Notes under the pieces: model-generated
Databases searched by the model: none
Seen by the model: the letters and a program-made list of their open reading frames with translations, nothing else
What the model was told of the DNA's origin: nothing
Made by a program: the position numbers and the translations under genes
NCBI GenBank assembly: GCA_002753135.1
Contig: PDZV01000031.1
Location: 1-46,881 of the forward strand
Direction of reading: 5' to 3'
Length of the DNA stretch: 46,881 nucleotides
Source of the DNA: Magnetococcales bacterium WMHbinv6
Lineage (GTDB): Bacteria > Pseudomonadota > Magnetococcia > Magnetococcales > Magnetaquicoccaceae
Part shown: piece after piece, positions 1 to 46,881 of the stretch
How the letters are laid out: the number at the start of each line of letters is the position of its first letter
Numbering within the stretch: position 1 is the first letter of the stretch

Positions 1-573
1 TCCATTCTGCTCCCCACCGATCACCTTGGCACGGTGATGCAACTATGCACCGAACGGCGGGGTTTGCAGCAGGATATGTCTTATATTTCCGATACCCGGG
101 TCATGCTCCATTATGAAATGCCGTTGAGCGAGGTGGTGATGGACTTTTTTGATCGCCTCAAATCGCTCTCCCGTGGCTATGCCTCGCTGGATTATGAATT
201 TCTCGACTATCGCCCCGGTGATTTGGTCAAGCTGGATATTTTGATCAACGGCGATCCGATCGACGCCTTGTCGGTGATCGTGCATCGCGACAAAAGCCAG
301 TTTCGCGGTCGGGAACTGGTAAAAAAAATGCGCGAGGTGATTCACCGGCAAATGTTTGAAGTGGCCATTCAAGCCGCCATCGGGGCCAAAATCATCGCCC
401 GCGAAACGGTCAGCGCCCTGCGCAAAAATGTGACCGCCAAGTGTTATGGCGGCGACATTACCCGCAAAAGAAAATTGCTTGATAAACAAAAAGAAGGTAA
501 AAAACGCATGAAACAGATCGGTCGTGTGGAAGTGCCTCAGGAGGCATTTCTCGCCGTGCTGAAAGTGGATTAA
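1..573 (+). CDS. lepA: Elongation factor 4 (LepA), 3' part only
   Basis: The reading frame is open from the first base, so the 5' part lies outside the window; 190 residues are visible. LepA is a ribosome-associated translational GTPase that acts in the cytoplasm. The GTPase domain is missing here. The visible part holds the EF-G domain V-like fold ([20 protein letters not shown], then the IVHRD segment) and the LepA-specific C-terminal domain ([11 protein letters not shown] and KKRMKQIG), which are diagnostic of the family. The stop is a TAA at 571-573. lepB follows after about 50 nt, an arrangement common in Pseudomonadota. Identification is by clear family resemblance. Confidence 0.96.
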
Positions 574-625
574 CGGCACGGCGCAGGCCGTCACGCAACC
601 GGTTTTTGCTAAGGAAAGATAGAAA

Positions 626-1546
626 ATGGCAGTGGATACCCTAATGGATGCCCATCCAGAACACCATGATAAACGCCACCTCTGGCATGGTGCGTTTTTG
701 CTGCTGACCGGGGTGTTCATGCTCGGCATTTACAGCGTCGGTGACGTGCCTGCGCCGGGCAGCGATGCGGTCTATTCCGGCATGAGCCTGGGCATGATGG
801 CCTCTCTGGGTTTGAGCGGTGCCGGGCTGCTGCTTCTGCTGGCTGGCAAGCGATTTTTTGCCCGCAACGATGTTTTTGTTGAATATTATGAAGCCATCGT
901 CACCGCTGTCGGCATCGCCCTGGTGGTACGCACCTTTGTCATTGAGCCGTTCAAAATTCCCTCCGGCTCGATGATTCCCACCCTGCTGGTCGGTGATTAT
1001 CTGTTTGTCAGCAAAATGGCCTACGGCCATCGCATTCCGTTCACCCGGGAACGGATCTTCATGGGCAATGGTCCGCAACGAGGCGATGTGGCTGTTTTTG
1101 AATATCCACAGGATCCGCGCAAGGATTATATCAAACGGGTGGTCGGCCTGCCGGGTGATCGCATCACCTACCGCAACAAACGGCTGTTCATCAACAATGA
1201 AGCGGTAGCCTACGAGGCCAACGGGCAGTTTTTCTATAAAAATGAACACGGTGAAGAGGTGGAGTCGCTGCGCCTGAGCGAAAAACTGCCCGGTGCCAAT
1301 CCCAATGAAGAGGTGAACCACCCGATACTGGTGCGCCCTTTTTCTTACTCGGATCTGACCGATACCACCGTGCCAGCCGGTCACTATTTTGTGATGGGCG
1401 ATAATCGGGACAACAGCAACGACAGCCGTGCCTGGGGCTTTGTGCCTGCCTACCGACTGGTCGGCGAAGCGCTGGCCATCTTCTGGTCCTGGGACCACCA
1501 GGCCGGTCGCCTGCGCTGGGACCGTCTGGGGCAGAGCATCAAATGA
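626..1546 (+). CDS. lepB: Signal peptidase I
   Basis: Predicted 306-residue inner-membrane serine protease that removes signal peptides from exported proteins. Two hydrophobic segments lie at about residues 22-36 and 52-73, and a third hydrophobic stretch at about 90-106 precedes the catalytic box. The box PSGSMIPTLLVGD puts the nucleophile at Ser115, and the general-base Lys170 lies in DYIKRVVGLPGD. The conserved GDNRDNSNDSRAWGFV box is near the C-terminus. The ATG at 626 follows a purine-rich stretch (AAGGAAAG). The stop overlaps the next start by 4 nt (ATGA), so the downstream gene is probably translationally coupled. Length and motifs match a Gram-negative LepB. Confidence 0.97.
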   Translation: MAVDTLMDAHPEHHDKRHLWHGAFLLLTGVFMLGIYSVGDVPAPGSDAVYSGMSLGMMASLGLSGAGLLLLLAGKRFFARNDVFVEYYEAIVTAVGIALVVRTFVIEPFKIPSGSMIPTLLVGDYLFVSKMAYGHRIPFTRERIFMGNGPQRGDVAVFEYPQDPRKDYIKRVVGLPGDRITYRNKRLFINNEAVAYEANGQFFYKNEHGEEVESLRLSEKLPGANPNEEVNHPILVRPFSYSDLTDTTVPAGHYFVMGDNRDNSNDSRAWGFVPAYRLVGEALAIFWSWDHQAGRLRWDRLGQSIK

Positions 1547-1980
1547 GCGGTAGCGGCAGCAGCGCTCCCCTGCCCTGCGGCTGTCACCGCAGGCGCTTCG
1601 GCGGCAATGCGCATGGATTTTCTTTTATCTCTCTGTTGCTGTTTATCGGTTTGGCGGGCATGCTCTTCACCTTTTTGGCCAATACCGCGCCCAAACTCTA
1701 TGAATGTTTTCTTCTGCGCGAACTGGCAGATCGGGTAGCCAAAGAGTTTGCACCCCTGCCCTTGGAAGAGGTGCAACGCCGGGTTAAAATTGAGTTGGGC
1801 CGCGCCAGGGTCATTCTTTCGCCGGAAACCTTTCAGATGATTCCGGTCGGACATGGCTACCGGGTAACGGTGCGTTATGTGGTTCCGCTGGAGTTGCGGA
1901 TCGGTGAACACACCTTCACCGTGGAAGGCTATGAAAAATGGATATTTGTTTATGAAGTGGAAAGCGGAAACGGCGGGTGA
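1543..1980 (+). CDS. DUF4845 family membrane protein
   Basis: A 145-residue protein with one N-terminal membrane segment (HGFSFISLLLFIGLAGMLFTF, about residues 24-45) preceded by a positively charged stretch, like a pilin-type signal anchor. The rest is a small soluble domain. Position between lepB and rnc, size and architecture match the DUF4845 family, which sits at this place in many beta- and gammaproteobacteria. Its biochemical role is not established. The start overlaps the lepB stop by 4 nt and rnc begins 3 nt after its stop, so it is part of one polycistronic unit. The N-terminal 20 residues are unusually Ser/Gly/Cys-rich, so the true start could be further in. Confidence 0.85.
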   Translation: MSGSGSSAPLPCGCHRRRFGGNAHGFSFISLLLFIGLAGMLFTFLANTAPKLYECFLLRELADRVAKEFAPLPLEEVQRRVKIELGRARVILSPETFQMIPVGHGYRVTVRYVVPLELRIGEHTFTVEGYEKWIFVYEVESGNGG

Positions 1981-1983
1981 GTC

Positions 1984-2886
1984 ATGGGTGACCTGCTGAC
2001 CGAAGAGGGCGATCTCCCCCCTCTGAAGGTCGCAGGCAATAAACCTGCCATCGCCAGAGCCAACCGGGCAGAGTTGCTCAACGGTCTGCAGCAACAGTTG
2101 GGCTATCCCTTTCGGGAAGAGTCCATTCTTGGCTTGGCCTTGACCCATCGCTCCTATCTGCAGGACAAGCTGCCCAACGCTGCCGAGTTGGCAGCGGAGC
2201 GTCAACTGCATAACGAACGTTTGGAATTTCTTGGCGATGCCGTTCTGGAACTGGTCATTTCCGACCTGTTGTTCCATCTGTTTCCTGATCAGGCGGAAGG
2301 ACAGCTTTCCCATTGGCGTTCGTTGCTGGTCAACACCCACTCCTTGGCCAACATGGCGCAACAACTGCAGTTGGGTCGCCTGCTGCGCATGGGTCGCGGT
2401 GAACGGCAGAGCGGTGGCGAGGAAAAAAGCTCCGTCTTGGGCAATGCTGTGGAGGCCCTGTTGGGAGCCATTTATCTCGATGGCGGCTATCAGGCCGTGG
2501 CCAGGGTGATCGAACAGCTCTTTGCCCAACAGTTGCAGCAGTGTCGCAGCGGGCAGCGGGATAAAGATTATAAATCGCTGCTGCAGGAGCGCCTGCAGGG
2601 AGAGGGACTGCCGCTGCCTGATTATCAGCTGCAACAGATGGATGGACCGGCCCATGAACGGGTTTTTCAGGTAGCCTGTGTGGTGCAGTGGCCAAAAATC
2701 GGCAGTCAACCGTTGCGCCACCTGGGCAGCGGACGCAGCAAACGACGCGCCGAACAGGCCGCCGCCCAGGCGGTTTATCTGGCTTTGCAGCAACCCATAG
2801 AGCAACCACCCACTGCTGATCAGCAACACACTGGATGCGGGAGTGAAGAGAGCATTCTCCCGCACGACACGGAGGTAACCGTTTAA
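1984..2886 (+). CDS. rnc: Ribonuclease III
   Basis: A 300-residue double-strand-specific endoribonuclease acting in rRNA and mRNA processing in the cytoplasm. The RNase III signature NERLEFLGDAVLEL is at residues 78-90, giving metal-site residues Glu81 and Asp85. The second catalytic segment reads VLGNAVEALLGAIYLDGG (about 151-168). Glu157 is kept, but the position usually occupied by Asp (Asp114 in E. coli) is Asn154. A C-terminal dsRNA-binding domain (DYKSLLQERLQGEG ... GSGRSKRRAEQAAAQAV) follows. The N-terminus has about 25 extra residues and the C-terminus a Gln-rich tail of about 35 residues. The stop overlaps the era start by 1 nt. Confidence 0.96.
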   Translation: MGDLLTEEGDLPPLKVAGNKPAIARANRAELLNGLQQQLGYPFREESILGLALTHRSYLQDKLPNAAELAAERQLHNERLEFLGDAVLELVISDLLFHLFPDQAEGQLSHWRSLLVNTHSLANMAQQLQLGRLLRMGRGERQSGGEEKSSVLGNAVEALLGAIYLDGGYQAVARVIEQLFAQQLQQCRSGQRDKDYKSLLQERLQGEGLPLPDYQLQQMDGPAHERVFQVACVVQWPKIGSQPLRHLGSGRSKRRAEQAAAQAVYLALQQPIEQPPTADQQHTGCGSEESILPHDTEVTV

Positions 2887-3884
2887 TGGCTCAAGCCCCA
2901 TCTGGCACCCCTGGCAAAAAAAGTGCGGCAACACCGTTCAAATCCGGTTTTGTCGCCATCGCCGGTCAACCCAATACCGGCAAATCAACCTTTCTCAACA
3001 AGGTGTTGGGCCAAAAGGTGGCCATTGTCACCCCCAAGGCCCAAACCACGCGCACCCGCATTCTCGGCGTCTGTCATCGCCCGAACTGCCAGATTATTTT
3101 GCTCGACACCCCCGGCATTCACCGCCCCGGAGCCTCTCTGTTCAATCAGGCCATGGTGCGCACGGCTTATGAAGCCTGCCGGGAAGGAGAGATCATTCTC
3201 TATTTTGTCGATGCGGTTCGGGGCATTAACGATATTGATCGCACCATTCTGGAACGGTTGCAACCAGCCGGGGGCAAAGCGCGCCCGCTGCTGCTGGTTC
3301 TCAACAAGGTGGACAAACTGGCAGAACCGGTTTTGTTTGCCCGTCTGCAGGCGTTGGCAGAAATTCCCTGCCGCGCCGTGGTGCCGATTTCTGCCATGAC
3401 CGGCTATAATGTCGACCATCTGCTGGCGCTGTTGCCCGACTATCTGCCGGAAGGGCCGCGCTATTTTCCCGAAGATCAATGGACCGACCAGCCGGAACAA
3501 TTTTTTGCCGCCGAGGTGATTCGGGAAAAACTGTTCCTCCATCTGCAGAAAGAGCTGCCCTATTCGCTGGCGGTCAAGCTGCACAAATTTCAACCCCGGC
3601 AACCGCCGGGCGACAAAGAGATGTGGGATGTGGAGGCCACCATTCTGGTGGAGCGGGAGTCACAAAAGGCCATTGTTATCGGACAAAAGGGCAGCATGCT
3701 CAAACAGGTGGGCAGCGCCGCCCGTCTGGAGTTGGAAAAGCTGTTCACTATTCCGATCTTTCTAAAATTATGGGTACGGGTGCGCAAGGAGTGGGGCGAA
3801 GATGCCGTGCTGCTGCGCGACCTGGGCTACTCCTCTCCCACGCATAACAGCGAGGATGCACAAGAGGATGTTGCGTTCGGATGA
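2886..3884 (+). CDS. era: GTPase Era
   Basis: A 332-residue GTP-binding protein that assists 16S rRNA maturation and 30S assembly. The P-loop GQPNTGKST is at residues 27-35. The G2/G3 region includes TTRTRILG and LLDTPGIHRPG, and G4 is NKVD. The C-terminal KH RNA-binding domain is recognised by VIGQKGSMLKQVGSAAR and LKLWVRVRKEWGED. There is a 15-20 residue N-terminal extension before the GTPase fold. It starts on the last base of the rnc stop codon, and its own 3' end overlaps the start of recO by roughly 29 nt. This fits the conserved rnc-era-recO operon. Confidence 0.97.
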   Translation: MAQAPSGTPGKKSAATPFKSGFVAIAGQPNTGKSTFLNKVLGQKVAIVTPKAQTTRTRILGVCHRPNCQIILLDTPGIHRPGASLFNQAMVRTAYEACREGEIILYFVDAVRGINDIDRTILERLQPAGGKARPLLLVLNKVDKLAEPVLFARLQALAEIPCRAVVPISAMTGYNVDHLLALLPDYLPEGPRYFPEDQWTDQPEQFFAAEVIREKLFLHLQKELPYSLAVKLHKFQPRQPPGDKEMWDVEATILVERESQKAIVIGQKGSMLKQVGSAARLELEKLFTIPIFLKLWVRVRKEWGEDAVLLRDLGYSSPTHNSEDAQEDVAFG

Positions 3885-4719
3885 GGGAGTTGTCCTGCGC
3901 CGCACCCCCTTTGGCGACACCTCGTTGGTGTTGCATCTGTTCAGCCGTGAGCAGGGGTTGCTGACCGTTGTGGCCCGAGGGGTCAGGGCGCAGAACAAAC
4001 GCTCTGCTCTGGACCGGGCCGCCTTGGCCGGCTTTCATACCCTCTCGTTCAGCCATCGCAGCCGTTCACCGCTGGCCATGGCCACCCTGACCCAGGTGGA
4101 GATCGGCCAACCCCGCCACCGTTTATTGCACCACCCTCCGGCCTTGCTGGCCGCCCAGGTGATGCAAGAGATTCTCTACCGCTTTTTAGCCCCCCAGGAT
4201 CCCCACCCCGCCATCTTCAACCTGTTGGAGCAGAGTTGGGACGGCCTGGAAGCGGGTGAAGCTGTGCTGCCCTGGCTGGCCTATTGTCAAAGCCGCTTGC
4301 TGCAGGAGATCGGCTACGGCTGGCGCTGCGACAGCTGCGCCGTCTGTGGCCGCCCACACCCCCTCAGCCATTTTTCGGTCAAACGCAACCAGACCCTGTG
4401 CCACCTGTGCGTCGCTCCCCATCTGGCACCACAACACCCCCCCTCTTCCGCCGTCGACCGCCACGGCACCCCCCTGGCGCAACGCCTTTTTCCCCTCTCG
4501 GCACCACTGCTCTCCACCCTGCAACAACTTCCCCACCTCAACCAACCGGCCTCCCTGCCTGACGCTGATCACAGTGTGCTTTATCAGATTGGGAGTGCTT
4601 GTTTGAGCAGGTTGCAGGGTAAACCATTGTTTGCTGATCAGGCTGTTTTGAAGTATATTGAGAATATTCATGTCACAGCCACGCCTGCGGGCGAACCTTG
4701 TGCCAACCGTCAGCAATAA
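3856..4719 (+). CDS. recO: DNA repair protein RecO
   Basis: A 287-residue recombination mediator of the RecFOR pathway that loads RecA onto SSB-coated single-stranded DNA. The N-terminal OB fold is seen in EGVVLRRTPFGDTSLVLHLFSREQGLLTVVARGVRAQ. The four-cysteine zinc site CDSCAVCGRP ... CHLC lies in the C-terminal half. The open frame extends upstream to 3802, but that part encodes a Cys/Ala-rich stretch unlike RecO, so I place the start at 3856. ATG 3868 is an equally reasonable alternative, preceded by AGAGG. It overlaps era. It is the last gene of the operon; pdxJ, which follows recO in E. coli, is absent here. Confidence 0.92.
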   Translation: MHKRMLRSDEGVVLRRTPFGDTSLVLHLFSREQGLLTVVARGVRAQNKRSALDRAALAGFHTLSFSHRSRSPLAMATLTQVEIGQPRHRLLHHPPALLAAQVMQEILYRFLAPQDPHPAIFNLLEQSWDGLEAGEAVLPWLAYCQSRLLQEIGYGWRCDSCAVCGRPHPLSHFSVKRNQTLCHLCVAPHLAPQHPPSSAVDRHGTPLAQRLFPLSAPLLSTLQQLPHLNQPASLPDADHSVLYQIGSACLSRLQGKPLFADQAVLKYIENIHVTATPAGEPCANRQQ

Positions 4720-4749
4720 CCCATTGCCAAACCATCTGGATCCACATAG

Positions 4750-5916
4750 ATGCACACTCTGGAACAGGATATTGATGAAAGGAACGACAGCTCCCCATTG
4801 GCTGCCCCCGTCAATGGCAGTGGAGTGGAAGAGGAAGATATTGGCATTTCGGAGCCTTTTGATCCGGCAAAAATTAATGTTGTTACGAAACAAATGAGCC
4901 TGGATACGCTTATCAAACGCATGAAAGAAGGGGAAATTGATCTTTCACCAGATTTCCAGCGAAATGAGGTATGGAAGAAAGAGGCAAAAAGTCGTTTGAT
5001 TGAATCCATACTGATTCGTATTCCTTTGCCAGCCTTTTATATGGATGCAACCAACGAGGAACAATGGCTGGTTGTGGATGGTCTGCAACGGCTTTCCACG
5101 CTCAGAGATTTTATTATCAGCAGAGAAAAGAACCAATTACTTCTTGAACATCTTGAATTTCTTAAAGAATTAGAAGGAAAGGGGTTTCAAGATTTGCCTC
5201 GTCCCTATCAACGCCGTATTGAAGAGACGCAAGTGACCGTCTATTTGATCGAGAAAGGGACCCCGCCTGATGTTAAATTTAATATTTTCAAAAGAATCAA
5301 TACTGGCGGCATGCCCCTCTCTTCCCAGGAGATTCGCCATGCCCTGCACCAGGGACCGGTCACTAAATTACTGAAAGAGTTGGCAGAATCGAAGGAGTTT
5401 AAACAGGCAACAGACAATGGTATTCAAGATCAACGATTGTCTGACCAGGAATGCGTTTTGCGTGTTCTTGCTTTTATGAAAACACCCTACTTGGAATATA
5501 ATTCAAACGATTTGGATAGCTTTATAAGCAGTGCCATGGCCAAACTGAATCAGATATCAGAAAGGGAACGGGCAAACATTAAATCACGCTTTATTCGTAT
5601 TATGCAGAGTGCTGCTGTTATTTTTGGTAATAATGCTTTCCGCAAAAGTTCGTATCTTTTGCAAAAACGAAACCCTATCAACAAAGCATTACTTGAGGCG
5701 TGGTCAGTAAATTTAGATAAACTGAGTGACGACGAAATAACTACTCTAATAGATAATAATATCCATGTGCAGATTGGATTTACGCGTCTAATGAGTGACA
5801 AAGAATTTGAAAATGCAGTAACCGCAGGCACAGGGACCATAGCAAGGGTGCGTAAACGCTTTCACGATATTGAGAAGTTGATACAAAGCATCTTAGACGG
5901 CCACAGAGAATATTAA
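4750..5916 (+). CDS. DUF262 (ParB/GmrS-N-like) protein of a putative defence cassette
   Basis: A 388-residue cytoplasmic protein. The DUF262 fold is indicated by LSPDFQRNEVWKKEAKSRLIESILIRIPLPAFYMD (about residues 65-99), a nucleotide-binding/nuclease box VVDGLQRLSTLRDF (about 108-121, with DGLQR in place of the usual DGQQR), and NTGGMPLSSQEIRHAL further on. Family knowledge: DUF262 proteins are related to ParB-type CTPase/nucleases and form the N-terminal part of GmrSD-type modification-dependent restriction enzymes. No DUF1524 (HNH) half is present. It is the first gene of a tightly spaced trio with an AAA ATPase and an unknown protein. Base composition is markedly AT-richer than the recO operon upstream, which suggests horizontal transfer. 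No strong Shine-Dalgarno sequence is visible, so the start is uncertain. Confidence 0.85.
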   Translation: MHTLEQDIDERNDSSPLAAPVNGSGVEEEDIGISEPFDPAKINVVTKQMSLDTLIKRMKEGEIDLSPDFQRNEVWKKEAKSRLIESILIRIPLPAFYMDATNEEQWLVVDGLQRLSTLRDFIISREKNQLLLEHLEFLKELEGKGFQDLPRPYQRRIEETQVTVYLIEKGTPPDVKFNIFKRINTGGMPLSSQEIRHALHQGPVTKLLKELAESKEFKQATDNGIQDQRLSDQECVLRVLAFMKTPYLEYNSNDLDSFISSAMAKLNQISERERANIKSRFIRIMQSAAVIFGNNAFRKSSYLLQKRNPINKALLEAWSVNLDKLSDDEITTLIDNNIHVQIGFTRLMSDKEFENAVTAGTGTIARVRKRFHDIEKLIQSILDGHREY

Positions 5917-5949
5917 CGATTACCACTCTATTATGGATAACCCATAACA

Positions 5950-7059
5950 ATGATTACAAAAATTTACCTATACCACTTTAAATGCTTTGAACACATCACC
6001 ATCCCCTTGGCCAATTTGACCTTGCTCACGGGTCTGAATGGCATGGGTAAATCCTCGGTGATTCAGAGCTTGTTGGTTCTCCGTCAATCCCATCAGCAGA
6101 GGCTTTTACCCGACAAGGGGCTGGCGTTGAATGGAGAACTGATCAATCTGGGCACTGCCAAGGCGGTTCTTTATGAGGAGGCTTTGGAAGACACCTTCGG
6201 GATCACATTGGCATGTCAGCATCCAGCAAGCCGGGCGGAGTTGGTGGTTGATTATGCCAAGGATCTGGATGTCCTGAAAATGCATACCCATAACGTGGAT
6301 CCGGCATTTTTTCAGGAAAGCCTCTTTACTGATCGCTTTCAATATCTGCAGGCGGAACGAAGCGGTCCACGGGTCACCTTTCCGGTTTCGGAACATCATG
6401 TCCGCCAGCACCGACAGTTGGGTGTGCAGGGTGAATATTGCAGCCATTTTCTGGATATTTTTGGTCGAACTTGGTCTACGTTACCCGCACTATGCCATGA
6501 ACGTGGACGTTCGGGCGATTTGATTGATCAGGTTGCTGCCTGGTTGGGTGACATCAGCCCGGGTATTGATCTGCATATTGACACCTACAACCATATGGAT
6601 GTGGTCAATCTGGAATACTCCTATATGACTTCCAAAGGAAGCAGCGGCCACTTCCGGGCCTCAAGTGTGGGATTTGGCATCACCTATACGTTGCCCGTTC
6701 TTGTAGCCATACTCTCTGCCCAACCGGGTTCCCTGCTGATCATGGAAAACCCGGAAGCGCATCTTCACCCCAGGGGACAGACCCTCATCGGGGAACTGAT
6801 CGCCAAAGCCGCTCAGGCAGGGGTGCAGGTTATTGTGGAAACCCACAGCGATCATATTTTGAACGGCATCCGGGTAGCGGTGCGGCAGGGACAATGCGCC
6901 CCGGAACAGGTGGCCATCCACTATTTTGCCCGCAGGGAAGAGGATGGACGGGCACAAAGTTTTCTTGAATCTCCAAAAATTGACCAAAACGGTCGCATTG
7001 ATCACTGGCCGCCTGGATTCTGCGATGAGTGGGAATGCAGTCTGGAAAAACTTTTTTGA
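5950..7059 (+). CDS. AAA family ATPase, DUF3696/AAA_21 type
   Basis: A 369-residue SMC/ABC-like ATPase. The N-terminus MITKIYLYHFKCFEHITIPL is the usual start of these proteins. Walker A is GLNGMGKSS (residues 28-36), followed by the Q-loop region VLRQSHQQ. A Walker B/D-loop segment LLIMENPEAHLHPRGQ and the switch ETHSDHILNGIRVAV lie in the C-terminal third. The ENPEAHLHP and ETHSDH forms are typical of DUF3696-type (COG4938) ATPases found in defence loci. It lies 33 nt after the DUF262 gene and 15 nt before the third gene. I infer that it drives or senses in a complex with the DUF262 protein. It lacks a TOPRIM domain, so it is not an OLD nuclease. Confidence 0.88.
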   Translation: MITKIYLYHFKCFEHITIPLANLTLLTGLNGMGKSSVIQSLLVLRQSHQQRLLPDKGLALNGELINLGTAKAVLYEEALEDTFGITLACQHPASRAELVVDYAKDLDVLKMHTHNVDPAFFQESLFTDRFQYLQAERSGPRVTFPVSEHHVRQHRQLGVQGEYCSHFLDIFGRTWSTLPALCHERGRSGDLIDQVAAWLGDISPGIDLHIDTYNHMDVVNLEYSYMTSKGSSGHFRASSVGFGITYTLPVLVAILSAQPGSLLIMENPEAHLHPRGQTLIGELIAKAAQAGVQVIVETHSDHILNGIRVAVRQGQCAPEQVAIHYFARREEDGRAQSFLESPKIDQNGRIDHWPPGFCDEWECSLEKLF

Positions 7060-7074
7060 TTTCGGTGAAACAGT

Positions 7075-8019
7075 ATGCCTATCGAAATGATTTTCAATGA
7101 ACTCTCCTTGAATCCTCCCGCAGCAAGTCCTGCAGACGCCAAAGCCGCCATGAGCCAATTTGTGGCAACAGTACGAGCCGCCATCACCCTTGGTGTCAGT
7201 CGTCAATTGCGAACCCAGGAGTGCTTTTTGGACTCTTGCATCGCAGACGGGTATTCCATGCGCAGTTATTGCCAAGACAAGAGTGTGGATGAAGTCGAAA
7301 GAACATATTTCATGATGCTATCGACCAAATCCCCTTTTCTTGCAGGGTTGTCAGATCAACAAGAACAAGCAGATAATTGTGATTTTTTCTTCGGCGGCAA
7401 TCAGGCGGAGGGGTTGGGTGCTGCCTATCTGACCGGAAATCTGGCCATCAGTTGGCCATCCGATCCGTTGTGGGACTCCCCTTGCTTGACGCTCACCATA
7501 CACGCATTGCAAGCGGATGGGCAAATCCACGACTTTAAAGAAAACATTCCTCATGCCAGCCAACCGACACATATCAATCAGGATCATCGCCCGTGGATTG
7601 AAGATCTGAAAAAAAAATCTGTCAACACTGCGGATGATCTGTGGCAAAACATGACCGCATATTATCCCTCTCTGCACTGTTGTGATGCCGTCCGCGAACA
7701 GGTTAAAAAACTGCCGAAAGAGTCGTTGAACAGTATCATGCGTGGTCTTCATTGCCTGGAGACCTATTGCCAGCACTGGCAAACGGGCAGCTTTAACCAA
7801 AATGAGCTGGGGTGTGATTCAACAACAGAATCTGAACCCACCAAACAACAGTATGGCAATCAAAGAACATTCACCTGTCCAGATGGTAGCAGTCGCCTCT
7901 TCAGCTATCATGCCAAGACAGGAAAATGGCGTATCCATTACGATCCGGCACCAGGCCCGGGAAAACTCTATATCGGCTATATCGGTCGACACCTGCGCAC
8001 GGTTCGTTTTTCCAGTTAA
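7075..8019 (+). CDS. Unknown third protein of the DUF262-ATPase cassette
   Basis: A 314-residue protein that I do not recognise as a named family. It has no signal peptide or membrane segment. The middle part is acidic and aromatic (around FFFGGNQAEGLGAAYLTGN). The C-terminal 60 residues end in a compact beta-rich module, RLFSYHAKTGKWRIHYDP followed by GKLYIGYIGRHLRT. A similar module is seen at the end of small uncharacterised proteins in defence regions, which is only a recollection of family resemblance. It starts 15 nt after the ATPase gene, so it belongs to the same transcript. By position it could be the target-recognition or toxic component of the cassette. Confidence 0.8.
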   Translation: MPIEMIFNELSLNPPAASPADAKAAMSQFVATVRAAITLGVSRQLRTQECFLDSCIADGYSMRSYCQDKSVDEVERTYFMMLSTKSPFLAGLSDQQEQADNCDFFFGGNQAEGLGAAYLTGNLAISWPSDPLWDSPCLTLTIHALQADGQIHDFKENIPHASQPTHINQDHRPWIEDLKKKSVNTADDLWQNMTAYYPSLHCCDAVREQVKKLPKESLNSIMRGLHCLETYCQHWQTGSFNQNELGCDSTTESEPTKQQYGNQRTFTCPDGSSRLFSYHAKTGKWRIHYDPAPGPGKLYIGYIGRHLRTVRFSS

Positions 8020-8205
8020 GGGGTGCTGTTCTCAAGCTGGCAAGTTGTCTCTGCCACATTGCGACTCGTTCTTTTGGCCACACGTGTACGATCAATGGAC
8101 AATTCTTGGCTTGATCGCAGCAAGGGAATGTGTTACAGCCAAACGCACGCGCCACTGCAGAAAATGTTTGCCCGTGGTGTACCGTTCAACCCCATCACAA
8201 ACACC

Positions 8206-8856
8206 ATGACCACTTCTCCCCCCCCACGAGGCCGTCCACGAGACCCGGAGCGTATGAAACGGGTGCTGGAGGCGGCAGCCCAGCAGTTTTGTACTTTGGG
8301 CTTTGAGCGGACCAGTATGGGTGCGGTGGCGCTGGCGGCGGGGGTGTCGAAGGTGACCATCTACAGCTATTTTCCCAGCAAAGAGCTGCTCTTTGAGGCG
8401 GCGGTGGGCAGTTATACCGATCAGGTTTTTGCCAATCTGCCACCAGAAATTCTTGACCCGCAGCAACCTGCTCTGGCCCTCAGCCGTATCGGTGAGCAAT
8501 TTTTGCAGCTGATCCATTCCGATGCGGCCATCGGCATCTTTCGCGCCCTGCTCGGCTCCGCCGGACAACAAAACAGCGCCTGCCAGCTCTTCTATCGCCG
8601 TGGACCACACACATTGACGCTACAGGTCGCCCACTACCTGCAACAAGCCCAACAGGCTGGCACCCTCACCTTGAATGATCCCATCATCGCGGCGGATCAA
8701 TTTCTCTCCCTGCTCATGGGGTGTTCCCACCTGCAATCCCTCTTCGGGGTCGCCACCCCCAGCCAGGAACAACAACAACAGATTCTGCAACAGGGGGTTA
8801 GCTTTTTTCTCAACGCCTGCAGCAACCGTTCTGAGACCTCTCAAAATAGGCGTTGA
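8206..8856 (+). CDS. TetR/AcrR family transcriptional regulator
   Basis: A 216-residue regulator. The N-terminal helix-turn-helix is clear: GRPRDPERMKRVLEAAAQQF, then GFERTSMGAVALAAGVSKVTIYSYFPSKELLFEA (about residues 32-65). The C-terminal ligand and dimer domain resembles the AefR-like/C_7 group. The frame is open back to 8023, but residues before the ATG at 8206 look non-coding, and MTTSPPPRGRPRDPERMK is a typical TetR start. It lies 61 nt upstream of an RND efflux operon on the same strand, with a palindrome between them. It is therefore most likely the local repressor of that pump, released when a substrate binds. Confidence 0.93.
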   Translation: MTTSPPPRGRPRDPERMKRVLEAAAQQFCTLGFERTSMGAVALAAGVSKVTIYSYFPSKELLFEAAVGSYTDQVFANLPPEILDPQQPALALSRIGEQFLQLIHSDAAIGIFRALLGSAGQQNSACQLFYRRGPHTLTLQVAHYLQQAQQAGTLTLNDPIIAADQFLSLLMGCSHLQSLFGVATPSQEQQQQILQQGVSFFLNACSNRSETSQNRR

Positions 8857-8882
8857 CGGCGGGAAATGGTTGTGCCACACTA

Positions 8883-8904
8883 TACTGGACGATACGGTAC
8901 AGTA
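8883..8904. promoter_or_regulatory. Putative TetR operator in front of the efflux operon
   Basis: An imperfect 22-bp palindrome runs from TACTGGACG to CGGTACAGTA. Sixteen of 22 positions match the reverse complement, and the outer five base pairs (TACTG/CAGTA) are exact. It sits between the TetR gene and the efflux operon, 14 nt before the ATG at 8918, where a repressor would block transcription. TetR-family pump repressors commonly bind sites of this size and form. The assignment is inferred from position and symmetry. Confidence 0.55.
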
Positions 8905-8917
8905 AACAAATGGTAGT

Positions 8918-10375
8918 ATGATGACCTCTTCCCGTTCTGCAATCATGCTGTTGTCTCTCTTCTTCCTGGCCATGCTGCCCGCTTGTGGCCGTATCGGCGA
9001 CCGTTTGCCTGCCCTGGGCAGCGAAGCCCAATTCCGCCATACCCCGCCACAGACGGAGACGAGTGCTGATCTGACCCTGTGGTGGCAAGCCTTTGCCGAT
9101 CCGCGCCTGGTGCAGCTGTTACAACGAACGGCCCGCGCCAATGCAGAGGTGCGTATCGCCGTGCAACGGCTTCGCCAGGCCCGGCAAGGGGTGATCGCTG
9201 CCGAAGCCTCTCTGTGGCCGAGCCTGGATCTGCTTGCCTCGCATACCGACGCCCGCACCAGCCTGCCCAACTTTTTGAAACAGGGGGGGATGCCCGATCT
9301 GCAGAGCAAACGGCTCTCCCTCGCGGCCCAATGGGAGCTGGATCTGTTCGGCGGGCAGCAGGCGGCCCGCAGCGCTGCCGAACAAGAGGCGGCAGCAGCA
9401 CACTACGGCATCGCCGGGGCGCAACTGTTGGCGATCAGCGAAACGGCCCGTCACTACCTGCACTGGCACGGCCTGCAAGAGCGCATCAACCTGCTGCAGG
9501 CGGTGATCACCAACCAGGAAGAGGAGCGGCAACGGATCCGCAGCCAACACCGGGAGGGGTGGCTTGCTGAGCCGGAACTGGCCCGCGCCGACGCGGCATA
9601 CAATGAAACAGCGGCCCTGCTGCCCGCATTGCGCACCCAACAAAGCATGAGCGAACATCGCATCGCCCTGTTGAGTGGCGATGATCCCTCACTGCCGGTG
9701 CCGGAACTGCAACTGGCGGGAGTCTCTCCCTTGCAGCAGATTCCGGTGGTCAACCCCGGTCAACCGCTGGAACTGCTGCAGCGACGCCCCGATCTGTTGG
9801 CCGCAGAACGGCAGTTGGCTGCCGCTTCTGCCCGCTGGCAGGAGGCACGCAGCCAGCACCTGCCAAAAATATTTCTCAGTGCCCTCTTTGGCCGCCAGGC
9901 CCTGTTGATCAACCACAGCCTGCAACCGGGCACCTCCCCCTTCGCCAATGTGGCCGCCACCTTTAGCCTGCCCCTGCTGCACGCCGGAGCCATTGAGGCC
10001 AACATGGCAGCCCACGAGGCCCGCGAACAGGAACTGTGGCTGGAATACGAGAAAAAGCTGCACCAGGCCATCGAAGAGGTAGAAAATCTGCTGCTGGCCC
10101 TGCACGAAGAGCAGCAGACAGCCAGCCACCATGAGGCAAGCCGCCAGGCCCGCTGGCAGGCCAGCCAACGTACCACCTCCCTGTTGCGGGCAGGAGAGAT
10201 TGGCCTGATCCCCCATTTACAGGCGGAACGGGCCCATTTGGCCGCCTTGTTGAAAGTTAACGAAAGTCAAACACAGCGGGCCTTGTTGACGGTACAACTC
10301 TTCACTGCCTTGGGTGGTGGCTGGCAAACACTGCCGCAGCCGATCCCGCAACCGGAACAGGTATCTGCACCATGA
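8918..10375 (+). CDS. RND efflux outer-membrane lipoprotein (NodT/OprM family)
   Basis: A 485-residue TolC-type outer-membrane channel. The N-terminus has a lipoprotein signal with lipobox LPAC, so Cys23 would be acylated and anchored. Family features include DLTLWWQAFADPRLVQLLQRTARANAEVRIAVQRLRQAR, the WELDLFGGQQAARSAAEQEA segment, and the RRPDLLAAERQLAAASA repeat of the second half. These are the duplicated OEP domains that make the periplasmic alpha-barrel. It is the first gene of a three-gene pump operon; its stop overlaps the adaptor start by 4 nt. Together they would move drugs or metabolites from periplasm and cytoplasm to the outside. Confidence 0.94.
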   Translation: MMTSSRSAIMLLSLFFLAMLPACGRIGDRLPALGSEAQFRHTPPQTETSADLTLWWQAFADPRLVQLLQRTARANAEVRIAVQRLRQARQGVIAAEASLWPSLDLLASHTDARTSLPNFLKQGGMPDLQSKRLSLAAQWELDLFGGQQAARSAAEQEAAAAHYGIAGAQLLAISETARHYLHWHGLQERINLLQAVITNQEEERQRIRSQHREGWLAEPELARADAAYNETAALLPALRTQQSMSEHRIALLSGDDPSLPVPELQLAGVSPLQQIPVVNPGQPLELLQRRPDLLAAERQLAAASARWQEARSQHLPKIFLSALFGRQALLINHSLQPGTSPFANVAATFSLPLLHAGAIEANMAAHEAREQELWLEYEKKLHQAIEEVENLLLALHEEQQTASHHEASRQARWQASQRTTSLLRAGEIGLIPHLQAERAHLAALLKVNESQTQRALLTVQLFTALGGGWQTLPQPIPQPEQVSAP

Positions 10376-11484
10376 ATCGAACCTTATCCCTTTACCTGAT
10401 CTGTTTGACCACCCTGAGCGGTTTGAGCGGCTGCCGGGAGGAAAAAACGGTGCAACCGGCCAGCAAACCGGTGCCGGTGATCACGGTGCAGGCGGCACCG
10501 TTGCACACGAAAAGGGTGTTGCTGGGTACGGTACAGGCCCGTTATGAGACGGAAATGGCTTTTCGCACCGGGGGCAAAATGATTGCCCGCCTGGTGGAGG
10601 TGGGCGATACGGTCAAGGCCGGACAACCGTTGGCCCGCCTTGACCCTGCCGACCATGAACTGGCCCTGCAGGCTGCCGAGGATCAATGGCGTGCCGCCTC
10701 GGTGGATGCCACGCAAGCGGCGGTCGATGAGGCCCGCTTGCGTCGTCTGTTGAGCGACCGTTCCGTTGCCGACGCCGACCATCAACGGCAAAAAGCCAAA
10801 GCCGACGCTGCTGCCGCGCAACAGGCACAAGCCAGGCGGCAACGGGAACTGGCCAGTCACCAGTTGCAATACACCACTTTGCAGGCCGATCGGGACGGGG
10901 TGATTACTGCCATCCGTTTTGAGAGCGGGCAAGTGGTCAGTGAAGGAACCCCCCTGCTCACCCTGGCCAGCGCCGAGGGCTGGGAGATGGTGGTCGATCT
11001 GCCGGAATCGCTGGTCGGGCAGGTCGAGCGCTGGCAGGCCACGGCCCGTTTCTGGCCGAGCAATGTGCCGGAAACACCGTTAACCCTGCGCGAAGTGGCC
11101 GCCCAGGCCAACCTGCCCGCCCGCACCTTTCGCAGCCGTTTTCGTTTGCCACAAGAGGCCTCCCTGCGGCAGGCGGGGTTGCGTCTGGGCATGAGCGCCA
11201 CCGTCCATCTCACCCTGAGCGAGGCTTCGCCTGCCATTCGTCTGCCGACAACCGCTCTGCTGCAAAGTCACGACAAACCTTTCGTCTGGCTGCTGCATGG
11301 CCAGCAACTGCAACAACGACCGGTAGAAATTCACCGCCAGGAGAGCGATCATGTCTGGGTGGAGGGGGTGCAGGTGGGAGAACAGGTGGTGGTCGCCGGT
11401 GGGCAAAAGTGGGACGCCAGCATGCCGGTACGGGCCATGCCGATGGATGGGGCAGCATCAGGCAAGCGGAACGGCACCCCATGA
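10372..11484 (+). CDS. RND efflux periplasmic adaptor (HlyD/MFP family), lipoprotein
   Basis: A 370-residue membrane fusion protein linking the permease to the outer-membrane channel. The lipoprotein signal peptide ends in LSGC (acylated Cys21). The lipoyl half-motifs are ARLVEVGDTVKAGQPLARLDP and LQADRDGVITAIRFESGQVVSEGTPL. An alpha-hairpin lies between them (AEDQWRAASVDATQAAVDEARLRR and onward), followed by beta-barrel and membrane-proximal domains. Both ends overlap neighbours by 4 nt (ATGA), indicating translational coupling within the operon. It is the pump-specific partner of the permease at 11481. Confidence 0.95.
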   Translation: MNRTLSLYLICLTTLSGLSGCREEKTVQPASKPVPVITVQAAPLHTKRVLLGTVQARYETEMAFRTGGKMIARLVEVGDTVKAGQPLARLDPADHELALQAAEDQWRAASVDATQAAVDEARLRRLLSDRSVADADHQRQKAKADAAAAQQAQARRQRELASHQLQYTTLQADRDGVITAIRFESGQVVSEGTPLLTLASAEGWEMVVDLPESLVGQVERWQATARFWPSNVPETPLTLREVAAQANLPARTFRSRFRLPQEASLRQAGLRLGMSATVHLTLSEASPAIRLPTTALLQSHDKPFVWLLHGQQLQQRPVEIHRQESDHVWVEGVQVGEQVVVAGGQKWDASMPVRAMPMDGAASGKRNGTP

Positions 11485-14400
11485 ACCGCTTCAATCTCTC
11501 TTATTGGGCAGTCACCCATCGTCCACTGGTGCTGTTTCTGCTGCTGCTCACCCTGCTGGCCGGGAGCATCTCCTACCTGCAGTTGGGCCGTTCGGAAGAT
11601 CCGATTTTCAATGTGCCAATGATGACCGCCCTGGTCATCTGGCCCGGAGCGACCGCCCGCGAGGTGCAGGATCAGCTGCTCAACCGTATGGAACGACGCC
11701 TGCGCGAATTGGAAGGGTTTGATTTTGTGCGCAGCTTTGCCCGCCAGGGCTATGGGGCTTTGACCCTGCGCCTGCAAGGTCGTCTCAGCAAGCAGGAGTT
11801 TGACAACAGCTGGTATCAGGTGCGCAAAAAAATCGGCGATATACGCCGGGAATTTCCAGAAGGGGTGCAGGGGCCGTTTTACAACGACGAATACAATGAT
11901 GTCTACCTGGCTCTGCTGGCGCTGCGCGGCGAAGGGTTGAGCATGGCGCAACTGCTGGCCCAGGCGGAACGAATCAAGATCGAACTGCAGCGCATTCCCG
12001 CCCTCAACAAGGTGGATATTCTCGGCAAGCAGGCGGAAAAACTCTACATCGATCTCTCCCTCCGTCGCCTGACCGCCGCCGGCATCTCGCCCTTGACCCT
12101 GATCGATACCCTGAGCCGACAAAACCAGCTCAATGCAGCCGGTATGGTTGATACCGCCCATGATCGCCTCTTTCTGCGCGTCAGCGGTGCCTTGCAAACG
12201 GAACAGGAGGTGGCGGCTTTGCCAATCGAAGCGGGCGGGCAGTTGCTGGCACTGGGCGATATTGCCCATGTTCACACCGGATATGAAGAGCCACCCGCTT
12301 ATCTCATCCGCCATAACGGGCAGCCGGTGCTGGCCATTGGCGTCACCATGCACAGTCGGGCCAATATTCTGCAAGTGGGCAAAGAGCTGGATGCCCGCCT
12401 GCAGAGTTTGCAGGCGGGGTTGCCGGTCGGGGTCACTCTGGAAAAATATGCCAATCAGCCGCAGGTGGTGGACGAATCGGTCTGGGAGTTTGAAAAATCG
12501 TTCCTGGAAGCCCTGGCCATTGTTCTGGCTGTCTCTTTTTGGGCCCTGGGACGCCATGCCGGTCTGGTGGTGGCCGCTTCGGTACCGCTGGTTCTCGGAT
12601 TGGTGTTGATCGTCATGAAAGGGGCCGGCTGGAATCTGGATCGCATCTCACTGGGTTCGTTGATCATCGCCCTCGGCCTGCTGGTCGATGATGCCATCAT
12701 TGCCGTGGAAATGATGGTGGTCAAAATTGAACAGGGCTGGGACCGGCTGCAGGCCGCCTCTTTCGCCTATCAATCGACGGCCTTTCCCATGCTGACCGGG
12801 ACGCTGGTCACCGTGGCCGGTTTCATGCCGGTCGGTTTTGCCCAATCGATCGCCGGGGAGTATGCCGGAGCCATTTTCTGGATCGTCGGTATTGCTTTGC
12901 TTGCCTCCTGGCTGGTGGCAGTTCTCTTTACCCCCTACCTGGGCATGTTGCTGCATCCGGGGCAAAGCGTTCACCGCCATGAGGATCTCTATGCCACCCC
13001 TTTTTATCAACGGCTGCGCCGTCTGATTCTCTTTTGTGTCCGCCAGCGCTCTTGGGTGCTGATGGCCACCCTGTCGCTATTTCTCGCCGCCGGGGCGGGC
13101 ATGGGGCTGGTGCAGCAACAGTTTTTTCCCACCGCTTCCCGCCCGGAACTGCTGGTGGAGCTGCGTCTGCAGGAGGGAGCCTCGCATGCGGCCCTGCTAC
13201 GAGAGGTCAAACGACTGGAAACGCTGCTCAGCCAGGAGAGCGAGGTGCCCTACTTTACCGCCTATCTTGGTGCCGGTTCCCCCCGTTTCTATATGTCGCT
13301 GGAACCGGAACTGCCCAATCCCGGCTATGCCCAGTTTGTGATCATGACCAGCGGCAGCGAAGCCCGCGAACGGTTGCGCCAGCGCCTGATGACCCTTTTT
13401 GCCGAAGAGAGCACCTTTCCGCAAACGCGAGGACGGGTGTTGCGCCTGGAGTTTGGCCCGCCGGTCGGCTTTCCGGTCCAGTTTCGTGTCATCGGACCGG
13501 ATAGCCAAAGGGTGCGCGATGTTGCCTACCGGGTGCGCGATGCCGTGCGGCAAAGCCCCCTGGTGCGCGACACCCAGTTGGATTGGCAGGAACAGGTGCG
13601 TATCCAACGGGTGCAGGTCGATCAGCAGCGTGCCCGTCTCCTGGGCCTGAACAGCAGCGATGTGGCCACGCTGCTGCAAGCGGTGACCCAGGGCGTTCCG
13701 GTGACCCAAATCCGCCGTGGCGAAGAGTTGATCGATGTGATCCTGCGCGGTGAGACAAACGAACGTTTGGCCATCGAACAGTTGCCGGATCTGCCCTTTT
13801 TGTTGCGCAACGGCTCTTCTGTCACCTTGGGTGCCTTTGCCCAACTGCAGGCCGACTTTGAAGATCCGGTCCTCTGGCGACGCAATCGCCATATGGCCAT
13901 CACCGTGCGCAGCGACCTGGTCGATGGTGTGCAAGGCCCCTATGCCACCGAAGCCATCTGGCCCTCTCTGCAACCCATTATCGATACGCTGCCCCCCGAT
14001 TACCGCATCGAACAGGGGGGAGCCATCGAGGAGAGCGACAAGGCCAACCAAGCCTTGCTGGCGGTTTTTCCGCTGATGTTTCTGGTCATGTTGTCGATTC
14101 TGATGTGGCAGCTGCAGAGTTTTCCCCGCCTGCTGATGGTCTTGTTGACGGCACCGCTGGGTTTGATCGGCGTTGTTCCGGCCCTGCTGCTGTTCAACGC
14201 CCCTTTCGGTTTTGTTGCCCTGCTGGGGGTAATCGCCCTCGGTGGCATGATCATGCGCAACTCGGTGATTCTGGTCGATCAAATTGAACAGGAGATGCGC
14301 GAGGGTACCCCCCCCTGGCAGGCGATCATCGAATCCACCGTGCGCCGTTCGCGCCCGGTTCTGTTGACCGCCGCAGCCGCCATTTTGGCCATGATTCCCC

Positions 14401-14552
14401 TGTCGCGCAGTATTTTCTGGGGGCCGATGGCCATCGCCATCATGGGCGGCCTGATCATCGCCACCCTGCTTACCCTGGCCTTTATTCCGGCACTCTATGC
14501 CGCCTGGTACCGGGTCGAGGAGAAGGTCACCGCAGAGAAACTTGCTCCCTGA
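11481..14552 (+). CDS. RND efflux permease (AcrB/HAE1-like)
   Basis: A 1023-residue inner-membrane proton-driven transporter with twelve predicted membrane segments and two large periplasmic loops. Proton-relay aspartates are Asp403-Asp404 in LGLLVDDAIIAVEM. The lysine typical of TM10 in AcrB (AKNAIL) is replaced by Arg926 in GGMIMRNSVILVDQI, a conservative change. An upstream extension of the open frame to 11409 is rejected, because the ATG at 11481 overlaps the adaptor stop by 4 nt and gives MNRFNLSYWAVTHRPLVLF, the normal family start. It is the last gene of the TetR-controlled operon. Substrates cannot be inferred. Confidence 0.95.
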   Translation: MNRFNLSYWAVTHRPLVLFLLLLTLLAGSISYLQLGRSEDPIFNVPMMTALVIWPGATAREVQDQLLNRMERRLRELEGFDFVRSFARQGYGALTLRLQGRLSKQEFDNSWYQVRKKIGDIRREFPEGVQGPFYNDEYNDVYLALLALRGEGLSMAQLLAQAERIKIELQRIPALNKVDILGKQAEKLYIDLSLRRLTAAGISPLTLIDTLSRQNQLNAAGMVDTAHDRLFLRVSGALQTEQEVAALPIEAGGQLLALGDIAHVHTGYEEPPAYLIRHNGQPVLAIGVTMHSRANILQVGKELDARLQSLQAGLPVGVTLEKYANQPQVVDESVWEFEKSFLEALAIVLAVSFWALGRHAGLVVAASVPLVLGLVLIVMKGAGWNLDRISLGSLIIALGLLVDDAIIAVEMMVVKIEQGWDRLQAASFAYQSTAFPMLTGTLVTVAGFMPVGFAQSIAGEYAGAIFWIVGIALLASWLVAVLFTPYLGMLLHPGQSVHRHEDLYATPFYQRLRRLILFCVRQRSWVLMATLSLFLAAGAGMGLVQQQFFPTASRPELLVELRLQEGASHAALLREVKRLETLLSQESEVPYFTAYLGAGSPRFYMSLEPELPNPGYAQFVIMTSGSEARERLRQRLMTLFAEESTFPQTRGRVLRLEFGPPVGFPVQFRVIGPDSQRVRDVAYRVRDAVRQSPLVRDTQLDWQEQVRIQRVQVDQQRARLLGLNSSDVATLLQAVTQGVPVTQIRRGEELIDVILRGETNERLAIEQLPDLPFLLRNGSSVTLGAFAQLQADFEDPVLWRRNRHMAITVRSDLVDGVQGPYATEAIWPSLQPIIDTLPPDYRIEQGGAIEESDKANQALLAVFPLMFLVMLSILMWQLQSFPRLLMVLLTAPLGLIGVVPALLLFNAPFGFVALLGVIALGGMIMRNSVILVDQIEQEMREGTPPWQAIIESTVRRSRPVLLTAAAAILAMIPLSRSIFWGPMAIAIMGGLIIATLLTLAFIPALYAAWYRVEEKVTAEKLAP

Positions 14553-14612
14553 AGCGAAGGCCGTTATTGTGGGCAGTCCATTGCACTCACCGTCAACAGG
14601 AAATGGCCACTC

Positions 14613-15227
14613 ATGTCTTTAACGATCGATCTGCTCCGCCACGGCGAACCGGAAGGCGGTCCCATGTATCGGGGCTCTCTGGATGATCCCCTCAGTGAAA
14701 CCGGCTGGCAACAGATGGAACAGGCGGTGCGGAATCATCCCAACTGGCAGGCAATCTACACCTCGCCATTGATCCGCTGCGCCCAGTTTGCTGAACGGTT
14801 GGCCAACCGGCTCAAGCTGCCGCTGATTCGTGAAGAGGGGTTCCGCGAGATGGATTTCGGCGATTGGGAGGGCAAAACCAGCACCTGGCTGCTGCAACAC
14901 GATGCGGATCGTTTGACCCGCTTTTGGCGTGACCCTCTGCACAACCCCCCCCCAACGGGCGAACCGTTGTCAGAGTTTCATCTGCGTGTCACAGCGGCCT
15001 GGGAAACAATGGTCACCGCCCATCCGGAACAGTCGCTGCTGCTGGTGGCACACAGCGGGGTGATCCGCATGCTGCTCGGCGGGGTGGTTCTCAATATGCC
15101 GTTGCAAAATCTTTCCCGGATTGTGGTCGATTATGCCTCTTTGAGCCGGGTGCGGGTCGATCAGGTGGGCGGGAAACCGTTGCCGCGCCTGCTGTTCCAT
15201 GCCGCGCCAATGCCGGCAAGAGACTAA
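14613..15227 (+). CDS. Histidine phosphatase family protein
   Basis: A 204-residue phosphatase or mutase of the phosphoglycerate mutase-like superfamily. The catalytic RHGEPEGG motif is at residues 10-17. Other family boxes are PLSETGWQQM, YTSPLIRCAQFAERLA, FREMDFGDWEGKT (acid/base Glu region) and a second catalytic His in LLVAHSGVIRMLLGG. The FGDWEG form resembles alpha-ribazole phosphatase CobC and GpmB-like enzymes, but no cobalamin genes are nearby, so the substrate is open. It is preceded by AGGAA about 10 nt before the ATG and is convergent with the next gene at a gap of only 4 nt. Confidence 0.9.
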   Translation: MSLTIDLLRHGEPEGGPMYRGSLDDPLSETGWQQMEQAVRNHPNWQAIYTSPLIRCAQFAERLANRLKLPLIREEGFREMDFGDWEGKTSTWLLQHDADRLTRFWRDPLHNPPPTGEPLSEFHLRVTAAWETMVTAHPEQSLLLVAHSGVIRMLLGGVVLNMPLQNLSRIVVDYASLSRVRVDQVGGKPLPRLLFHAAPMPARD

Positions 15228-15231
15228 AAAC

Positions 15232-15861
15232 TTAACGAAAATCATCGCGATAGTGATACCGTTCGTGGCGACGCCGCGCATCACGTTGATAGAGGGTCGG
15301 GCCATAGGCCACCGCAGGCGGGGTAACAATAACCGGCGCTGACGGCGTCGGGGTAACAGTAACCGTTTGTCGGGGCGGTGCCATCGGTTGCACCAGCAAG
15401 GGTTGATATTCCACCAACCACCAGTAGCCATGGCGGTCACGACAAGCCAAGCCGCTCAACCGTTCCCGATGACCGTTGCGTATAGCCTGGATATGGACGT
15501 TGCGGCAATAATGGCCGTGCCGGTGGTGACGATGGATCGGTTGTGGCGTAATCTGATAGGTTACCTGATTGGCCGGATTGACCCAGGTGATGGTGTCGTT
15601 GAGATGGCCAGCATCCAGGGTTCGGTGCATCACGCCATGCCCCTGCTTTTGGGCTTCATTGCCGATGGCGTAGCCCAGCAAACCGCCAACCACGGCACCA
15701 ATGGCCGAATTTTCCAGCCGGTTTTTACCTGGTCCGGCCAGTGAACCGGCCAGGGCACCCCCCAAAGCGCCGACACCGGCACCATCCACGGCATCGGCCC
15801 ACAAACTGCCCGAGCAGACAAACAGCCCCAGAAACAGCAAGCCACGACAGCAACGGTTCAT
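15232..15861 (-). CDS. Exported glycine-zipper protein (17 kDa surface antigen-like)
   Basis: A 209-residue protein with an N-terminal signal peptide (MNRCCRGLLFLGLFVCSGSLWA). A glycine-zipper membrane hairpin follows: GAGVGALGGALAGSLAGPG and SAIGAVVGGLLGYAIGNEAQKQ, as in SlyB/Rickettsia 17 kDa-type proteins. The C-terminal half is His/Arg-rich, contains the box ERLSGLACRDRHGYWWLVEYQ, and then a Pro/Thr/Val-rich tail. The start at 15861 follows AGGGGG and is preferred to the upstream in-frame ATG. Likely location is the inner or outer membrane envelope. It lies just downstream of another small exported protein. The function is not known. Confidence 0.75.
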   Translation of the reverse strand: MNRCCRGLLFLGLFVCSGSLWADAVDGAGVGALGGALAGSLAGPGKNRLENSAIGAVVGGLLGYAIGNEAQKQGHGVMHRTLDAGHLNDTITWVNPANQVTYQITPQPIHRHHRHGHYCRNVHIQAIRNGHRERLSGLACRDRHGYWWLVEYQPLLVQPMAPPRQTVTVTPTPSAPVIVTPPAVAYGPTLYQRDARRRHERYHYRDDFR

Positions 15862-15871
15862 ACACAGCCCC

Positions 15872-16171
15872 CTAATAACGGGTGATGACCGTTTGATAGA
15901 CCACCGGTTGCGGATAATAGACAACAGTGGGCTGCGGATAGTAGACCACCGGGGCCGGATTGCGGTAGACAACCCGTGTCGGATAGGAGATGGCGTTGAT
16001 CACTGCGGTGGCAAGCAAAGCTCCGGCAGCAAAGGCCGACCAGCCATGCCCGCCACGCCCTCCCCGCCCAGCCTCAGCGCTTTGCGGCAGCACACAGGAA
16101 AACACCAACCCTATCGCAAAGGCAGTAACCATCCACAGACGCCGACCTTTACTGTGCCATGGACCGTTCAT
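15872..16171 (-). CDS. Small exported protein with PVVYYPQP repeats
   Basis: A 99-residue protein with a hydrophobic N-terminal signal or anchor (about residues 13-33, ending QSAEA), a Gly/Arg-rich linker, a second hydrophobic stretch (SAFAAGALLATAVINAI), and a C-terminal tail made of repeated VVYYPQP units. Tails of this type occur in small envelope proteins of unknown role. A strong AGGGAGG Shine-Dalgarno lies 7 nt before the ATG at 16171, which decides the start. It is 10 nt upstream of the glycine-zipper gene, so the two are probably co-transcribed. An insertion sequence lies about 110 nt upstream and may separate it from its original promoter. Confidence 0.7.
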   Translation of the reverse strand: MNGPWHSKGRRLWMVTAFAIGLVFSCVLPQSAEAGRGGRGGHGWSAFAAGALLATAVINAISYPTRVVYRNPAPVVYYPQPTVVYYPQPVVYQTVITRY

Positions 16172-16283
16172 AAACAACCTCCCTTGATTGTCCGCCAGAC
16201 AAAACCGCTGCCGCCTCTTTTGCTCTCCGTTCCGGCCTCTGGTTTCGCTTCCGAGAGGGAGCAAACGGCAACACCACTGTATG

Positions 16284-16291
16284 GAATTGTC
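16284..16291. repeat. Target-site duplication, left copy (GAATTGTC)
   Basis: The octamer abuts the left inverted repeat and is repeated exactly after the right one at 17357-17364. Choosing the repeat to begin at CTTGCC rather than CCTTGCC is what makes all eight bases match. Confidence 0.9.
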
Positions 16292-16315
16292 CTTGCCTAT
16301 CCGGTTGCTTGCCAA
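16292..16315 (+). repeat. Left terminal inverted repeat of the IS
   Basis: Twenty-four bases, beginning CTTGCCTATCCGG, identical to the reverse complement of 17333-17356. Identity ends abruptly after GCCAA, which defines the inner boundary. Confidence 0.93.
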
Positions 16316-16317
16316 AA

Positions 16318-17304
16318 TCATCCGGCTGGGTGAACCCACTCACCTCTGTAGAGCATGTCGTAGGTGGGTGATGGTGCATGCACCGCAAGTCCGAGAACCG
16401 AATTGAATGCCGTCATCGGGTAGAACCGCCGGTTGAACCGGAACACAAATTCGTTGAGGTAAGCCTGCAAATGATGCTGACTGACTCCGTGATGCGTCCC
16501 AAGCAACCAAGTTTTGAGATTCGAGAAGGCTATGTGGATCATTGGCAGGTGGGCATCGGTTCTTTCGGGATCCCCATCAAGTACCAACGGTTCGTGCTTG
16601 TATCCCAATTGCGCCAAGTCATCATAAGCTGCCCATCCATCTGTACGCACAACGGATCCCTTTGCCACACTTTCTTGCACAAATCCCGTGAGTTCGTTGG
16701 CTCCACGACCTGGCACGAGACGCAGTCGCAACCTGCCAGCATAAACTGTTCTTTTGTGCTTTTTGTCCTCGGCATCTGGCGTCCTGGTGCGCACTTCGAT
16801 GGCTCCAACGACCGTCGCTTTGTGGTGGACACCGCGCCCTTTACCTCTCGTGCGGCCGCCTACAAGAGTCTCATCCACTTCAACCGGGTATTGGTCTCCA
16901 ATAGCATCTCGCTCTGGTCGCACCATGCCGGCACGGAGCTTGTGAAGCATCTGGAATGCCGTCTCATAGCGGGACAGCCCCAGTTGCCGCTGAAATTGGA
17001 GTGCAGATTGCCCTGGCGTCTGTGTCGTCACAAGGTAAGCCCCCCAAAACCATACCGACAAGGGAGTGTGACTGGATCTCATGACGGAGGACGCCGTAAG
17101 CGACACGTTAGCGTGACAGGCCCGGCACCTCAACACAACCGATGCCCGCTTGGTGAACCGATAGGGTTCTCCGATACTCTCACATTTCGAGCACGAGAAA
17201 CCGCTTGGCCAACGCAAATGCTCCAAGTATCGTGCGCAGGCCTCGTCATCGGGAAAAACCTGTTGAAACTCAGGAAGTGTTGTTGGAAAGCCCCGTGGAT
17301 CCAT
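16318..17304 (-). CDS. IS1595 family (ISXO2-like) transposase
   Basis: A 328-residue DDE-type transposase, full length. An N-terminal zinc ribbon (FSCSKCESIG ... LRCRACHANVS) is followed by a helix-turn-helix region (LSRYETAFQMLHKLRAGM). The ISXO2 catalytic domain begins at VEVDETLVGGRTRGKGRG and continues with VVRTDGWAAYDDL and the family signature HIAFSNLKTWLLGTHHGVS. It ends with YLNEFVFRFNRR. Acidic residues Asp of VDE, Asp of TDG and the Glu of NEF are present. No frameshift is seen. It catalyses cut-and-paste movement of the surrounding element. Confidence 0.95.
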   Translation of the reverse strand: MDPRGFPTTLPEFQQVFPDDEACARYLEHLRWPSGFSCSKCESIGEPYRFTKRASVVLRCRACHANVSLTASSVMRSSHTPLSVWFWGAYLVTTQTPGQSALQFQRQLGLSRYETAFQMLHKLRAGMVRPERDAIGDQYPVEVDETLVGGRTRGKGRGVHHKATVVGAIEVRTRTPDAEDKKHKRTVYAGRLRLRLVPGRGANELTGFVQESVAKGSVVRTDGWAAYDDLAQLGYKHEPLVLDGDPERTDAHLPMIHIAFSNLKTWLLGTHHGVSQHHLQAYLNEFVFRFNRRFYPMTAFNSVLGLAVHAPSPTYDMLYRGEWVHPAG

Positions 17305-17332
17305 GCTGACAAGTTAACACCATTTCACCAAA

Positions 17333-17356
17333 TTGGCAAGCAACCGGATAGGCAAG
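17333..17356 (-). repeat. Right terminal inverted repeat of the IS
   Basis: Exact reverse complement of the left end, lying about 28 nt upstream of the transposase start codon. In IS elements this end usually carries the transposase promoter; none is obvious by eye here. Confidence 0.93.
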
Positions 17357-17364
17357 GAATTGTC
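17357..17364. repeat. Target-site duplication, right copy (GAATTGTC)
   Basis: Exact second copy of the octamer at 16284-16291, directly after the right inverted repeat. Confidence 0.9.
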
Positions 17365-17477
17365 TACCTGCCACCGGTCGACTGTCAACAGCAATTTGCC
17401 ATCTTTACAAATTCCTTACTTGTTTCCCTTCTCTTTCAACAGGCAGATCAGCAAAAGGCGGCCAAGGTGTCACCCAC

Positions 17478-18134
17478 CTACCCCTCTGCCTCAACCATCA
17501 ACGATTGCAACAAAAGACAGGCATGATTGCCTAACGGCGTCAAGGTATACAGTTTTTCCTGTGTTTGTTGTACCAAGCCAGCCTCCTTCAAGGTGCGCAA
17601 ATGAAACATTGTCTTGGTGTGATCATCGATCTCGATGGCAATACTGATATCGGTCAAACGCATCGCATTGGCTTGCCCCATCAATTCAATTATCCGCCGT
17701 CTGGTTACGTTTGCCAGAGAAGTCAATGTTTTATCCAGACTGCCCACCTTGATTTTCCGTTCAAAACGGGCCTCTTCCAAAGAACGACGGACCGCAGCAA
17801 GCAACTCCTCGGCGCGAAAAGGTTTCGCCAAATAATCGGAAGCCCCTTTACGCACAGCGTAGACGGCTGTTTCCAAGGTCGCAAAAGCTGTGATGAAGAC
17901 AAAACGGGTCGTTTTATTCAAACGGCGCATCTCCAGCATGGTTTCGATCCCATCCATGCCGGGCATGATCAGGTCCAGAATCACCAAATCGAAGCGTTGA
18001 TTGTTCATGTAACTTAGCCCCTCCCCTCCGGAAGCGGCCATTTGCACTCGGAAACCTTCATGCTCCAACAACATGGCAAGGTTTTCACGCAGGTCATCTT
18101 CGTCGTCCACCAACAACAAATGCGCTGCTGTCAT
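17478..18134 (-). CDS. Response regulator with ArsR-like C-terminal domain (paralogue 1)
   Basis: A 218-residue two-component regulator. The receiver domain occupies residues 1-120, with acidic pocket VDDED (about 9-13), phospho-acceptor Asp54 in LVILDLIMPGMDG, Thr82 and Lys104 (AKPFR). The C-terminal 95 residues are not an OmpR, NarL or NtrC output domain. They read SLANVTRRRIIELMG ... LTDISIAIEIDDHTKTMFHLRTLKEAGLVQQ, resembling an ArsR-type winged helix. It is closely similar to the regulator at 28340. No kinase gene is adjacent, so it is an orphan that may share the kinase downstream of its paralogue. GGGGAGG before the ATG at 18134 fixes the start. Confidence 0.9.
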   Translation of the reverse strand: MTAAHLLLVDDEDDLRENLAMLLEHEGFRVQMAASGGEGLSYMNNQRFDLVILDLIMPGMDGIETMLEMRRLNKTTRFVFITAFATLETAVYAVRKGASDYLAKPFRAEELLAAVRRSLEEARFERKIKVGSLDKTLTSLANVTRRRIIELMGQANAMRLTDISIAIEIDDHTKTMFHLRTLKEAGLVQQTQEKLYTLTPLGNHACLLLQSLMVEAEG

Positions 18135-18195
18135 GATTTGACCTCCCCCACAGACTCTTGCCAACGGTACGATGACCACCGTTGCCATTGCACAT

Positions 18196-18203
18196 CAATA
18201 TTG
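18196..18203. promoter_or_regulatory. Palindrome CAATATTG upstream of response regulator 1
   Basis: A perfect 8-bp palindrome, about 60 bp upstream of the regulator start. It shares CAAT/ATTG half-sites with the larger palindromes at 18298, 18356 and 22523-22556. Possible autoregulatory operator, by similarity only. Confidence 0.3.
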
Positions 18204-18285
18204 TTCGGCAATCATACATTCTTGAACAGGTAATCTATCAAACATGCTTTCCTTATTGCAATCAACAAACATTGAGGAGAAGAAC

Positions 18286-18507
18286 ATGTTATCATATTTC
18301 AATAAAATTGAACCAAAATTAAACAAAATTTTCATTTGTAACCTTAATGATAACAAATTCAATATTTATTCGATTGAATTTTCTATCAAGGCCGAATACC
18401 ATCTCGCACTGTTTATTGAGGTGCAAAAAAAATTTATCAAAATGATTAGCACCATACCTTTCAAACACTTGCTCTATCGCTCACGATGCAAAAATCGACC
18501 TTTTTGA
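18286..18507 (+). CDS. Possible small hypothetical protein
   Basis: A 73-residue frame starting MLSYFNKIEPKLNKIFICN, rich in Lys, Ile, Asn and Phe. The ATG at 18286 has a well-placed GAGGAGA Shine-Dalgarno, which is the main reason to list it. An upstream in-frame ATG at 18244 has no such site. No signal peptide, domain or known family was recognised. Base composition is far more AT-rich than neighbouring genes. Two inverted repeats lie inside the frame, which weakens the coding case. It could be a transferred small gene, or simply AT-rich regulatory DNA. Confidence 0.35.
   Translation: MLSYFNKIEPKLNKIFICNLNDNKFNIYSIEFSIKAEYHLALFIEVQKKFIKMISTIPFKHLLYRSRCKNRPF
18298..18312. promoter_or_regulatory. 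Inverted repeat TTCAAT-3-ATTGAA
   Basis: Six-base arms separated by AAA, about 330 bp upstream of the channel gene and just inside the possible small ORF. Resembles the TCAATTAAATTGA element at 22544-22556 before the fused DUF1538 gene. Candidate binding site for one of the paralogous regulators. Confidence 0.35.
18356..18380. promoter_or_regulatory. Inverted repeat AATTCAAT-9-ATTGAATT
   Basis: Perfect 8-base arms with a 9-nt spacer. The centres are about two helical turns apart, as expected for a dimeric DNA-binding protein. Shares the TTCAAT half-site with the repeat at 18298. It lies within the doubtful small ORF. Confidence 0.35.
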
Positions 18508-18644
18508 TCCACCCGTTCACCGACTTGTCGATTTTTCCAAGTCTGCCGATCAACGCGTCTGGCTTCTCAACCAAAAAGGTTCATCGACCGACTGACAGTT
18601 CGGACAAACGATACCCCCGCGCAAACGGCCAAGGTTGACACGAC

Positions 18645-20177
18645 ATGCATGGCGAGGAAGGGTTTGCCGCAACAACAAGACGTTTGTTGCATTATCTTCT
18701 TGAGGATCCAGAAAGCGCGGCACGCAAGCGTGTGGATATTGCCCTCTCCGCCATGGTGCTGCTCTCGGTAATGGTCTGGATACGCCTGAGCGATCCGCTG
18801 ATCACGGATCAAAACAGACTGGCTTTGCAACAATTACAATTGTTATGCGTGATTCTCTTCTCTCTTGAGTATTTTTGTCGTTTGTGGTTATCGAGCCCCT
18901 TTTGGCCAGATTGTCTCAACGCCTATCAACGCAGTCGCAGACGCCGCCACGCCACTCTTTTTGTTGCAATTGGTTACGCTCTAAAAAAGGCTTTATACAA
19001 TAAACTATTATGGATAATAAAGCCGCTATCCGTCATTGATCTGATTGCCTGCATGCCTGTTTTGCAAATTTTTCGAGACATTCCAATACTAGGCATTCTC
19101 TGCTTATTGAAAGTATTTCGTTATTCACGGCACTTGGCTGCACTAAAAAAAACCATACCGGGACATTTTCTCGAACTGCTTCCGGTACTGGTATCGACGG
19201 TACTGCTCTGGAGTCTGGTAGCCATTGCTTTTTATGTGGTTGAAAAAGAGAGCAACCCTCGCCTCATCTCCCTCTGGGATGCCTTCTACTGGATGTTTGT
19301 GACCGTCACCAGCGTGGGTTATGGTGATATCGTCCCATCAACCACCAGTGGCCAATTTGTCGCCATGGCCGGTGTATTGACTGGCATCGCCATCACCACC
19401 AGCATAACTCTTATTCTTGTCTCGTCTATCACAAATCGCATATTACTGATGCGTGAATCGCGCATCGAATACCGCATCGATCAGTTAAATAAATACTATA
19501 TTATTTGCGGACTTTCTGAAATGGGTCGCATCGTGTGCAACAACATGACCACGGAAAAAAAGCCATTTGTTGCCATTGATCACCAACCGGATCGGGTTGA
19601 AGCCGCACGGCGACAAGGATGGCTGGCTTTGCATGGTTCCCTTCAGGATGAAGAGACATGGAATCGGCTTAATCTCGGCAAAGCGGTCGCCGTCATTATC
19701 ACCCTGCACGACGAAATCACCACCATATCCATCACCCTGATTGTGCGTGAACGCTCTCGACATTGCAATATCGTCGCCTGCGCCTCCAACCCTGCCGCAG
19801 AGAAACAATTACTTAAATTGGGGGTAAACCGAGTCGTTTCCCCCATCCGTGTCAGTGGCCTGCAAATGACACACTCTGCCCTGCGACCAACCGCAGTCCA
19901 CTTTCTTGACCGCATTCTGACCACCGAATTTGCCGATATGGAAATGGATGAGTTTACCCTGCCTCCCCTCTCCATCTTTGAGGAGTGTGCGCTGCAAGAA
20001 ACCAATATACGAAACAAATTCAATATTATCGTTGTTGGCATTCAACCAAAAAGAGGGATCATGCATTTTAATCCGCGCGCTGATGTCATCCTGCGACCAG
20101 GAGATACCCTGCTCTGTCTTGGACACAAAGACGACATTAACCGCTTACGGGAAACCGTTCTTTCTGAAACATATTGA
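18645..20177 (+). CDS. Voltage-gated-type K+ channel with RCK (TrkA-N/TrkA-C) domains
   Basis: A 510-residue membrane protein. Six membrane segments are suggested: S1 about 31-48, S2 about 62-82, S3/S4 about 128-168 with scattered Arg/Lys, S5 about 176-199 and S6 about 237-261. The pore loop carries the K+ selectivity filter TSVGYGD at residues 222-228. The cytoplasmic half is a RCK domain (from YYIICGLSEMGRIVCNNM, about 284) plus a TrkA-C domain. The dinucleotide loop is GLSEMG, not the canonical GxGxxG, so ligand binding may differ. This architecture gates K+ flow in response to nucleotides or ions. It heads the plus-strand block of DUF1538 and PII-like genes, ending 65 nt before the first of them. 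Confidence 0.92.
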   Translation: MHGEEGFAATTRRLLHYLLEDPESAARKRVDIALSAMVLLSVMVWIRLSDPLITDQNRLALQQLQLLCVILFSLEYFCRLWLSSPFWPDCLNAYQRSRRRRHATLFVAIGYALKKALYNKLLWIIKPLSVIDLIACMPVLQIFRDIPILGILCLLKVFRYSRHLAALKKTIPGHFLELLPVLVSTVLLWSLVAIAFYVVEKESNPRLISLWDAFYWMFVTVTSVGYGDIVPSTTSGQFVAMAGVLTGIAITTSITLILVSSITNRILLMRESRIEYRIDQLNKYYIICGLSEMGRIVCNNMTTEKKPFVAIDHQPDRVEAARRQGWLALHGSLQDEETWNRLNLGKAVAVIITLHDEITTISITLIVRERSRHCNIVACASNPAAEKQLLKLGVNRVVSPIRVSGLQMTHSALRPTAVHFLDRILTTEFADMEMDEFTLPPLSIFEECALQETNIRNKFNIIVVGIQPKRGIMHFNPRADVILRPGDTLLCLGHKDDINRLRETVLSETY

Positions 20178-20242
20178 TAATGATTACAGATATAAAGATC
20201 ACCATGCCGCCCATTATTGACCCTATCAGGAGTTGAATCTTG

Positions 20243-21028
20243 ATGCTACCGACTCAATATAAACAATACGACTGGCTGTATCGAAACCCGCTTATGGTCC
20301 CCTTTCTGTGGGTAAAGGAGGCCATTCGTGATCTGCTTCCTATCGTCGCCGTGATCACCATTTTCCAACTCCTTGTCTTGCAGAAACCTTTTCCTGACTT
20401 GGGCAACATGTTGCTCGGCGTGCTGCTGTTGATCCTGGGCATGACCTTTTTCGTGCGTGGCCTGGAAATGGGGCTCTTTCCACTTGGTGACACCTTGGCC
20501 TATGCTCTGGTCCGTCGAGGCAGCCTTTTTTGGCTTTTGACTTTCGCTTTTACCATGGGTTTTTCCACCACAATCGTCGAACCCGCGCTGATCAGCATCA
20601 GCAACAAAGCCGCCGAAGTGGCTGCCCAAGCCCAATTGATCGGCCAAACCCCTGACGAACAAATAGGTTATGCGCGCATGTTGCGCATTGTCGTCGCCAT
20701 TTCTGTTGGCACGGCTTTATTGTTTGGTGCCTTGCGCATCGTGCGTGGCTGGCCGATTCACCACCTGATCATCGGCGGCTATCTGCTGATTGTTCTGATC
20801 ACCCCCTTTGCCCCGCAGGCAATCATCGGCATTGCCTACGATTCTGGCGGCGTTACGACCTCTACGGTTACCGTTCCTTTGACTGCAGCCCTGGGTGTTG
20901 GTTTGGCGAATACGATTCGTGGGCGCAACCCATTGATTGATGGCTTCGGCCTGATTGCCTTTGCCTCGTTAACACCGATTGCTTTTGTCATGATCTATGG
21001 CATCCTTCTTTTTGGATGGAGAGGATAA
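20243..21028 (+). CDS. DUF1538 membrane protein, single module (first half)
   Basis: A 261-residue polytopic membrane protein, about seven hydrophobic segments. Two DUF1538 signatures are visible: a STTIVEPALISISNKAAEVA box (EPA about residues 113-115) and IAYDSGGVTTSTVTVPLTAALG further on. Both recur in the next gene and twice in the protein at 22727. The family is a putative transporter of unknown substrate. AGGAG at 20228-20232 precedes both ATG 20243 and an in-frame TTG at 20240; I take the ATG. The stop is 4 nt before the next DUF1538 gene, so the pair is co-translated and probably forms a heteromer equivalent to the fused protein. Confidence 0.9.
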   Translation: MLPTQYKQYDWLYRNPLMVPFLWVKEAIRDLLPIVAVITIFQLLVLQKPFPDLGNMLLGVLLLILGMTFFVRGLEMGLFPLGDTLAYALVRRGSLFWLLTFAFTMGFSTTIVEPALISISNKAAEVAAQAQLIGQTPDEQIGYARMLRIVVAISVGTALLFGALRIVRGWPIHHLIIGGYLLIVLITPFAPQAIIGIAYDSGGVTTSTVTVPLTAALGVGLANTIRGRNPLIDGFGLIAFASLTPIAFVMIYGILLFGWRG

Positions 21029-21032
21029 TCGC

Positions 21033-21890
21033 ATGGAGTTGCTTGAATTTCTCTTAAAAACGCTTCTTGCGACCAGCGCCAACCTGCTGCCCATCGTGGT
21101 GGTTCTGATCGGCTTTCATCTGTACGTCCTCAAACAACCTTTGCCTAATTGGCGCAAAATAGCCATTGGTATTCTCTATACGTTAATCGGTCTGGTCTTT
21201 TTTATTGCCGGGTTGGACAAATCGCTGTTTCCGATCGGTGAACTGATGGCCACCCAACTCTCCGATCCACAGTTTCTATTCGGAACGGCAGAAACACCTC
21301 CCGACACCTCGTGGTGGGCTTATGCTTGGATCTATCTTTTTGCCGCTTCGGTTGGCTTCGCGACCACCTTGGCGGAACCAGCTTTGCTGGCCGTGGCCAT
21401 CAAAGCCTCCGAAGTTTCGGCAGGAGCCATTAAACCTTTACCTTTGCGCATTGCCGTTGCCTGCGGTGCCGCTTTCGGTATCGCCTTGGGAACCTTTCGC
21501 ATCATTAGCGGCATTCCACTCTACTATTTCATCTTTGTTGGTTATTGCGTTGTCATTCTGCAAACCAAACTTGCCCCGCGCATGATTGTCGGTTTGGCCT
21601 ACGATTCGGGCGGTGTGACCACTTCTACCGTCACCGTCCCTTTGGTCGCTGCCCTGGGTCTGGGTCTCTCCTCTGTCATTCCCGGGCGCAACCCGGTTGT
21701 CGACGGTTTCGGCATGATTGCCCTTACCTGCCTCTTTCCCATGATTACCGTCATGGGCTATGCTCAATTGACCGAGTGCCTCTCCCTGCGCGCCGTAAAC
21801 CGGCGCAAAAATGCCCCACCCCTCCCCAAACGGTGTGGATTGGGTAAACGCCTCCAACAGCCTTCGCAAAAAGGAGATTTTCAACCGTGA
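21033..21890 (+). CDS. DUF1538 membrane protein, single module (second half)
   Basis: A 285-residue polytopic membrane protein with the same two signatures as its neighbour: ATTLAEPALLAVAIKASEVS and LAYDSGGVTTSTVTVPLVAALG. Compared with the preceding protein it has a longer loop after the third segment and a basic Arg/Lys/Pro-rich cytoplasmic tail (about 40 residues, from LRAVNRRKN). The start at ATG 21033 follows GAGAGG; the upstream extension of the frame overlaps the previous gene and is rejected. Its stop overlaps the GTG start of a PII-like gene by 4 nt. That coupling parallels amtB-glnK and suggests the PII-like protein regulates this membrane complex. Confidence 0.9.
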   Translation: MELLEFLLKTLLATSANLLPIVVVLIGFHLYVLKQPLPNWRKIAIGILYTLIGLVFFIAGLDKSLFPIGELMATQLSDPQFLFGTAETPPDTSWWAYAWIYLFAASVGFATTLAEPALLAVAIKASEVSAGAIKPLPLRIAVACGAAFGIALGTFRIISGIPLYYFIFVGYCVVILQTKLAPRMIVGLAYDSGGVTTSTVTVPLVAALGLGLSSVIPGRNPVVDGFGMIALTCLFPMITVMGYAQLTECLSLRAVNRRKNAPPLPKRCGLGKRLQQPSQKGDFQP

Positions 21891-22237
21891 AATTCAAGAT
21901 GGTCATCATTATCACTGCCAGCGAACTGGCCGACCAACTGGTCGATATCGCAAAAAAAGCCGGTGCTACCGGTGCCACCATCGTTCCCGGTCGGGGAACG
22001 GGTATCCACGAAGCCCTGACCTTTTTTGGCCTCTCTTTGGATAGCCAACGCAGTATCATTCTGACCGTCGTTTCCGAAGCCTGCGCCGCTGCCGTACTCT
22101 ATGCCGTGCGCGAAGAGGGCAACTTCAAAAAACCGGGAACCGGTATCGCCTTCTCCTTCCCCCTTGACCATGTCCTGGGCATGGAGAGCCAAATCGCACA
22201 TATGGATTGTGATATGCCGGATGAACCCTCTTCCTGA
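21887..22237 (+). CDS. PII-like signalling protein (GlnB-like fold), copy 1
   Basis: A 116-residue cytoplasmic protein, probably a trimeric PII-like nucleotide sensor. The N-terminal beta strand KFKMVIIITASELADQLVDIAKKAGATGATIVPGRGTG matches the first PII half. The second half reads RSIILTVVSEACAAAVLYAVREEGNFKKPGTGIAFSFPLDHVLG. The T-loop is short, lacking the uridylylated Tyr region of GlnB/GlnK, so classical nitrogen control is unlikely. The start is GTG 21887, inside the stop of the DUF1538 gene, with an AAGGAG site 9 nt before it. It is the first of three PII-like genes in the block. Confidence 0.82.
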   Translation: MKFKMVIIITASELADQLVDIAKKAGATGATIVPGRGTGIHEALTFFGLSLDSQRSIILTVVSEACAAAVLYAVREEGNFKKPGTGIAFSFPLDHVLGMESQIAHMDCDMPDEPSS

Positions 22238-22284
22238 GCAATCGGCCACTCTTGCCACTCGCCACCCTTCTGCATGTTCTGCAG

Positions 22285-22350
22285 CAAAGCGGCACGGTGC
22301 CTGAATATTCCGACTGCACAGGCTCCTCTGCTCACCACCGTGCCGCTTTG
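22285..22350. repeat. Perfect 15-bp inverted repeat with 36-nt loop
   Basis: Left arm CAAAGCGGCACGGTG (22285-22299) is the exact reverse complement of the right arm CACCGTGCCGCTTTG (22336-22350). It starts about 48 nt after the stop of the PII-like gene. There is no U-tract after it, so it is not a standard intrinsic terminator. It may be a mRNA-stabilising hairpin, an unusual terminator, or the footprint of a small mobile element. Confidence 0.6.
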
Positions 22351-22522
22351 GCAACTTATCTCCTACACCTGATCCGTATACTTTACCTGCTCCCATCAAA
22401 GCATCACCCTTTGCGCCATGCCGGCGCGACAGTTTTTTCCCGCTTTTTATACCATGATTCAACTATTTTGAATAACAATCAAATCAATCACGACAATAAC
22501 ACAATAAACATAGAGTGCAATC

Positions 22523-22579
22523 ATCAATTAATTGATCTGACATTCAATTAAATTGATATATATTTATATTGTATACAAT
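22523..22579. promoter_or_regulatory. Cluster of three palindromes upstream of the fused DUF1538 gene
   Basis: Three symmetrical sites in 57 bp: ATCAATTAATTGAT (22523-22536, perfect), TCAATTAAATTGA (22544-22556, symmetric around one central A) and ATTGTATACAAT (22568-22579, perfect). They lie 150-200 bp before the start codon in very AT-rich DNA. The first two share a CAATT/AATTG core and sit 20-21 bp apart centre to centre, so two dimers could bind on the same helix face. Plausible operators for the ArsR-like response regulators. Confidence 0.5.
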
Positions 22580-22726
22580 CTTATCTTGATAAATAATCCC
22601 GGAGCTGTTTTTTGTACCACATTGTTTGCCGTTTTCTGCAAACAGGATACAGCGAATAGAATGACCTATTTCTATCAATCCATTCATCTTTCCATTATCC
22701 CTTTCAATCGGTGTGGAGCCATCATA

Positions 22727-24496
22727 ATGACCCAAGAGATTCGCTACGGAGAGTTCCAGCGAAGATGTGACGCCGAACAGGAGCAGATCAGTTACAACCG
22801 TCTGACTCCCACTGTCAAAAAAGAGAGCAACGGCAAAATCATCCCGCATATTCATCCTCCCATCGTCCTGCGACCACTGGATGTCTACCGTCTGCTGAAA
22901 AATTACACCTCGCCACGATTCATGGACCAACTGCGTGCCGTGGTGCCGCTGGCGATCTATCTGGTTCTTTTTCAGATTTTCATCCTGCGCGAACTGATCA
23001 CCGACTCCTGGATCATCACCGGTGGTCTGTTGATGGTGATCGTGGGCCTGATGTTTTTCATGGAAGGGTTGCGCCTGGGATTGATGCCCTTCGGCGAGGT
23101 GATCGGCAACACGCTGCCACGCAAATCCAAACTGCCTGTCGTGCTGCTGATCGCCTTTCTGCTGGGTGTCGGCGTCACCTTTGCCGAACCGGCGATTGGT
23201 GCTTTGAAAGCGGTTGGTTCAATCATTCAGGTGGAACGCGCCCCTGTCCTCTATGCCCTCCTGAACGAATGGTCAACGGCTCTGGTGCTGGTTGTCGGTG
23301 GTGGCGTCGGTCTGGCCGCCATTCTGGGCACCTTGCGCTTTCTCTATGCCTGGAGCTTGAAGCCGCTCATTTACTATTCGGTCATTCCTGGCGTGCTGTT
23401 TTCTGCCGCAGCCATGCTGCACCCGGAAGTCAATAAAGTGTTGGGGCTGGCCTGGGATTGCGGTGGTGTGACGACGGGTCCGGTCACGGTGCCTCTTGTG
23501 CTGGCGCTCGGTATCGGTATCGCTTCCGCCGCCGGTAAAGGGGACAACCCCATGTCCGGTTTCGGAATCGTCACCCTGGCCTCTGTTTTTCCGGTGATCG
23601 GCGTCATTGCTCTGGGCTTTGTCGTCGCCTGGACCAGTACCCCTCAGGAAATTATCGCCGCTGCCAAAATTGCCGCTGCCGCTGTTCCCAGTACCCCTGC
23701 CTGGTACGAAGAGAGCCCGGGCATCGATGCCATCCTTGGGGTGCGCGCCATCCTGCCGCTGGTTATCTTTCTCTTTATTGTCCTGAAGGTGGTCCTCAAG
23801 GAACCGGTTCGCAATGGTGGCATGTTGGCTTACGGTATTCTGCTGGCCATTGTCGGTATGGTCACTTTCAATATCGGTTTGACCTACGGTTTGGCCAAGC
23901 TGGGCAGCCAGTCGGGATCACTGGTTCCTGCTGCGTTTATGAACATTAAAGAGGTTGCGTTGTCCCCTCTGTATTCTTACAGCCTCGGCCTCACACTGGC
24001 CGTGCTGTTCGCCTGGTTCCTCGGCTTTGGTGCAACGCTCGCAGAACCCGCCCTTAACGCCTTGGGTGCCACCGTGCAAAATCTGACCAACGGTGTCTTT
24101 AAAAAATCGTTGCTGATGTATGCGGTCTCAATCGGCGTCGCCTTCGGTATTGCCATCGGTTTGCTGAAACTGATTTTTGACTTGCCTATCTTTTGGATGT
24201 TGTTGCCAGGCTATGTTGTGGCAATTGTCCTGACCTATTTCTCAAGTGAAGAGTTTGTCAACATTGCCTGGGATTCGGCAGGTGTTACCACCGGTCCCAT
24301 CACGGTGCCTCTGGTCCTGGCCATGGGACTTGGTTTCGGTAATGTCACTGGCGTTATCGAAGGATTTGGCATCCTCACGATGGCATCTGTCTGCCCGATC
24401 ATCTCGGTCATGATTACCGGTCTGTGGGTGCGCTACAAAGCCGCGCAACAAACGGACGAATCTCTCTCTTCCAGCCTGGAGGCCGCAGCACTATGA
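22727..24496 (+). CDS. DUF1538 membrane protein, fused double module
   Basis: A 589-residue membrane protein made of two DUF1538 modules in tandem. Module 1 carries VTFAEPAIGALKAVGSII and LAWDCGGVTTGPVTVPLVLALG. Module 2 carries GATLAEPALNALGATVQ and IAWDSAGVTTGPITVPLVLAMG. About 60 soluble residues precede the first membrane segment (RAVVPLAIYLVLFQIFIL). This is the one-gene counterpart of the split pair at 20243 and 21033. Repeated EPA and D-x-G/A-GVTT boxes suggest an inverted- or tandem-repeat transporter core. The start is ATG 22727 after GGAG; the longer upstream frame crosses AT-rich non-coding DNA. The stop overlaps a PII-like gene by 4 nt. Confidence 0.9.
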   Translation: MTQEIRYGEFQRRCDAEQEQISYNRLTPTVKKESNGKIIPHIHPPIVLRPLDVYRLLKNYTSPRFMDQLRAVVPLAIYLVLFQIFILRELITDSWIITGGLLMVIVGLMFFMEGLRLGLMPFGEVIGNTLPRKSKLPVVLLIAFLLGVGVTFAEPAIGALKAVGSIIQVERAPVLYALLNEWSTALVLVVGGGVGLAAILGTLRFLYAWSLKPLIYYSVIPGVLFSAAAMLHPEVNKVLGLAWDCGGVTTGPVTVPLVLALGIGIASAAGKGDNPMSGFGIVTLASVFPVIGVIALGFVVAWTSTPQEIIAAAKIAAAAVPSTPAWYEESPGIDAILGVRAILPLVIFLFIVLKVVLKEPVRNGGMLAYGILLAIVGMVTFNIGLTYGLAKLGSQSGSLVPAAFMNIKEVALSPLYSYSLGLTLAVLFAWFLGFGATLAEPALNALGATVQNLTNGVFKKSLLMYAVSIGVAFGIAIGLLKLIFDLPIFWMLLPGYVVAIVLTYFSSEEFVNIAWDSAGVTTGPITVPLVLAMGLGFGNVTGVIEGFGILTMASVCPIISVMITGLWVRYKAAQQTDESLSSSLEAAAL

Positions 24497-24852
24497 AACA
24501 ACGTAACATCACTATCTTGACCGACTTGGCCATGATCACCTGCATCGTGCAGCGCGGCAACGGCGATGGCATTGTCTCTGCCGCCCGCGATGCCGGGGCG
24601 CAGGGTGCCACGATCTACTATGCACGCGGCAGTGGTGTCCGTGAACGCCTTGGCATGCTTGGTGTGACCGTCGAAGTCGAAAAGGAGGTGGTGCAAATCA
24701 TCGTCTCCACCGACCAGCTCGACACCGTTTTCAATACCGTCTACCTGGCCGGCAATTTTGATACCCCTGGCATGGGCTTCATGTACGTTGTGCCTCTCAG
24801 CAAGGCTGCAACCTATATTCCTCAGGAAGTGCTGGCCAAATTCCGGCAATAG
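24493..24852 (+). CDS. PII-like signalling protein, copy 2
   Basis: A 119-residue PII-like protein. The segment GDGIVSAARDAGAQGATIYYARGSGVRERLGMLGVTVEVEKEVVQIIVS contains the same GAxGATI...RGSG box as copy 1. It is followed by TDQLDTVFNTVYLAGNFDTPGMGFMYVVPL, the PII second half. A canonical long T-loop with Tyr51 is not present. The ATG at 24493 overlaps the stop of the fused DUF1538 gene (ATGA), which argues for a physical or regulatory partnership. AGGAGAG after it leads into copy 3. Confidence 0.82.
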   Translation: MKQRNITILTDLAMITCIVQRGNGDGIVSAARDAGAQGATIYYARGSGVRERLGMLGVTVEVEKEVVQIIVSTDQLDTVFNTVYLAGNFDTPGMGFMYVVPLSKAATYIPQEVLAKFRQ

Positions 24853-24861
24853 GAGAGCGTT

Positions 24862-25251
24862 ATGAACAGCACGGTGTTACCAGCCATTGCCCAACACGCC
24901 AACGCAGGGGCGTTGATTACCTGTATTCTTCCCGAAGACGGCACCGATCATGAATTGTTGCAAAAACTGAGAAAAGAGAAAGGTATCATCACCGCCAACA
25001 GCCAGTCGTGCCAGGGCATATCCATTCTCTCTCTGCTGCCCAAAGAGGGCAAGGGAAACAAGGCACCTGTGGCCGAAGGGGTGCGCATTGTCTCCATAGC
25101 CGTGCCAACGGATCAGGTTGCTGCCATGTTTGATTACGTCTGTGATACGGCCAAGATTGATCGGCCTATGGGAGGGGTGGTCCTGCTTGGTCCGTTACAT
25201 GGTTTTACACCATTTCTGCTCCCGGAAGGAGTGGAAGACGAACAGGATTGA
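24862..25251 (+). CDS. PII-like signalling protein, copy 3 (divergent)
   Basis: A 129-residue protein placed 9 nt after copy 2 with an AGGAG site. The layout resembles PII: an N-terminal strand (GALITCILPEDGTDHELLQKLRKEKGIITANSQSCQGIS), a basic loop (LPKEGKGNKAPVAEG) and a second half (VRIVSIAVPTDQVAAMFDYVCDTAKIDRPMGGVVLLGPL). The GATGATI-type box of copies 1 and 2 is replaced by KGIITANSQSCQG, so ligand binding has probably changed. It may form mixed trimers with copy 2 or act as a second sensor. It ends just before a 16-bp stem hairpin. Confidence 0.7.
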   Translation: MNSTVLPAIAQHANAGALITCILPEDGTDHELLQKLRKEKGIITANSQSCQGISILSLLPKEGKGNKAPVAEGVRIVSIAVPTDQVAAMFDYVCDTAKIDRPMGGVVLLGPLHGFTPFLLPEGVEDEQD

Positions 25252-25265
25252 TCCGTAGCACCAGA

Positions 25266-25306
25266 CGCATAGACCGTCTGCAGCTTCTGGGCAGACGATC
25301 TATGCG
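25266..25306. terminator. Hairpin with 16-bp stem after the PII-like genes
   Basis: CGCATAGACCGTCTGC (25266-25281) pairs with GCAGACGATCTATGCG (25291-25306), one mismatch, 9-nt loop. It begins 15 nt after the stop of PII-like copy 3. No T-run follows, so it may be an atypical terminator, a transcript-processing signal or an operator rather than a strong intrinsic terminator. Confidence 0.5.
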
Positions 25307-25374
25307 CACAATCTGTGATCAAGCCAACTTTTATTTTGATACCTGTCATTCTCTGCAGCCAGAAAGGAACCAAG

Positions 25375-25674
25375 ATGGTCACTTCATTGCTGGCCAAAGC
25401 CGTCACCACGCATGATACCCTTCGTCTCCTGGCATGTTCCTGGCAAACGACCGCTCTCTCCACGCCCCCTGCACCATTACCGGAATTGCTGTTTATTGAC
25501 CCCTCCTTGCCCGACTACACGGCAATCATCGCCAGACAATCGGCCAATACCATTATCCATCATTTGGATCCCGATCAGGACAGCCTGCAACAAATACGTA
25601 CCATACTGGAAAAGAGTCAACCTGTCGCAGCCGTCCATGTCCACTCTCACGAGGGTCGATACACATTCTATTGA
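25375..25674 (+). CDS. Stand-alone truncated DUF4347 protein
   Basis: A 99-residue protein. Its second half, [37 protein letters not shown], ending [15 protein letters not shown], matches the start of the DUF4347 domain. That domain normally lies at the N-terminus of very large adhesins or surface proteins and continues past the ISH/HSHG motif. Here the protein stops just after HVHSHEG, so only the first strand-helix units are present. The ATG at 25375 follows AGAAAGGA; the earlier in-frame ATG at 25315 overlaps the region just after the hairpin and is less likely. It has no signal peptide. Either a small functional domain protein or a decayed fragment. Confidence 0.65.
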
Positions 25675-25762
25675 TTCCGGGTCAATAACACAGCATACTT
25701 TCCACTGCTCCGCAATACGTCCATTGCTTTTTGACCCTGTTGCGCATGGGAAAGTGTTTTCG

Positions 25763-27739
25763 ATGGGTCTTGCCACCGATATTATCGTCATCGTCATCGC
25801 CGCCCTGATTGGTGGCACCATCGCCCATCTGCTCCGCCAGCCACTGATCATGGGCTATATTCTGGCGGGCATTGTGGTGGGACCCCATACGGGCGGGGTA
25901 ACGGTCACGCAAATTCATGACATCGAATTGTTGGCTGAAATCGGTGTTGCCCTGCTGCTGTTTGCCCTGGGACTGGAATTTTCCTTCAAAGAGCTGCAAC
26001 CGGTACGCAAAATTGCCTTGCTGGGCACCCCCTTGCAAATGGCCTTGTCCATGCTGCTCGGCTATGGGGCGGCCCGCCTGCTCGGTGTCTCCTGGCAGGC
26101 CAGCCTGTGGTTTGCGGCCATGGTGGCCCTCTCCAGCACCATGGTGATTTTGAAAACTTTGATGAACCAGGGGTGGATGGGCACCCTCTCCAGCCGGGTG
26201 ATGATCGGTATTCTGATTGTCCAGGATCTGGCCGTCGTGCCGATGATGATCATTCTGCCACAACTCAACCAGCCCAACCTGGACTATTCCATTCTGGCAT
26301 TGGCTGGTCTGAAAGCGGTGCTGTTTCTGCTCGGCATGTTTTTTGTTGGCGTTCGCCTGATCCCCTGGTTGATGCGGCGCATTGCACTCTGGAACTCGCG
26401 GGAAATTTTTTCTCTGGCCCTGCTCGCGGTCGGTCTGGGCGTCGGTTATATCACCTATCTCTCAGGGCTCTCCTTCGCGCTCGGTGCCTTTGTTGCCGGT
26501 ATGGTACTGGGCGGCTCCCACTTTGGCCATCAGGCCCTCAGCGACGTGACCCCGGTGCGCGATCTGTTCGCCATGCTCTTTTTTGTCTCCGTCGGCATGA
26601 TGCTGGACCCCTATTATCTGCTTGATCATGCGGCAGTGATCTTCTCGCTGGTCTTTTTGGTCACCCTCGGCAAGGCGGCAATTCTGTTTCTGCTCAGTCG
26701 ACTGTTCGGCTATGGCAATGTGATTCCTCTCGCCGTTGGTCTCGGCCTGTGCCAGATCGGCGAATTTGCCTTTGTTCTGGCCAAAACAGGACACGGCAGC
26801 GGTGCCCTGGATGATGCTGCCTATGCCCTCTTTCTTTCGGTCACCATCGTCACCATGCTGCTGACCCCCTCTCTGTCCGGGTTGACCACACGGATCTATC
26901 GCTTTTGGAAGAAAAAAAGAAAATCTCCGCCTCGTTCCACCTTCAACGTGCGCAGCAAAGAACTCAATGGCCACTGTCTGATCGTCGGGGGTGGGCGCGT
27001 CGGCGAACAGGTGGCATCCCTGCTGCAACAAATCCATACCCCCTGCCTGATCATCGAACTGGATCAACGACGGGTCGAATCCCTGGCCAAAGCCGGCCTG
27101 CCGACCCTGTTTGGAGATGCCACACAACCTGCCGTCCTGGAGGCAGCACATCTCTCCGATGCGGCCCTGCTGCTGCTGACCATCCCGGATCTGAATACCG
27201 CCTCCCTGGTGATTGCGCAGGCCAAACAGCAGCGCCCCTCCCTGGACACGGTTGCCCTGGTCTCGGCGCTGGATCAATTTCAGGCCCTGCATCAACTCGG
27301 TGTCCAACAACTGGTTTGGCCACATCTGGAAACCGGGCTGGAAATGAGTCGGCGCGCCTTGGCACTGCTGCAGACCCCTCCTTCGCTGATCCATCAACTG
27401 ACCAGCCAGGCCAGGGAAAAACTCTCCGATGCCCTCTGCCCCGGACAGGATGCCTCTGCGCAAGCCAGCCGATCCTTCAGCAATCTGTTTGACCTGGAAT
27501 GGATCACCTTGCCAACAGACTCCCCCCTGGCCCAGCAGACCATTCGCGACCTGGCCGTGCGCAGCACCTTCGGCGTATCGATTGTTGGCGTGGTGCGGCA
27601 ACAACAACTGCACAGCAACCCCGAAGCCGATTTTCTGTTGGCAAGCGGAGACAGTATTGCCATCATTGGTCAACAGCAATCCCGTAGCGCTTTTCGGCTT
27701 TGCGCCATGGCTTTGACCTCCACAGGAGAACCCTCGTGA
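25763..27739 (+). CDS. Kef-type monovalent cation:proton antiporter (CPA2) with RCK domains
   Basis: A 658-residue inner-membrane transporter. Twelve or so membrane segments (residues 1-385) carry the Na+/H+ exchanger fold: [56 protein letters not shown] and [22 protein letters not shown]. The cytoplasmic half contains a TrkA-N domain with an intact dinucleotide motif ([17 protein letters not shown]) and a TrkA-C domain at the end. This matches KefB/KefC/YbaL-like proteins that control K+/H+ exchange. The frame is open further upstream, but that stretch overlaps the DUF4347 gene in another frame, so ATG 25763 is chosen. The stop overlaps the next start (GTGA). Confidence 0.93.
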
Positions 27740-28296
27740 CTGCACTGCGTTTATATCCCCTGCTTGCCGCCGTGACTGCGGCCCTGGCTTGCCCGGCGGT
27801 CAGCAGCCATGCCATGGAATATCCGCTTCTGAGCCAGGGCCAGACGGTTTATATTCCGGTCTACTCCTCGGTCTACTATGGCAATATCGATGAACGCGGA
27901 CAACCGAAAGAGATTCTCCTCTCCTCCATGTTGAGTGTGCGCAATACCGATCCCCAGCATGGCATGACCATTCAATCGGTGACCTATTACGATACGCACG
28001 GACGCCCGCTGCGCGAATATCTTAAACAACCCCATATGTTACAACCAATGGGATCAACAGATTTTTTTGTGGAATACCGGGAACGCTCCGGCGGCACCGG
28101 AGCCAATTTTATGGTCACCTGGCAGGCAACGCGCCCCATCAATCAGCCGATCATGGAGACCATCCACGTCTTCAGCTGGGGCGCTCAATCGCAATCCTTC
28201 ATCAGTCGCGGCCAAGTAATCCGGCAACAGAATGATCCTCAAGACAGCGCAGCAGAACCGGCTTGTCCCAGCGGTCCGGCACCTGCCACCCACTGA
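27736..28296 (+). CDS. DUF3124 exported protein
   Basis: A 186-residue protein with a cleavable-type signal peptide ([24 protein letters not shown]). The mature part matches DUF3124: [40 protein letters not shown], then a [19 protein letters not shown] and a [18 protein letters not shown] block. It would be periplasmic; the function is unknown. The start is GTG 27736, overlapping the antiporter stop by 4 nt, with AGGAG 5-6 nt before it. Coupling to a Kef-type antiporter suggests an accessory or sensor role. It ends 43 nt before the convergent response regulator. Confidence 0.85.
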
Positions 28297-28339
28297 TTGT
28301 TTTTTCCCCACCACCCGGAGAAAGCAAAAATGGCTGTTG

Positions 28340-28999
28340 TCAACCGTTTTCACTGCTGTGCAGCAGTCGCATCACATTGAAAGCGTTGTTGCCAGCCGGA
28401 GTCAGGGCATAGGATTTGTCATCCGGCTGATGAATCAAACCTGCCTCCTTGAGAGTGCGCAGATGAAACATGGTTTTGGTATGATCCTCAATCTCCAGCG
28501 CCTGGCTGATATCGGTCATACGCACCTGAGAAACCCGCCCCAGCAGATCAATCATGCGGCGGCGTATGGGATTGGCCAACGAAGTGAGTGTTTTATCCAC
28601 ATTTCCAGCCACAATCTGCCGCTCGAAGCGGGCCTCCTCCAATGAGCGTTTGATCACGGCCACCAACTCCTCGACCCGGAAGGGTTTGGAGAGATAATCG
28701 GAAGCCCCTTTCCGAATCGCCTGCACCGCCGTATTGACTGTGGCAAAAGCGGTCATGATGATGAAGCGTGTCTGATTGCTGAAACGACGCATCTCCAACA
28801 TGGTATCGATACCATCCTGTCCCGGCATGATCAAATCCAACAAAACAATATCAAACCGTTGTGCCGAAAACTGGCGGATACCCTCTGCCCCCGAAGCAGC
28901 CGTATGCACCACAAACCCTTCATACTCCAGGACGGAGGTCAGATTATCGCGCAGTTCTGCTTCATCATCGACAATTAATATCTGGTATCGTGCCGTCAT
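28340..28999 (-). CDS. Response regulator with ArsR-like C-terminal domain (paralogue 2)
   Basis: A 219-residue regulator closely similar over its whole length to the one at 17478. The receiver domain has VDDEAE, phospho-acceptor Asp55 (IVLLDLIMPGQDG) and Lys105 (SKPFR). The output domain reads SLANPIRRRMIDLLG and ISQALEIEDHTKTMFHLRTLKEAGLIHQ, which is like an ArsR winged helix. AGGAGG stands 8-10 nt before the ATG at 28999. The start lies 35 nt inside the upstream kinase gene, so kinase and regulator are translationally coupled and are very probably a cognate pair. The conserved DHTKTMFHLRTLKEAG segment is the likely DNA-recognition region. Confidence 0.92.
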   Translation of the reverse strand: MTARYQILIVDDEAELRDNLTSVLEYEGFVVHTAASGAEGIRQFSAQRFDIVLLDLIMPGQDGIDTMLEMRRFSNQTRFIIMTAFATVNTAVQAIRKGASDYLSKPFRVEELVAVIKRSLEEARFERQIVAGNVDKTLTSLANPIRRRMIDLLGRVSQVRMTDISQALEIEDHTKTMFHLRTLKEAGLIHQPDDKSYALTPAGNNAFNVMRLLHSSENG

Positions 29000-31028
29000 C
29001 GTTTTCTCCTCCTGTTTTTGCCGGTCGCAAAGGAAAGCGTATCATCACCTTGACTCCCCCTTCCGGGGCATTGATCACTTCGATTGAACCACCCTGCTGA
29101 CGCAAAATACTGTAACAAATCGGCAATCCCAAGCCAACACCTATACCGGAACGCTTGGTGGTAAAAAACGGCTCAAAAATTTTCGACAACAGATGCGCTT
29201 CAATACCGCTGCCATGGTCCGCCACCACCGCTTCGATCCACTCTCCCTGCTGGCAAACGGTCAGTCGAACCGGCAGATCCGGCGGGGAGGCATCCAAGGC
29301 ATTTTGGATCACGTTGCGAAAAACCTGCCCGAGTTGGATCCGATCTCCCACCATCGGCAAGGTGGCGGGCAAATCCAGGCAAATTGCCCGCTCCGGGGCA
29401 ACCGAGTGCATCACTTCGGCAATTTCTCTGATCTCTTCGCACAGATCAAAGGCATACCGATCCGCTTGCCCGGTCCAGGAGTAGGTCAACATTTCCCTTG
29501 CCACCCGCGTTGCCCGGGCAATATTGCCCTCCACCTGTTCCAGACGGCGTTGCACCGGTCCCTGGCAAATATCCGGCGGCAACAACAAGCGGATATTGTG
29601 CAAGCCAACCGCTGCCGTGGCCAGCGGATTGTTGATCTCATGTGCCACCCGTACGGCAAACTGCCCGATTCCGGACATTTTTTCCGCCACAATCAACATG
29701 CGCCGCAATTCGGCACGCTCCTGCAGGGCCAATAACAACTGCTGCATGGCATTCAACAAACGATCTTGCGGGGAACGGGCTTGCACGGTCAATGACAAAT
29801 CATCCTGGGCCAAGCGCTCGGCCATCTGCGCCACATATCTTTCCGCCTGCACCAATCTTTCAACCGCCAGCCGCAAGCGGGCAAACTCATCCCCGGACTC
29901 TTCGGCTGCTTCCACTTTGGCAGGGGTAATATCCCCCAAAGCCACTGTTTCCAAACGCTGCACCGCCCACGACAAACCACGATGCACATCCCGGGCAATC
30001 CGCCACGAAACCATTACCCCGATGACGATACTGAAGGCCAGGATTATCCACAACAGGCGCGTGGCCATGCGAAATTCGCGCTCTGATTGCCCTTTCGCCT
30101 CTTGCATCAACCGTTCGCTGGTCTGCATCAGGCTGCGCAACTCGCCGCTCAACCGGACCATCAACGGCCAGCTCCGATCGTGCGATAGACGGGTGGCCCG
30201 CAAATTGGTGCTTTGCTGACTCAACTGACGCAACTGACGAGAAATCGACAAATAGTGTTGCAATCGACTCTCCCATTGGCTGATCCATGGCCGATAGCCA
30301 TCGGGCAACCAGTGCAACAAGGCCTGGTGCGTTTGCAGCAGCACCTGCTCCTGCGCCGCCAGCGAAGCAAGAAAATGGTCTATCCGCCCTGCATCCACCG
30401 CCAACAGCAAATTCAGCTCCTGATTGAACAGATTTTTCAGAATCCGCTGCATCGATCTGGCCAGACGCAATCTCTCTTCCTGCCATACAGCCCCTTTGCC
30501 CGTCCCCTCATAGTCGGGATCACTTTCCATTTGCCGAACCAACAGATCCAGCGACTCCTCCGCCTGCAACATGGCCTTTTGCCCCTGTTGTTCGGCCAAC
30601 TGGGCGGCCAAAACATTGGAGTTGAGCATCCCCAGCCGTTGCACCTCCCAGTCGATGACCATCATTTCGGTCACCAATCCTTCGATACGTTGCAGCACCT
30701 GTTGCTCTTCCTCACTGAGATGCCGCACCCAGAGTTGATCCAAAGACCTCCGCACCTGCTCGATATGGCAGGTCATCTCGTTGGCAAAGTGCATCATTTC
30801 ATCCTGTTCGATCAACAGGATAATACTCCGTTCCGCGTTGGAGACCCCCAGCAGACTTTTTTCCAGCAGCGAAACCAGGCGCACTTTTTCCATATCTTCT
30901 TCGACCAGCAGATTGACACGATCATTCAACTGACCGAGCATGCCCACCGCCAACAATGCCGACACCAGCAAACAGAGCAGCAAAAAGATAAATCCGGCAT
31001 ATAAACGAAAACGGATCGAGAGAACCAT
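28965..31028 (-). CDS. Membrane sensor histidine kinase
   Basis: A 687-residue kinase. There is one N-terminal membrane segment (about residues 8-30) and a long helical periplasmic sensor of about 300 residues rich in Gln, Leu and Arg. A second membrane segment (LLWIILAFSIVIGVMVSW) and a HAMP linker follow. The H-box VRVAHEINNPLATAAVG gives phospho-acceptor His463, with N-box NVIQNALDAS and G-boxes VADHGSGIEAH and GIGVGLGLPICYSIL. It belongs to the HPK4/NtrB-like group by its HEINNP box. It lies upstream of and overlaps response regulator 2, and downstream (11 nt) of the PhnD-type hybrid kinase in the same transcript. Confidence 0.92.
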   Translation of the reverse strand: MVLSIRFRLYAGFIFLLLCLLVSALLAVGMLGQLNDRVNLLVEEDMEKVRLVSLLEKSLLGVSNAERSIILLIEQDEMMHFANEMTCHIEQVRRSLDQLWVRHLSEEEQQVLQRIEGLVTEMMVIDWEVQRLGMLNSNVLAAQLAEQQGQKAMLQAEESLDLLVRQMESDPDYEGTGKGAVWQEERLRLARSMQRILKNLFNQELNLLLAVDAGRIDHFLASLAAQEQVLLQTHQALLHWLPDGYRPWISQWESRLQHYLSISRQLRQLSQQSTNLRATRLSHDRSWPLMVRLSGELRSLMQTSERLMQEAKGQSEREFRMATRLLWIILAFSIVIGVMVSWRIARDVHRGLSWAVQRLETVALGDITPAKVEAAEESGDEFARLRLAVERLVQAERYVAQMAERLAQDDLSLTVQARSPQDRLLNAMQQLLLALQERAELRRMLIVAEKMSGIGQFAVRVAHEINNPLATAAVGLHNIRLLLPPDICQGPVQRRLEQVEGNIARATRVAREMLTYSWTGQADRYAFDLCEEIREIAEVMHSVAPERAICLDLPATLPMVGDRIQLGQVFRNVIQNALDASPPDLPVRLTVCQQGEWIEAVVADHGSGIEAHLLSKIFEPFFTTKRSGIGVGLGLPICYSILRQQGGSIEVINAPEGGVKVMIRFPLRPAKTGGENDDGTIPDINCR

Positions 31029-31039
31029 GGCTCTCTTGC

Positions 31040-34036
31040 TCAGGATTGCACAACAGAAAGTGAGGAGAAGGAAAGCCTGTTTTCCAACGTATCGGCCACC
31101 TGTTGGATCACCGCCAGGAAGGTCTGTTTATCGATCGGCTTGGTTAAATGGTCGTTGCAGCCGGCAGCCAGACTTTCCGCCCGCTTGGCATGCGAGGCAT
31201 GGGCACTCAAGGCAATAATGATGGTCGGCAAGAGCGACTGCTGCTTTTCCCAATGCCGAATCGCCTGTGTCGCCGCATAACCATCCATCACCGGCATTTG
31301 AATATCCATCAGAATCAGGTCAAAATGTTGCTCCTGCACCCTTTGCACCGCCTGTTGACCATCGGTCACCATGGTCAATTGATGGGGCGTTTGTTTCAGG
31401 AAGATGCGAAACAGGGTTTGATTATCCACCCGATCTTCGGCCAATAAAATCGCCAGCGATCGACTGCTGTGCGCAACCGCCTGGCTGCCCGTGCCGGTTG
31501 CCGCCAACAGTTGCGACGGTTTGCCGATTGGCAGGGTAAACCAAAAGGTGCTGCCCTCTCCAACCCGGCTCTGCACCCCCATGACCCCACCCATCAGCTC
31601 CACCAGACGCCGGGAGATGGCCAGCCCCAATCCCGTGCCGCCATAACGACGGGTAATCCCGGAATCGGCCTGGGTAAAACGCTTGAAAATCAGATCCAAA
31701 TGGTCGGCGGCGATGCCAATGCCGCTATCGTGGACGCGAAACAACAGCCGCTCTTCATCTTCTGGATCACGCAACAGCTCGACCGTAACCCCCCCTTGCT
31801 GGGTAAACTTGATGGCATTGCCCAATAAATTGACCAACACCTGGCGCAGACGGCCATCATCGCCAAACAACTGCGCCGGAATCGTTTCAGCAATCTCCTC
31901 ATTGAGAAAAATTCGATTGTTTTCGATAGCCATCCGCATCAGACCGGTGGTCTCTTCCACCACTTGGCGCGGCGAATACAACAGCTCCGACAGGGCAAAA
32001 CGACCCGACTCAATGCGGGAAAAATCCAGCACATCGTTGATCACCCCCAGCAACGCCTTGCCGGAGCGGTGCATGGTCTGCACAATCTGTCGCTGCTCTT
32101 CCTCCAGGGCACTCTCCAACAGCACCTCCATTATGCCCAACACCACATTCATCGGCGTGCGGATCTCATGGCTCATCGCCGCCAGAAAATCTCCCTTGGC
32201 CTGATTGGCGGCTTCCGCCTGCTGCTTGGCCACCGCCAACTCGGCAACGACCTGCATTCGCTCACTGATATCCATGGCCACCGTACAGAGTGCATACGGT
32301 TTCTCTTCGTCCGTCAACAAGGGAAAAGCAATCATCAGATAGGTGTGTTCCGTCCCATCCGGATGGATCAACCTCTCTTCCGCCTGTACCGGGGCCAACT
32401 GCGCCAACACCTGACGATCCAGAGCCAACAGACGATTGACCACCTCCTGCGGATGGTGTTGCGTCAAGTTCCAGCCAAATTTCTCCTCCTCGCTCAACAT
32501 GAACAGTCGCTTGTACTGCCGGTTGACCTGGACCAGCTGGCCCTGTAAATCCTTGAGCATCAGCAATAACGGGGTATGGTTCAAAATATCCTGCAGACGG
32601 CGCTCACTCTCCCGCAACGATTTTTCCATCGCTTTGCGCAAGGAAATATCCTGCAAAGCGATCACCACCCCGGAAGGGGTCAACTCCGGCTGAATGGCGG
32701 TCACCAGCCAATGCACCGGCACCTGCCTGCCGTCGCGGGTCAACAATAATCCTTCATTTTCCCGCTGCTTACCATCATGGATGGTGCGATCAATTGGCGA
32801 GTCGCCCGCCTGATATTCGCTGCCATCCCAGCGCCGACAGCGAAACAGAAGATGCACCGGCTTGCCGATCACCTCCTCCTGACGATAGCCGGTCAACACC
32901 AAGGCGGCGGAATTGATAAAGATGCAATACCCCTGGGCATCCCCTCCCAATACCCCTTCGCCCAAACTTTCCAGCAGAATATTGCGCACTCCCAACCGTT
33001 TGGTCTCCGCCAAAGCACGCATCAACAGCCTTTTGCTGCGTTGCAAACGCAACACCAGCAACAGGGCGGAAAACAACAACACCATCAACACAGAGACGAT
33101 CAATAACGTATATTTCGCAAACACATCCTCCCAGTCGAAATCGATCCGATCCGGGTTGGTACGCAAACGGGTCATTATCGCCTCAACTGCCGTATAGTTG
33201 GCGGGCGGTGAAAAACCGTAATAGTTGCCCTTGCTGGCTGGCAGAGAGTCCGGGGTAATGGCCAACAAAGCCAGTGTCACCTCTTTGACCAGCGTATCCG
33301 GCAGGTTGGGCATGGCCGAAAAAGGCCATTCCGGATAGAGATCGGTGGAGAGCAGTTGCGGAAAAGATGACCCGCTCTGGACGTTGAGAATGCGCACGCT
33401 GGGCAACTCCAAACGGTTTTCCCGGATCAGGGCTTCCAGCACACCGGTGCGGACAAAACCGGCATCGACCCGGCGACCCAACACCTCTGGCACCACTTTA
33501 TCGTGCGGCATGCCGGTGTAGCGCATCTCCAGATCCCGCGACGTATTGACACCAACCTTGCGCAATGTCCAGGCCTGCATCAAATAGCCACCCATCGAAC
33601 GTTCGTCGACGGCGGCTATCTTTTTTCCTTTCAAATCTTTTAAACCTTGCAGATCATGGCGGTCGGAACGGACAAAAATCACCCCACCAAACTGATTGAC
33701 AGGATGACCATCGGCCAAGGTGATCACGGTTGCCAGCGGGGTAAGATGCTGGCGATGGCGCAGCAAAACAAAATGTTCCGGGTTGGTCAGAATAAAATCC
33801 ACCTCAGCACGGGAAGCCGCCCGATCCAAATCGGAAAAATAATAGGGAACAATTTTAAATTGTTTTCCAGGCAACCGCGAAGACAACCATTCGGCTGTCG
33901 GGGACCACATGCGTATCGTCTCTGACATGGAGCGAAAAGAAAGCACCCCAACACGCACCTCCTCCATGGCTTGCAGAGGAGAAGAAAAAGTCAAGAGAGA
34001 TAATAAAAAAAGCAAGCAAAACAAACGACTCAGCAC
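31040..34036 (-). CDS. Hybrid sensor kinase with PhnD-like periplasmic domain, PAS domains and receiver
   Basis: A 998-residue hybrid kinase. A signal or anchor segment ([15 protein letters not shown]) leads into a PhnD-type substrate-binding domain of about 250 residues ([20 protein letters not shown] ... GGVIFVRSD ... [14 protein letters not shown]). A membrane segment ([19 protein letters not shown]), two PAS domains and HisKA follow, with His623 in [10 protein letters not shown]. The ATPase domain has GNAIKFT, DSGIGI and GTGLGLAIS, and the C-terminal receiver has Asp911 in [13 protein letters not shown]. PhnD domains bind phosphonates, phosphite or other oxyanions, so the ligand is probably a small anion. 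I prefer GTG 34036 preceded by a G-rich site; ATG 34078 would add 14 residues before the signal. Confidence 0.93.
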
Positions 34037-34489
34037 ACCCTTCCCCCCCTTGCCAAAGAGGCACGGCCCGCACCACACACAGAGCGCGACCCCGTACCGT
34101 CTTCCCCTGTTGGCTCGGCAGAAAGCCGGATAATGTCATAAACTGATCGTACAGATTAACAAACAATATCCGTCGTTGTAAAATGAAATCGCCGTAAATC
34201 TTGCTGGAAATTTGAAAATTTTGAAAAAATGGATTGCAGGGCAGACATATTCCCTACTCTTCATACTCCTCCTTGCTGACCATGCATGGCATACAACTCC
34301 TGGTCATCATCCACCAGCAAAAGAGAAGCTGTGCCCTGTTCCTGTTCCACTCCCATCATCACCTCCCCAACAAACACCCTGGCAACCCCAATCCCCTCCC
34401 TGCCCACAGCAATCCAATCCAGCGCGCACAGTGTAGCGCGGCAGCAGGCAAGGTAACAGCGGCAATGTGTTAAAAATTGTATAGGAAAA
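34037..34489. other. Intergenic region between the RND operon and the hybrid kinase
   Basis: About 450 bp. It contains the response-regulator remnant (34261-34359). The AT-rich 34140-34240 stretch must hold the promoter of the kinase operon; a TTTACA-like hexamer is present but no clear -10 partner. The rest between the permease stop and the remnant shows no hairpin terminator or credible gene. Plus-strand frames here are Pro/His-rich and look random. Confidence 0.6.
34261..34359 (-). pseudogene. Remnant of a response-regulator gene (first ~25 codons)
   Basis: A 32-residue frame whose central part SLLLVDDDQELYAM is the classic first beta-strand and acidic pocket of a CpxR/OmpR-type receiver domain. 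A GGGGAGG Shine-Dalgarno lies directly before the double ATG at 34359. After DDDQELYAMHGQQGGV the frame stops and no continuation of the receiver was found in any frame. It sits 130 nt downstream of the MdtC-like permease, on the same strand. This is where mdtABC operons of other bacteria carry their two-component regulator (baeSR in E. coli). It could still be translated as a micro-peptide, but decay of an operon regulator is simpler. Confidence 0.6.
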
Positions 34490-37400
34490 TCAATAAGTCT
34501 GTTTTTGACGACGGCGGGCAAACCACCAGCGCAACCGGTCCAGATAAAGATAGACCACCGGCGTGGTATACAAGGTCAACATCTGGCTCAACAGCAAACC
34601 ACCAACAATGGAAACGCCGAGCGGATAACGCAACTCCGACCCTTCTCCCTGGCCCATGGTCAAAGGCAGCGCCCCAAACATGGCGGCCAGTGTGGTCATC
34701 AAAATCGGACGCAAGCGCAGCAGGCAGGCCATGCGAATCGCCTCCAGGGGGGAAGCCTGATACTGTCGTTCCTGTTCCAGAGCAAAATCGATCATCAAAA
34801 TGGCATTTTTTTTGACGATGCCGATCAACAAGACCACGCCGATCATGGCCATTAAATTGAAATCATTGCCCGTAATCATCAATGCCAGCAACGCCCCCAC
34901 TCCGGCGGAAGGCAGGGTCGAAAGAATGGTCAACGGATGGATGTAACTCTCATACAAAATACCCAGCACGATATAGACCGACAACAATGCCGCCAGAATC
35001 AACCAAGGTTGATTCTGCAATGATGCCTGGAACACCTTGGCGGTGCCTTGAAAACCGCCCTGCACTGGGGTACCCAGACGGGCAAAGGTCGCCTCGATGG
35101 CCTCGGTTGCCTGCGACAGGCTGACACCCGCCGCCAGATTGAAAGAGATGGTCGAAGCGGCAAACAACCCTTGATGGTTGACCGCCAGCGGGGCCACCGA
35201 CTGGCTGACCGTACTGAAGGCAGTCAAGGGAACCTGCAAACCGGTAAGCGAGCTGACCCGCAAGGTGGACAAGGCCTGCGGCCCCTGCAAAAAGGGCGGG
35301 GCCGCCTCCATCACCACCCGGTATTGATTGAGCGGGGTATAAATGGTCGAAACCAGCCGTTGGCCAAAGGCATCATTGAGGGTCAAATCCATCAGGCGCG
35401 GGGTCACTCCCAAACGGGCAGCACGGTCCCGATCCAGATGGATCAGGGTAGACAGGCCCCGTTCATTCTGATCACTGGAGACATCCGCCAGTTGCGGCAA
35501 CTCGCTCAAGGCCCGGCGAATACGCGGTTCCCACAGGCGCAACGCCTCCAGTTCGCTGGATTGCAGAGTGTATTGGTAGGTGCCACTCCCTTGCCGACCA
35601 CCAACCCGAATCTCCTGCGCCGGTTGCAACATCAAGGTGGCCCCCGACTCGCGGGCCAGTTTGCCACGCAGGCGGGCCATCACCTGTTCCATGCTGCCAC
35701 GCTCTTTGCGCGGTTTGAGCGATGCAAAGAGAACCCCACTGTTGCGCTGCCCGCCGCCGGTAAAGGCCACCACATGCGCCACCGCCGGATCCTGGCCCAC
35801 TTCACGACTGAAATCTTCCACTTTGCGCCGCATGGCCTGGAAGGAGATACCCTGATCCCCCTGAATGGTGCCGATCAGCCGGGCAATATCCTGTTGCGGA
35901 AAAAATCCCTTGGGAATGGTGATATACAGGTAGACATTCAAGGCGATGGTAACCGCCAGCCCCAGCATGGTCAACACCGGATGGCGCAACACCCCATCGA
36001 GCGTGCGACCATAAAAACGCAACACCGCGCCATAGAGGGGTCCATGGTCCGTCTCACCCCGCGCACTGGATCCGGGCGGCACGGCACGCAACAAACGGGC
36101 ACACATGGCCGGTGTGGTGGTCAAAGAGACCAGCAGCGACACCAAAACCGCAATGCTCAAGGTGACGGCAAATTCGCGAAACAGTCGCCCGACAATGCCA
36201 CCCATGGCCAGAATGGGAATAAAGACCGCCACCAGCGAAACACTCATCGACAACACGGTAAAACCCACCTCGCGCACCCCCTGCAGGGTGGCCTGCAGCG
36301 GGCTCAACCCTTTTTCCAAATGGCGGGTAACATTTTCCAACACCACGATGGCATCATCGACCACAAAACCGGTGGCGATGGTCAAAGCCATCAGGGAGAG
36401 ATTATCCAGACTGTAACCGCACAAATACATGACGCCAAAGGTACCCACCAGCGAAACCGGGACCGCAACCGTCGGAATCAAGGCCGCCCGCACGTTGCGC
36501 AAAAAAAGAAAAACCACCAGAATCACCAGAAAAATGGCAATCAGCAAGCTCTGTTCCACCTCCTGCAGCGAGGCACGAATGGTCGGGGTACGATCCATCA
36601 GCACATTGAAGTCGATTTCTCCGGGAATAATGCTGCGCAAAGAGGGCACCAAGGCCCGTATGCGACCAACCGTCTCGATGATATTGGCCCCGGGTTGTCG
36701 GGAGATGAGCAACAACACCGCTGGTTTGCCATCCGCCATGCCGGCATTGCGCAGATCCTGCACCGAATCGACCACCTCGCCCACGTCACGCAAACGCACC
36801 GGTCCGTTATTGCGCCAGGTGACGATAATCGAACGATACTGCGCCGCCTTGCTGGCCTGATCGTTGGCATCAATGCTCCATTGCCGATCCTGCTCTTCGA
36901 CAACCCCTTTCGGGCGGTTGGCGTTGGTGGCGGTGATGGCAGCCCGCACCTCTTCAAAACCGATCCCTGTCGAATGCAGCTTGTTCGGATCCAACTCCAC
37001 CCGCACGGCAGGCAGCGAACTGCCACCCAAACTGACCTGACCCACTCCCTGCACCTGCGCCAGCTTTTGTGCCAGCACCGTCGCTGCCAGATCATACATC
37101 TCCCCTTGCGTTTTGCTGTCGGAGGTCAGGGCAAGCACCATGATCGGCATATCAGCCGGATTAACTTTACGGTAGGTGGGATTGGAGGGCAAATTGGCGG
37201 GCAACATGGCCCGTGCCGCATTGATCGCCGCCTGCACGTCACGAGCGGCCCCATCGATATTGCGGCTCATGTCAAACTGCAGAATGATCCGGGTACTGCC
37301 CAAAGAGCTGCTGGAGGTAATCTCGGTCACCCCGGCAATGCGGCCCAGGGTTCGTTCCAAAGGGGTGGCGACAATCGAGGCCATGGTCTCCGGACTGGCT

Positions 37401-37558
37401 CCAGGCAACCCTGCCGAAACGGCAATGGTGGGAAAATCCACTTGCGGCAAAGGAGCCACCGGCAACAATCGAAAACCCAACCAACCGGCCAACAGCACCG
37501 CCATGGTCAACAGTGTCGTGGTTACCGGTCGATAGACGAAAAGCGCCGACAGATTCAC
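34490..37558 (-). CDS. MdtC-like RND efflux permease
   Basis: A 1022-residue inner-membrane RND transporter of the heteromeric MdtB/MdtC type. Features include [38 protein letters not shown] at the start, proton-relay aspartates in [16 protein letters not shown] and the TM10 lysine in [17 protein letters not shown]. Twelve membrane segments and two porter domains are complete. The GTG at 37558 overlaps the stop of the preceding permease by 4 nt (GTGA), and I use it as start; the track of sense codons extends to an ATG at 37582 inside that gene. It would form a mixed trimer with the permease at 37555. No outer-membrane partner gene is adjacent. Confidence 0.93.
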
Positions 37559-40500
37559 CGGGCAGACTCCCGCTGCTGCCACAACCGCTGACGCCAGAGT
37601 GACACCCTTTGCGCCCAGCGATCAAAAGTCAGATAGATGACCGGTGTGGTAAACAGCGTCACCAACTGGCTGAGCAACAAACCACCCACCATGGTCACCC
37701 CCAACGGCTGCCGCAACTCGGAACCCACACCACCGCCGATCATCAACGGCAACGCCCCCAACATGGCCGACAGGGTGGTCATCAAAATGGGACGAAAACG
37801 GAGCAGACAGGCCTGATAAATGGCCTCGCGGGGGGACATCCCCTGCTGCCGCTCGGCTTCCAAAGCAAAATCGATCATCAAAATGGCATTTTTTTTGACG
37901 ATGCCGATCAACAGGACAATACCGATAATGGCGGTAATGCCCAGATCCATATCCGCCAGCAGCAAGGCCAACAAGGCCCCCACCCCTGCCGACGGCAGGG
38001 TGGAAAGAATGGTCACCGGATGAATGTAGCTCTCGTAGAGTACCCCCAGGACAATATACATGGTGATCACTGCCGCCAGAATCAGCCACAACTCGTTGGC
38101 CAAGGCGACGCGAAAGGCATGGGCGGCACCCAAAAAGGTGGTTTGAATGTGGGTGGGCAGGCCGATCTCCCGCGCAGCCTGCTCAATGGCCTCTACCGCC
38201 GCCCCCAAAGAGGCTCCCGCAGCCAGATTGAACGAGAGGGTCACCGCCGGAAACTGCCCCTGCCGGTTCAATACCAAAGGGGCCAACCGCTCCTCGACCC
38301 GGGCCACCGTACTCAAAGGGACCAGACTGCCGTTGGCCGCCGCCACCCGCAAGGCGGTAATCGAGCCGATACCCTGTTGATGGTTGCCTTTGACCTCCAA
38401 GACCACCCGATACTGATTGGACTGGGTAAAGATGGCAGAGATCAAACGTTGCCCGAAGGCGTTATACAGCACATTGTCGATGGCCGCCGAAGTAACCCCC
38501 AACCGCCCTGCGGCATCCCGATCGATCACCAGATAGGCCTGCAACCCCTCCTCTTGCAGGTCACTGGTCACATCACGCAAACTCTCCTCCTGGGCCAGAC
38601 GTTCCAGCAAACGCGGGGTCCATTCGGCCAGATCTACCTGACTGGGCGACTCCAGAGTAAACTGGTATTGGGTGCGACTGATACGCTCTTCGATGGTCAA
38701 ATCCTGGACCGGCTGCAAATAGAGGGTTACACCCGGTACTTGGGCCACGCTCTGCTGCAAACGGGCCAAAACGGTTGGCAGCGACTCGCCCCCCCGTTCT
38801 TCCCGTGTTTTCAGAGCGATGAGCAGCCGGCCACTGTTGAGGGTAACATTGGTGCCATCCACCCCGATATGGCTGGTCACCCCCTGCACCGCCGGATCAG
38901 CCAGCAACACCCGACTCAAATTTTGCTGATGCTCGACCATGGCGGCAAAGGAGCTGGTGGCCGAGGCCTGACTGATCCCTTGCAGCAACCCGCTATCCTC
39001 CAGGGGAAAAAACCCCTTCGGAATCACCAGCGCCAGCCAGACGGTCAGTGCCAGCGTGGCCAGGGCCACCAGCAGCGTCACCCCTTGATGGGCCAACACC
39101 CGCTGCAAAAGACGGCCATAGCCGTCAATCACCGCCTGCACCATTCCCCCCCCTGTTCCGCTTTCGTGCGGCTTGACAGGCGGCAACAGACGGGCACACA
39201 TCATCGGGGTCAAGGTCAAGGAGACCAACGCGGAAATCAGAATTGCCACCGCCAGGGTGATGGCAAACTCACGAAACAGTCGCCCCACCACATCGGCCAT
39301 GAACAGCAGTGGAATCAAAACGGCAATCAGGGAAAAGGTCAAAGAGACGATGGTAAAGGCAATCTGCCGCGAGCCATCCAGCGCTGCCTGCAGCGCCGAT
39401 TTGCCCTCTTCCCGATGGCGAGAGATATTTTCGATCACCACTATGGCATCGTCGACCACAAAGCCGGTGGCAATGGTCAGGGCCATCAGGGTCAGATTGT
39501 TGATGGAAAATTCGGCCAGATACATGACGCCAAAGGTGCCGACCAAAGAGAGCGGCACGGCAATGCTGGGAATCAGGGTGGCGGCCAGATTGCGTAAAAA
39601 GAGCAGAATAACCATTACCACCAGGGCAATGGCCAACATCAACTCAAACTGCACGTCGCGCACGGCGGCACGAATGGTCAAGGTGCGATCACTGGCTTCG
39701 ATCAGCTCAATGCTGCCCGGCAGCGAGGCGCGCAAACGGGGTAACAGCTCCTTGACCCGCTCGGCCACCTGGATCACATTGGCACCCGGCTGCCGTTGGA
39801 TCTGCACGATGATCGCCTGTTGCATCCCCGACCAGGCGGCCAGACGAATATTTTCCGCCCCTTCGACCACCTCGGCCACCTCCTGCAAACGGATCGGTGC
39901 CCCGTTGCGGAAGGCAATGACCAGTTGGGCAAATTCGCTGGCCGATTTGATCTGATCGTTGGCATCGATGGTGCTGGCCCGACTCGGCCCATCAAAACTT
40001 CCTTTCGGCTGATTGACGTTGCCGTTGGCAATGGCCTGGCGCAACTCCTCCAGCCCCATGCCGTAGGCCGCCAGGGCCGACGGATTGACCTGAACACGAA
40101 TGGCCGGGCGCTGGCCACCACTCAAGGTGACCAGGCCGACACCGGAGAGTTGGGAAATTTTTTGCGCCACCCGGGTCTCCAGCAAATCCTGCACCCGGGG
40201 CATCGGTAATGTTTGTGAGGTGGCCGCCAGGGTCAAAATCGGCGCATCCGCCGGATTGACCTTGTAATAGATGGGCGGAGCAGGCAGATCAGTGGGCAGC
40301 AGGTTGGCGGCAGCGTTGATCGCCGCCTGCACCTGCTGTTCGGCCACATCCAGTGTCAAATGCAAGACAAACTGCAGGGTGATCAACGATGAACCACCAG
40401 AACTGGTGGAAGAGAGGCGATTGAGCCCCGGCATTTGCCCGAACTGCCGCTCGAGAGGGGCGGTGATCGACGAGGTTATCACCTCCGGGCTGGCACCCGG

Positions 40501-40653
40501 ATAGAGGGTGACCACCTGAATGGTGGGATAGTCCACCTCCGGCAAGGCCGATAACGGCAACAGCCGATAGGCAAAAATACCGGCCAACAGAATGGCAACC
40601 ATCAACAAAGTGGTTGCCACGGGCCGCATGATAAAAATTCGGGATGGATTCAT
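37555..40653 (-). CDS. MdtB-like RND efflux permease
   Basis: A 1032-residue RND permease, paralogous to the one at 34490. It starts [45 protein letters not shown], as in MdtB/MuxB proteins. Proton-relay aspartates lie in [16 protein letters not shown] and the TM10 lysine in [23 protein letters not shown] precedes the ATG at 40653, and the gene begins 3 nt after the adaptor stop. Side-by-side permeases of this type form B2C heterotrimers in MdtABC and MuxABC, exporting bile salts, novobiocin and similar compounds in the bacteria where this was tested. Substrates here are not known. Confidence 0.94.
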
Positions 40654-40656
40654 CGC

Positions 40657-42036
40657 CTACGGCTCCCCGGCAGGCCGCCCCCGTTTATCGGCACCACCCT
40701 CCCCCGTCGGACGCCCTTTTTGCCTCTCCTCTGAACCCTTTTTCTCGGCAGGCTGCCCCTCTTTGTGTTCAGCGTCAGCCCTCGGCTCCTGAATCCGGCT
40801 TCCTTCGCGCAGTTTATCCACCCCCTCCACGACAATGTTATCCCCCGCTTGCAGCCCCTCTTCGATGGCCGTCACCTCCCCCTGCACCGCTCCTGTTTTG
40901 ACCATTTGCTGGCTGACCGTCTGATCCTCTTTGACCCGGTAGACATACAACCCCTTGCGACTGTGCTGCACGGCGGGCGAAGGAATCAACAAAGCCTGCG
41001 GATATTCGGCCAGAGTCAAGGAGACGTTGACAAACTGATGGGGAAACAGCTTGCCATCCTCGTTGGCAAACTCTGCCTTCAATTTGACCGTGCCGGTACT
41101 GCTATCGATCTGGTTGTCCAGGGTGACCATTTTGCCTTCCGCCAGCCGGTTTTTGCGCTCCCGATCATAGAGAGTGACCGGCAACGTCGCCCCCGGACGC
41201 CAATATTGCAACAGACGGGGCAGTTGATCTTCCGCCAGGGTAAACAACACCTGAATCGGACGGATTTGCGCAATCGTGACCAAACCGTTGCCATCGCTCT
41301 GGCGAATCATGTTGCCCGGATCCACCTGACGCAACCCGGTCACCCCCTTGATCGGGGCCGTAATCCGGGTATAAGAGAGCTGCAGCGCCGCACTCTCAAC
41401 CAGCGCCTGATCCACCTGCACACTGCCTTGATATTGCCGAACCAGGGCCAGTTGCGTATCGGCCTGCTGGCGGGAGACCGAATCCTCCTTGAGCAGCGTC
41501 CGGTAACGGTTGGCATCGCGCTGGGCATTTTCCAACAAGGCCTGATCTTTTGTCAGCTGCCCCCTGGCCTGATCCAACTGAATCTCGAACGGTTTCGGGT
41601 CGATCTCCGCCAGCAACTGACCCGCTGTCACCGTCTCCCCCTCCTGAAAAAACACCCGCAACAACGGACCATCCACCCGGCTGCGCACCACCACCCATTG
41701 CGCTGGCAGCACCGTGCCCAGCGACTCCAGCTGCAAGCGGATCGGACCGGTCGTCACCTGGGCAGTCACCACCGGCACCGGCCCCCCCTTGCCACGCCAA
41801 TCCCCTTTACCACCCTTGCCACCCTCCCCCCCTTTGCCCGCCTGCCCGGGCAGATAGGGGGCAATCTGCGGCCATTGCTGCCAGATGATGCCGATCAGCG
41901 CCAGCAGCAACAGCAAGCCAATCCTGCGCCCCCAAGGTTTGCCAGGGGGAGGGTTGGCCTCGGCGGGCAGAATTTTGTCCGTCATCTGCCGCACTGCTTC
42001 TGCCTGCTCTGCTTGCTCTGTCTGTTCACCACCCAT
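40657..42036 (-). CDS. MdtA-like periplasmic adaptor of the RND pump
   Basis: A 459-residue membrane fusion protein anchored by one N-terminal membrane segment (RRIGLLLLLALIGIIWQQW). Lipoyl halves are SRVDGPLLRVFFQEGETVTAGQLLAEIDPKPF and TAPIKGVTGLRQVDPGNMIRQSD, with the hairpin ARGQLTKDQALLENAQRDANRYRTLL between. The linker after the anchor is unusually rich in Gly and Lys (five GKGG/GEGG-type units), and the C-terminal 40 residues are highly charged. The ATG at 42036 follows GAGGGAG and is preferred over a GTG at 42069. It is the first gene of a minus-strand operon with two permeases; no TolC-type gene follows. Confidence 0.92.
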   Translation of the reverse strand: MGGEQTEQAEQAEAVRQMTDKILPAEANPPPGKPWGRRIGLLLLLALIGIIWQQWPQIAPYLPGQAGKGGEGGKGGKGDWRGKGGPVPVVTAQVTTGPIRLQLESLGTVLPAQWVVVRSRVDGPLLRVFFQEGETVTAGQLLAEIDPKPFEIQLDQARGQLTKDQALLENAQRDANRYRTLLKEDSVSRQQADTQLALVRQYQGSVQVDQALVESAALQLSYTRITAPIKGVTGLRQVDPGNMIRQSDGNGLVTIAQIRPIQVLFTLAEDQLPRLLQYWRPGATLPVTLYDRERKNRLAEGKMVTLDNQIDSSTGTVKLKAEFANEDGKLFPHQFVNVSLTLAEYPQALLIPSPAVQHSRKGLYVYRVKEDQTVSQQMVKTGAVQGEVTAIEEGLQAGDNIVVEGVDKLREGSRIQEPRADAEHKEGQPAEKKGSEERQKGRPTGEGGADKRGRPAGEP

Positions 42037-42251
42037 CGTCTCCACTCCCTCGCACAACTGGCCCTTCACTTCCCCCCCGCAAAACTATACGCCAGAGCGA
42101 AGAGCAATGCACGCACCGCCCTGCATGCTCTCCCCATTGCCTCTCCATCCGGCAAATAATCATAGCGCATCGTTTCGCCAATGAAGTAGAATTGGTGTCG
42201 TCAATCATTGTATCGGATCTACCACTTTATAAGCTCCAGAAAGTCATCGGC

Positions 42252-43055
42252 ATGCCTACACGCTCTGCACTCTCTCATTTCTCCTTGCTCTGCTGTGGCG
42301 CACTGTTGGCCATGGCAACGGCTGGCACCGCCGTGCAGGCCGGTGCTGCCGACTCACCGGCAACCATTCAACAGGCCGCCGAACAAGGCGACCCCCGCGC
42401 CCAGGCGACGCTGGGCGAAATGTATCACTCCGGCAACGGCGTACCCCGCAACAGCCAGGAAGCGGCCAAATGGTTCCGCAAAGCCGCCGAGCAGGGCAAC
42501 TCCAGTGCCCAGTTCAGCCTGGGACTGCTCTATGAACTGGGTGACGGTGTTCCTCAAAATGAGCGGCAAGCGGCGGAATGGTTCCGCAAAGCGGCGGAAC
42601 AGGGCAACAGCGTCGCCCAATCCAGCCTGGGTCGCCGCTATGGCGAAGGGGATGGTGTACCCCAGGATTGGCAGGAGTCGGTCAACTGGTTTCGCAAAGC
42701 CGCCGAACAGGGCGACGATCTGGCCCAGCTCACCTTGGGCGAAATGTATGAAAACGGCGAAGGGGTGAAAAAAAACGAGCAGGAAGCAGCACGCTGGTAC
42801 AGCAAAGCCGCCGAGCAAAACAATGCCGAGGCTCAATACCATCTGGGTCTGCTCTACCAACAGGGTAAAGGGGTGAACAAGGATCTACAGCAGGCCTATC
42901 TTTGGCTGACCCTGGCCGGCAACCACCCTTACCAGAGTGAAACCTTTGCCCCGCAGGTTGAAGCGGCCATCAACGCCCTGGGCAACAGTTTGAGCCCGGC
43001 ACAAAAGTCGGAAGTGGCAAAACAGGTCGAAAGTTGGCGACCCGGCAAGCCGTAA
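42252..43055 (+). CDS. Exported Sel1-repeat protein
   Basis: A 267-residue protein with a signal peptide (ALSHFSLLCCGALLAMATAGTAVQAGA) and five consecutive 36-residue Sel1-like repeats (about residues 38-217), each of the form AAEQGN...AQ..LG..Y..G.GV..N..EA..WFRK. The second and third repeats are nearly identical even in DNA, pointing to recent internal duplication. A short helical tail ends the protein. Sel1 repeats form alpha-solenoids that bind other proteins in the periplasm or envelope. The start at 42252 is chosen because it gives a normal signal peptide; the frame opens at 42192. It is divergent from the MdtA-like gene; no partner is indicated. Confidence 0.9.
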   Translation: MPTRSALSHFSLLCCGALLAMATAGTAVQAGAADSPATIQQAAEQGDPRAQATLGEMYHSGNGVPRNSQEAAKWFRKAAEQGNSSAQFSLGLLYELGDGVPQNERQAAEWFRKAAEQGNSVAQSSLGRRYGEGDGVPQDWQESVNWFRKAAEQGDDLAQLTLGEMYENGEGVKKNEQEAARWYSKAAEQNNAEAQYHLGLLYQQGKGVNKDLQQAYLWLTLAGNHPYQSETFAPQVEAAINALGNSLSPAQKSEVAKQVESWRPGKP

Positions 43056-43068
43056 ACAGCACACGCCA

Positions 43069-43632
43069 TCACCTGCTCGTGTCTGGCTCAAGCTCGTGCT
43101 GCAGTTGGCGAAACTGCAGCAAGGCCTGGGCAATCGCCTCTCTGGTCTCCTGCCGGTAGCGATCGCCCGCCGTGGAACGGGCCCGGTTGAACCACAATTC
43201 GCCTCCGGCAAAGGAGGCCATCTGCTGCCGGGAGATGCCCTGGCCGCTCCGGGCTTGCAGACGGTGCTGGGCGTGGGCCAGCGGAATCACCCACTGACTA
43301 TCAATCTGTTCCAACTGCTGCAACACCGCAGACAAGGGTAAGGCGGGCATGGCCTCCAGCAAAGATTGCAGCGCCAGAATGCACTGCTGCAATCCCTCGC
43401 GGGGTTGCAAAGCCAGCGGACCGCTCTCCTCAGCAAAATTTTCTTGTTCTGCCCACAGCGGCTGCGGTTGACGTCGCCAGAAGCGGGCGGCCAGCAGCGC
43501 CAGCGCCAGCGCCAGCAAGGTGCCTGGCCAGGTATCCGGCCAGCTTGCCGCCGCAACCACCGGTTTTGCCGCCAGAATCAGGGCCAGCAGGGTGGCCAGC
43601 AAGGCCACAAGCGGAGCCAGATAACGGTTCAT
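43069..43632 (-). CDS. Small membrane protein downstream of the OPT transporter
   Basis: A 187-residue protein not assigned to a family. Two membrane segments are visible, at about residues 5-26 (YLAPLVALLATLLALILAA) and 34-51 (TWPGTLLALALALLAARFW). They are followed by a cytoplasmic alpha-helical domain rich in Gln, Leu and Glu. GGAGAGGAGAG stands about 9 nt before the ATG at 43632, which is preferred to the frame opening at 43680 inside the OPT gene. The gene begins 26 nt after the OPT stop, so the two are co-transcribed. It may be an accessory subunit of the transporter. It converges with the Sel1 gene. Confidence 0.75.
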   Translation of the reverse strand: MNRYLAPLVALLATLLALILAAKPVVAAASWPDTWPGTLLALALALLAARFWRRQPQPLWAEQENFAEESGPLALQPREGLQQCILALQSLLEAMPALPLSAVLQQLEQIDSQWVIPLAHAQHRLQARSGQGISRQQMASFAGGELWFNRARSTAGDRYRQETREAIAQALLQFRQLQHELEPDTSR

Positions 43633-43658
43633 TGGCAATCTCTCCTCTCCCCCCTTCG

Positions 43659-45404
43659 TCATCCCATCCCCATGCGCCAAAAGGCTTCCGCCACCCCGAT
43701 CAACGCCTCACCGATGATCAATCCGGCAGCCCAGGGCACCAGCACATTTTCCGAATAGGCGCAACCACGCCATTTTTCGATACGAATCTGGGCCAGACAG
43801 CCCAATCCATAGGTCAAGGTGATGGAAAAAGGCAGATACATGGCCAAACCAACCATGATGCCCAACCCTCCCACCGGTGTCCACTCCAGCAACATACCCG
43901 CCAAGCCGCCCAGCATAAATTTATCAAAGGGAATCTGTTGATTCTGCACCGCTTCGATCACCCCGGCCAAGGCACTGGCCTGCGGTGCCGGCAAGGGGGT
44001 GTTGGGACCAAAACCGGGCGTTGTCGCTCCGCCCCCCTGCCACAAGGCGTAGATGACCGCAAAGGCCACCACCACACCAATCCAGGAGAGGGAAAACTCC
44101 AGCACCTGCTGTTGCACAGGACGGTTGCCGACCAGAAAACCGGTTTTCAGATCCTGCATCATATCGGCGCTTTGTCCGATGGCGACACTGATCGCCACCC
44201 CCATGGCCAGGGCAGCCACCACTTCACCGCCCAGCAAAGCCATGGTCAAGGCCACAGAGACCAGTGTCATGCCGGACATGGGGGAAATATCGGTCATCCC
44301 GGTTGACTGGGCCACAATCAGCCCGGCCACCCCCAGCCACAAGGTACCCACCAGCGTGGCCAGCACCGCCCGCCACAAAGGAACCTGGGCGGTACTCCAG
44401 GAGGCAAAAAAGAGCAGCAGCAAGGCACCGAGCAATCCGGCCAGCAAGATCCATGGCGATATTTCACTCCCTTTGCCGCGCTGCTCTGCCGAACCCCCGA
44501 CCACCTGGGTCAACGAGCGCAACGCCGCCATAATCATCGGCACGCTGACCAGCATGGCCATGATCGCCGCCCCGATCAACACGCCAATGCCCAATGGTCG
44601 CAACGCCTTGTCATAGATAAACGCCACCAAGGCACCATTGGCCAGATCGGCAGCAGGCCAGTTGGCCTGCACCATCGCCGGTGCGATGAACCACCAGGCG
44701 GCCACCCCCCCGAAAAAAAACGGCAAACCACCACGCCCAGCCAATAATCCGGAGGCAAAGGTCATCGGTGACAGATAGAGAGCCGCCGAGACATAGACCG
44801 GCAACAGACCGAAGCTCAAAGAGAGTTCATCATTTTCCACCACCCCCGGCAGGTTCAGCCAACCACTGATCAGCAGCAGTTTCCAGCCGGCACCCAGCAT
44901 ACAGCCGTTGAGCAACAAACGGACTTTTTCTCTCCCCGCCGAACCGGAGCGGAGGATGGTTGCCACCGCCGTGCCGGTCGGAAAACGCAAGCGGTCGATT
45001 TCAATCATTTTACGCCGCAAGGGAATGATCAACACCACGCCAAGAAAGGCCCCACCCACCCCGGCGGCCAGCAACGGCCAGGGAGAAAAGGGGGCAATGG
45101 TGCCGCTGCTGTGCAACAGGAACAGAGTCGGCAGGGTAAAAACCACCCCCGAACCGGCAGTAATGATGGCGGCAGCGATGGTCTGGTTGAGATTGTTTTC
45201 GATCACCGTCCCCCGCCAGTTGCGGCCACGCAATAAGAGATAACCGATCAAGGCGGCAATCGCTGAACCGCTGATGGCAAACCCCAGCTTGAGGGCGGAA
45301 TAGATCAGGGCAATGTTGAGCAAAATGCCGGAAAGAATACCCAAAGCCAGCGCCTGCCATGTCAACTCCCGGTAGGGGGTCTGCCACTCTTCATCTGCCT
45401 GCAT
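43659..45404 (-). CDS. OPT family transporter
   Basis: A 581-residue polytopic membrane protein of the oligopeptide transporter family. It starts MQADEEWQTPYRELTWQALALGILSGILLNIALIYSALKLGFAISGSAIAALIG. The conserved block IENNLNQTIAAAIITAGSGVVFTLPTLFLL and the segment RFPTGTAVATILRSG are typical of the prokaryotic OPT branch. About 14 hydrophobic segments are present. Substrates for the family include peptides and metal chelates; here none can be assigned. AGGGAGC before the ATG at 45404 supports the start. It is the first gene of a two-gene minus-strand unit and is divergent from the CpdA-like gene. Confidence 0.9.
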   Translation of the reverse strand: MQADEEWQTPYRELTWQALALGILSGILLNIALIYSALKLGFAISGSAIAALIGYLLLRGRNWRGTVIENNLNQTIAAAIITAGSGVVFTLPTLFLLHSSGTIAPFSPWPLLAAGVGGAFLGVVLIIPLRRKMIEIDRLRFPTGTAVATILRSGSAGREKVRLLLNGCMLGAGWKLLLISGWLNLPGVVENDELSLSFGLLPVYVSAALYLSPMTFASGLLAGRGGLPFFFGGVAAWWFIAPAMVQANWPAADLANGALVAFIYDKALRPLGIGVLIGAAIMAMLVSVPMIMAALRSLTQVVGGSAEQRGKGSEISPWILLAGLLGALLLLFFASWSTAQVPLWRAVLATLVGTLWLGVAGLIVAQSTGMTDISPMSGMTLVSVALTMALLGGEVVAALAMGVAISVAIGQSADMMQDLKTGFLVGNRPVQQQVLEFSLSWIGVVVAFAVIYALWQGGGATTPGFGPNTPLPAPQASALAGVIEAVQNQQIPFDKFMLGGLAGMLLEWTPVGGLGIMVGLAMYLPFSITLTYGLGCLAQIRIEKWRGCAYSENVLVPWAAGLIIGEALIGVAEAFWRMGMG

Positions 45405-45643
45405 CGCTCTTGCTCCCTGTCGTTTCCCTGCCCTTTTTCGCCTGCCGCTGGCAAAAGGATCAACAGCAGCGGCCAGAAGTCTATTGGCGGATGGTTAACC
45501 GCTTTCAGCTCCATTGCAAGGTTTGAAAGAGATGCGTGGCAGTAAATCACCAACTCCGGCTCAAGTCGTACTTGCCCGCAGAGGGCAAGCGTTCTACACT
45601 GTTGCCGGTGATCAAACAGACTGCCACCGCCAGGGAGATGGAG
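45405..45643. other. Divergent promoter region between OPT and CpdA-like genes
   Basis: About 240 bp serving both directions. A small hairpin CTTGCCC-5-GGGCAAG lies at 45571-45589, about 55 nt before the CpdA-like start, without a T-run. No confident promoter hexamers or other genes were seen. Confidence 0.4.
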
Positions 45644-46402
45644 ATGCTATCCCTTTTGCACTTTTCCGATTGTCATTTACTGGCCGATCCGCAGGGAACA
45701 CTCTACGGCGCACAACCAGCGCACTGCCTGGAACAACTGCTGCAGGCGGCCCACCCCTGGGCACAAGCGTGCCAATTGGCCATTGTCACCGGAGATTTGA
45801 CCCAACATGGCGAACCCGAAGCCTACCAACGGGCGGAACAGATGTTTCAACGTTTGGGCTGTCCGGTTTATACCCTGCCTGGCAATCACGATCGACCGGA
45901 GATCATGCAGGAACAACTGAGCGGACAACCCATCCGTTGGCAATCCTCCCTGACAGAGGGTGGCTGGCAGATGCTCTTTCTCAACTCCCTGTTGCCGGAA
46001 CAAACGGAAGGCTATCTCGATGCGAGCGCCCTGCAGCAACTGCAGCAACAGCTGCAAAACGGCCCCGACCTGCCTGCGCTGCTTGCCCTGCATCACCAAC
46101 CGGTGGCGGTCGGCACCCCATGGATGGATCAGATCGGCCTGAGCAATCCAGAGGCGCTTTTTGCCCTGCTGCAGCACCACCCGCGCGTGCGCCTGATTCT
46201 CTTCGGCCATATTCACCAACCGCTCGACACCGTTCAGCAATCGATCCGGCTGCTTGGCACCCCTTCCACCTGTGTGCAGTTTGTCCAGGGTACGGCGGAA
46301 CCGGAATTCATTCTCGACCAACCGGCCTTTCGCTGGCTGCGCTTGCACGATGACGGCAGTATCGAGACAAAAGTGATCCCCTGTTCAATTGCCAAAGGAT
46401 AA
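45644..46402 (+). CDS. CpdA-like cyclic-nucleotide phosphodiesterase (metallophosphoesterase)
   Basis: A 252-residue cytoplasmic enzyme of the calcineurin-like phosphoesterase superfamily. The metal-binding boxes are all present: HFSDCHLL (Asp9, His11), [32 protein letters not shown] and FGHIHQP. The [12 protein letters not shown] form is that of the class III cAMP phosphodiesterase CpdA, which hydrolyses 3',5'-cAMP to AMP. AGGGAG lies 7 nt before the ATG at 45644; ATG 45638 is an alternative, and the frame opens at 45536. It ends 2 nt before the following gene, so they are probably one transcript. Confidence 0.9.
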
Positions 46403-46404
46403 CC

Positions 46405-46881
46405 ATGAAACTTGCCGTCCTTGTCTGTGTCATGGAACGCTACAGCGATCAAGAATCCTGCGCCCATAAAGGCAGCGAAGCGCTTGCCGACCTGTTACAA
46501 GAGAAATTGCAGGATCTGGGTTGGGATGTTCCCGTAGAGCGCATTCGCTGCTTCGGGCGTTGTGCGCAAGGGGCCAATCTGCGCATTGCCCCCGGCGGAC
46601 CATTTTTTCATGAAATGACCCCTGCCCGGCTGGATGAGGTGATTGCGGCCATCGACAACATGATGCCAAAAAACAGCCTCACCACCCTGACCGGAGATAT
46701 TACCCGTCTGCACATGGATGCCATCGTCAATGCGGCCAACCCCTCCCTGCTGGGCGGCGGCGGTGTGGATGGTGCCATCCATCGGGCCGGAGGCCCTGCC
46801 ATACTGGCCGCCTGCCAGGAGATCCGCCAGCAGCACTATCCAGAAGGGTTGCCCCCCGGAGAAGCGGTGATCACCACCGGC
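46405..46881 (+). CDS. [2Fe-2S] thioredoxin-like ferredoxin fused to a macro domain (3' end outside window)
   Basis: An open frame of 159 codons running off the window end. Residues 1-85 resemble thioredoxin-fold [2Fe-2S] ferredoxins. Cys8, Cys19, Cys49 and Cys53 match the four ligands in spacing, in [18 protein letters not shown] and [13 protein letters not shown]. From about residue 92 a macro domain begins: [40 protein letters not shown], the ADP-ribose-binding signature of YmdB-type O-acetyl-ADP-ribose deacetylases. The joined arrangement is unusual. It starts 2 nt after the CpdA-like stop. A redox-sensing ADP-ribose hydrolase is a reasonable guess, no more. The frame is not interrupted between the two parts. 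Confidence 0.85.

Follow-up and report, generated by a model that had tools for sequence, protein, structure and literature searches.

A complete Menshen (NsnABC) operon in a Magnetococcales genome, with a predicted RelE-like domain in its third protein

The window analysed here is a 46,881-nucleotide stretch of DNA from the Magnetococcales bacterium WMHbinv6. Three intact plus-strand open reading frames occupy positions 4750-8019, immediately downstream of recO, as the original prediction had placed them. Their arrangement is operon-like, and the gaps of 33 nt (nsnA-nsnB) and 15 nt (nsnB-nsnC) bear out the tight spacing described there. The genes and features are as follows.

3802..4719, + strand: recO, upstream flank, outside the system (position and relatives)
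4750..5916, + strand: nsnA, 388 aa (PADLOC NsnA, PF03235, motif conservation)
5950..7059, + strand: nsnB, 369 aa (PADLOC NsnB, Pfam, invariant motifs)
7075..8019, + strand: nsnC, 314 aa, putative effector (PADLOC NsnC, AlphaFold2 pLDDT 92.4)
7621..8016, + strand: predicted RelE-like C-terminal domain of NsnC, residues 183-314 (AlphaFold2, PDB matches, conserved basic residues)
8023..8856, + strand: tetR-type regulator gene, downstream flank, outside the system (collinear with a sister genome)

The true start of the TetR-type regulator is probably near 8200. It is followed by genes for an outer-membrane factor, an HlyD-type protein and an RND pump, all named from their translations by inspection. 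The trio had been described as AT-richer than its surroundings. This holds strongly for nsnA (GC 0.40-0.45, against 0.55-0.65 around the trio); for nsnB and nsnC (about 0.49-0.53) the difference is slight. Promoter and terminator scans of the locus gave no score above shuffles. The trio is present once in the 3.84 Mb genome.

Against the PADLOC profiles, the first protein matches NsnA (1.3e-142, residues 24-382 of 388), the second NsnB (4.1e-116, residues 1-369) and the third NsnC (1.5e-82, residues 1-308). Runner-up families are far weaker (PD-T4-2_A, 2.7e-43; HEC-03B, 7.5e-36), and the third protein matches no profiles other than those of NsnC, PDLC03879 and PDLC03912 being the nearest. Because all three component proteins match, in Menshen order, we regard it as practically certain that the locus is a complete Menshen (NsnABC) system. 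The resemblance to Menshen and the anti-phage assignment, suggested earlier, are thus confirmed by the very PADLOC check that had been proposed. The third protein, then called unrecognised, is a clear NsnC, even though Pfam alone gives no match. All three genes are therefore assigned to a described system, which is the outcome that the original prediction had itself named as counting against its proposal. That proposal, of a new DUF262-ATPase-unknown defence system, or of a new Menshen variant should the third gene not be homologous, draws on the missing Pfam match of NsnC and on the diversity of the NsnC family. We reject it as extremely improbable: all three genes match Menshen profiles over nearly their full length and in the same order, the third gene encodes an NsnC homologue, and the profile it matches is shared by every one of the 18 NsnC proteins aligned. 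No architectural difference from Menshen was found; the NsnC family is itself very diverse. A complete Menshen system is now placed in Magnetococcales, where its predicted function, as judged from sequence, is protection against phage.

How did the operon come to lie at this site? In a sister genome (G021), rnc, era, recO, tetR and the genes for the outer-membrane factor, HlyD-type protein and RND pump run in the same order as in the window, their proteins being 67-85% identical, and the trio is missing. In its place, the recO-tetR gap (L049:3263-4504, +) holds a 238-aa open reading frame and two small ones; by eye, the latter resemble a DUF4160/DUF2442 pair. Because the sister genome carries other genes between recO and tetR, we view the trio as a variable, exchangeable insert, and the best explanation is that the Menshen operon was acquired as such between recO and the tetR-RND efflux cluster. 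Neither mobility genes nor border repeats were seen at the trio, only chance-like repeats. Elsewhere in the window, a 328-aa open reading frame at 16318-17304 (- strand) resembles, on inspection, an IS1595-type transposase. Other Magnetococcales carry Menshen operons at unrelated sites, for example beside RND pumps, an apparent murI, hemA/prfA and carA (named by inspection).

The NsnC profile matches 12 of 48 Magnetococcales genomes, among them a relative of the same genus (G025), and 14 control genomes gave no match. Apart from the window, 13 Magnetococcales loci have nsnA, nsnB and nsnC adjacent and in this order; one such locus is truncated by the end of its contig. A further two loci are decayed copies: L025:9058-10248 (-) retains remnants of nsnA, nsnB and nsnC in order (182, 92 and 128 aa, respectively), and L031:2576-3887 (+) has a 353-aa nsnA followed by a short nsnC fragment, with no nsnB between them. 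At L077:1462-4089 (+), an NsnA homologue (7.7e-128) stands in a different context: in place of nsnB and nsnC it precedes the gene of a 455-aa AAA ATPase-like protein that has no PADLOC match. Outside Magnetococcales, the A-B-C order is seen in four other genomes; an NsnC-profile protein follows NsnB in Spirochaetae, in Pseudoalteromonas and on a viral contig. Menshen genes occur on IMG/VR viral contigs at L134:671-3402 and L135:5425-9086, where NsnA is longer (573 aa). Phage records yielded no NsnC relative and plasmids a single one (23.5% identity). A single-protein pattern search for NsnC in genome contigs found no match.

NsnA is a ParB-like NTP-binding protein of the DUF262/GmrSD_N family (PF03235, 2.2e-27), and NsnB ends in DUF3696 (2.7e-13), so the pairing of a ParB-like DUF262 protein with a DUF3696-type ATPase was recognised correctly at the outset. 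The motif VDGLQR lies at residues 109-114 of NsnA. D110, G111 and R114 do not vary among 14 NsnA sequences; at position 112, 11 of them have L and three have V, and 13 keep Q113. DGLQR is therefore the NsnA family's own normal motif. The earlier observation that DGLQR (residues 110-114) stands in place of DGQQR was accurate, and its reading as an unusual motif is corrected here: DG[L/V]QR is typical of NsnA, and this protein does not carry the [I/V]DGQQR of GmrSD.

The DUF262 (GmrSD_N) domain of NsnA is also that of the GmrSD/BrxU type IV restriction enzymes, and NsnA weakly matches a solved DUF262 protein (7p9k, 1.8e-5). NsnA differs from these enzymes in lacking the DUF1524/HNH half, in carrying DGLQR rather than DGQQR, and in having an ATPase and NsnC as partners. 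None of the three proteins has a DUF1524/HNH match in Pfam, in agreement with the initial view that this is not a standard GmrSD enzyme. A GmrSD variant is rejected on the same two grounds, the absent nuclease half and the motif. Menshen has been described as lacking the DUF1524 domain, and mutation or deletion of its DUF262 gene abolishes protection (PMC10952713).

NsnB is an ABC/OLD-type ATPase (Pfam AAA_21/AAA_15) in which Walker A (GxNGxGKSS), Walker B and the ETHSDH motif are intact. The NTP-binding motifs of NsnA and NsnB are essentially invariant among relatives. An OLD/TOPRIM nuclease has been ascribed to Menshen (PMC10952713); Pfam finds none in these three proteins. In NsnB the ATPase is followed by DUF3696, with no TOPRIM match by Pfam, and an OLD nuclease was rejected as an identification of NsnB on this basis. 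NsnB is related to the OLD-family ATPase 6p74 (2.5e-14) and also matches the PADLOC profiles of AriA, the ATPase of PARIS (8.3e-24). The kinship with AriA is a weak hint of a guarded toxin, since many systems have AAA profiles that NsnB matches.

NsnC consists of an N-terminal region of about residues 1-182 and a C-terminal domain of residues 183-314. AlphaFold2 modelled the whole protein, using 18 relatives, with a mean pLDDT of 92.4 and a pTM of 0.83, and the tail alone with a pLDDT of 94.2. In Foldseek searches of the PDB, toxins of the RelE superfamily take ranks 1-5 for whole NsnC (about 110 columns). For the tail, ranks 1-19 are all toxins of the RelE/ParE superfamily, among them RelE, YoeB, PfiT and a Streptococcus pneumoniae toxin-antitoxin module. 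Match probabilities reach 0.99 and TM-scores by target are mostly 0.45-0.62 (best about 0.6). With a best E-value of only 0.02 the match is remote but consistent, and the ranking is uniform. Strands and helices follow one another as in RelE, apart from an extra helix inserted ahead of the final sheet. A search against viral structures returned no clear match. On the strength of these models, the C-terminal domain of NsnC appears to have a RelE-like fold.

By sequence, the profile of alignment A1 gave no meaningful match to solved structures. Aligned with hhalign to seven RelE proteins, including that of E. coli K-12, the NsnC tail profile scores an E-value of 0.0088 at a low probability (4.6%); the first strand, the helices and the final hairpin fall in the expected register. 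Against a wider ParE/RelE set, the tail scores 16.3, above the maximum of 14.0 from 100 column shuffles; the terminal hairpin alone does not rise above shuffled columns. K52, K54, R61 and R81 of RelE are catalytic. By our own reading of the alignment alongside the K-12 sequence, H279, K281, R286 and H306 of NsnC would lie at or next to these residues. Among the 18 NsnC proteins, the H279 column is always H, K281 is K or R in all, R286 is R in 17, and H306 is H or K in all; additionally, E252 is E in 16. Independent evidence comes from the NsnC of Pseudoalteromonas sp. A601 (L133), in which residues 201-290, at the same position, match PF05973 (Gp49) with an E-value of 1.8e-9 that passes the curated threshold. 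Gp49 is a HigB-type toxin family. In NsnC proteins from three distant Menshen loci (L131:8235-9077, L133:8212-9108, L135:8157-9086), the tails resemble a different subgroup of HigB/RelE toxins. This suggests that toxins of a single superfamily can take one another's place as NsnC tails. The tail shares the predicted fold and the aligned basic residues with RelE and HigB toxins, and differs from them in being fused to a region of about 180 residues, in its insert with the extra helix, and in having no adjacent antitoxin gene.

We propose that NsnC acts as the system's effector RNase, under the control of NsnA and NsnB. NsnA, as a ParB-like NTP-binding DUF262 protein, and NsnB, as an ABC/OLD-type ATPase, would form an NTP-driven assembly for sensing and control, which would either restrain NsnC or switch it on. 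Upon a phage trigger, the RelE-like domain of NsnC may cut RNA, probably ribosome-bound mRNA, such that translation would stop and the infection abort. Complex formation, trigger, RNA cleavage and abortive outcome are all steps that we infer, and we consider the chances of this mechanism as a whole to be evenly balanced. A RelE-like tail on NsnC would explain how Menshen stops phage and point to the residues worth mutating.

It is also conceivable, and to us somewhat unlikely, that NsnC is a recognition or adaptor subunit, and that killing is done by an OLD-like or DUF262-linked nuclease of NsnA-NsnB acting on phage DNA. An OLD nuclease is predicted in Menshen, with the suggestion that DUF262 regulates it (PMC10952713). 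The relation of NsnB to OLD-family ATPases fits this account, as does the variability of NsnC, the highest of the three subunits, which could suit a recognition role. However, NsnB ends in DUF3696 without a TOPRIM match, the nuclease half is missing from NsnA, and 17-18 of 18 proteins retain the basic residues of the RelE-like NsnC tail.

The fold itself leaves room for another activity. RelE-fold proteins may instead inhibit gyrase, as ParE does, or lack catalysis. That NsnC is a toxin of this fold with an activity other than RNase, ParE-like or not, such as a gyrase poison, is very doubtful in our view: the fold is common to RelE and ParE, but the conserved basic residues of NsnC line up with RelE's own, and it is the HigB-type Gp49 family that the Pseudoalteromonas relative matches.

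The reading of NsnC as an RNase invites comparison with PARIS, whose AriA is related to NsnB; an ABC-type ATPase controlling a toxic nuclease would be the shared logic. PARIS is not known to contain a DUF262 protein. The effectors differ as well, AriB being a TOPRIM tRNase (PMC12409363) and the NsnC tail RelE-like. Menshen might be a guarded-toxin system resembling PARIS, in which NsnA and the AriA-like NsnB control a RelE-type mRNA interferase, NsnC, and a toxin-antitoxin-type RNase replaces the TOPRIM tRNase. We consider it unlikely that this holds in full with the link still unpublished. In the literature searched for Menshen together with RelE, one review names both and draws no link between them. 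The domains of Menshen are the subject of a 2025 paper that PMC12704722 and PMC12839542 cite; judging by its title, it has likely already described the domains of NsnC, perhaps the RelE-like one among them. What the analysis adds as a by-product is a testable hypothesis, that the end of NsnC is a RelE-like domain in which residues of catalytic type are conserved.

Finally, RND efflux operons (window 8918-14552, L019:917-5166 and L030:1-2726) lie beside or near three Magnetococcales Menshen operons. This proximity, possibly a coincidence, is tight at L019, where only about 18 nt separate the RND operon from the Menshen operon.

Follow-up and report, generated by a model that had tools for sequence, protein, structure and literature searches.

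Gene content and organization of the locus

The window, a 46,881-nucleotide stretch of DNA from Magnetococcales bacterium WMHbinv6 (contig PDZV01000031.1), contains within 16.5 kb two DUF1538 units that are each followed by genes for PII-like proteins, together with a channel gene and a third set of genes (Table 1). All of the genes that the original prediction had named for this region were found at their positions. By profile matches, the four DUF1538 domains that it counted are spread over two split genes and a fused gene that carries two of them, and the kinase and the PhnD-sensor hybrid kinase are present. Two of its three PII-like genes exceed the Pfam P-II cut-off and the third was recognized by its predicted structure. 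The two response regulators, which it described as closely similar, are 64% identical, and their ArsR-like output is indicated by DUF7347 and HTH_20 Pfam matches that are all under the cut-off.

Table 1. Features of the 16.5-kb locus and the evidence for each assignment
Feature	Position	Strand	Evidence
RR1, response regulator, ArsR-like output, facultative neighbor	17478..18188	-	Pfam Response_reg 107.7 bits
6TM potassium-type channel with RCK (TrkA_N/TrkA_C)	18645..20177	+	Pfam domains
UmpA-like DUF1538 protein, split pair	20240..21028	+	PF07556 221 bits; NCBIfam UmpA 326 bits
UmpB-like DUF1538 protein, split pair	20997..21890	+	PF07556 215 bits; NCBIfam UmpB 307 bits
PII1, PII-like	21887..22237	+	Pfam P-II 38.7 bits (cut-off 25)
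Possible transcription stop separating the split and fused units	22285..22429	+	Pattern matches only
umpF (name coined here), fused double DUF1538	22727..24496	+	Two PF07556 stretches, 352 bits
PII2, PII-like	24493..24852	+	Pfam P-II 34.9 bits (cut-off 25)
PII3, divergent protein with predicted PII fold	24862..25251	+	AlphaFold model; no Pfam match
Kef/YbaL-type CPA2 antiporter with RCK, third set	~25763..27739	+	Domain profiles
DUF3124, probable exported protein, third set	27700..28296 (likely start GTG 27736)	+	PF11322 146 bits
RR2, response regulator, ArsR-like output, third set	28340..28999	-	Profile matches; likeness to RR1
Histidine kinase, 4HB_MCP sensor, third set	28965..31028	-	Profile matches
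Hybrid histidine kinase, PhnD-type periplasmic sensor, third set	31040..34078	-	Profile matches

The genes from the channel to DUF3124 had been described as one plus-strand block. The block probably consists of three transcription units, split at the intergenic gaps of 489 nt before umpF and 511 nt before the Kef gene. Sequence scans found a terminator-like stem (22411-22429) and a promoter-like site (22537-22564), both of which are pattern matches from scans whose totals lie near those of shuffled sequences (22 vs 17.6 and 14 vs 12.3). A perfect 15-bp inverted repeat (22285-22299/22336-22350) is located between PII1 and umpF. With regard to shared regulator sites, nothing firm came from the intergenic inverted repeats or from the promoter and terminator scans.

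The DUF1538 proteins

The four DUF1538 domains match PF07556 with 175-221 bits (cut-off 22.6). In NCBIfam the first protein of the split pair is best matched by UmpA and the second by UmpB, and the N-terminal half of UmpF contains its best UmpA stretch and the C-terminal half its best UmpB stretch. The equivalog cut-offs (490 bits for UmpA and 500 for UmpB) are reached neither by the split pair (326 and 307 bits) nor by UmpF (213 and 170 bits), so the substrate of the window proteins could differ from that of UmpAB.

UmpAB of Halomonas zhaodongensis, a DUF1538 system, is reported in the available text of PMC5484666 to be a two-component Na+(Li+,K+)/H+ antiporter and a heterodimer, and the earlier statement that the substrate is unknown is therefore wrong at the family level. 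According to the same text the antiport needs umpA and umpB alone, with no PII gene, which indicates that UmpAB can do without a PII subunit; the terms 'PII' and 'P-II' occur 0 times in its main text. The window proteins resemble UmpAB in their Pfam family and in the pairing of A and B proteins, but one of the window systems is fused and carries a conserved N-terminal extension of ~60 residues (alignments of 10 and 50 sequences), and the equivalog cut-offs are not reached. DUF1538 also ranks in the top 20 among genes predictive of growth pH (available text of PMC13255231).

The assignment of UmpF to a known fold was attempted and dropped. Its predicted model is of middling quality (pLDDT 78.9, pTM 0.76); Foldseek gave no PDB match for it at E<=0.001, and the best VIA match, the Na+/Ca2+ exchanger 3v5u (Z 5.9, rmsd 5.6, 170 aligned), is not clearly separated from unrelated rows. 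When DUF1538 and UmpF were compared profile to profile with 30 CaCA proteins, the probabilities were 0.2 and 0.3%, and a profile search for DUF1538 relatives among PDB sequences returned four matches, none of them credible (best E 0.12).

The PII-like proteins

PII1 and PII2, by Pfam, and PII3, by its predicted fold, belong to the PII superfamily. The AlphaFold model of PII3 (pLDDT 84.6) matches PII structures with a Foldseek probability of 1.00, the best being GlnK1 (2j9d, E 6.7e-6). As had been noted before, two of the PII genes overlap the preceding DUF1538 stop by 4 nt, PII1 with a GTG start at the umpB stop (GTGA) and PII2 with an ATG start at the umpF stop (ATGA). The canonical T-loop tyrosine region (YRGAEY) and the GDGKIF/RIRTGE loops are missing from PII1, PII2 and PII3, which makes nucleotide binding by these proteins uncertain, and they were rejected as canonical GlnB/GlnK nitrogen regulators for the same reason. 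The genome's own canonical GlnB-type PIIs (L162 and L163) carry both the tyrosine and the loops.

A PII tree was calculated from a subset of 56 rows, with about every second sequence of the host's order and 8 of the 80 worldwide loci described below; 13 of its 53 inner branches are open. PII2 and PII3 form a clade versus the rest (100/99), inside which PII3 is a clade of its own (100/99). The PII of the Clostridial records (n=6) is a tandem double domain, and its domains are placed toward PII1, but the branches there are long and the forks open; it is likely that the double PII arose independently in the fused lineage and in Clostridia. The two canonical PIIs also sort into the PII1 group, joined to it by a very long branch, and a separate grouping of the DUF1538-linked PIIs is thus not shown by the tree.

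Linkage of DUF1538 and PII genes across genomes

In a census of the order 28 of 48 genomes matched, with 39 loci (21 split and 18 fused), leaving out the short fragments G105:C93, G109:C330 and G081:C21. PII is present at 19 of the 21 split loci (the exceptions are L048 and L051), and both PII2 and PII3 are present at all 18 fused loci. The worldwide sample consists of the best 80 of 358 confirmed fused loci, which fall into 75 clusters at 95% identity. Among these best 80, PII2 was found at 79 and two PIIs at 77, and at the three exceptions the contig stops where the missing PII gene would lie; the overlap between UmpF and PII2 is exactly 4 nt at 42 of 79, with starts chosen mechanically. Similar counts were obtained for the best-scoring phylum loci (29/30), for plasmid records (9/9) and for a genus of weaker DUF1538 scores (14/16, the other two being contig ends), and control loci of CaCA antiporters gave 0/30 (29 distinct proteins). 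Two fused loci, L008 and L014, have a single PII.

The comparison of this coupling with that of glnK and amtB, made in the original prediction, is supported; the coupling is tight and was seen again at nearly all of the loci tested. The DUF1538-PII coupling is near-obligate and beyond chance, and this is the new point of the present analysis; umpA-umpB-PII and umpAB(fused)-PII2-PII3 are two old, widespread units. No published report of the link was found in a literature search, and the coupling is apparently undescribed so far.

Neighboring genes and the extent of the unit

The RCK transporters and the two-component genes had been joined with the DUF1538 and PII genes into one 16.5-kb module, and across genomes these parts separate. 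In the same genus, G113 holds the Kef, DUF3124, response regulator, histidine kinase and PhnD kinase genes together with no DUF1538 match, and G101 has the two DUF1538 units on separate contigs. At seven other loci of the order (L202-L208), drawn from the stronger regulator matches, the kinase-regulator pair is found with neither DUF1538 nor Kef in the stretches examined. Among the worldwide loci (best 80 of 358; 56 stretches of at least 10 kb and 27 of at least 20 kb), a Kef-type ORF is present at two, DUF3124 at two and the window's RCK channel at none; in the order, a 6TM-RCK channel lies directly 5' of umpA at 3 of the 21 split loci. Judged by the condition that the original prediction had itself set for refutation, the evidence speaks largely against the large module but not against the DUF1538-PII core. 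One conserved 16.5-kb module was rejected on the order census, the 80 worldwide loci, G113 and G101.

It is also quite unlikely that the whole 16.5 kb acts as one signal-responsive module, with the two-component system governing both antiporters. G081 (L065), where Kef, DUF3124, both kinases and a regulator have stayed with the fused unit, would agree with such control, as would the response-regulator gene that follows directly after PII1 at 8 of 21 split loci; yet the two regulators after PII1 that were tested elsewhere are OmpR-type, another family, and both G113 and the seven kinase-regulator loci argue against it. G081 probably has a split unit elsewhere too, and a short UmpA-like fragment lies at the edge of its contig C21. 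The locus is probably two paralogous antiporter units plus a separate cation-related set (channel, Kef, DUF3124 and two-component genes) juxtaposed in this genus, and the 16.5 kb is a genus-level assembly. The Kef gene and the channel are ordinary in domain make-up when compared with Kef/YbaL CPA2-RCK antiporters and 6TM-RCK channels; what differs is their position here as neighbors, outside the conserved core.

The largest non-PII neighbor clusters of the worldwide loci, named from their sequences, are ABC-type ATPases (13/80) and response regulators (12/80), at scattered distances. These counts bear on another mechanism, by which the transporter captures PII at the membrane, as AmtB sequesters GlnK, and PII signals ion or pH conditions to targets in the cytoplasm. 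The PII genes do follow the transporter gene at 79 of the 79 worldwide loci that possess PII, but no gene family near the unit is an obvious candidate for such a target, and we regard sequestration as very improbable. CPA1-type antiporters occur at 5 of the 80 loci, two touching the upstream end of umpF and three sitting 745-805 nt downstream; the sole one tested with Pfam (L127) has Na_H_Exchanger and cNMP_binding domains.

Proposed mechanism

PII proteins classically integrate nitrogen, carbon and energy status; GlnK gates AmtB and SbtB gates SbtA, and to our knowledge few transporters are PII-gated. As in these pairs, the PII gene at DUF1538 loci is directly downstream and coupled. We consider it probable that the locus encodes two paralogous PII-regulated monovalent-cation/proton antiporters, UmpA and UmpB with PII1 and UmpF with PII2 and PII3, the third set being separate. 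Judged from UmpAB, the DUF1538 proteins would exchange Na+, Li+ or K+ for H+ and control internal pH and cations. The PIIs would be made from the antiporter messages, probably by translational coupling, and by analogy they would most likely bind and gate the antiporter. They would attach to its cytoplasmic face on a small-ligand signal; the ligand, probably an adenine nucleotide, would report the energy or second-messenger state, and the bound PII would switch transport on or off, like GlnK on AmtB or SbtB on SbtA. One fused transporter would be served by two unlike PIIs or, in Clostridia, by one tandem double PII.

AmtB-GlnK is comparable in that a transporter gene is linked to one for a PII, which here follows it directly and overlaps it, but AmtB is unrelated to DUF1538 and the window PIIs are without the canonical GlnB-type loops. 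In SbtA-SbtB, likewise, a divergent PII-like protein is the partner of a secondary transporter; SbtA, however, carries bicarbonate and DUF1538 is another family. According to the available text of PMC10710835, transporters known to be gated by PII are those able to work as trimers, and the heterodimer reported for UmpAB counts against gating in this respect.

SbtA-SbtB also leads to a different reading, in which UmpF carries an anion such as bicarbonate, its PIIs act like SbtB, and cation antiport is left to the split pair alone. The low UmpA and UmpB scores of UmpF would allow this, and the 80 worldwide loci include Thiothrix (two), Thiocystis and Rhabdochromatium strains, which we take to be sulfur oxidizers. 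A SulP permease cluster is near UmpF at 6 of the 80 (one member Pfam-tested), and SbtA is likewise regulated by a PII-like protein (available text of PMC10710835). However, UmpF shares its Pfam family with UmpAB, channel, RCK or Kef-type genes are beside the fused unit at 10 of the 18 loci of the order (Pfam-tested in 4 of the 10), and the listed recurrent neighbor clusters, judged by sequence, include no carbon-fixation gene family; we therefore find an anion substrate unlikely.

Returning to cation/proton antiport, a wider and more tentative proposal, which we hold to be possible but somewhat short of probable, is that DUF1538-PII forms a phylum-spanning class of PII-gated antiporters, tying cation and pH homeostasis to an adenine-nucleotide or second-messenger signal. 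In the fused lineage the strongly conserved PII2 and the divergent PII3 would form a mixed gate, which Clostridia would reach independently by a tandem PII. The pairing suggests a widespread on/off switch for sodium or potassium exchange. If this is true, pH and salt homeostasis would be under PII control in an antiporter family across several phyla, and some 'P-II family nitrogen regulator' genes without canonical loops would be explained.

The host is a relative of magnetotactic bacteria, and has two probable DUF1538 antiporter units with PII neighbors at one locus.

Gene content of the window

The genome carrying the window has 3.84 Mb in 80 contigs. The original prediction described a 16.5-kb block with three PII-like proteins, and its named gene content was borne out gene by gene. 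The count of three is right because the AlphaFold model of PII3 (pLDDT 84.6, 42 sequences), a protein for which no Pfam match was found, matches PII structures at probability 1.00. The overlap of the Kef stop with the likely DUF3124 start suggests that these two genes are translationally coupled. The genes at 4750-8019 are possibly defence genes, and an RND-type efflux set lies on each side of the region.

Features of the window (forward-strand coordinates)
Feature	Position	Strand
GmrSD_N-domain protein beside AAA_21/DUF3696 ATPase and protein without Pfam match	4750-8019	
Left RND set: OEP, HlyD, ACR_tran (Pfam)	8918-14552	
IS1595-type transposase	16318-17304	
RR1 (left side of block)		minus
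6TM-RCK channel		plus
UmpA-like protein (split DUF1538 pair)	20240-21028	plus
UmpB-like protein (split DUF1538 pair)	20997-21890	plus
PII1	21887-22237	plus
15-bp perfect inverted repeat, 36-nt spacer, between PII1 and UmpF gene	22285-22350	
UmpF (fused double DUF1538 gene)	22727-24496	plus
PII2	24493-24852	plus
PII3	24862-25251	plus
Kef-type CPA2-RCK antiporter	25763-27739	plus
DUF3124	27700-28296	plus
4-nt overlap (GTGA), Kef stop/likely GTG start of DUF3124	27736-27739	
RR2 (right side of block)	28340-28999	minus
4HB kinase (right side)		minus
PhnD-hybrid kinase (right side)		minus
Right RND set: two RND-like and one membrane-fusion-like protein (from translations only)	34490-42069	

Linkage of DUF1538 and PII

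The conserved core of the region is DUF1538 together with PII. In the order Magnetococcales DUF1538 was matched in 28 of 48 genomes, and 39 loci including the window were fetched (21 split and 18 fused), a census that omits three short fragments (contigs G105:C93 and G109:C330, and the beginning of an UmpA-like gene where contig G081:C21 ends). Of the 21 split pairs, 19 are followed by PII1; L048 and L051, both rechecked, are not. PII2 and PII3 follow the UmpF gene in all 18 fused loci. Locus L054 has a further PII1-like gene (14194-14628), encoded on the other strand at a distance of several kb from its umpAB-PII1 unit.

A wider scan across genome contigs gave 358 confirmed UmpF relatives. 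Among the best 80 of these (75 clusters at 95% identity, 68 at 90%), PII2 follows UmpF in 79 and two PII genes are present in 77, while at the other three (L120, L140 and L148) a contig end falls at the expected place of the missing gene. The second PII fits the PII2 profile and not that of PII3 in L117, L125 and L131, and the exact 4-nt UmpF/PII2 overlap is seen in 42/79 loci, with starts picked mechanically. By record title, these 80 belong to Gamma-, Beta- and Zetaproteobacteria, Bdellovibrionales, Nitrospinae, Nitrospira, Desulfobulbaceae, Helicobacteraceae/Sulfurovum and others; they are mostly metagenome bins, a few are Magnetococcales again, and taxon titles can mislead. L088, titled Gammaproteobacteria, and L089, titled Chloroflexi, carry the same umpF-PII2-PII3 set, and since their UmpF proteins are at least 99% identical under two phylum titles, one bin is probably contaminated.

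In a phylum sample of 299 genomes DUF1538 was matched in 115, and PII was found in 29 of the 30 best-scoring loci (7 from the order), the sole miss, L032, being the same place as L051. These 30 loci and the 80 above are best-scoring and not random samples. In a genus with weaker DUF1538 scores PII was found in 14 of 16 places, the remaining two lying at contig ends, and all nine plasmid records with a DUF1538 relative, which include two same-species pairs, have PII (seven by annotation, two by profile). In control loci of CaCA (PF01699) antiporters, taken with similar flanks from same-phylum genomes, a PII-like ORF was found in 0/30 (29 distinct proteins).

A DUF1538 pair with PII is carried by a conjugative plasmid of Chelativorans (L168), whose first DUF1538 gene, with an annotated length of just 90 residues, may be broken, and by mobilizable plasmids of Methylocystis (L167 and L174), with transposases near these genes.

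The PII proteins

Canonical PII residues have roles in modification and nucleotide contacts. The two canonical PIIs of the same genome (contigs C52 and C66) have the T-loop tyrosine region and the GDGKIF and RIRTGE loops, whereas PII1, PII2 and PII3 have none of these. Judged by sequence, the DUF1538-linked PIIs are thus not ordinary nitrogen regulators. PII2 strongly keeps a T-loop region of its own, GvRERLG then EKev, across 80 sequences (the window and 79 others).

Split-pair units have one PII each, and UmpF of the type with an N-terminal extension has two. Only one PII is present at two fused loci of the phylum sample, L008 and L014, therefore the DUF1538 fusion does not force a second one. 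In six Clostridial plasmid records (L166, L169-L173) the gene after a fused DUF1538 gene of ~500 residues encodes a single protein containing two PII domains (222-224 residues where annotated; the first domain is weak in L166), annotated as 'P-II family nitrogen regulator' in four records and unannotated in two. A tree built from 56 PII proteins places PII2 and PII3 in one clade (100/99), with PII3 as a nested clade (100/99). The Clostridial domains group with PII1, on long branches with weak forks, and both canonical PIIs also fall in this region, on a very long branch. Because the Clostridial domains sit, weakly, with PII1 and not with PII2 and PII3, it is likely but not proven that the double PII arose twice.

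Assembly of the cluster

The idea that the whole block is one module does not hold, as its parts are found apart in three genomes of the same genus. G113 (95% complete) has no DUF1538 match, and its locus L201 carries Kef-DUF3124, RR2, the kinase and the PhnD kinase, then more two-component-like ORFs and an RND gene. In G081 (L065) the order is a response regulator, UmpF-PII2-PII3-Kef-DUF3124, the kinase and the PhnD kinase; this locus lacks the split pair, and the kinase has no adjoining regulator. The UmpA-like fragment on G081:C21 suggests that this genome has a split unit elsewhere; in the 1.4 kb upstream of the fragment no channel was found. G101 has its two units on separate contigs: channel-UmpA-UmpB-PII1 on one (L042) and, on the other, UmpF-PII2-PII3 together with a cyclic-nucleotide-gated channel (L069). 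The kinase-regulator pair occurs at seven further loci (L202-L208) without DUF1538 or Kef in the fetched stretches, some cut by contig ends. The window combines both DUF1538 units and a third set (Kef-DUF3124, RR2, the kinase and the PhnD kinase), and the cluster around DUF1538-PII looks like a local patchwork. The IS1595-type transposase adjoins RR1 and is a possible agent of local reshuffling. The phosphatase-to-regulator gap is ~1.2 kb in G081 versus 2.2 kb in the window.

A cation theme recurs with varying parts. A channel, RCK or Kef-type gene lies beside the unit in 10 of the 18 fused order loci. It is Kef at two of them (the window and L065), a double-RCK protein at L040, and a channel-like ORF at L069 and L075-L080; of these seven ORFs two were run against Pfam, and both gave Ion_trans and cNMP_binding. 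The window's RCK channel type immediately precedes the split pair in 3/21 loci, and a response-regulator gene is directly 3' of PII1 in 8/21 (L035-L040, L052, L053; the two Pfam-tested are of OmpR type).

Substrate and mechanism

The substrate had been taken as unknown, which fails at the family level: NCBIfam names DUF1538 proteins UmpA/UmpB, and UmpAB antiport is published. Halomonas zhaodongensis UmpAB is reported as a heterodimer with Na+(Li+,K+)/H+ antiport from pH 6.5 to 9.5, seen on co-expressing just umpA and umpB, without PII (PMC5484666). NCBIfam bits against equivalog cut-offs were 326/490 and 307/500 for the split pair and 213/490 and 170/500 for UmpF. UmpA/UmpB are the best-scoring models for the window proteins, yet all scores lie under the cut-offs; the split pair therefore likely shares the UmpAB substrate, and for UmpF this is less certain. 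In an independent study of growth-pH prediction, DUF1538 is among the 20 most useful Pfam families (PMC13255231).

A literature search, with most subscription papers outside it, found no report linking DUF1538 with PII. Five papers within it contain the term DUF1538, and two of these were searched for PII terms: the accessible text of PMC5484666 had no occurrence of 'PII' or 'P-II', and that of PMC13255231 none of 'P-II'. We found a recurrent, tightly coupled linkage, PII folds and DUF1538 family membership, and we regard DUF1538-PII as a PII-transporter pair of a known kind with a new transporter family. GlnK gates AmtB and SbtB gates SbtA (PMC10710835). Here, PII would bind the cytoplasmic face of UmpF or UmpAB and may switch antiport in response to a small-molecule signal. 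According to the same review, the PII-gated transporters known so far can work as trimers.
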